Source: a virus
Reading direction: 5' to 3' (one strand)
DNA length: 20,052 nt
Virus record (IMG/VR): IMGVR_UViG_3300008117_000647
Coordinates: 1-20,052 of that record
The first letter of the stretch is position 1. The number at the start of each line of letters is the position of its first letter. This document shows positions 1 to 20,052 of this stretch, in pieces. A program made the translations under genes and the position numbers. The notes under the pieces are model-generated. The model saw nothing but the letters and a program-made list of their open reading frames with translations. It was not told the origin of the DNA and ran no database searches.

Positions 1-109
1 TTATGCCTGTTTTTCGGGGCATAGAGAATGGGATGAAGCACTTGAAACAAGAAATGAAAGTATTCGTGAGGCAATTTTAGATATTGCTACTGAATTGGAG
101 CAAACCTGA
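1..109 (+). CDS. C-terminal part of a small hypothetical protein (paralog family A)
   Basis: Open from the window edge, reading frame beginning at base 2; the start lies outside. The visible 35 residues end AILDIATELEQT. The same type of ending recurs in the genes at 1188 (AILDVCDELENL), 3280 (NILEIVDELEAL) and 4154 (ILREIADEVEAL), so I treat these as one paralog family. The TGA stop shares its A with the ATG of the next gene (ATGA overlap). No function can be assigned. Confidence 0.75.
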   Translation, partial: YACFSGHREWDEALETRNESIREAILDIATELEQT

Positions 110-327
110 TGACTGACGCACAAATCCTAAAACTTGCTAAATCCTGTGGGTTTGATACATTCGTGGGTGAAAAAGATGATGGGACAAACTCCGATTACTG
201 GGAGTGTTGGGAACGACAACTCTTGAAGTTTGCTGCTCTAATCTACACAGAAGGCTTCAAAGTGGGTTATGATGAAGGTTGGGAAAGAAGTAATGTAAGC
301 ACCAAATGGAGTTCTGATGATGACTAA
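109..327 (+). CDS. Small acidic hypothetical protein with FxxGYxxGW motif
   Basis: 72 residues, starting ATG-ACT-GAC inside the stop of the previous gene. The second half contains FKVGYDEGW (about residues 50-58), a pattern of an aromatic residue plus GYxxG that also appears as FQAGYNAAY in the 240-residue protein at 1600. The protein is rich in Asp, Glu and Trp and has no membrane segment. The stop overlaps the start of the next gene, so the two are probably translationally coupled. I do not recognise a family with a known role. Confidence 0.8.
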   Translation: MTDAQILKLAKSCGFDTFVGEKDDGTNSDYWECWERQLLKFAALIYTEGFKVGYDEGWERSNVSTKWSSDDD

Positions 328-520
328 ACTCACAGCACTTGATTTGATGGTAATTTCAGATACTTTGTATAGAACTCTTTCTATCGCAGGATTTGAGGGA
401 ACTCTTGGTGGATATACAAAAGAAGCAAGAGAAAATGTTGCGAATAAGGTTCAAACAATTTTGAGTAATATGGAAGTAGAACTAACTGTGGAGAAAACTG
501 ATGCCCAAGATGACTTATGA
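320..520 (+). CDS. Small hypothetical protein, paralog family B (copy 1)
   Basis: 66 residues. An ATG three bases upstream (317) is possible, but 320 matches the start of its paralog at 821: both begin with the identical 15 bases ATGACTAAACTCACA (MTKLT). Shared features with that gene: LDL near residue 7, a DT pair, TKEAR in the middle and NMEVEL or EMEVEV near the end. This is a clear duplication within 500 bp. The stop of the preceding gene (TAA) is read within ATGACTAA. The role is unknown. Confidence 0.8.
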   Translation: MTKLTALDLMVISDTLYRTLSIAGFEGTLGGYTKEARENVANKVQTILSNMEVELTVEKTDAQDDL

Positions 521-668
521 AGAATGGTGTGAAAAAAATCCAATTGATTGGGATGAGATTGAAAAAAATGATAATCCAGATATGTTGATTACTAAAACAG
601 GTGTAGAAATGATGCATTATCACCTATACTTGTGGGAATGTAAAAAAGAAGAAGAAACAAATGACTGA
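510..668 (+). CDS. Small acidic hypothetical protein
   Basis: 52 residues from ATG-ACT at 510; an in-frame ATG at 501 would add MPK. I prefer 510 because almost every gene in this run starts ATG-ACT and overlaps the preceding stop in this way (upstream TGA at 518-520). The protein is rich in Trp, Glu, Asp and Asn (EEWCEKNPIDWDEIEKND), with a Lys/Glu-rich C-terminus. Its own stop lies 8 bases inside the next gene. The role is unknown. Confidence 0.7.
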   Translation: MTYEEWCEKNPIDWDEIEKNDNPDMLITKTGVEMMHYHLYLWECKKEEETND

Positions 669-828
669 CAAACAACCAACTTGGGATGGGATTTACAAAT
701 CTCTTAATGTAGGTATTGTGAATGTTTATGAACTCACCGAACACTTGGATACACTCTACACTAAAATTTCTGAACTTGAAGCACGATTGGATAAAGAGGA
801 AGAATACCGACAGGAGCAAAATGACTAA
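661..828 (+). CDS. Small hypothetical protein with C-terminal coiled coil
   Basis: 55 residues, MTDKQPTWDGIYKSLNVG at the start. Residues 24-52 carry heptad-like hydrophobic spacing with many Glu, Lys and Arg residues (LDTLYTKISELEARLDKEEE), consistent with a short coiled coil. Both ends overlap neighbours: it starts inside the stop of the gene at 510, and its TAA lies within the ATGACTAA of the next gene. The role is unknown. Confidence 0.75.
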   Translation: MTDKQPTWDGIYKSLNVGIVNVYELTEHLDTLYTKISELEARLDKEEEYRQEQND

Positions 829-997
829 ACTCACATCATTAGATTTATACATTCTCACCGATACTGTGCTACACTCCATAAGTCACGGTGATTATTGGAC
901 TGGTTCTGCTACAAAAGAAGCACGGGATGGTGTCATCAAAAAACTTCAAATGATTATGAATGAAATGGAAGTAGAAGTATCTGTGGGAGAAAACTGA
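821..997 (+). CDS. Small hypothetical protein, paralog family B (copy 2)
   Basis: 58 residues, the paralog of the gene at 320. Conserved positions are MTKLT, LDL, DT, TKEAR (residues 32-36) and MEVEV close to the C-terminus. The two copies are separated by two unrelated small genes, so either the duplication was followed by insertion or a three-gene block was copied and diverged. TGA overlaps the next ATG. The role is unknown. Confidence 0.8.
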   Translation: MTKLTSLDLYILTDTVLHSISHGDYWTGSATKEARDGVIKKLQMIMNEMEVEVSVGEN

Positions 998-1191
998 TGA
1001 CTTTACTTGAAACACTTGAATACTTTCTCACAGAAACCGCAGCAGATATGGATGGTTTGTCTTGGGAAATCCGTGAGGAAACTAATTTTGAGGACAATAA
1101 CATAGAACATTTGACTGAATGTTATGATTTCAATAAACAACTTTATGATAATCTCAAACAAATCAAATCTATTATTGAGGAACTGAAATGA
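997..1191 (+). CDS. Small acidic, probably helical hypothetical protein
   Basis: 64 residues beginning ATG-ACT-TTA, joined to both neighbours by ATGA overlaps. It is strongly acidic and probably mostly helical; the C-terminus (YDNLKQIKSIIEELK) suggests a short amphipathic or coiled-coil helix. A Shine-Dalgarno-like GAGGAA lies just before its stop and serves the next gene. No recognisable family. Confidence 0.8.
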   Translation: MTLLETLEYFLTETAADMDGLSWEIREETNFEDNNIEHLTECYDFNKQLYDNLKQIKSIIEELK

Positions 1192-1424
1192 CTGACAAAA
1201 AAGAAGTAGCACAAACACTAAAAGATGCTGTAAAAACACTTTATCAGGATGAGAAGTGTGCCGAAATGGGTTGGGAAACAGATAAACCTACTGTTATTAT
1301 TGTTCTCCGTGAGTTAGTAGCAGAACTCCAATACTATCAGTTTTGTAGAGAGGAAGGTGTGGAAGATATGGTGCTTGATGCCCGTGCTATACTTGATGTA
1401 TGTGATGAATTGGAGAACCTGTGA
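1188..1424 (+). CDS. Small hypothetical protein, paralog family A
   Basis: 78 residues. The middle segment VLRELVAELQYYQ aligns by eye with TLRELIKELKYIG in the gene at 3280, and the ending AILDVCDELENL matches the endings of the partial gene at position 1 and the genes at 3280 and 4154. It is the longest member of the family seen here. GAGGAA upstream is a plausible ribosome binding site. It probably folds as a small helical bundle; no function is known to me. Confidence 0.82.
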   Translation: MTDKKEVAQTLKDAVKTLYQDEKCAEMGWETDKPTVIIVLRELVAELQYYQFCREEGVEDMVLDARAILDVCDELENL

Positions 1425-1600
1425 TGAGACATCAACACAACCTCAAACAAACTAAAATGTTGATTGATGCTGTTGAGCATTACATTTACACTATCAAAGA
1501 TGCTGCTCCTCAATATGCTGTGAAAGAATACCAAGAGTTGCTGAAAGAACTTGAAGAAGAGGAAGCTCTACTTGAAAGAACTATTAAGAGGGATTTGTAA
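1424..1600 (+). CDS. Small helical hypothetical protein (paralog family C)
   Basis: 58 residues starting MRHQHNLKQTKMLIDAVEHY. The block AVEHYIYTIK followed by A...Y..LLKELEEEE recurs in the gene at 15847 (AVEYYIYRMK, then YTKFLEELESE), which marks a second pair of paralogs, this time 14 kb apart in a different module. The C-terminus is a Glu/Leu-rich helix. It starts at the ATGA overlap with the previous gene and its TAA shares an A with the next ATG. The role is unknown. Confidence 0.8.
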   Translation: MRHQHNLKQTKMLIDAVEHYIYTIKDAAPQYAVKEYQELLKELEEEEALLERTIKRDL

Positions 1601-2322
1601 TGACTAACCTTAAATTCACATCACCAAGTGGAGAAACTACCATAAAAGTTGAAGATACTGGTAGATTGGGAACAGTAGCACCTAAAACACAACTACACAT
1701 TCGCAAAATGGATGAACCAGTGAAATATGAAACTCCTATGACTGAAATTGAAGAACTGAAAGCACAAATCAAAGTGCTTGAAAAGAAGCTCTCATTCCTT
1801 GAAGAACTGGAAAAAACAAAATCACCAGTAGAAGAAGCATACAAAGATTGGTGGGGACAATATCCTAAATTAGAAACTGATTCCAAGTATGATGTTATAA
1901 GGTGGCAAGGTTTCCAAGCAGGATATAATGCTGCTTATGAAGAAAAGGTAAGTGAAACCGCACAAGAACGAGGAGAACGAGTTCATAATGAAATGGAAGA
2001 AACTATCAAAATCCACGATGGTTATGGTGTAGTTGATTACAAACCAACTCCACAAACACCAGAACAAGTTGCTGATGGATTGAAAGAAGCATTTAGAGAA
2101 GCAGTCAAACAAGGTGTAGTTTCATCTACTAAATCAAAAACACTCACAGACCTGATTTACGATTGGTGGGAAGATGTATTCACAACTCATAGTGATTGGG
2201 ATATGGAAACTTCCATTGATAATTTGGTAGATGAAATTAGTTTGTGGTTGCCTACAGAACACGATACTAACAGTTATAAGTGGAATGAGTGTATCCGAAT
2301 GATTAGAGAGAAACTACGATGA
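1600..2322 (+). CDS. 240-residue hypothetical protein with coiled coil
   Basis: One of the two long genes in the small-gene cluster. Residues 1-40 are Ser/Thr-rich without a clear fold. Residues 47-75 (EIEELKAQIKVLEKKLSFLE) form a strong coiled-coil candidate. Around residues 81-115 is a WW...FQAGYNAAYEEK segment, the GYxxxxE-type motif also seen in the gene at 109. The C-terminal 60 residues are Trp/Asp-rich (DLIYDWWEDV) and end IRMIREKLR. Such coiled-coil proteins with FxxGYxxG segments are common in phages and lack a proven role. ATGA overlaps are present on both sides. Confidence 0.85.
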   Translation: MTNLKFTSPSGETTIKVEDTGRLGTVAPKTQLHIRKMDEPVKYETPMTEIEELKAQIKVLEKKLSFLEELEKTKSPVEEAYKDWWGQYPKLETDSKYDVIRWQGFQAGYNAAYEEKVSETAQERGERVHNEMEETIKIHDGYGVVDYKPTPQTPEQVADGLKEAFREAVKQGVVSSTKSKTLTDLIYDWWEDVFTTHSDWDMETSIDNLVDEISLWLPTEHDTNSYKWNECIRMIREKLR

Positions 2323-2501
2323 CTGAAAGAAACTTCAAACAAGAGCTCGTTCACTCCTGTTACTATGATATGGAGAATGGATACGACAGCGAAACAATTG
2401 ATTATGATTGTCTGATTGGTATTATCACTGAATTGTGTGATAGAATAGAGCAGTTGGAAAAGGACAACGAGCTCCTGAAATCTTATGCTTGGGAACAATG
2501 A
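2319..2501 (+). CDS. Small acidic hypothetical protein with C-terminal coiled coil
   Basis: 60 residues, rich in Tyr, Asp and Glu in the first half (YYDMENGYDSETIDYD). Residues 32-55 (ITELCDRIEQLEKDNELLK) show the heptad spacing of a short leucine-zipper-like helix, so it may be an oligomeric or adaptor protein. It overlaps the previous gene by 4 bases and the next by 4. No family recognised. Confidence 0.78.
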   Translation: MTERNFKQELVHSCYYDMENGYDSETIDYDCLIGIITELCDRIEQLEKDNELLKSYAWEQ

Positions 2502-3283
2502 CTGAATACAATCTACCAGAAAAAGATGATGCTCCCTGGTTAAACACTACTTATGATGGATTTATGACCCACGAAGAAATGCTTGAAGTTGCCGCACAAC
2601 GAGAAGCAGCAAATGAAGTGATTGTTGCTAAGGTATCTGAGGAAGACTATCAGAAAGTTCAGAAAGAAGTGGCAAACAAAAAAGCATGGGAAGCAGTAAA
2701 AAAACTGTATGATGAGAATGGTGATGCTCTCCAACAACTTGCTGATATCGAAAAGGAGGAACGAATGGATGCTGTGAGAACTGCTATTGCTGGTATTGAT
2801 AAGTATTCTGATGCTCTCAAAGAACTTAATGAAACTGAAAAAGTAGAACTGCGAGCAGAGTTAGAAGCAAAGAAGAAAGAAAACTTTCAACTGGTTGCTG
2901 ATGCTTGTATGAAAGAATATGAGCAGAAGTATCATCGTGATGTATTCCCTGTGGATGAACACTGGGTTTATATGGTTTCTGAATACTTTGGCACAGGTGA
3001 AGGTCAAACCGTGTGTATTATGATGACACAGGCAAATCCTGGTCATCCTGAAGATTTTGAAACATCTACCAATAAGTATGTTGCTTGCACCACTAAACAG
3101 TATCGTGCTGTGAGAGCATTCCATGAGCAGTTTGGCACTTGGCATCTTCATGGTCTCAGATTTCTCAGTAAAGAAGATTTCTTCAGCGAATATTCATACT
3201 ACATTCCTCCAGCGATGATGAAACTCCTCAATAGAAGTTGCTTCAAAGACTTCTACACTCGTGTTCACTACAACTTCTCATGA
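2498..3283 (+). CDS. 261-residue hypothetical protein, charged helical N-half and mixed C-half
   Basis: Started at ATG-ACT (2498), consistent with its neighbours; an in-frame TTG nine bases upstream is less likely. Residues 20-145 are dominated by Glu, Lys and Ala and look like long helices or coiled coil. From about residue 150 the composition changes to a compact, aromatic-rich domain with three His in HEQFGTWHLHG and two Cys further apart. The N-half may be a stalk for the C-terminal domain. It is the longest gene of the cluster. I do not recognise the C-terminal domain. Confidence 0.85.
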   Translation: MTEYNLPEKDDAPWLNTTYDGFMTHEEMLEVAAQREAANEVIVAKVSEEDYQKVQKEVANKKAWEAVKKLYDENGDALQQLADIEKEERMDAVRTAIAGIDKYSDALKELNETEKVELRAELEAKKKENFQLVADACMKEYEQKYHRDVFPVDEHWVYMVSEYFGTGEGQTVCIMMTQANPGHPEDFETSTNKYVACTTKQYRAVRAFHEQFGTWHLHGLRFLSKEDFFSEYSYYIPPAMMKLLNRSCFKDFYTRVHYNFS

Positions 3284-3465
3284 CTAAACTTTCTCCAAAA
3301 GCAAAGGCAATTATGGATGTTTTTGATAATGAATATTATCATAAAGCAAAATTACGACAAGTTGCTATTGCTTCTACTCTTCGTGAGTTGATTAAAGAAC
3401 TCAAGTATATTGGTATTACTGAAAAGAACATTCTTGAAATTGTTGATGAACTGGAGGCATTATGA
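3280..3465 (+). CDS. Small hypothetical protein, paralog family A
   Basis: 61 residues from ATG-ACT-AAA at the ATGA overlap. TLRELIKELKYIG and the ending NILEIVDELEAL identify it as a paralog of the genes at 1188 and 4154 and of the partial gene at the window start. The N-terminus (SPKAKAIMDVF) has the SxKAK pattern also seen in the gene at 12323 (SSKAKNRF). GGAGG before its stop is the likely ribosome binding site of the next gene. The role is unknown. Confidence 0.82.
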   Translation: MTKLSPKAKAIMDVFDNEYYHKAKLRQVAIASTLRELIKELKYIGITEKNILEIVDELEAL

Positions 3466-3665
3466 CTGATAAAGAGCTCTACAACCCTGATGAGTTTCTA
3501 CTGGATAACATCAAAGGGTATCACTATGAGGTGATGGATGAAGGACATCATGTGTGGATGGCTTTCTATTTTGAGAATGGTAACACAGGGCACTTGAATG
3601 TCTTTCTGAATGATGGTAAGATTAACACACGTTATGAAGAGTGGGTGAATGACTTACAAACTTGA
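3462..3665 (+). CDS. Small hypothetical protein
   Basis: 67 residues, probably a small alpha/beta protein: GYHYEVMDEGHHVWMAFYFENG looks like two beta strands, followed by a charged C-terminus. A good ribosome binding site (GGAGG, 7 bases upstream) supports the start. GYHYE also occurs in the gene at 12538, but the rest does not align, so I do not claim homology. It overlaps the next gene by 17 bases. The role is unknown. Confidence 0.78.
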   Translation: MTDKELYNPDEFLLDNIKGYHYEVMDEGHHVWMAFYFENGNTGHLNVFLNDGKINTRYEEWVNDLQT

Positions 3666-3954
3666 TGAAAACGCCAAAGCATTCTCTTATACCAAAGAAG
3701 AATTGTTTGATTGCATTACCCGTATTGTTGCACACCCACACACTGCCATTACACATCACGATAAAACTCGTGCTATGGCAATATTTCTTACGTTTGCCGA
3801 TTATCTTGGAAACTATACTGAAAGCGACAACAACTTCGGTCATGTTATCTACGAATCAGATTCTACCGATTTTGAGGGACATGTTCTACAGTTGTTGGGT
3901 AAGAATAAGCCGATGGATTTTTATCAACCTGATGTTGATGAGTTACTGAAATGA
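3649..3954 (+). CDS. 101-residue hypothetical protein
   Basis: Starts ATG-ACT-TAC, 17 bases inside the previous gene, a longer overlap than elsewhere in the cluster; the in-frame Met-Thr start agrees with its neighbours. It is rich in His (HPHTAITHHD, residues 29-38) and aromatic residues and has no membrane segment. The His cluster could bind metal, but no known motif is formed. It ends at an ATGA overlap. Confidence 0.78.
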   Translation: MTYKLDENAKAFSYTKEELFDCITRIVAHPHTAITHHDKTRAMAIFLTFADYLGNYTESDNNFGHVIYESDSTDFEGHVLQLLGKNKPMDFYQPDVDELLK

Positions 3955-4157
3955 AAGAGTGGTTTGAAGATGCTTGGTGGTCTTGGACTAATTGTATTAA
4001 CTTTCGACTCGTCAAGTATGGTGACGAGATAGATCGTTTTGCCTTCTTTGAAGAATTAAACAACGGTTGGTATCACATGTATATCTACCCTTATGATGAC
4101 TGGTATCATCCGACTATCTCACAAGAACGAAAAAAGTTTTTAGGCCAAACACCATGA
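3951..4157 (+). CDS. Small Trp/Tyr-rich hypothetical protein
   Basis: 68 residues with an unusually high number of Trp and Tyr (WFEDAWWSWTNC near the start, NNGWYHMYIYPYDDWYHP later). The segment EELNNGWYHMYIYPYDDW resembles the ELNSGYYQLHPQQY segment of the gene at 19240, a possible distant relation. It has an ATGA overlap at its start and overlaps the next gene by 4 bases. The role is unknown. Confidence 0.78.
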   Translation: MKEWFEDAWWSWTNCINFRLVKYGDEIDRFAFFEELNNGWYHMYIYPYDDWYHPTISQERKKFLGQTP

Positions 4158-4345
4158 CTACTAGAGCGTTACAAATCCTGGAATGTACGATGGAACTTTC
4201 TATGCGTCCTAAAAGTGGCGATAGACAAAAGTTGATTGCTCGTGTAATTCGTGAGGTTGCTGATAGATTATGTACCGATTGGGGAGAACTTGAAGACCCT
4301 ATTGAGATTTTGCGTGAAATTGCTGATGAGGTGGAGGCACTCTAA
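4154..4345 (+). CDS. Small hypothetical protein, paralog family A
   Basis: 63 residues. The segment RQKLIARVIREVADRL and the ending ILREIADEVEAL align with the LREL...ILEIVDELEAL layout of the genes at 3280 and 1188. This is the fourth member within 4.3 kb. No Shine-Dalgarno is obvious, so translation probably depends on coupling to the upstream gene. The TAA shares its last A with the next ATG. Confidence 0.82.
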   Translation: MTTRALQILECTMELSMRPKSGDRQKLIARVIREVADRLCTDWGELEDPIEILREIADEVEAL

Positions 4346-4503
4346 TGTTTGAAACTGAAACAACTTGGTGGTTTGAAAAACAAGACCGCAAAACTTGGTT
4401 ACATCGTGCTCAATCAAAACTTGAAGAAGTTGTAGAACGACATGATGATGATATTGAACAAATTGAGAAAAGACTTCGTTATTTGGAGGATAATTTATCG
4501 TGA
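4345..4503 (+). CDS. Small coiled-coil hypothetical protein
   Basis: 52 residues. The N-terminus is Trp-rich (ETTWWFEKQDRKTWLHRAQ). Residues 23-51 (KLEEVVERHDDDIEQIEKRL) have hydrophobic residues at heptad positions and look like a coiled coil. It is fixed between its neighbours by one-base and four-base overlaps. The role is unknown. Confidence 0.72.
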   Translation: MFETETTWWFEKQDRKTWLHRAQSKLEEVVERHDDDIEQIEKRLRYLEDNLS

Positions 4504-4634
4504 CTGAAGAACAAAAAACACTTCTTGAAATGGTTGCAGAGGAACTCGGTGGAAAACTTTACACGGTTCTAGTGGCTGATAAGTACAAAGAACACAAAGA
4601 AATTGTAATTAGATATGATGAACAAAAACGATAA
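4500..4634 (+). CDS. Small hypothetical protein with GTG start
   Basis: 44 residues beginning GTG-ACT-GAA, the only member of the Met-Thr series here that uses GTG; GTGA overlaps the previous stop. The preceding bases TTGGAGGAT supply a good ribosome binding site. The sequence suggests one helix followed by two strands (GGKLYTVLVADKY, then KEIVIRYDE). The downstream gene is frame-disrupted. The role is unknown. Confidence 0.7.
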   Translation: MTEEQKTLLEMVAEELGGKLYTVLVADKYKEHKEIVIRYDEQKR

Positions 4635-4823
4635 GAACCTAGAAGTTAGACTTTATTATTTGACTGGCAACTAACTCAAGATGAGTTTGCTGATGTGATT
4701 CATCTTGTAAAGAATGAAATGCAAAAACATTCTGATGATAAGTTCAAAGAACTTTATTATGGTTTGATTGCAGGAAAACTATTAATTATGAAGAATGAAA
4801 CGCAACCGTTCTCAAATAACTGA
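4615..4823 (+). pseudogene. Small gene interrupted by an apparent one-base deletion
   Basis: A first frame from ATG 4615 or 4618 reads NKNDKNLEVRLYYLTGN and hits TAA at 4672-4674. The -1 frame continues from CTA at 4671 as LTQDEFADVIHLVKNEM and runs 50 codons to TGA at 4821. Joined, they give a 69-residue protein, the usual size in this cluster, with a natural junction LTGN/LTQDEF. Restoring one C (AAC CTA in place of AACTA) would repair it. Alternatives are a sequencing error or -1 frameshifting; no classical slippery heptamer is visible. If broken, it is a recent loss. Confidence 0.55.
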
Positions 4824-4965
4824 ATTTTATAAAGTTGGTTATATTCTAGACGAAGAACAAAAATGGGCTTGTTATTTTGACTTTAATTGTGCTCAAGAAG
4901 CTATGATGAAGATGATTCGACTCGGTATAAATGTGACTGGAATGGAAACACAAATGATGGTGTGA
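4795..4965 (+). CDS. Small hypothetical protein ending the first gene cluster
   Basis: 56 residues starting MKRNRSQITEFYKVGYILDE, overlapping the 3' end of the disrupted gene by 29 bases. The middle (QKWACYFDFNCAQEAMMKMI) resembles proteins in which a strand is followed by a helix. Its stop overlaps the first hairpin arm of the intergenic cassette that ends this 5-kb run of genes. The role is unknown. Confidence 0.68.
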   Translation: MKRNRSQITEFYKVGYILDEEQKWACYFDFNCAQEAMMKMIRLGINVTGMETQMMV

Positions 4966-5032
4966 CAGTCTGTTGGCTGTCCACTAACCACGCCGAAGGG
5001 GCTCAGATCTTGGTATCTTAGCCATGTTGAGA
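4962..5032 (+). promoter_or_regulatory. Intergenic hairpin-promoter cassette, copy 1
   Basis: GTGAC at 4962, alternative stems GACAG (4964-4968)/CTGTC (4977-4981) or TTGGC (4972-4976)/GCCGA (4992-4996), CGCCGA at 4991-4996, 17 bp, then the core TATCTTAGCCATGTTGAGA at 5014-5032. TATCTT would serve as the -10 box. Leader to the gene at 5087 is about 60 bases. It separates the small-gene cluster from the next operon. Function as terminator plus promoter is inferred from position and conservation across the copies in this window. Confidence 0.7.
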
Positions 5033-5086
5033 CACGGATGTGGTCTTGACGCAACACAAACCCCTTTCAAGTAACTTCAAGACAAC

Positions 5087-5470
5087 ATGGCGACTCGTTC
5101 TCGCATTGGTGTTCAACTCAAGAATGGCTCTGTCCTTTCTGTGTATTGTCACTGGGATGGCTATCCGGAGTGGAATGGTAAGAAACTGAAAGAATACTTC
5201 AACACTCGGCAGAAAGCTGCGGAATTGGTTGATGGTGGAGACATCAGTGCTCTGTGGACTGATAAAGATTGGGATGGTAAAGAACAAGAGTTCGGTACTC
5301 TTTACTACGAAGGTCGTGGTGATGTAGACACTGAACCCAATTTGAGTGAATCTTTCCAAGACTTTATCAAGTCCGTGAATGATTCTTGGGCGGATTATGC
5401 TTACCTCTTTGCCGATGGTGAGTGGAAGTGTTATACTCCTAAAGGTAATGAAGAAAAAATCCCTGCCTGA
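5087..5470 (+). CDS. Conserved phage hypothetical protein (MATRSRIG family)
   Basis: 127 residues beginning MATRSRIGVQLKNGSVLSVYCHWDGYPEWNG (shown in pieces: MATRSRIG, then YCHWDGYPEWNGKKL). I recognise this N-terminus as that of a small protein common in cyanophages and other large phages and in some bacterial genomes; no biochemical role is established. The His, Trp, Asp and Gly of CHWDGYP are its signature. It is the first gene behind cassette copy 1. The ATG at 5087 is the family start even though no good Shine-Dalgarno precedes it. Confidence 0.9.
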   Translation: MATRSRIGVQLKNGSVLSVYCHWDGYPEWNGKKLKEYFNTRQKAAELVDGGDISALWTDKDWDGKEQEFGTLYYEGRGDVDTEPNLSESFQDFIKSVNDSWADYAYLFADGEWKCYTPKGNEEKIPA

Positions 5471-5471
5471 T

Positions 5472-5609
5472 ATGGAAAACCTCATTCAAGTGAAGTATTA
5501 CTTCAAGGAACATCCCAACACTACTCTCTCGGTGTTCCTTAAGACTAAAGAACAAGTTGAGGCTTTCAAGGCTAAACATCCCGACTATGTTTATGTGGAG
5601 GCTAAATGA
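5472..5609 (+). CDS. Small hypothetical protein
   Basis: 45 residues, MENLIQVKYYFKEH then TTLSVFLKTKEQVEAFKAKHPDY. A longer open frame starts upstream inside the previous gene, but the ATG one base after that gene's TGA is the sensible start. The predicted pattern is strand-strand-helix-strand. TGA overlaps the next ATG. The role is unknown. Confidence 0.75.
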   Translation: MENLIQVKYYFKEHPNTTLSVFLKTKEQVEAFKAKHPDYVYVEAK

Positions 5610-5746
5610 TTTACGTTGTTGAACTTTATGTTGGCGGCACTGTCTTCAAAGAAGAAGTGATTGCTACTAATCCTAAAGATGCCCGCGAAACTGCTCTTGC
5701 TCGTAATCCCAAAGCAAAAGTTGTTGGTGTTAACGTTAAATTCTGA
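5606..5746 (+). CDS. Small beta-alpha-beta hypothetical protein (paralog of the gene at 17437)
   Basis: 46 residues starting MIYVVELYVGGTVFKEEVIATNPKDA. The gene at 17437 begins MIYKVLIEFTDNNFEEKIIASNASAG, with the same length and layout, and each is followed by a gene encoding a membrane segment. I read them as paralogs carried in two modules. Four-base overlap with the preceding gene. Similar 45-55 residue proteins occur in cyanophages without assigned function. Confidence 0.78.
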   Translation: MIYVVELYVGGTVFKEEVIATNPKDARETALARNPKAKVVGVNVKF

Positions 5747-5754
5747 AAATTATT

Positions 5755-6162
5755 ATGACTAAACAAAACGGATTTATTGACCCTGCTGTTGCTGCTATTG
5801 CTGTCGGTGTGGTTGTGATTGGTGGTCTCATCTTCATTGGTGGCCCACAATATAATGTGTGGCAACAATCTCTTGCTGGTAAGGCGGAACTGCAGAAAGC
5901 AGAATACACACGTCAGGTTGCTGTTCTTGAAGCACAAGCAAAGAAAGATAGTGCTCAACAACTTGCTGATGCTGAAATCATTCGTGCTACTGGTGTTGCT
6001 AAAGCAAACCAAATCATCGGTGATAGTCTGAAAGATAACCGTGAGTATCTTCAGTACCTGTATATCACTGGTATTGAAGATGGTGCCAAGAATGGTAACG
6101 TGACCATCTATGTTCCCACCGAAGGTGGTATGCCAGTTCCTACTCTTCAAATGAATAAGTGA
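5755..6162 (+). CDS. Membrane protein with prohibitin/SPFH-like C-terminal segment
   Basis: 135 residues. Residues 11-30 form one hydrophobic membrane helix (AVAAIAVGVVVIGGLIFIGG). Residues 41-75 are Ala/Gln/Glu/Lys-rich coiled coil. Residues 73-103 (AEIIRATGVAKANQIIGDSL, then YLQYLYI) resemble the tail that follows the SPFH (prohibitin/stomatin/flotillin) domain, but the SPFH domain itself is absent. It probably sits in the host inner membrane with the coiled coil exposed and oligomerised. Prohibitin-like proteins are known from cyanophages; here only the tail remains. It overlaps the secreted-protein gene that follows, so the two may act together in the envelope. Confidence 0.82.
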   Translation: MTKQNGFIDPAVAAIAVGVVVIGGLIFIGGPQYNVWQQSLAGKAELQKAEYTRQVAVLEAQAKKDSAQQLADAEIIRATGVAKANQIIGDSLKDNREYLQYLYITGIEDGAKNGNVTIYVPTEGGMPVPTLQMNK

Positions 6163-6548
6163 TGAAACATCTGTTGATTCTTGTGTCTCTGTTGGTAACT
6201 TCTCCTGCATTTGCACAAACAAAAGAAGTCACTAAACAGAAAGTATATCGTCCTTTTACATACGAAACTGCATGTGCATTGGAAACTCCTCAAGAGTTTC
6301 AAGTAGATACATGTAAAGTTGTGGAAACTAGGGAGTCTACTGGTGCTCTTCGCACTCGTAATATCTTCTCTAATCGTTTCCGTCTTACCATCAAATCTCG
6401 TTTTGATAAAGAAAAGGGATTTGTAACTTGGGATTCTCACAATAAGTTTGAGTACAAGTTTGAATATAAAGTTGGTGGTGTAGATGGCCTTGGTGCCTGG
6501 TCTTATGTAATGCCAGGATTCTTACTTGAGAATGTCTCATGGGACTGA
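6162..6548 (+). CDS. Secreted hypothetical protein with signal peptide
   Basis: 128 residues. The first 18 (MKHLLILVSLLVTSPAFA) form a textbook Sec signal peptide with probable cleavage after AFA. The mature part has two Cys (residues 33 and 46) that could form a disulfide in the periplasm, then beta-rich sequence with SNRFRLTIKS and a repetitive FEYKFEYKV. I start at ATG 6162, which shares its A with the upstream TGA; a GTG three bases before is possible. The pairing with a membrane protein suggests a job at the host envelope. The family is unknown to me. Confidence 0.82.
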   Translation: MKHLLILVSLLVTSPAFAQTKEVTKQKVYRPFTYETACALETPQEFQVDTCKVVETRESTGALRTRNIFSNRFRLTIKSRFDKEKGFVTWDSHNKFEYKFEYKVGGVDGLGAWSYVMPGFLLENVSWD

Positions 6549-6566
6549 TAAGGATCTTTGATCAAT
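6548..6566 (+). repeat. 19-bp repeat ATAAGGATCTYTGATCAAT, copy 1
   Basis: ATAAGGATCTTTGATCAAT just after the stop of the secreted-protein gene. It matches 8815-8833 at 18 of 19 positions. In both places the repeat starts 25-26 bp before a -35 box and follows a stop codon. It contains the palindrome TTGATCAA. A regulator-binding site or a conserved part of a terminator are possible readings. Confidence 0.65.
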
Positions 6567-6572
6567 CAGCCC

Positions 6573-6601
6573 TTGACTTTCTTCCGTTTTTTTCTTATTG
6601 T
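6573..6601 (+). promoter_or_regulatory. Sigma70-type promoter for the gene at 6625
   Basis: TTGACT at 6573-6578, a 17-bp T-rich spacer, and TATTGT at 6596-6601. The predicted start of transcription is near 6608, leaving a leader of about 17 bases before the ATG at 6625. It lies in a clear intergenic gap. Confidence 0.7.
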
Positions 6602-6624
6602 ACTTTTGTTCAACTGATTCACAC

Positions 6625-6771
6625 ATGAACGACGATTTCAATTTTGATTCCTTTGATGAAGGTGATCTCTATGAATCCTTGATGGAATCTAATCCAGAAG
6701 ATTGGCTTCCTGATGCTGGTATCCGAGAAGAGTTTGATTCTGAAACTCTTGCCCTTCTACGGAACTTTTAG
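6625..6771 (+). CDS. Small, very acidic hypothetical protein
   Basis: 48 residues, MNDDFNFDSFDEGDLYESLM at the start; about one third of the residues are Asp or Glu and there is hardly any Lys or Arg. Such tiny acidic phage proteins are sometimes DNA mimics or inhibitors of host proteins, but nothing here proves that. It has its own promoter, and the -35 box for the next gene lies within its last codons. The start follows the short leader; no strong Shine-Dalgarno is visible. Confidence 0.7.
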   Translation: MNDDFNFDSFDEGDLYESLMESNPEDWLPDAGIREEFDSETLALLRNF

Positions 6772-6777
6772 TATAAT
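6749..6777 (+). promoter_or_regulatory. Sigma70-type promoter for the gene at 6803
   Basis: TTGCCC at 6749-6754, a 17-bp spacer, and a perfect TATAAT at 6772-6777. The -35 lies in the end of the preceding gene. Predicted start near 6784, with AGGTGAG (6791-6797) as ribosome binding site before ATG 6803. The same TTGCCC -35 occurs at 8841. Confidence 0.75.
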
Positions 6778-6802
6778 AAAATGGGTAAGTAGGTGAGTGT
6801 TA

Positions 6803-7309
6803 ATGAAGGTTGTTGAAAGACACCGATACGAAAACGGAGAAATCTTTGAGACTAGATCTCTGAGGTTTCTCCCTTTTTATTACTCGGAAGAGATTGCTGA
6901 ATCTCTGATGAAGATCATTCGTAATCAACTTACACCTGACTTGCTGACTAAAAAGTATCGCAAGGAGAATGAAACAAACCCAATGTACGGGCATTGTTAT
7001 CATTCAACTCAAGCCCTATTTTATCTCATGGAACCTCACGATTTGATTCCAATGAGTGGAATAGATTACAGAGGTGATACACACTGGTGGTTGTATGATG
7101 ACCGAGGAGTTATCTATGACACAACCGCAGATCAGTATTACTCTGTGGGACAAGTTCCCCCACATGCTGTTGGAAAGAAAACAGCTTGGTATGGTTGGAA
7201 ACAACGACCACACCAAAGATCTCTCACTTTAATCATGAGAGTTCTTGATGCTTGTAACATTGAGTATTGTTACGAAACCATCAAACCTCAGACGGGGGGC
7301 TTGACATAG
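6803..7309 (+). CDS. Putative Cys-His-Asp hydrolase-like phage protein
   Basis: 168 residues from ATG 6803, chosen because AGGTGAG stands 6 bases upstream; a GTG at 6797 would add two residues. The core has YGHCYHSTQALFYLM (Cys65), DTHWWLYDD (His94) and GVIYDTTADQYY (Asp106). This Cys, His, Asp order and the helix after the Cys look like a papain/transglutaminase-like or NlpC-type fold, so an amidase or peptidase activity is possible. Proteins with GHC and HWW segments of this length occur in phages as unnamed families. The assignment rests on motifs only. It has its own promoter upstream, and the next promoter's -35 is in its last codons. Confidence 0.75.
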   Translation: MKVVERHRYENGEIFETRSLRFLPFYYSEEIAESLMKIIRNQLTPDLLTKKYRKENETNPMYGHCYHSTQALFYLMEPHDLIPMSGIDYRGDTHWWLYDDRGVIYDTTADQYYSVGQVPPHAVGKKTAWYGWKQRPHQRSLTLIMRVLDACNIEYCYETIKPQTGGLT

Positions 7310-7329
7310 TTCTTTGTCTGATCTATACT
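7301..7329 (+). promoter_or_regulatory. Strong sigma70-type promoter for the DUF262-HNH gene
   Basis: TTGACA at 7301-7306 (perfect -35), a 17-bp spacer, TATACT at 7324-7329. It overlaps the last three codons of the previous gene. Predicted start near 7336, giving a leader of about 60 bases before ATG 7396. This is the best-matching host-type promoter in the window. Confidence 0.82.
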
Positions 7330-7395
7330 CAAAACATCAAAGACACGGACACAATCCCAACTCTTAATTGAGACGGTCAAAACTCCAAGTCCTAG

Positions 7396-8799
7396 ATGCA
7401 AACCTTACAAACAAAAACCATGAAAACTAACACCAAAACGTACACTCTGACTGTATCTCAACTGGCTTCTCTACAAAAGGACACCAAGATTTATCTTGAT
7501 GAAGCCTTCCAGTCCAATACACGTTGGAATACTGCAATGAATCAAGCATACATTAAGTCTGTGCTTGAAGGTAAAGCAATTACCCCCATTACTTTAGGTA
7601 AAATCTCTGATCTTTTGAGTTCTATTGAACTTCATTATGGTCCTACTCATTCTGACTATCAATTTTTTAGGGATCTTCTAGATCAAGATTTCATCTATAT
7701 CACGATTGATGGAAATAATCGTGATAACTGCATCTGCAAGTTCCTGAACAATGAGTTTCCCCTCTCTGAAGGGAAATACTATATTGAACACAATAACATT
7801 GTGTACTTTGAAGCGACTAAGAACAACAAGTATTTCAAAGATCTAGATGCAGAAGTTCGCAACTACATTGAGAACATTTCTCTGAACACTCTTGTAGTTT
7901 TGCAATCTGATCGTAAGGGTCTTGCTGAACTGTTCAGTAACATTAATGAGGGTCTTCCCCTTAATAATCAAGAGAAACGCAACGCTACTCCTTGTCGTTT
8001 CGGTGCTCTTGTTAGGAATCTTGTTCAAAGTCACTTGAATGGATTTTCTATGTTGTATAGTTCTAAGAACATCAATCGTCGTTATCCCGATGAATTGGTT
8101 GTGACAATTTCCACAATCGTTGCTCATGGGATAAAGAATCTGGATAAGAATACTCTAGATGCTGCTTATGGTGATTCTACGGTTGAGGTTATTTCTTTCA
8201 ACAAAACCGCAACTATTGTTGAACAACTTTCTAAGATTGTTGTCAACTATGGTGCTGCTGGATTTGATGTTGGTGGTAAGAAAAACTCTAACCTGATTGA
8301 CTTTGCAATGTTGTTGAACTATCTCAACAATAACTCGATTGTCATCGAAGATTACGAAGCTTTCTACAACTGGTTCACTGAAAGTCAGGGAGAACGAATT
8401 GAAGATCCTACCATTCTCTACTATGGTAAAAAGGGTAATAATCCTCGTAGTTATGCTGGTCTTCTCCGTGGATCTTCTTCCAATTTCCTTCAAATCCGAC
8501 TCAGTAAGTTGGTTGATTCCATCTCTTCTACACCAGACAACGTTCTGACCTTCCGTGACAAAGATCGCAAGTATGATCCTAAGATTCGATTCTCTCTTTG
8601 GAAATCTCAGGGTGGGCGATGTGCATTGACTGGTGAACCTATTGATGCACGTCACATCTACGATGGATCTGTGACTCATATCGACCATAAAGATCCTTGG
8701 TCGAAAGGTGGACAAACTACAGTTGAAAATGCACAACTGGTATTTGCAAATGCAAATCTCCGTAAAGGTGCTCAACTCGTAGAAGTTCCCTCTCTTTGA
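7396..8799 (+). CDS. DUF262 domain-HNH endonuclease fusion protein
   Basis: 467 residues. The N-terminal two thirds look like a DUF262 (ParB/sulfiredoxin-like) domain: IDGNNR at 104-109 corresponds to the family's DGxQR motif, followed by LFSNINEGLPLNNQEKRNA (179-197). The last 60 residues are an HNH nuclease: CALTG (409-413), HIDHKDPW (428-435), VENAQLV (443-449) and Asn454. DUF262 with HNH is the layout of GmrSD-type type IV restriction enzymes, where the first domain uses NTP and the second cuts modified DNA. In a phage it could exclude rival phages or degrade host DNA. A second ATG (7420) is an alternative start. It has its own strong promoter. Confidence 0.88.
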   Translation: MQTLQTKTMKTNTKTYTLTVSQLASLQKDTKIYLDEAFQSNTRWNTAMNQAYIKSVLEGKAITPITLGKISDLLSSIELHYGPTHSDYQFFRDLLDQDFIYITIDGNNRDNCICKFLNNEFPLSEGKYYIEHNNIVYFEATKNNKYFKDLDAEVRNYIENISLNTLVVLQSDRKGLAELFSNINEGLPLNNQEKRNATPCRFGALVRNLVQSHLNGFSMLYSSKNINRRYPDELVVTISTIVAHGIKNLDKNTLDAAYGDSTVEVISFNKTATIVEQLSKIVVNYGAAGFDVGGKKNSNLIDFAMLLNYLNNNSIVIEDYEAFYNWFTESQGERIEDPTILYYGKKGNNPRSYAGLLRGSSSNFLQIRLSKLVDSISSTPDNVLTFRDKDRKYDPKIRFSLWKSQGGRCALTGEPIDARHIYDGSVTHIDHKDPWSKGGQTTVENAQLVFANANLRKGAQLVEVPSL

Positions 8800-8814
8800 G
8801 AACTTATCTAATCC

Positions 8815-8833
8815 ATAAGGATCTCTGATCAAT
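8815..8833 (+). repeat. 19-bp repeat ATAAGGATCTYTGATCAAT, copy 2
   Basis: ATAAGGATCTCTGATCAAT, one mismatch to 6548-6566. It again sits after a stop codon and begins 26 bp before a -35-like box (TTGCCC at 8841). Here it directly abuts a hairpin and a diverged copy of the cassette core. Confidence 0.65.
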
Positions 8834-8835
8834 GG

Positions 8836-8882
8836 CCCTCTTGCCCCGCAACGGGTAAGAGGGTATTCTAGCTATGTTGAAA
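8836..8882 (+). promoter_or_regulatory. Chimeric hairpin-promoter cassette before the helicase
   Basis: Stem CCCTCTT (8836-8842)/AAGAGGG (8857-8863) with an inner stem CCCG (8845-8848)/CGGG (8852-8855). The left arm contains TTGCCC (8841-8846), and exactly 17 bp later comes TATTCT (8864-8869) within TATTCTAGCTATGTTGAAA, a diverged form of the cassette core. So a hairpin, a host-like -35 and the core are fused. The hairpin probably ends transcription of the DUF262-HNH gene while the promoter drives the helicase. Confidence 0.7.
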
Positions 8883-8891
8883 CGCAATTCA

Positions 8892-9032
8892 ATGAATCTC
8901 CGACCACACCAAGAACGTGCAGTTGAGGTAATGCAACTGCATAAAAAGGGTCAAATCATTGTTCCCACTGGTGGTGGTAAAACAATGAAGATGATCAAAG
9001 ACGCAATGATTCAATTCCAGGAACAGAAATGA
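8892..9032 (+). CDS. SF2 helicase, N-terminal piece with Walker A (split gene, part 1)
   Basis: 46 residues from ATG 8892 (MNLRPHQERAVE), the usual beginning of UvsW/SSL2-like SF2 helicases with the LRPHQ motif; an in-frame ATG at 8874 lies in the promoter core and probably precedes the transcript. IIVPTGGGKT is motif I (Walker A). The frame then stops at TGA 9030-9032, and the rest of the helicase follows in the -1 frame from ATG 9029, joined by an ATGA overlap. Alone this piece could bind at most a nucleotide phosphate. The split could be genuine, with two chains folding together, or a frameshift or sequencing error. Confidence 0.8.
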   Translation: MNLRPHQERAVEVMQLHKKGQIIVPTGGGKTMKMIKDAMIQFQEQK

Positions 9033-10138
9033 TCGAAATGCAATCACAAACTGAAAAAACGATTGTTGTTGTTGCTCCTCGTATTCTTCTCGCAGAACAA
9101 CTTTGTTCCGAGTTTCTGGAGTTTATCACCAACGCAAGTGTGATGCACGTTCACAGTGGTGAAACTCATCACTTTTCGACTACCAAACCCCAAGAGATTT
9201 CTAACTGGTGGGTGAATACTCGTGGTCACAAACTAATCTTCACCACTTACAACTCTCTGGAGAGGTTGCAACAATCTCGCATCAAGGTTGACACCATTTA
9301 CTTTGACGAAGCTCACAACTCCGTCAAACGCAACTTCTTCCCTGCAACTGAATACTTCAGTCAGGAAGCTGACCGTTGTTACTTCTTCACTGCGACTCCC
9401 AAACATTCTCTCGCAGTCGGTAAGCCTGGGATGAATGATGTAGAAGTTTATGGCCAAGTCATTTGTAATGTTCCTGCACCTGAACTTGTCGAAGGTGGTT
9501 ACATCCTGCCTCCGAAAGTTATCGCAAAACAACTTCCGATGGTAAAGTCTGGTAAGATTCCTGCAGATCGTGACTGTGAGAATCTGATTGAGACTCTGGA
9601 TGAATGTGGTAAGGGTAAAGTGTTGATCTGTGCGAAAGCTACCAAACAGATCTCTGCACTGATGTCTGAGACTGACTTCATTCAACAACTGCAAGATCGC
9701 GGATTCTCTTACCTCTACATCACCGCAAAGACTGGTGCAATTATTGATGGTAAGAAGGTGAATCGTGAGGTGTTCTTTGATACTCTCTCTGCATGGGGTA
9801 AGGATGACTCTAAGAAGTTCGTTGTTCTCCACCACTCCATCCTTTCTGAGGGTATCAATGTGTCAGGTCTGGAAGGTGTCATCTTTATGCGTTCGATGGA
9901 CTACATTGGTATCTCCCAAACCATCGGCCGTGTGATTCGGATGCACCATGATGATGCAGCTCGCATCCATAGTGGTGAACTTGTCCCTGGTGATGTTGAC
10001 AACTATACCAAATCTTTCGGTCTAGTTGTTGTTCCTGTCTTCAACAAAGTTGGGATCTCTACTCACCAGAAGATCCAAGCTGTGGTGGATACGATCTTCC
10101 AAAAAGGAATGCCCGCTATTTCTGTCGTAAAACGATGA
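9029..10138 (+). CDS. SF2 DEAD/DEAH-box helicase, main piece lacking Walker A (split gene, part 2)
   Basis: 369 residues. Motif Ia VVVAPRILLAEQ (13-24), motif II FDEAH (92-96), motif III TATP (121-124), motif V SEGINVSG (273-280) and motif VI QTIGRVIR (297-304) are all intact. Only motif I is missing, and it is encoded in the overlapping gene before. Relatives in T4-like phages (UvsW) branch-migrate and unwind recombination intermediates; this one belongs to the same broad COG1061-like group, but I cannot place it more closely. Its Arg codons are mostly CGT/CGC, unlike the oxygenase genes downstream. It overlaps the next gene by 4 bases. Confidence 0.88.
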   Translation: MIEMQSQTEKTIVVVAPRILLAEQLCSEFLEFITNASVMHVHSGETHHFSTTKPQEISNWWVNTRGHKLIFTTYNSLERLQQSRIKVDTIYFDEAHNSVKRNFFPATEYFSQEADRCYFFTATPKHSLAVGKPGMNDVEVYGQVICNVPAPELVEGGYILPPKVIAKQLPMVKSGKIPADRDCENLIETLDECGKGKVLICAKATKQISALMSETDFIQQLQDRGFSYLYITAKTGAIIDGKKVNREVFFDTLSAWGKDDSKKFVVLHHSILSEGINVSGLEGVIFMRSMDYIGISQTIGRVIRMHHDDAARIHSGELVPGDVDNYTKSFGLVVVPVFNKVGISTHQKIQAVVDTIFQKGMPAISVVKR

Positions 10139-10689
10139 TGGAAAAGTGGGAAGTCTACGCTGAAGGCACCTTCAACAATATGAGGGCCAATGCACACAAC
10201 TGGGAACGATCTTTCGATGACAAACGAAAGATCTCCCGTGATTTTTACTACGGGGTTTTTGATGCAGGAAATCCCAACCCTACGAACCTGATCAGTGAAC
10301 AAGCTTTGGAGAATCAACTCTCCAAACAATACAGGCTAAATACTCTGGATCACTACCACTCTCCACAATTTGTTGGTCGAATGATTATGGAGAATCGAGA
10401 CAAATATCTAGAGGATTATGAAGAGTTCAAGAAGATCTTTCTGGTCTGCACACAACAAATTGTTGTGACCAAAAAGGAGAATGAATCTCTGTCATTCTTG
10501 ACTGCACCTGACAAAGAAGATTATAAGGTTCTTGTACCTACCAATCTCAAGTACAACCATCTTGGTATCAGATTGTATCAGAGACAAGAGGGTAAAACTA
10601 GGTGGAAAAACTCCGATCCAATTGATTCCAACATTCTGGAGATTCCTGAAGATCTGTTAGAATATGAGAAAAAGTATCTAGTAACGTAA
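10135..10689 (+). CDS. 184-residue hypothetical protein next to the helicase
   Basis: Starts at ATGATGG overlapping the helicase stop (10135 or 10138). Probably a soluble mixed-fold protein: YYGVFDAGNPNPTNLISEQAL in the middle-left, HSPQFVGRMIMENRDKYLEDY in the centre and EDLLEYEKKYL at the end. The ending and the SPQFVGR segment are familiar to me from unnamed cyanophage proteins, but I cannot assign a domain. Position right after the split helicase suggests a partner role in DNA processing; this is inference from context only. Confidence 0.8.
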   Translation: MMEKWEVYAEGTFNNMRANAHNWERSFDDKRKISRDFYYGVFDAGNPNPTNLISEQALENQLSKQYRLNTLDHYHSPQFVGRMIMENRDKYLEDYEEFKKIFLVCTQQIVVTKKENESLSFLTAPDKEDYKVLVPTNLKYNHLGIRLYQRQEGKTRWKNSDPIDSNILEIPEDLLEYEKKYLVT

Positions 10690-11129
10690 TGAACTACAAG
10701 TTTATACCAGATAAGTACCAACTATGTAAAAATGTAACTTGGGAAGATGTAATCAATAAAATGGATGTGGAGATCTACAATCAATCACACAAATTGATTG
10801 TAGACTATGGAATCGCTCCAACAATTATCTTACATGAAGACTATTATCCAGGATCTATTTCATCTGCATTTAACGAAGTCCAGCAAGATCTAAATATTGA
10901 AGTTCTTCACATTTATACTTCTCTTGGTAGAAATGCCAAGACTTTTGGTAGACATTGTGATACAATGGATGTAGTAATTGTTCAATCCATAGGGAGAATC
11001 TATTACGATTTTGATTGTGGATCTAGGGTAGAACTTAATCCAGGAGATGCACTCCACATTCCGAAAGGAATCTATCATAACCCCATTGTTTTTGAACCTA
11101 GAGTTACCCTGAGCTTTTCTTGGACATGA
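10689..11129 (+). CDS. Cupin/JmjC-like Fe(II) oxygenase-type protein
   Basis: 146 residues. The C-terminal half has a cupin signature: FGRHCDTMDV with HxD at His89/Asp91, then LNPGDALHIPKGIYHNP with His130, the spacing of metal-binding cupin_4/JmjC-like oxygenases. At 146 residues it is shorter than the ribosomal oxygenases of that group and may have just the double-stranded beta-helix core. Substrate unknown. Arg is almost always AGA/AGG, unlike the helicase. It overlaps the following 2OG oxygenase gene by 4 bases, so the two probably act together. Confidence 0.75.
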   Translation: MNYKFIPDKYQLCKNVTWEDVINKMDVEIYNQSHKLIVDYGIAPTIILHEDYYPGSISSAFNEVQQDLNIEVLHIYTSLGRNAKTFGRHCDTMDVVIVQSIGRIYYDFDCGSRVELNPGDALHIPKGIYHNPIVFEPRVTLSFSWT

Positions 11130-11668
11130 CCGCAGACTATAATGATTACATGTTTTATGCACCAATTTATCACTACGCAGTGAGAGATTGGAAGAATAAA
11201 AAAACTTCTTTGATGGAATTGTATAACAGGATTGATAGAAACTTAGAAAGAAAAGATGATGACAGTGTGATTACAAATTATCATAAGGATTCACTTTCTA
11301 TGATAGAAAGTATTTCCGAAATTTTTACTGATGAGATCAATTTGTTTTGTGGTAAAGTTCAATCTCGATTCAAATTAGCTTGTGCATGGTTTGAATTGAC
11401 TGATAAACATGCTTATCACTCAATGCACAATCATGGATGTACGGGATACAGTTCGGTGTGTTACATCAAATACAATAGTGATGAACATAAACCCACACAT
11501 TTTATGTCTCCTTTTCCAAACTTTTTAACTGGTCTTCAACTAACTTATACTCCAGAAGTTGATGAAGGCTCAATTATATTTTTTCCATCATATATCAGTC
11601 ACTTTACTGAACCTAATTTGTCTGATGAGAATAGACTAATCGTATCTTTTAATCTACAATCAGTTTGA
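11126..11668 (+). CDS. Putative 2OG-Fe(II) oxygenase
   Basis: 180 residues from ATG 11126 (ATGA overlap; an in-frame TTG at 11120 is less likely). SMHNHGCTGYSSVCYIKY (99-116) supplies His101 and His103, one of which should bind iron. EGSIIFFPSYISHF (147-160) gives the distal His159, and ENRLIVSFN (168-176) gives Arg170 for 2-oxoglutarate. This is the layout of the 2OG-FeII_Oxy_5 type, frequent in cyanophages, where such genes are among the most common auxiliary genes and their targets are mostly unknown. Arg codons are mainly AGA. It forms a pair with the cupin gene before it. Confidence 0.85.
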   Translation: MTADYNDYMFYAPIYHYAVRDWKNKKTSLMELYNRIDRNLERKDDDSVITNYHKDSLSMIESISEIFTDEINLFCGKVQSRFKLACAWFELTDKHAYHSMHNHGCTGYSSVCYIKYNSDEHKPTHFMSPFPNFLTGLQLTYTPEVDEGSIIFFPSYISHFTEPNLSDENRLIVSFNLQSV

Positions 11669-11669
11669 G

Positions 11670-12059
11670 ATGATGTACCCCAACACAAGTATTCTTGATC
11701 CCGACAATGGCCCTACTGGATTTACCACTCCAGACTTCCAATTTGCTGCTATTCCATTTGGAAAAGAATACATGATCATTGCAGATGGCCAACAACTTGA
11801 AGTAGTCAAAACAAGACAACTTGCAGAGATTCGGCTTGAACAATTAAAAAACTCGCATCGGACTCTGAAGAAGGGTACTAAGACCCCTGCACCACCAAAA
11901 TCACAAAAAAAGGCGAAAACGTCTAGTGGCCGCAAGGGGTCTCAGGGACCAAAGCCAAAGGCCACCAAGGGTTCTACCAAGTCTCCTAAATCTAAGAGTG
12001 TGACAGTCAAGAAACCGTACACTCTTCATCCAAATCCATTGATGGATGCACTACTCTAG
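11670..12059 (+). CDS. Hypothetical protein with Lys-rich tail
   Basis: 129 residues, starting at ATGATG just after the previous stop. Residues 1-65 are an ordinary folded part (FGKEYMIIADGQQLEVV). Residues 66-115 are low-complexity Lys/Ser/Pro/Gly (KKGTKTPAPPKSQKKAKTSS and more), similar in feel to histone-like tails. The last residues read TLHPNPLMDALL. The basic tail suggests nucleic-acid binding. The 3' end overlaps a diverged piece of the cassette core at 12052. Confidence 0.8.
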   Translation: MMYPNTSILDPDNGPTGFTTPDFQFAAIPFGKEYMIIADGQQLEVVKTRQLAEIRLEQLKNSHRTLKKGTKTPAPPKSQKKAKTSSGRKGSQGPKPKATKGSTKSPKSKSVTVKKPYTLHPNPLMDALL

Positions 12060-12074
12060 CTATAGTTCAGAAAA

Positions 12075-12326
12075 ATGTCTATCGAAGAAAAACTCTTATC
12101 TTTGGGATTTGCATACAATGCAAAGGGGAATGTTCTATCAAAACGTGTCTTACGAAAAAGTCAAATCCCCATAGGTTGTTTCTTCAAATCCTTAGAAACT
12201 GGTGTTGAGTTTTACTCTCAAAATCCAGAAGATGATACTAAGTGGGATCATCTTATTATGACAAGAGATTTTGAAGAAGTTCTACTTGACGAAACTGTTA
12301 CTGCACAATCAATTCTTGAATTATGA
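12075..12326 (+). CDS. Small hypothetical protein (paralog family D)
   Basis: 83 residues. LLSLGFAYNAKGNV, FYSQNPEDDTKWDHLIMTRDFEEV and a Glu-rich end align with LIASGYVFDDENY, LYQENVDDDTDTLWNYVKMTEDFDVI in the gene at 18304, so the two are likely paralogs in separate modules. The preceding 15 bases contain a diverged cassette-core-like stretch. It has an ATGA overlap with the next gene. The role is unknown. Confidence 0.78.
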   Translation: MSIEEKLLSLGFAYNAKGNVLSKRVLRKSQIPIGCFFKSLETGVEFYSQNPEDDTKWDHLIMTRDFEEVLLDETVTAQSILEL

Positions 12327-12541
12327 CCACAAAAACTAAAATGAAACGAGTTTGTGTTACTCCTCTCTCTAGTAAGGCTAAAAACCGATTCCATAACATT
12401 ATGGATCAGTTTCATACCTGTACTGTTGAACAAGAGAAGACTATTGATGGAGTTCCACATTTGTTTCTAGTTTCGATGAATGGTCAATACTGTTTCTGGG
12501 TTCCGAATAAAGGTAACGAACACTGGAAAGTTGAAAAGTGA
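12323..12541 (+). CDS. Small basic hypothetical protein
   Basis: 72 residues beginning MTTKTKMKRVCVTPLSSKAK; the second half (GVPHLFLVSMNGQYCFWVPN) appears beta-rich. There are three Cys but no clear metal site. Four-base overlaps lie on both sides. The role is unknown. Confidence 0.75.
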   Translation: MTTKTKMKRVCVTPLSSKAKNRFHNIMDQFHTCTVEQEKTIDGVPHLFLVSMNGQYCFWVPNKGNEHWKVEK

Positions 12542-12822
12542 CAGTCGAACTTTTTCATAAAGCTCCTAATGGTTATCATTATGAACAAGAAAAAGATTTC
12601 AAGAGAAATGTTACTGCTATCTGGTTACATCATCATAGGAAGTATGACTTTAATCTTGGAAAACCAGTTAAAACCATCTGGGGATTCTACAATACAAAAA
12701 CCAGACAATTCCACGCACCAGTTAATAGTCAGACAGTGGGAAGTGTAGTTGAGATTGAAAATACTACCCCATATACGGCTATGCCTATCAAAATAACTCC
12801 ACTTGAAGCTGCATTTGCATGA
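12538..12822 (+). CDS. 94-residue hypothetical protein with GTG start
   Basis: GTG-ACA start at a GTGA overlap with the previous stop. The sequence is aromatic and beta-rich (WLHHHRKYDFNL, then VKTIWGFYNTKTRQFHAPVN), ending in TPLEAAFA. The pattern WGFYNTKTRQFHAP suggests a small beta sandwich, and the HHH run may be incidental. No family recognised. It ends at an ATGA overlap. Confidence 0.75.
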   Translation: MTVELFHKAPNGYHYEQEKDFKRNVTAIWLHHHRKYDFNLGKPVKTIWGFYNTKTRQFHAPVNSQTVGSVVEIENTTPYTAMPIKITPLEAAFA

Positions 12823-12995
12823 TTAAAAGTAAGAAAGAACTTATCAGGTATCTTGAAAACTACCATGAATCGAGATGTAGTGATCTTGCATCTGAAGGTA
12901 GAGAAAAAGATGCAATGTCCATCTACAGTGAAATTATTGTAGATGAAGAAGATCCAGATTCCTATTTGTTTATTTCCCTCCACAAAGTATTATGA
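12819..12995 (+). CDS. Small acidic helical hypothetical protein
   Basis: 58 residues, MIKSKKELIRYLENYHESRC, then a second helix SDLASEGREKDAMSIYSEII. Two helices of this type suggest a small hairpin, loosely like family C at 1424 and 15847, but the alignment is too weak to claim. It overlaps both neighbours by 4 bases. The role is unknown. Confidence 0.75.
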   Translation: MIKSKKELIRYLENYHESRCSDLASEGREKDAMSIYSEIIVDEEDPDSYLFISLHKVL

Positions 12996-13387
12996 AGTAC
13001 AAAGTTGATTGGACCTCTCCAACTCAGGGTGTTCGCTCTACTACAGTTGACGCACTGACTTTGAACACGGCTCGAGAACAAGTTGAGTCAATGTATAGGG
13101 ATCTTAAAGGATTCAAAGTAGTTTGCATTTCTCCTGTTTTCGAGAAAAAGGAATACGAAGAACCTGAGACTTACTCTACATCCAGTCAATCAGATAATCG
13201 TAGTTCTGATCCTGATGATTTTAATTTGAGTACGATTGTAGGAACTGCGGGCATTTGTATTGGTGCATTTATCGCACTTATTGGGTTGTTTAGTCTTCCT
13301 TCTGGTATCATCGCTCTAGTTATTGGTGGACTCATTGGCTGGGGTGGTATGCAACTCGGCTTCTGGATTAGTGACAGAGGTTGGTGA
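12992..13387 (+). CDS. Two-helix membrane protein with cytosolic N-terminal domain
   Basis: 131 residues. Residues 1-50 form a small alpha/beta domain (KVDWTSPTQGVRSTTVDALT, then VESMYRDLKGFKVVCISPVF). Residues 51-80 are a hydrophilic Ser/Asp/Glu linker. Residues 82-100 and 104-124 are two Gly-rich hydrophobic helices with a short Ser-Leu-Pro turn, so it is an integral membrane hairpin. The function is unknown. Its TGA shares an A with the metallopeptidase-like gene that follows. Confidence 0.82.
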   Translation: MKYKVDWTSPTQGVRSTTVDALTLNTAREQVESMYRDLKGFKVVCISPVFEKKEYEEPETYSTSSQSDNRSSDPDDFNLSTIVGTAGICIGAFIALIGLFSLPSGIIALVIGGLIGWGGMQLGFWISDRGW

Positions 13388-13767
13388 TGGATTACATTAC
13401 TCCAACGCATCAAGAAATTCTTGACGTATTAAATAGAGTCAACATTCAAATCATTGTTGACAACCATCCTATCTGTGATAGTAAACAGTATGATGGCTTT
13501 GTTATGAGTACCAAAGATTCTCGTAATAGTTCTGATCGCACACAATTCTTGTTGTGTGTTGAGGCCATGCAACAGAACTATACTGATTGGATTGGAGAAG
13601 TGAATCGCACATTAGCTCATGAAGCTCTTCATGTAGCACAACTATGTAAATCTAAAGATGGTTTATTTTATCCTCTTGGATTTAGGAATGATGTAGAAAA
13701 AGAAGCTTTTGCGGTTCAAGAACAACCGAGAGAAGTTCTTCGTATTCTCAAAAAGTATTGTCTTTGA
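13387..13767 (+). CDS. Putative HExxH zinc metallopeptidase-like protein
   Basis: 126 residues from ATG 13387. TLAHEALHVAQLC (76-88) contains the zincin motif HExxH (His78, Glu79, His82), followed about 20 residues later by DVEKEAFAVQ with Glu104 or Glu106 as a third metal ligand, an arrangement found in small gluzincins. The protein is short, close to a minimal catalytic domain, without signal peptide, so it would act in the host cytoplasm. Small phage proteins with HEALH are common and uncharacterised. Coupled to the membrane-protein gene before it. The stop is followed directly by a strong promoter. Confidence 0.78.
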   Translation: MDYITPTHQEILDVLNRVNIQIIVDNHPICDSKQYDGFVMSTKDSRNSSDRTQFLLCVEAMQQNYTDWIGEVNRTLAHEALHVAQLCKSKDGLFYPLGFRNDVEKEAFAVQEQPREVLRILKKYCL

Positions 13768-13770
13768 CCA

Positions 13771-13799
13771 TTGACAAATACGGACAAAACCCTTACACT
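13771..13799 (+). promoter_or_regulatory. Strong sigma70-type promoter for the gene at 13823
   Basis: TTGACA at 13771-13776, a 17-bp spacer and TACACT at 13794-13799, starting 4 bases after the stop of the metallopeptidase-like gene. Predicted start near 13806; the leader to ATG 13823 is about 17 bases. Confidence 0.78.
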
Positions 13800-13822
13800 A
13801 TAAAAGTAATTCACAACTTACA

Positions 13823-14068
13823 ATGACACAAAAATTTCTTTACATCGTTGATCATTATGTTCCCTTTCCCTCTAGTGAGTATGGTGGGCTTTGGAATGTA
13901 GTTGCTACCGACGATGATGAATGTTTTGAGATGATTGTTGCTGAAGATGATGGCAATTTCAATCAGCCATATTACAATAAACTTCGAGAAAACATTCTTA
14001 ATTCCCGTACTTTTGCTCTTGCAGAAGATGGTCTAGATTCTTGCGTTGTAGAAAGTTTTACGACATGA
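13823..14068 (+). CDS. Small acidic hypothetical protein
   Basis: 81 residues with a KFLYIVDHYVPF start and a DDDECFEMIVAEDD centre; it looks like a small alpha/beta protein of the kind often found in cyanophage accessory regions. It is first behind a strong promoter. TGA overlaps the next ATG. The role is unknown. Confidence 0.8.
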   Translation: MTQKFLYIVDHYVPFPSSEYGGLWNVVATDDDECFEMIVAEDDGNFNQPYYNKLRENILNSRTFALAEDGLDSCVVESFTT

Positions 14069-14241
14069 TAAACTTTACTGAGCACGAATGTGGCATCATC
14101 AATGATGCAGTAAGATTTTATCAAATGAACAAAAGTACAACAGGAAGTAAATTGTACTGGGATTGTGATTCTATTCTAAGAAAAGTTTTTCCATACAAAA
14201 AACTTGATGGTATAGAACCAGGATACAGATCAGATACATAA
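14065..14241 (+). CDS. Small hypothetical protein
   Basis: 58 residues from the ATGA overlap at 14065 (MINFTEHECGIINDAVRFYQ); an upstream in-frame TTG is unlikely. One long helix is followed by WDCDSILRKVFPY. No function recognised. About 23 bases separate it from the next gene. Confidence 0.72.
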   Translation: MINFTEHECGIINDAVRFYQMNKSTTGSKLYWDCDSILRKVFPYKKLDGIEPGYRSDT

Positions 14242-14264
14242 TTGTTGTTAGTTTTTGAGTTTCT

Positions 14265-14426
14265 ATGTTAGATCCTAGATTCCAAGATCCGGAAAGACAA
14301 AAAAGATTAAGACAACAAAAAAGTGATGCTCTTAAGGTCATTATGAGTGAGATGTTGGATAATCCATCCTCAAAGGAAAATCAACAATTAAAAGATGTAA
14401 TAGAGTTTCTGGATAAAGTAGAATAG
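14265..14426 (+). CDS. Small charged helical hypothetical protein
   Basis: 53 residues starting MLDPRFQDPERQKRLRQQKS, strongly charged and probably helical throughout, ending VIEFLDKVE. The charge pattern suggests a small nucleic-acid or protein binding helix hairpin. No function recognised. It is followed 4 bases later by the terminator-bearing cassette variant. Confidence 0.68.
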   Translation: MLDPRFQDPERQKRLRQQKSDALKVIMSEMLDNPSSKENQQLKDVIEFLDKVE

Positions 14427-14429
14427 TAT

Positions 14430-14490
14430 GTGACGCTTTGAGAACTGTCACAGGGGCTCTTTACAGAGCCCCTTTTTGCATGTATTGTGG
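14430..14490 (+). promoter_or_regulatory. Cassette variant with GTGAC block, terminator and embedded promoter
   Basis: GTGAC at 14430 and CTGTC 15 bases later, the same spacing as in the other cassettes. TTTACA (14460-14465) and TATTGT (14483-14488) are 17 bp apart, and TATTGT lies 53 bases after GTGAC against 52 in most copies. The -35 lies in the terminator loop, as in T4 PeSL elements. The predicted start is at about 14495, the ATG of the next gene, so its mRNA may be leaderless. Confidence 0.6.
14453..14477 (+). terminator. Rho-independent terminator
   Basis: Perfect 8-bp stem GGGGCTCT (14453-14460)/AGAGCCCC (14465-14472), loop TTAC, followed by TTTTT. This is the clearest intrinsic terminator of the window, ending the three-gene module from 13823. 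It overlaps the likely promoter of the following gene. Confidence 0.9.
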
Positions 14491-14494
14491 CTAC

Positions 14495-15439
14495 ATGAAG
14501 AACACTCACCTCGAACATCCCGAAGATTCTGTACTTCTCGGTAAGAAGGCTGTGCAGGATACTATCAACTATCTGCGTAACTGCAAAGGTGATTGTAGTG
14601 TGAAGTATGATGGTGCTCCTGCCATTGTGTTTGGGACGCATCCTGTCACTAATCAATTCTTTGTAGGGACGAAAAGTGTATTCAATAAGAAGAAAGTTAA
14701 GGTTAATTATACTCACGCTGACATCGAAAAGAATCACGGTAATAATTCCAAAGTTGCAGGAATACTTCACACTTGCCTTGAAGTATTGCCTAAGTTGGAG
14801 GGTGTTTACCAAGGTGATTTTATTGGGTTTGGTGGTACTAACCGATTCACCCCTAATACTATCACTTATACCTTCAATACCGATAGCGATTCTTTTCGTA
14901 ATTGTTCTGTGGTCTTTGCTGCTCATACACGGTATTCTGGAGATACGTCATGCGTTGAAGGTTCGGAGAACCCGCTCAACAAACTGAGTGCATCTTTTGA
15001 TGTTCCTGAGTATCTCAAACACAACTTTATGTCAACTTACTTTGTGAATGGTGATGCACAATTTACCTCCCGTCGTCGTAGGATTGATTACCTTCTTGGC
15101 CTTGCAAGTTTGGTTAGCAATTTTGTTAGATACCCTGAAGAAAAAGAAGTAGCAAATCTCAAAGTTGCGATCAATAAGTGCATCCGAGAGAATGTTCCTG
15201 TTGATTGTATTGACGGCAATCTTCTCCTGTTGTTCAACCTGTTGACCAAAGCCAAGGATTTGATTGTAGAAGGAATCACCGTCACTGGTGATCAAGTTGA
15301 TGCAGTGATTGATCTCGGTGTGGATTATGTTGCGTCTGGCCATGAAGGTTATGTTCACTCTAATGATTATGGGACTTTCAAGTTAGTCAACCGTCGTATG
15401 TTCTCTTACTTTAACTTCACCAAACCAAAAGGTTGGTAG
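14495..15439 (+). CDS. Putative covalent nucleotidyltransferase (RNA-ligase-like) phage protein
   Basis: 314 residues from ATG 14495 (MKNTHLEHPEDSVL), the usual beginning of this cyanophage family; ATG 14480 and a TTG at 14438 are excluded because they lie in or before the terminator. VKYDGAPAIVFG contains KxDG (Lys37-Gly40), the motif I lysine of DNA/RNA ligases and capping enzymes. VYQGDFIGFG (104-113) resembles motif III, HEGYVHS (283-289) resembles motif IV (EGxV), and TFKLVNR (294-300) resembles motif V. I infer an adenylyltransferase or RNA ligase relative, perhaps for nucleic-acid repair. The substrate is unknown. It is a single-gene module between two cassettes. Confidence 0.85.
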   Translation: MKNTHLEHPEDSVLLGKKAVQDTINYLRNCKGDCSVKYDGAPAIVFGTHPVTNQFFVGTKSVFNKKKVKVNYTHADIEKNHGNNSKVAGILHTCLEVLPKLEGVYQGDFIGFGGTNRFTPNTITYTFNTDSDSFRNCSVVFAAHTRYSGDTSCVEGSENPLNKLSASFDVPEYLKHNFMSTYFVNGDAQFTSRRRRIDYLLGLASLVSNFVRYPEEKEVANLKVAINKCIRENVPVDCIDGNLLLLFNLLTKAKDLIVEGITVTGDQVDAVIDLGVDYVASGHEGYVHSNDYGTFKLVNRRMFSYFNFTKPKGW

Positions 15440-15509
15440 GGACAGTTGCCTGGCTGTCCACCAGAGGCGCCAGGATCGTTCCTGGCATCGTATCTTAGCT
15501 ATGTTGAGA
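15439..15509 (+). promoter_or_regulatory. Intergenic hairpin-promoter cassette, copy 2
   Basis: Stem GACAG (15441-15445)/CTGTC (15454-15458) or CCTGGC (15449-15454)/GCCAGG (15469-15474); a further perfect hairpin GCCAGGA (15469-15475)/TCCTGGC (15480-15486) is unique to this copy. CGCCAG at 15468-15473, 17 bp, core TATCTTAGCTATGTTGAGA at 15491-15509. GAGAGG at the core end gives a ribosome binding site for ATG 15519. Confidence 0.72.
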
Positions 15510-15518
15510 GGTTCACCC

Positions 15519-15692
15519 ATGACTCGTCTTGAAATCCAACAGGCACTGTATGAGACTCGCAACAACTATCTCAAAGCAAAAGCTTCGGTAGAGTTCTATC
15601 GTAAGGAGATCATGTTCCTCAAGGAATGTGAAGCAAACCTGGACAAACCTGAAGGTTGGTTGTATCAAGAAATGTTCGGAGCTGAAGTATGA
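15519..15692 (+). CDS. Small coiled-coil hypothetical protein
   Basis: 57 residues from ATG-ACT-CGT; GAGAGG 7-8 bases upstream decides this start over an ATG inside the cassette core (15501). Residues 4-42 look like a continuous charged helix (EIQQALYETRNNYLKAKASV). No function recognised. ATGA overlap with the next gene. Confidence 0.78.
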   Translation: MTRLEIQQALYETRNNYLKAKASVEFYRKEIMFLKECEANLDKPEGWLYQEMFGAEV

Positions 15693-15844
15693 AGGTTGAA
15701 CTCACCGACTATCAGATCAATTTGATTCTTTATTGTCTTGAACAACAAACTTATGAGTTTAGTTGGGACGAAAAGAATGACTACACTGGTATCCTAAGGG
15801 CTATTGAGTCTGCTGCTAACTTTGAGTACGATTTCGGGTATTAA
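15689..15844 (+). CDS. Small acidic hypothetical protein
   Basis: 51 residues, MKVELTDYQINLILYCLEQQ, then an acidic, aromatic end (ANFEYDFGY). The N-terminal segment looks like one strand and one helix, a layout common in small phage proteins. It is followed two bases later by the next ATG. The role is unknown. Confidence 0.75.
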   Translation: MKVELTDYQINLILYCLEQQTYEFSWDEKNDYTGILRAIESAANFEYDFGY

Positions 15845-15846
15845 AG

Positions 15847-15996
15847 ATGACTAACTTTATGACTTGGGATAAGTTGAAAAAGCAGATGACGATTGAAGCT
15901 GTTGAATACTACATCTATCGGATGAAGGAAGACAACTGCAATCAAGCTGCGATTGATGTCTACACAAAGTTTTTGGAGGAACTTGAATCGGAATGA
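15847..15996 (+). CDS. Small helical hypothetical protein (paralog family C)
   Basis: 49 residues. TIEAVEYYIYRMKED and YTKFLEELESE match the gene at 1424 (LIDAVEHYIYTIKD, YQELLKELEEEE) in order and spacing. It is the second member of this family, in a different module 14 kb away, which supports exchange or duplication of single small genes. Four-base overlap with the following gene. Confidence 0.78.
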   Translation: MTNFMTWDKLKKQMTIEAVEYYIYRMKEDNCNQAAIDVYTKFLEELESE

Positions 15997-16178
15997 CCTA
16001 CACAATTTCAAAAGAAATTAGAATCCACAATGATCAAGATGGTTGGGAGTATGTATTTACAACCGATGATTATGGAACTGTAAATGTGCAAGATAGTAAT
16101 GGTCCTACATTTCAAACCATTCACATTCCTAGGGATTGTATTCAACACTTCATTGATGCTTTGGAAGAACTGAAATGA
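15993..16178 (+). CDS. Small beta-rich hypothetical protein
   Basis: 61 residues. Alternating strands (KEIRIHNDQDGWEYVFTTDD, GTVNVQ) precede a C-terminal helix (CIQHFIDALEELK). Both ends overlap neighbours by 4 bases. The role is unknown. Confidence 0.78.
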   Translation: MTYTISKEIRIHNDQDGWEYVFTTDDYGTVNVQDSNGPTFQTIHIPRDCIQHFIDALEELK

Positions 16179-16549
16179 ACTATCAATGTCCTCGTTGTCA
16201 AGAACGTGTAAAAGATTGGGAAGGTGATGATCCCAAATGTGGTTTTGATGAGAATGGCAACTTTCTAGAAAATAACTGGAATTGTGCTACTCTCAATGCT
16301 CTGCGTGAGAGAGCAGAAGAGAACACAGTGTGGAGTAACAATCAACAAAATGTTTCTGTCATTCAAACATATGATGTAGGACATGCTATCCTCTCTTGGT
16401 ATAAGTGGAGAGGTCAAACTGATGACTTCCGTGATGGTTACTTTGATCGTGGAACTCTAACGTATGCCCAACAGATTCTAGGTGATAGAGAACCTGACAA
16501 TGGTTTTGATGGTTGGGAAGATTCTATTTTTGATGAGGATGAAGAATGA
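16175..16549 (+). CDS. Conserved phage protein with N-terminal zinc-ribbon-like Cys cluster
   Basis: 124 residues. CPRC (Cys5, Cys8), KCGF (Cys22) and NWNCATLNALRERA (Cys37) give four Cys that could hold one zinc. The segment CPRC...DWEGDDP...NWNCATLN is one I know from unnamed small proteins in cyanophages and other phages. The rest is aromatic and acidic (DDFRDGYFDRGTLTYAQQIL) and ends in EDSIFDEDEE. Nucleic-acid or protein binding is plausible for a zinc ribbon; there is no experimental role known to me. Confidence 0.82.
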   Translation: MNYQCPRCQERVKDWEGDDPKCGFDENGNFLENNWNCATLNALRERAEENTVWSNNQQNVSVIQTYDVGHAILSWYKWRGQTDDFRDGYFDRGTLTYAQQILGDREPDNGFDGWEDSIFDEDEE

Positions 16550-16809
16550 CTAACTCAAATCTCTCTAAGATCCGTCCCAAACTGAGGACAACTGGGCGTG
16601 TTTCTGGTAACTTTGGACGAAACAAAGTTGTTAGTGGATCTCCCATAAATGATCTAGGTATTACTAAAGTTGAAGTCGTCAAGTGTGCGACACAAGATGA
16701 ATATCTTGCACGACTTTGGTACGCATTTGATAACACTGACGATGATAAACTTCGTCTTTTCCTACATCAAGAAATCCGCAAAATCCACATTCAACGAGGT
16801 ACATGGTGA
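16546..16809 (+). CDS. Small basic hypothetical protein
   Basis: 87 residues. The N-terminus is basic and Gly/Ser-rich (SKIRPKLRTTGRVSGNFGRN) and probably flexible; the C-terminal half is helical (EYLARLWYAFDNTDDDKLRL). The basic tail could contact nucleic acid. It has an ATGA overlap at its start, and its stop is shared with the next start (TGATG). The role is unknown. Confidence 0.78.
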   Translation: MTNSNLSKIRPKLRTTGRVSGNFGRNKVVSGSPINDLGITKVEVVKCATQDEYLARLWYAFDNTDDDKLRLFLHQEIRKIHIQRGTW

Positions 16810-17024
16810 TGAGAAAAAAGTACAACTTCAATAACATGTCTCTTGCAGAGCTTCTGGGAATCTTTGTAGGTATCCTTGCAATCGTGTTTCTCTTTCTCAG
16901 TTTTGAAGCTTGGTTGCTTGGACTGATTCTATCTTGGTTTGCAGTTCAACTCACCTTCTGGCAATGTTTCGCTATTGTCTTTCTCATTCAGGCCATTTTG
17001 GGCTCTGCAAAGAGCAATAACTGA
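16809..17024 (+). CDS. Small two-helix membrane protein
   Basis: 71 residues from ATG 16809, with AGGT about 9 bases upstream and TGATG overlap; an ATG at 16803 is possible but sits too close to that site. After a basic N-terminus (RKKYNFNN) come two hydrophobic helices, about residues 14-34 and 38-62. A short inner-membrane hairpin protein; size and shape would suit a holin or an envelope modifier, but nothing specific supports either. It is the last gene before cassette copy 3. Confidence 0.78.
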   Translation: MRKKYNFNNMSLAELLGIFVGILAIVFLFLSFEAWLLGLILSWFAVQLTFWQCFAIVFLIQAILGSAKSNN

Positions 17025-17030
17025 CCTAGT

Positions 17031-17100
17031 GTGACGGTTGGCGGACTGGACACCAAACCCGCCAACCGCAGCCAGATCCTGTATCTTGGCCATGTTGAGA
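17031..17100 (+). promoter_or_regulatory. Intergenic hairpin-promoter cassette, copy 3
   Basis: The longest stem of the set: CGGTTGGCGG (17035-17044)/CCGCCAACCG (17059-17068), 10 bp perfect. CGCCAA (17060-17065), 16 bp, then the core TATCTTGGCCATGTTGAGA (17082-17100) with one change (TTGGCC for TTAGCC). The hairpin should act as terminator for the membrane protein gene, though no T-run follows. Confidence 0.72.
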
Positions 17101-17101
17101 G

Positions 17102-17272
17102 ATGAATCAAATGCGAATCGACATCCGTTGTCCTGCTGCTCCCTGGGAGAATCACACCACTGATCTAGACAGAGCATACGACATCGCATACAATTTGAGT
17201 GAAGAATACCAGTGTGATGTTGACCTCTACTACAACACCACTGGCACACTTTACACCACTGTTTCTGCCTGA
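17102..17272 (+). CDS. Small acidic hypothetical protein
   Basis: 56 residues (MNQMRIDIRCPAAPWENHTT); a start at the internal ATG 17111 is equally possible. Helix with DRAYDIAYNLSEEY, then strand-rich DVDLYYNTTGTLYTTVSA. It probably folds as strand-helix-strand, the common layout of tiny phage proteins. The role is unknown. Confidence 0.72.
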   Translation: MNQMRIDIRCPAAPWENHTTDLDRAYDIAYNLSEEYQCDVDLYYNTTGTLYTTVSA

Positions 17273-17275
17273 ACA

Positions 17276-17440
17276 ATGTCAGTATCTATTCTGCGTCCTG
17301 AACAACAATTCCTGTTCACACATGAACAGATGGGCTTAATTTATGATCTCTTGAGTGCATATTTGGGAGAGACAAATCATCCTGATGAAGTTGCTCTCAC
17401 TCAGGAAACTCTAGATGTTATCACCATTCAATCCGTATGA
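17276..17440 (+). CDS. Small hypothetical protein
   Basis: 54 residues, MSVSILRPEQQFLFTHEQMG, then helical YDLLSAYLGETNHPDEVALT. It starts 3 bases after the previous stop and ends in an ATGA overlap. No function recognised. Confidence 0.72.
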   Translation: MSVSILRPEQQFLFTHEQMGLIYDLLSAYLGETNHPDEVALTQETLDVITIQSV

Positions 17441-17601
17441 TCTATAAAGTATTGATTGAGTTCACAGACAACAACTTTGAAGAAAAAATTATAGCATCTA
17501 ATGCCTCAGCGGGAACTTTATGCGACAAGATTTTATGTCAAGATCGCATAGGTAAAATCCGATCTGTAGAAGCAAATCCACTTAAATCTTTAGGAGAATA
17601 A
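17437..17601 (+). CDS. Small beta-alpha-beta hypothetical protein (paralog of the gene at 5606)
   Basis: 54 residues beginning MIYKVLIEFTDNNFEEKIIA, matching the layout of the gene at 5606 (MIYVVELYVGGTVFKEEVIA). TAGGAGAATAATT between its end and the next ATG contains a good ribosome binding site (GGAG) for that gene. As at 5606, a gene for a single membrane helix follows. The role is unknown. Confidence 0.75.
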   Translation: MIYKVLIEFTDNNFEEKIIASNASAGTLCDKILCQDRIGKIRSVEANPLKSLGE

Positions 17602-17603
17602 TT

Positions 17604-17741
17604 ATGTTCACATCCTTGACTATATTTGTTGCATGGTTTGCCTTTGGTTACTGTATTGCTGACATTATCACGAATTGGCGTAGTCAAAAACAAATTGATG
17701 AGCTCGTCAAAGAGATTGTAAAAGAAGGCGATAAACAATGA
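17604..17741 (+). CDS. Tiny single-span membrane protein
   Basis: 45 residues: a hydrophobic helix at residues 3-22 (TSLTIFVAWFAFGYCIADII) followed by a charged helix NWRSQKQIDELVKEIVKEGD. It probably sits in the inner membrane with a cytoplasmic helical tail. TAGGAG upstream supports the start. ATGA overlap with the RlpA-like gene suggests they are made together and may work at the cell envelope. Confidence 0.75.
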   Translation: MFTSLTIFVAWFAFGYCIADIITNWRSQKQIDELVKEIVKEGDKQ

Positions 17742-18043
17742 TCCTCGCTGGATTGATGTGTGGAATCGCAACATTTTATGGTGTTGGTGATGGATTCCAC
17801 GGCCAAACAACTGCAAGCGGAAAATCATTCAATGCCTATGGTCTGACTGCTGCTCATCCATACTTGAGAATGGGCAGCAAATTACGCATCACAAATCAGG
17901 ATAACATGAAACAAGTTATCGTGACTGTGAATGATCGTGGACCGTACAGCCATGCGGATATTGATCTTTCGTATGGGGCTTTTAGGAGAATTGCTTCACC
18001 TTCACAAGGTAACGCAGTTGTATGTTTTAGGGTGATCGGTTAG
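17738..18043 (+). CDS. RlpA-like double-psi beta-barrel protein
   Basis: 101 residues, just the RlpA/DPBB domain: GIATFYG (9-15), TASGKSFN (25-32), LTAAHPYLRMGS (36-47), ITNQDN (51-56), VTVNDRGPYSHADIDLS (62-78). RlpA of Pseudomonas cuts peptidoglycan glycan strands; an acidic residue at the TASGE position, a His and the Asp of NDRGP are important there. Here that Glu is Lys29, while His40 and Asp66 remain, so it may bind or loosen rather than cut. There is no signal peptide and no SPOR domain, so access to the wall would need lysis-time release or a partner such as the membrane protein before it. A role in host wall remodelling is the best guess. Confidence 0.85.
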   Translation: MILAGLMCGIATFYGVGDGFHGQTTASGKSFNAYGLTAAHPYLRMGSKLRITNQDNMKQVIVTVNDRGPYSHADIDLSYGAFRRIASPSQGNAVVCFRVIG

Positions 18044-18303
18044 TTACAACAATTCATTTTTGATGAATCTGATTGCAGGGGATGACCTAATCCCCTACTG
18101 GGGTAAAATTGCAGAAAAATCATTGTTTGCTCAAACTCAGATCCCTTGCCACGACAGGGATCTCAAAGAGAGATCGGTGCGACGCTTTGAGGGTTGGACA
18201 GATCAGAGGCAAACCGAGCCAGAGTGTGACAATCCCCAAACCGCACACCAATTCAACCAAAGGTGATGTATCTTAGCTATGTTGAGACAAACACACAAAC
18301 CTC
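18044..18303 (+). other. Structured intergenic region without a convincing gene
   Basis: 260 bases. GGGGAT (18078-18083)/ATCCCC (18090-18095) forms one hairpin, and CCCC (18092-18095)/GGGG (18100-18103) an alternative one sharing the same bases. AGATCCCT (18139-18146)/AGGGATCT (18156-18163) is a perfect 8-bp stem. The region ends in cassette copy 4. An open frame of 68 codons from TTG lacks a ribosome binding site and is not credible. The region may hold a terminator or a small RNA. Confidence 0.5.
18226..18287 (+). promoter_or_regulatory. Intergenic cassette, copy 4 (shortened, no hairpin)
   Basis: GTGAC at 18226, but only 43 bases before TATCTT rather than 52; no clear stem. CACCAA at 18246-18251, 17 bp, then the intact core TATCTTAGCTATGTTGAGA at 18269-18287. 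The core is conserved while the hairpin is lost, which separates the two functions. ATG 18304 follows 16 bases later. Confidence 0.65.
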
Positions 18304-18525
18304 ATGACTTTCGTTGACGCACTGATTGCATCGGGTTATGTATTCGATGATGAGAATTATGATGGTTGTTATGTAAAACAAGATTCCGAAGGTTTCATTC
18401 ATCTTTACCAGGAAAATGTGGATGATGATACTGACACTCTCTGGAATTATGTCAAAATGACTGAGGATTTTGATGTGATTCATGAGGTTACTTTTGATCC
18501 CAATGTTGATACTATTGTTGAGTGA
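18304..18525 (+). CDS. Small acidic hypothetical protein (paralog family D)
   Basis: 73 residues, MTFVDALIASGYVFDDENYD; the block LYQENVDDDTDTLWNYVKMT and the following EDFDVIHEV match the gene at 12075. It is very acidic and probably a small alpha/beta protein. The role is unknown. Confidence 0.78.
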   Translation: MTFVDALIASGYVFDDENYDGCYVKQDSEGFIHLYQENVDDDTDTLWNYVKMTEDFDVIHEVTFDPNVDTIVE

Positions 18526-18529
18526 ATCA

Positions 18530-18907
18530 ATGAACTTCACTCATAAAGTTAGAAGTTGGTCTGTAACTCTTCCAAGAGAGTTAGAAGAAGAGAAGAAATG
18601 GTGGAGGAGAAAACCAGGAAAACCCAGAAAGATGGGTGATCCGTTACCACCACCAAAGGGTAAATTACCCAAGAAAAATAGTGACAAACGCATGTTGCAA
18701 GGTTACTATTTGTTAGAGTTCGTTGCTGAAATGGCCTATAAGGGAATGAGTAAAGAGAAAGAAAGTAGGATCAAAAAACAAATGACTGCGGCTAAAAAGT
18801 CATCGAAGAAAGCATCACAAGAAGGTGATGATGAGGCTGCAGAGAGACACGATCAAAGGCACAGAGCCCTGCGAGATAGAGTCAAACGCAGCGATCTGCC
18901 TTTCTGA
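18530..18907 (+). CDS. Highly basic hypothetical protein
   Basis: 125 residues from ATG 18530; a longer upstream frame overlaps the previous gene and is not needed. Residues 18-55 are Lys/Pro/Arg-rich (KKWWRRKPGKPRKMG, then PPPKGKLPKKNSDKR), followed by a short hydrophobic helix (LQGYYLLEFVAEMA) and a charged C-terminal half with Lys/Ala/Ser runs and HDQRHRALRDRVKR. This composition suggests binding of nucleic acid or the ribosome, but no family is recognised. Confidence 0.75.
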   Translation: MNFTHKVRSWSVTLPRELEEEKKWWRRKPGKPRKMGDPLPPPKGKLPKKNSDKRMLQGYYLLEFVAEMAYKGMSKEKESRIKKQMTAAKKSSKKASQEGDDEAAERHDQRHRALRDRVKRSDLPF

Positions 18908-18916
18908 TGTAGCAAT

Positions 18917-18987
18917 GTGACAGTCTGCGGGCTGTCCACTGATCGTGCCGAAGGGGGCTGTGGCCCTGTATCTTAGCCATGTTGAGA
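18917..18987 (+). promoter_or_regulatory. Intergenic hairpin-promoter cassette, copy 5
   Basis: GTGACAG from 18917, stem GACAG (18919-18923)/CTGTC (18932-18936), TGCCGA at 18946-18951, 17 bp, core TATCTTAGCCATGTTGAGA at 18969-18987. GAGAGGA at the core end is the ribosome binding site for ATG 18998. Confidence 0.72.
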
Positions 18988-18997
18988 GGAATCACTG

Positions 18998-19237
18998 ATG
19001 ACTGACCGCAAGTTTCACAACATGAGCGTCGAAGATCGTGAGATGTTTGCTTACAATGCAGCTTACGAGCGTCGTCAACAACAACTCGCTGCAGTTGCTC
19101 CTGAGCTGCGTATCAAATACTGCTTCGAGTTTCTGAAAGGTTATGTTGCTGATGGTGATGATCTGATGTCAGCTCGTTGTTACGATGGCATCGCAAAGTA
19201 CAGCGACAAACTTGACTGGTCTGAGGCACACTACTGA
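18998..19237 (+). CDS. Small hypothetical protein
   Basis: 79 residues, ATG-ACT-GAC start with GAGAGGA 7 bases upstream. Helical, with RKFHNMSVEDREMFAYNAAY, RRQQQLAAVAPELRIKYCFE and a charged end (KYSDKLDWSEAHY). More GC and more CGT/CGC than the cluster at 1-4965. The role is unknown. Confidence 0.8.
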   Translation: MTDRKFHNMSVEDREMFAYNAAYERRQQQLAAVAPELRIKYCFEFLKGYVADGDDLMSARCYDGIAKYSDKLDWSEAHY

Positions 19238-19239
19238 TC

Positions 19240-19431
19240 ATGCACATTCCTTTTTTCACCAAGCTTAACATTGGTGTTGATAGTTTCAAGGATGCTCTTT
19301 ACTGGTGGAATGAGAATGAAATGCCCGCCTTCTGGGTTGAACTGAATAGTGGTTACTATCAGCTACATCCCCAACAATACGCTGAGGTTATGCTGGGGGA
19401 AGGTTATGCTGATGTTGTCTACACTAACTGA
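19240..19431 (+). CDS. Small hypothetical protein
   Basis: 63 residues, MHIPFFTKLNIGVDSFKDAL, Trp/Tyr-rich later (WWNENEMPAFWVELNSGYYQ). The segment VELNSGYYQLHPQQY recalls EELNNGWYHMYIYPY of the gene at 3951. It starts 2 bases after the previous stop. The role is unknown. Confidence 0.75.
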   Translation: MHIPFFTKLNIGVDSFKDALYWWNENEMPAFWVELNSGYYQLHPQQYAEVMLGEGYADVVYTN

Positions 19432-19437
19432 TTCGGA

Positions 19438-19614
19438 ATGACTTACAAAGAACTCCTGCAACAGCTTCAACAACTCACCGAAGATCAGCTCAACTCTGAT
19501 GTTGCTATCTATGATGAAGGCACCGATGAGTATTATCAACTCAAAGTTGAGTTGGTATTTACTACCGGAGAATGTGATGTTCTTGATCCTGACCATCCTG
19601 TAATTCGTTTCTGA
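19438..19614 (+). CDS. Conserved small hypothetical protein (TYKELLxxLxxL type)
   Basis: 58 residues, MTYKELLQQLQQLTEDQLNS, then VAIYDEGTDEYYQLKVELVF, ending DVLDPDHPVIRF. I recognise the layout of a helix with TYKELL...LT..QL, then strands, then DVLD..HP as a small protein found in many phages and bacteria without known function. TGA overlaps the next start (TGATG). Confidence 0.8.
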   Translation: MTYKELLQQLQQLTEDQLNSDVAIYDEGTDEYYQLKVELVFTTGECDVLDPDHPVIRF

Positions 19615-19838
19615 TGATGTACGCAACCCTAGCTGAGTTTTACCGTTATGTTTATGCCTTCTATGGTCGTGGTGGTGTGTATCCCATGGGCGCAACTTTA
19701 GATGAGATTGAATCAGCAACTAAGATTCTCATTCGTGAGCTCACCGCAACAGATAAAGACTTTGTGGGTGATAGCATTGATCGTGAGCTTGTGCGGGACA
19801 TCCTCATTTCAGAATACGGCTTAGAGTTTCCTGACTAA
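19614..19838 (+). CDS. Small hypothetical protein
   Basis: 74 residues, starting ATGATG at the overlap (19614 or 19617). LAEFYRYVYAFYGRGGVYPM, then a helical IESATKILIRELTA and a C-terminal RELVRDILISEYGLEF. The YGRGG..PMGA segment suggests a loop between two helices. The role is unknown. It is the last gene of its module. Confidence 0.78.
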   Translation: MMYATLAEFYRYVYAFYGRGGVYPMGATLDEIESATKILIRELTATDKDFVGDSIDRELVRDILISEYGLEFPD

Positions 19839-19842
19839 GTAT

Positions 19843-19913
19843 GTGCCAGTTGGCGGGCTGTCCACCAAATCCGCCAAAGGGGCTCAGGGCCCTGTATCTT
19901 AGCCATGTTGAGA
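19843..19913 (+). promoter_or_regulatory. Intergenic hairpin-promoter cassette, copy 6
   Basis: GTGCCAG start, stem TTGGCGG (19850-19856)/CCGCCAA (19871-19877), CGCCAA at 19872-19877, 17 bp, core TATCTTAGCCATGTTGAGA at 19895-19913. The right arm of the stem and the -35-like box share the same bases, as in copy 3. Confidence 0.72.
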
Positions 19914-19925
19914 CAAACAAACGCA

Positions 19926-20052
19926 ATGAGTCAATTCATTTGTATCACTTTCGGTCCTCGCAATGATGATCCTGCACAATTCTGGAATGAGCGTACTTTC
20001 TGGGATCGTCAATCACAAGCAGAAAAGTGGGGTCTCAAGTCTCTCTCGATTG
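19926..20052 (+). CDS. Hypothetical protein, 5' part (runs off the window)
   Basis: Starts at ATG 19926, 12 bases after the cassette core, and is open to the window end (42 codons seen): MSQFICITFGPRNDDPAQFW, then a Trp/Arg/Glu-rich stretch. An ATG inside the core (19905) is in frame but lies at the probable transcript start. The role is unknown. Confidence 0.72.
   Translation, partial: MSQFICITFGPRNDDPAQFWNERTFWDRQSQAEKWGLKSLSI

Follow-up and report, generated by a model that had tools for sequence, protein, structure and literature searches.

A dyad at a fixed distance from a -10 box precedes small-gene operons in a viral contig and points to activator-dependent promoters

Early genes of T4-like cyanophages are reportedly controlled by a novel regulatory element, conserved among these phages, which Doron et al. 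are said to have described in 2016 (ISME J) for Syn9 and P-TIM40. In the middle promoters of T4, the sigma70 -10 box is kept and the poor -35 region is replaced by a phage-specific site, the MotA box at -30. According to one report (PMC5780444), middle promoters of the T4 kind are missing from T4-like cyanophages, as are motA and/or asiA, and according to another (PMC4503421) S-PM2 is without the high density of promoter early stem-loops (PeSLs) of other T4-like phages and has a stem-loop listed at 11369-11391.

The window, meaning the whole 20,052-base stretch analyzed, comprises positions 1 to 20,052 of IMG/VR record IMGVR_UViG_3300008117_000647. The original prediction placed a 19-base core (19-mer) at seven positions, and all seven were correct: the core was exact at 5014, 15491, 18269, 18969, and 19895, had one change at 17082, and had three changes at 8864. 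All seven sites were on the + strand, compared with a mean of 0.01 sites in 100 dinucleotide shuffles. The GTGAC-type sequence said to precede the core by 52 bases was likewise found, starting at 4962, 15439 (as GGGAC), 18917, and 19843 (as GTGCC), and in copy 3 it lay at 17031, 51 bases before the core, as claimed. The 19-mer proved to be the downstream portion of a larger element, the upstream part of which is a dyad of the form GTGNCAGTY-N4-RRCTGNCCAC. The numbered copies and their surroundings were as follows.

4962..4984, + strand: dyad of copy 1, GTGACAGTC-TGTT-GGCTGTCCAC, its centre 41 bp before the -10 box
5014..5032, + strand: 19-mer of copy 1, with -10 box TATCTT (5014-5019), then discriminator and predicted start region
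5087-5470: called gene after copy 1
15439..15509, + strand: copy 2, with dyad 15439-15461 (GGGAC form) and -10 box/19-mer 15491-15509; next called gene 15519-15692
17031..17100, + strand: copy 3, with dyad 17031-17053 and -10 box/19-mer 17082-17100, spacing 40; next called gene 17102-17272
18226..18287, + strand: copy 4, with degenerate dyad 18226-18248 and -10 box/19-mer 18269-18287, spacing 32; next called gene 18304-18525
18917..18987, + strand: copy 5, with dyad 18917-18939 and -10 box/19-mer 18969-18987; next called gene 18998-19237
19843..19913, + strand: copy 6, with dyad 19843-19865 and -10 box/19-mer 19895-19913
ATG at 19926, + strand: start of the frame downstream of copy 6, which leaves the record end

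The hexamer that opens the 19-mer was scored over 77 distinct sites with no more than two changes from the 19-mer; bases 1, 2, 3, and 6 were constant and bases 4 and 5 varied, the forms found being TATCTT, TATTCT, TATTGT, and TATATT, and a sigma70-type -10 box (TANNNT) stood at the fixed place in 77 of 77 sites. The two varying positions are the ones that a -10 box tolerates. One analysis, for which the anchor TA[TC]NNT was required, is not independent evidence for the hexamer. A 7-bp hairpin within the 19-mer was rejected, and the -10 reading is preferred, because the variants TATTCT, TATTGT, and TATATT mismatch the hairpin yet keep the -10 box. Although the spacer varies, the distance from dyad centre to -10 box was 40 or 41 bp in 70 of the 72 dereplicated copies that could be scored (8 of 80 copies, which did not fit the dyad expression, were omitted). 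At the position of a -35 box with a 17 ± 1 spacer, no TTGACA-like sequence was found, most dyad copies reading CGCC[AG] there.

Copy 4, the dyad of which was not in the original prediction, starts only 43 bases before its core, and its spacing of 32 is due to a 9-base spacer deletion in the window record; the 9 bases are present in three other fetched, otherwise matching sites. A TATGTT at 18278 falls by chance 41 bp from the same dyad centre. Two further dyad promoters in the window, at 12000 and 14430, have no 19-mer and had been missed.

12000..12057, + strand: dyad 12000-12022 and -10 box TACTCT 12052-12057, spacing 41; next called gene 12075-12326
14430..14494, + strand: imperfect dyad 14430-14451 and -10 box TATTGT 14483-14488, spacing 42
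14453-14460 and 14465-14472, + strand: stem of an intrinsic terminator in the spacer of the 14430 copy, with a T run at 14473-14477

The 12000 dyad lies inside the 3' end of the gene at 11670-12059, and the same type of overlap occurs in related copies on other contigs. Just after the 14430 copy, at 14495, is the ATG of a DUF6267 gene, the mRNA of which is possibly leaderless. The seventh site had been taken as a diverged family member, which was not borne out: it has no dyad, and it has a different -35 with a 17-base spacer, TTGCC being invariant there in 12 of 12 sequences.

8836..8882, + strand: helicase-gene promoter, with -35 box TTGCCC 8841-8846, a 17-base spacer containing a stem-loop, and -10 box TATTCT 8864-8869

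The spacing rule was also examined in further viral loci, fetched by the dyad alone, which held 112 dyad sites. A -10 box lay 39 to 42 bp from the dyad on one side in 71 of the 112 and on the opposite side in 31 (null, 6.4% per side), so that 88 had one on either side or both and 24 had none on the two sides examined; the distances peaked sharply at 40 to 41. The window-type core was present in only 9 of these 112 sites; in other cyanophages, the -10 boxes and leaders differ and the dyad and spacing are kept. Among the sites looked at in isolates, with either dyad orientation allowed, a -10 box at 38 to 44 bp was found at 4/4 in Syn9, 9/10 in S-SRM01, and 2/2 in S-PM2, against a null of 11%.

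In the window and 26 stretches from 21 of 34 contigs (several near-identical), 160 of 160 profile matches fell on one strand per stretch; a second model gave one weak match (E 0.018) that read a copy from its other strand, which the symmetry of the dyad permits. The claim that copies lie between genes was correct for most, the midpoint being outside called genes in 93 of 98 copies (14 regions, with genes called by our own program and copies no farther than 200 bases from an end omitted), and it failed for five, four of which were of the 12000 type, over the 3' end of the upstream gene. The downstream gene was kept with the copy in 412 of 474 pairs and the upstream gene in 296 of 402, with discordant pairs favouring downstream by 57 to 19, although these pair counts are not independent because the regions are related.

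Taken from the sequence, each element is probably an activator-dependent promoter of the small-gene operon behind it, with a putative dimeric activator at the dyad. The -10 box (TATCTT in the window virus) would be recognized by the RNA polymerase of the host, carrying its housekeeping sigma factor. The -35 is poor, and the polymerase would be anchored by a dimeric protein bound to the dyad, the centre of which is about 53 bp ahead of the predicted transcription start; the constant 40 to 41 bp would put protein and polymerase on the same face of the DNA. The remainder of the 19-mer would comprise the discriminator and the beginning of the transcript, and in some relatives the intrinsic terminator of the preceding operon would be placed in the spacer. 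An ATG within the 19-mer, 4 bases past the -10 box, begins a reading frame of 38 codons or more in 44 of 70 copies; it is upstream of the predicted transcript start, so the promoter reading leaves its frame unexplained. A dimeric repressor silencing the operons until some factor is removed or made could likewise act through a symmetric dyad set at a constant position with the same spacing, but this is unlikely: the dyad, some 53 bp before the predicted start, lies clear of the core promoter, and this position together with the poor -35 argues for help rather than hindrance.

The original prediction also saw the copies as terminator-promoter units akin to T4 PeSL cassettes that provide homology for swaps of gene modules. 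The promoter half is supported by the -10-like hexamer, its fixed distance from the dyad, the gene strand, and the linkage to downstream genes, whereas the idea that every 19-mer copy contains or follows an intrinsic terminator was rejected, a hairpin with a T tract being present in 0 of 80 spacers (0.0 in shuffles) and in 2 of 78 upstream flanks (0.5 in shuffles). Terminators were enclosed in the 14430 copy and, among other viral loci, at 4 of 71 sites, compared with 0.1 in shuffles. PeSL-like density was found as well, many copies being grouped in one variable small-gene region: matches with E below 1e-6 were confined to one stretch of about 10 to 22 kb per contig in five contigs (two pairs of them near-identical), and 10 strong copies (E below 1e-13) lay within 214,417-224,914 of a 248,835-base contig. 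Individual cases are also in keeping with exchange: between alignment blocks that end at 15527 and start at 18225 in the window, contig 3300023180_000283 has about 230 bases and the window 2.7 kb. Gene-order breaks, however, were no more frequent at copies (266/471 junctions) than elsewhere (1010/1741; permutation p 0.85), and the copies stay with their downstream genes, both of which speak against module exchange, so that cassettes of this kind are a quite improbable explanation.

The dyad could instead work at the RNA level, as a hairpin by which the 3' end of the upstream mRNA is protected or processed, with the adjacent -10 box incidental. Such a role would fit the 68 of 98 copies that overlap the upstream stop codon or begin no more than 45 bases from it and the three of seven window sites (15491, 17082, and 8864) that fold at z below -2, but the remaining four reach no better than z -1.34, and the fixed distance from dyad to -10 box is unaccounted for. 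The dyad hairpin showed no covariation, pair retention being about that expected under independence (largest excess, 62 versus 60.5 of 72), and RNAalifold predicted zero pairs on the copy alignment, with no consensus fold; the dyad therefore seems to act as DNA, and the hairpin explanation is very improbable. No known RNA family matched at the gathering threshold.

The proposal that the element is phage-specific was supported by searches of phage records, species genomes, and T4. Of the phage records matched by two marine copies, weak matches included, 115 of 119 for one copy and 142 of 155 for the other bore the name Synechococcus phage or cyanophage. The dyad pattern, allowed up to three changes, gave 69 matches in 13 records, some counted on both strands of one place and some surely due to chance, compared with 6 for the reversed control pattern; it matched at least once in 12 of 12 cyanophages and 0 times in T4. 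In Syn9, the dyad and -10 box occurred at four gene ends (43114, 44775, 47205, and 49079), the -10 boxes starting near 43165, 44827, 47257, and 49131. A host regulon was rejected, the 15 dyad stretches in species genomes equalling the chance expectation by our own arithmetic (35 bits, 257 Gb, both strands, even base composition). In three of these stretches (L227, L237, and L239), a -10-like hexamer stood at the spacing expected; all three are from MAG contigs and may represent phage DNA that was binned wrongly. A plasmid search with one copy gave no match, and no homology was found between the S-PM2 gene annotated from 17030 and the window gene at 5087-5470.

More tentatively, T4-like cyanophages may have in common a dimeric activator, virion-delivered or host-borrowed, that starts early transcription at promoters with a weak -35, its dyad being orientation-free and sometimes divergent, with terminators nested between dyad and -10 box and some leaderless mRNAs. 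With the rule of a dyad centre 40 to 41 bp before a -10 box, such operons could be recognized in isolates and metagenomes by their sequence only, and the dyad could be used as bait for its putative binding protein.

Like the early-gene element reported for Syn9 and P-TIM40, the dyad is conserved in T4-like cyanophages, and it is absent from T4; we take the window element to be probably a freshwater variant of that reported element. The freshwater set differs in its near-invariant -10/leader 19-mer and its arrays of at least 10 copies. A literature search with the dyad letters ctgtccac and cyanophage, which did not cover Doron 2016, Arbiol 2010, or Comeau 2014, gave no match. T4-type PeSLs (Arbiol 2010; Comeau 2014), compared by description only, are alike in that promoter units recur within a variable region, and one window copy (14430) likewise holds a terminator; unlike them, the 19-mer copies have no terminator hairpin and are not enriched for gene-order breaks. 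In S-PM2, a dyad promoter at 11347 encompasses the stem-loop given in PMC4503421. T4 middle promoters are similar in retaining the -10 box and pairing a poor -35 with a phage-specific site, which in the present element is a dyad centred near -53 rather than a box at -30.

The original prediction had described an intergenic family in the window, built on the 19-mer TATCTTAGCYATGTTGAGA and regarded as a terminator-promoter unit that also offers homology for module exchange. The positions were confirmed: TATCTTAGCYATGTTGAGA occurred seven times on the plus strand with no more than three changes (shuffle mean, 0.01). The window is a virus fragment of 20,052 bases that resembles the T4-like cyanophages S-SRM01, S-PM2, and S-CREM1 at the DNA level, and the exact 19-mer was present in 58 IMG/VR stretches from 34 contigs, as counted from the listed names. 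Its opening hexamer, read as a -10 box, was compared across the 77 distinct sites that differ from the 19-mer at no more than two positions: bases 1, 2, 3, and 6 were invariant, and bases 4 and 5 variable. The last third is separable, because some copies identical through TATCTTAGCCA diverge after it, carrying CATGAAGAACAAC or similar sequence in place of TGTTGAGA.

Alignments indicated that the true unit is larger than the 19-mer. The first contained 140 sites with at most two changes, of which 79 were distinct; the second contained 94 distinct and 80 dereplicated copies drawn from 176 profile hits, with partial hits and six hits without a -10 anchor left out. Three parts were conserved: a dyad, GTGNCAGTY-N4-RRCTGNCCAC; CGCC[AG] at the place of a -35 box; and GTATCTTAGCC. 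The distance from the dyad center to the -10 box was 40 or 41 bp in 70 of the 72 copies fitting the dyad expression, the other 8 of the 80 being excluded from this count. Pairs of the potential dyad hairpin were conserved about as expected if the two sides varied independently (largest excess, 62 versus 60.5 of 72), and RNAalifold predicted zero base pairs on 78 sequences; the dyad, the predicted target of a dimeric activator, therefore seems to be conserved at the DNA level. In its spacer (window 18249-18268), copy 4 lacks nine bases relative to three otherwise matching fetched sites and is a natural spacing mutant, its dyad-to--10 distance changed from 41 to 32 bp. Several near-perfect symmetric dyads of the GTGACAGTC-N4-AACTGTCACA type, matching on both strands, lie at 121434-143686 of S-CRM01.

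The dyad extends well beyond the window family. Across 13 records, a search for the dyad pattern that allowed at most three changes gave 69 matches, versus 6 for a reversed control pattern and 0 in T4, and the exact pattern was found in at least 120 stretches of viral contigs versus 15 of species genomes. A set of 102 viral loci, newly fetched, contained 112 distinct dyad sites. Of these, 71 had a -10-like hexamer 39 to 42 bp away on one side and 31 had one on the opposite side; the counts include 14 sites with hexamers on both sides, and 24 sites had none at this distance (chance expectation, 6.4% per side). Distances peaked sharply at 40 to 41, and only 9 of the 112 sites had the window-type core. 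In isolates, a -10 box stood 38 to 44 bp from the dyad at 4 of 4 sites examined in Syn9 (of five matches), 9 of 10 in S-SRM01, and 2 of 2 examined in S-PM2 (of six matches), where 11% was expected, and both dyad orientations occurred among these sites. A sequence-only model of the unit found copies in S-CAM9 and S-8S53, more weakly in S-T4, and partial or weak copies in Syn9, ACG-2014d, P-SSM2, S-CREM1, and S-CRM01; under strict filters it had no match at E 1 in S-PM2, S-SRM01, S-SSM7, S-H38, or T4. In BLAST searches with two marine copies, 115 of 119 and 142 of 155 phage records, weak matches included, were named Synechococcus phage or cyanophage. Three loci from species genomes (L227, L237, and L239), on MAG contigs labeled Burkholderiales or Microbacteriaceae, also had the dyad together with a -10-like box at the predicted spacing; they may represent misbinned phage sequence.

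In five long contigs, including two near-identical pairs, hits with E values of <1e-6 were confined to one stretch each, for example, 10 copies (E <1e-13) at 214,417-224,914 of a 248,835-base contig. All 160 hits in 27 stretches lay on one strand per stretch, and 93 of 98 copies in 14 regions were intergenic by our own gene caller. In ortholog comparisons, which share genomes and are thus not independent, the downstream link was kept in 412 of 474 and the upstream link in 296 of 402; when orthologs of both genes were present, 57 kept the downstream link only, 19 the upstream only, 179 both, and 15 neither. Such stronger downstream linkage is expected of a promoter for the downstream gene. Module exchange at the copies found no such backing: individual loci do resemble it, but gene-order breaks were equally frequent at copies (266 of 471) and elsewhere (1010 of 1741; permutation p, 0.85), which argues against it. 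At window 4660/4661, 133 bases present in all seven near-identical contigs spanning the point are missing. A 93-base tRNA-Gln called by ARAGORN at 5218-5310, within a conserved protein gene, is probably a false positive, and the gene at 17738-18043, which lies among ORFans, encodes a small protein of the double-psi beta-barrel type (Pfam DPBB_1, lytic transglycolase; E 2e-19).

The terminator half of the claimed unit was likewise not borne out in the window family, where a hairpin with a T tract was absent from all 80 spacers and present in 2 of 78 upstream flanks. Among other viral loci, 4 of 71 spacers contained one, versus 0.1 in shuffles, and by inspection nested terminators were also seen in P-SSM2, S-CAM9, and S-PM2. 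The window has one such site:

Window 14430: dyad copy with a terminator between dyad and -10, directly upstream of the DUF6267 gene at 14495

These nested examples indicate that terminator-promoter fusion exists in the dyad promoter class, but the six 19-mer copies lack it.

The site at 8864, initially taken for a diverged 19-mer copy, was rejected as such and assigned to a second promoter type in which no dyad was seen. Twelve distinct sequences of this type shared TTGCC at -35 and TATTCTAGCT; the spacer was 17 bases in the sequences counted, and its stem-loop was absent from one of the twelve. The homologous helicase gene of Syn9 (45% identity) has a dyad site at 49079 upstream instead of this promoter. 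The window helicase (8874-10138) consists of two overlapping ORFs, 8874-9032, with a Walker A-like motif, and 9029-10138, where Syn9 has one 412-aa ORF; one near-identical contig has the same sequence at the break. At 7396-8799, a 467-aa protein carries a C-terminal HNH nuclease domain.

In freshwater copies without ATGTTGAGA, an ATG 6 bases past the -10 box opened a frame of at least 38 codons in 14 of 20, and 7 of 68 sites in other viral loci had such an ATG. Because this ATG coincides with the predicted transcription start, a leaderless mRNA is possible. In the ATGTTGAGA class, an ATG 4 bases past the -10 box opened a frame of at least 38 codons in 44 of 70 copies, a frame that the promoter reading does not account for.

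A novel regulatory element conserved in T4-like cyanophages reportedly controls the early genes of Syn9 (Doron et al. 2016), and the dyad is likely, though unproven, to be that element. In the literature searched, which did not include Doron et al. 2016, Arbiol 2010, or Comeau 2014, there was no account of the dyad symmetry, of the dyad with its 40- to 41-bp rule, of a freshwater array with a frozen 19-mer, or of a negative module-exchange test. According to one study, T4-like middle promoters are missing from T4-like cyanophages, as are motA and/or asiA (PMC5780444). Another states that S-PM2 lacks the density of promoter early stem-loop (PeSL) cassettes of other T4-like phages and places a stem-loop at 11369-11391 of S-PM2 (PMC4503421); as located there, that stem-loop sits within the S-PM2 dyad promoter of the present analysis.
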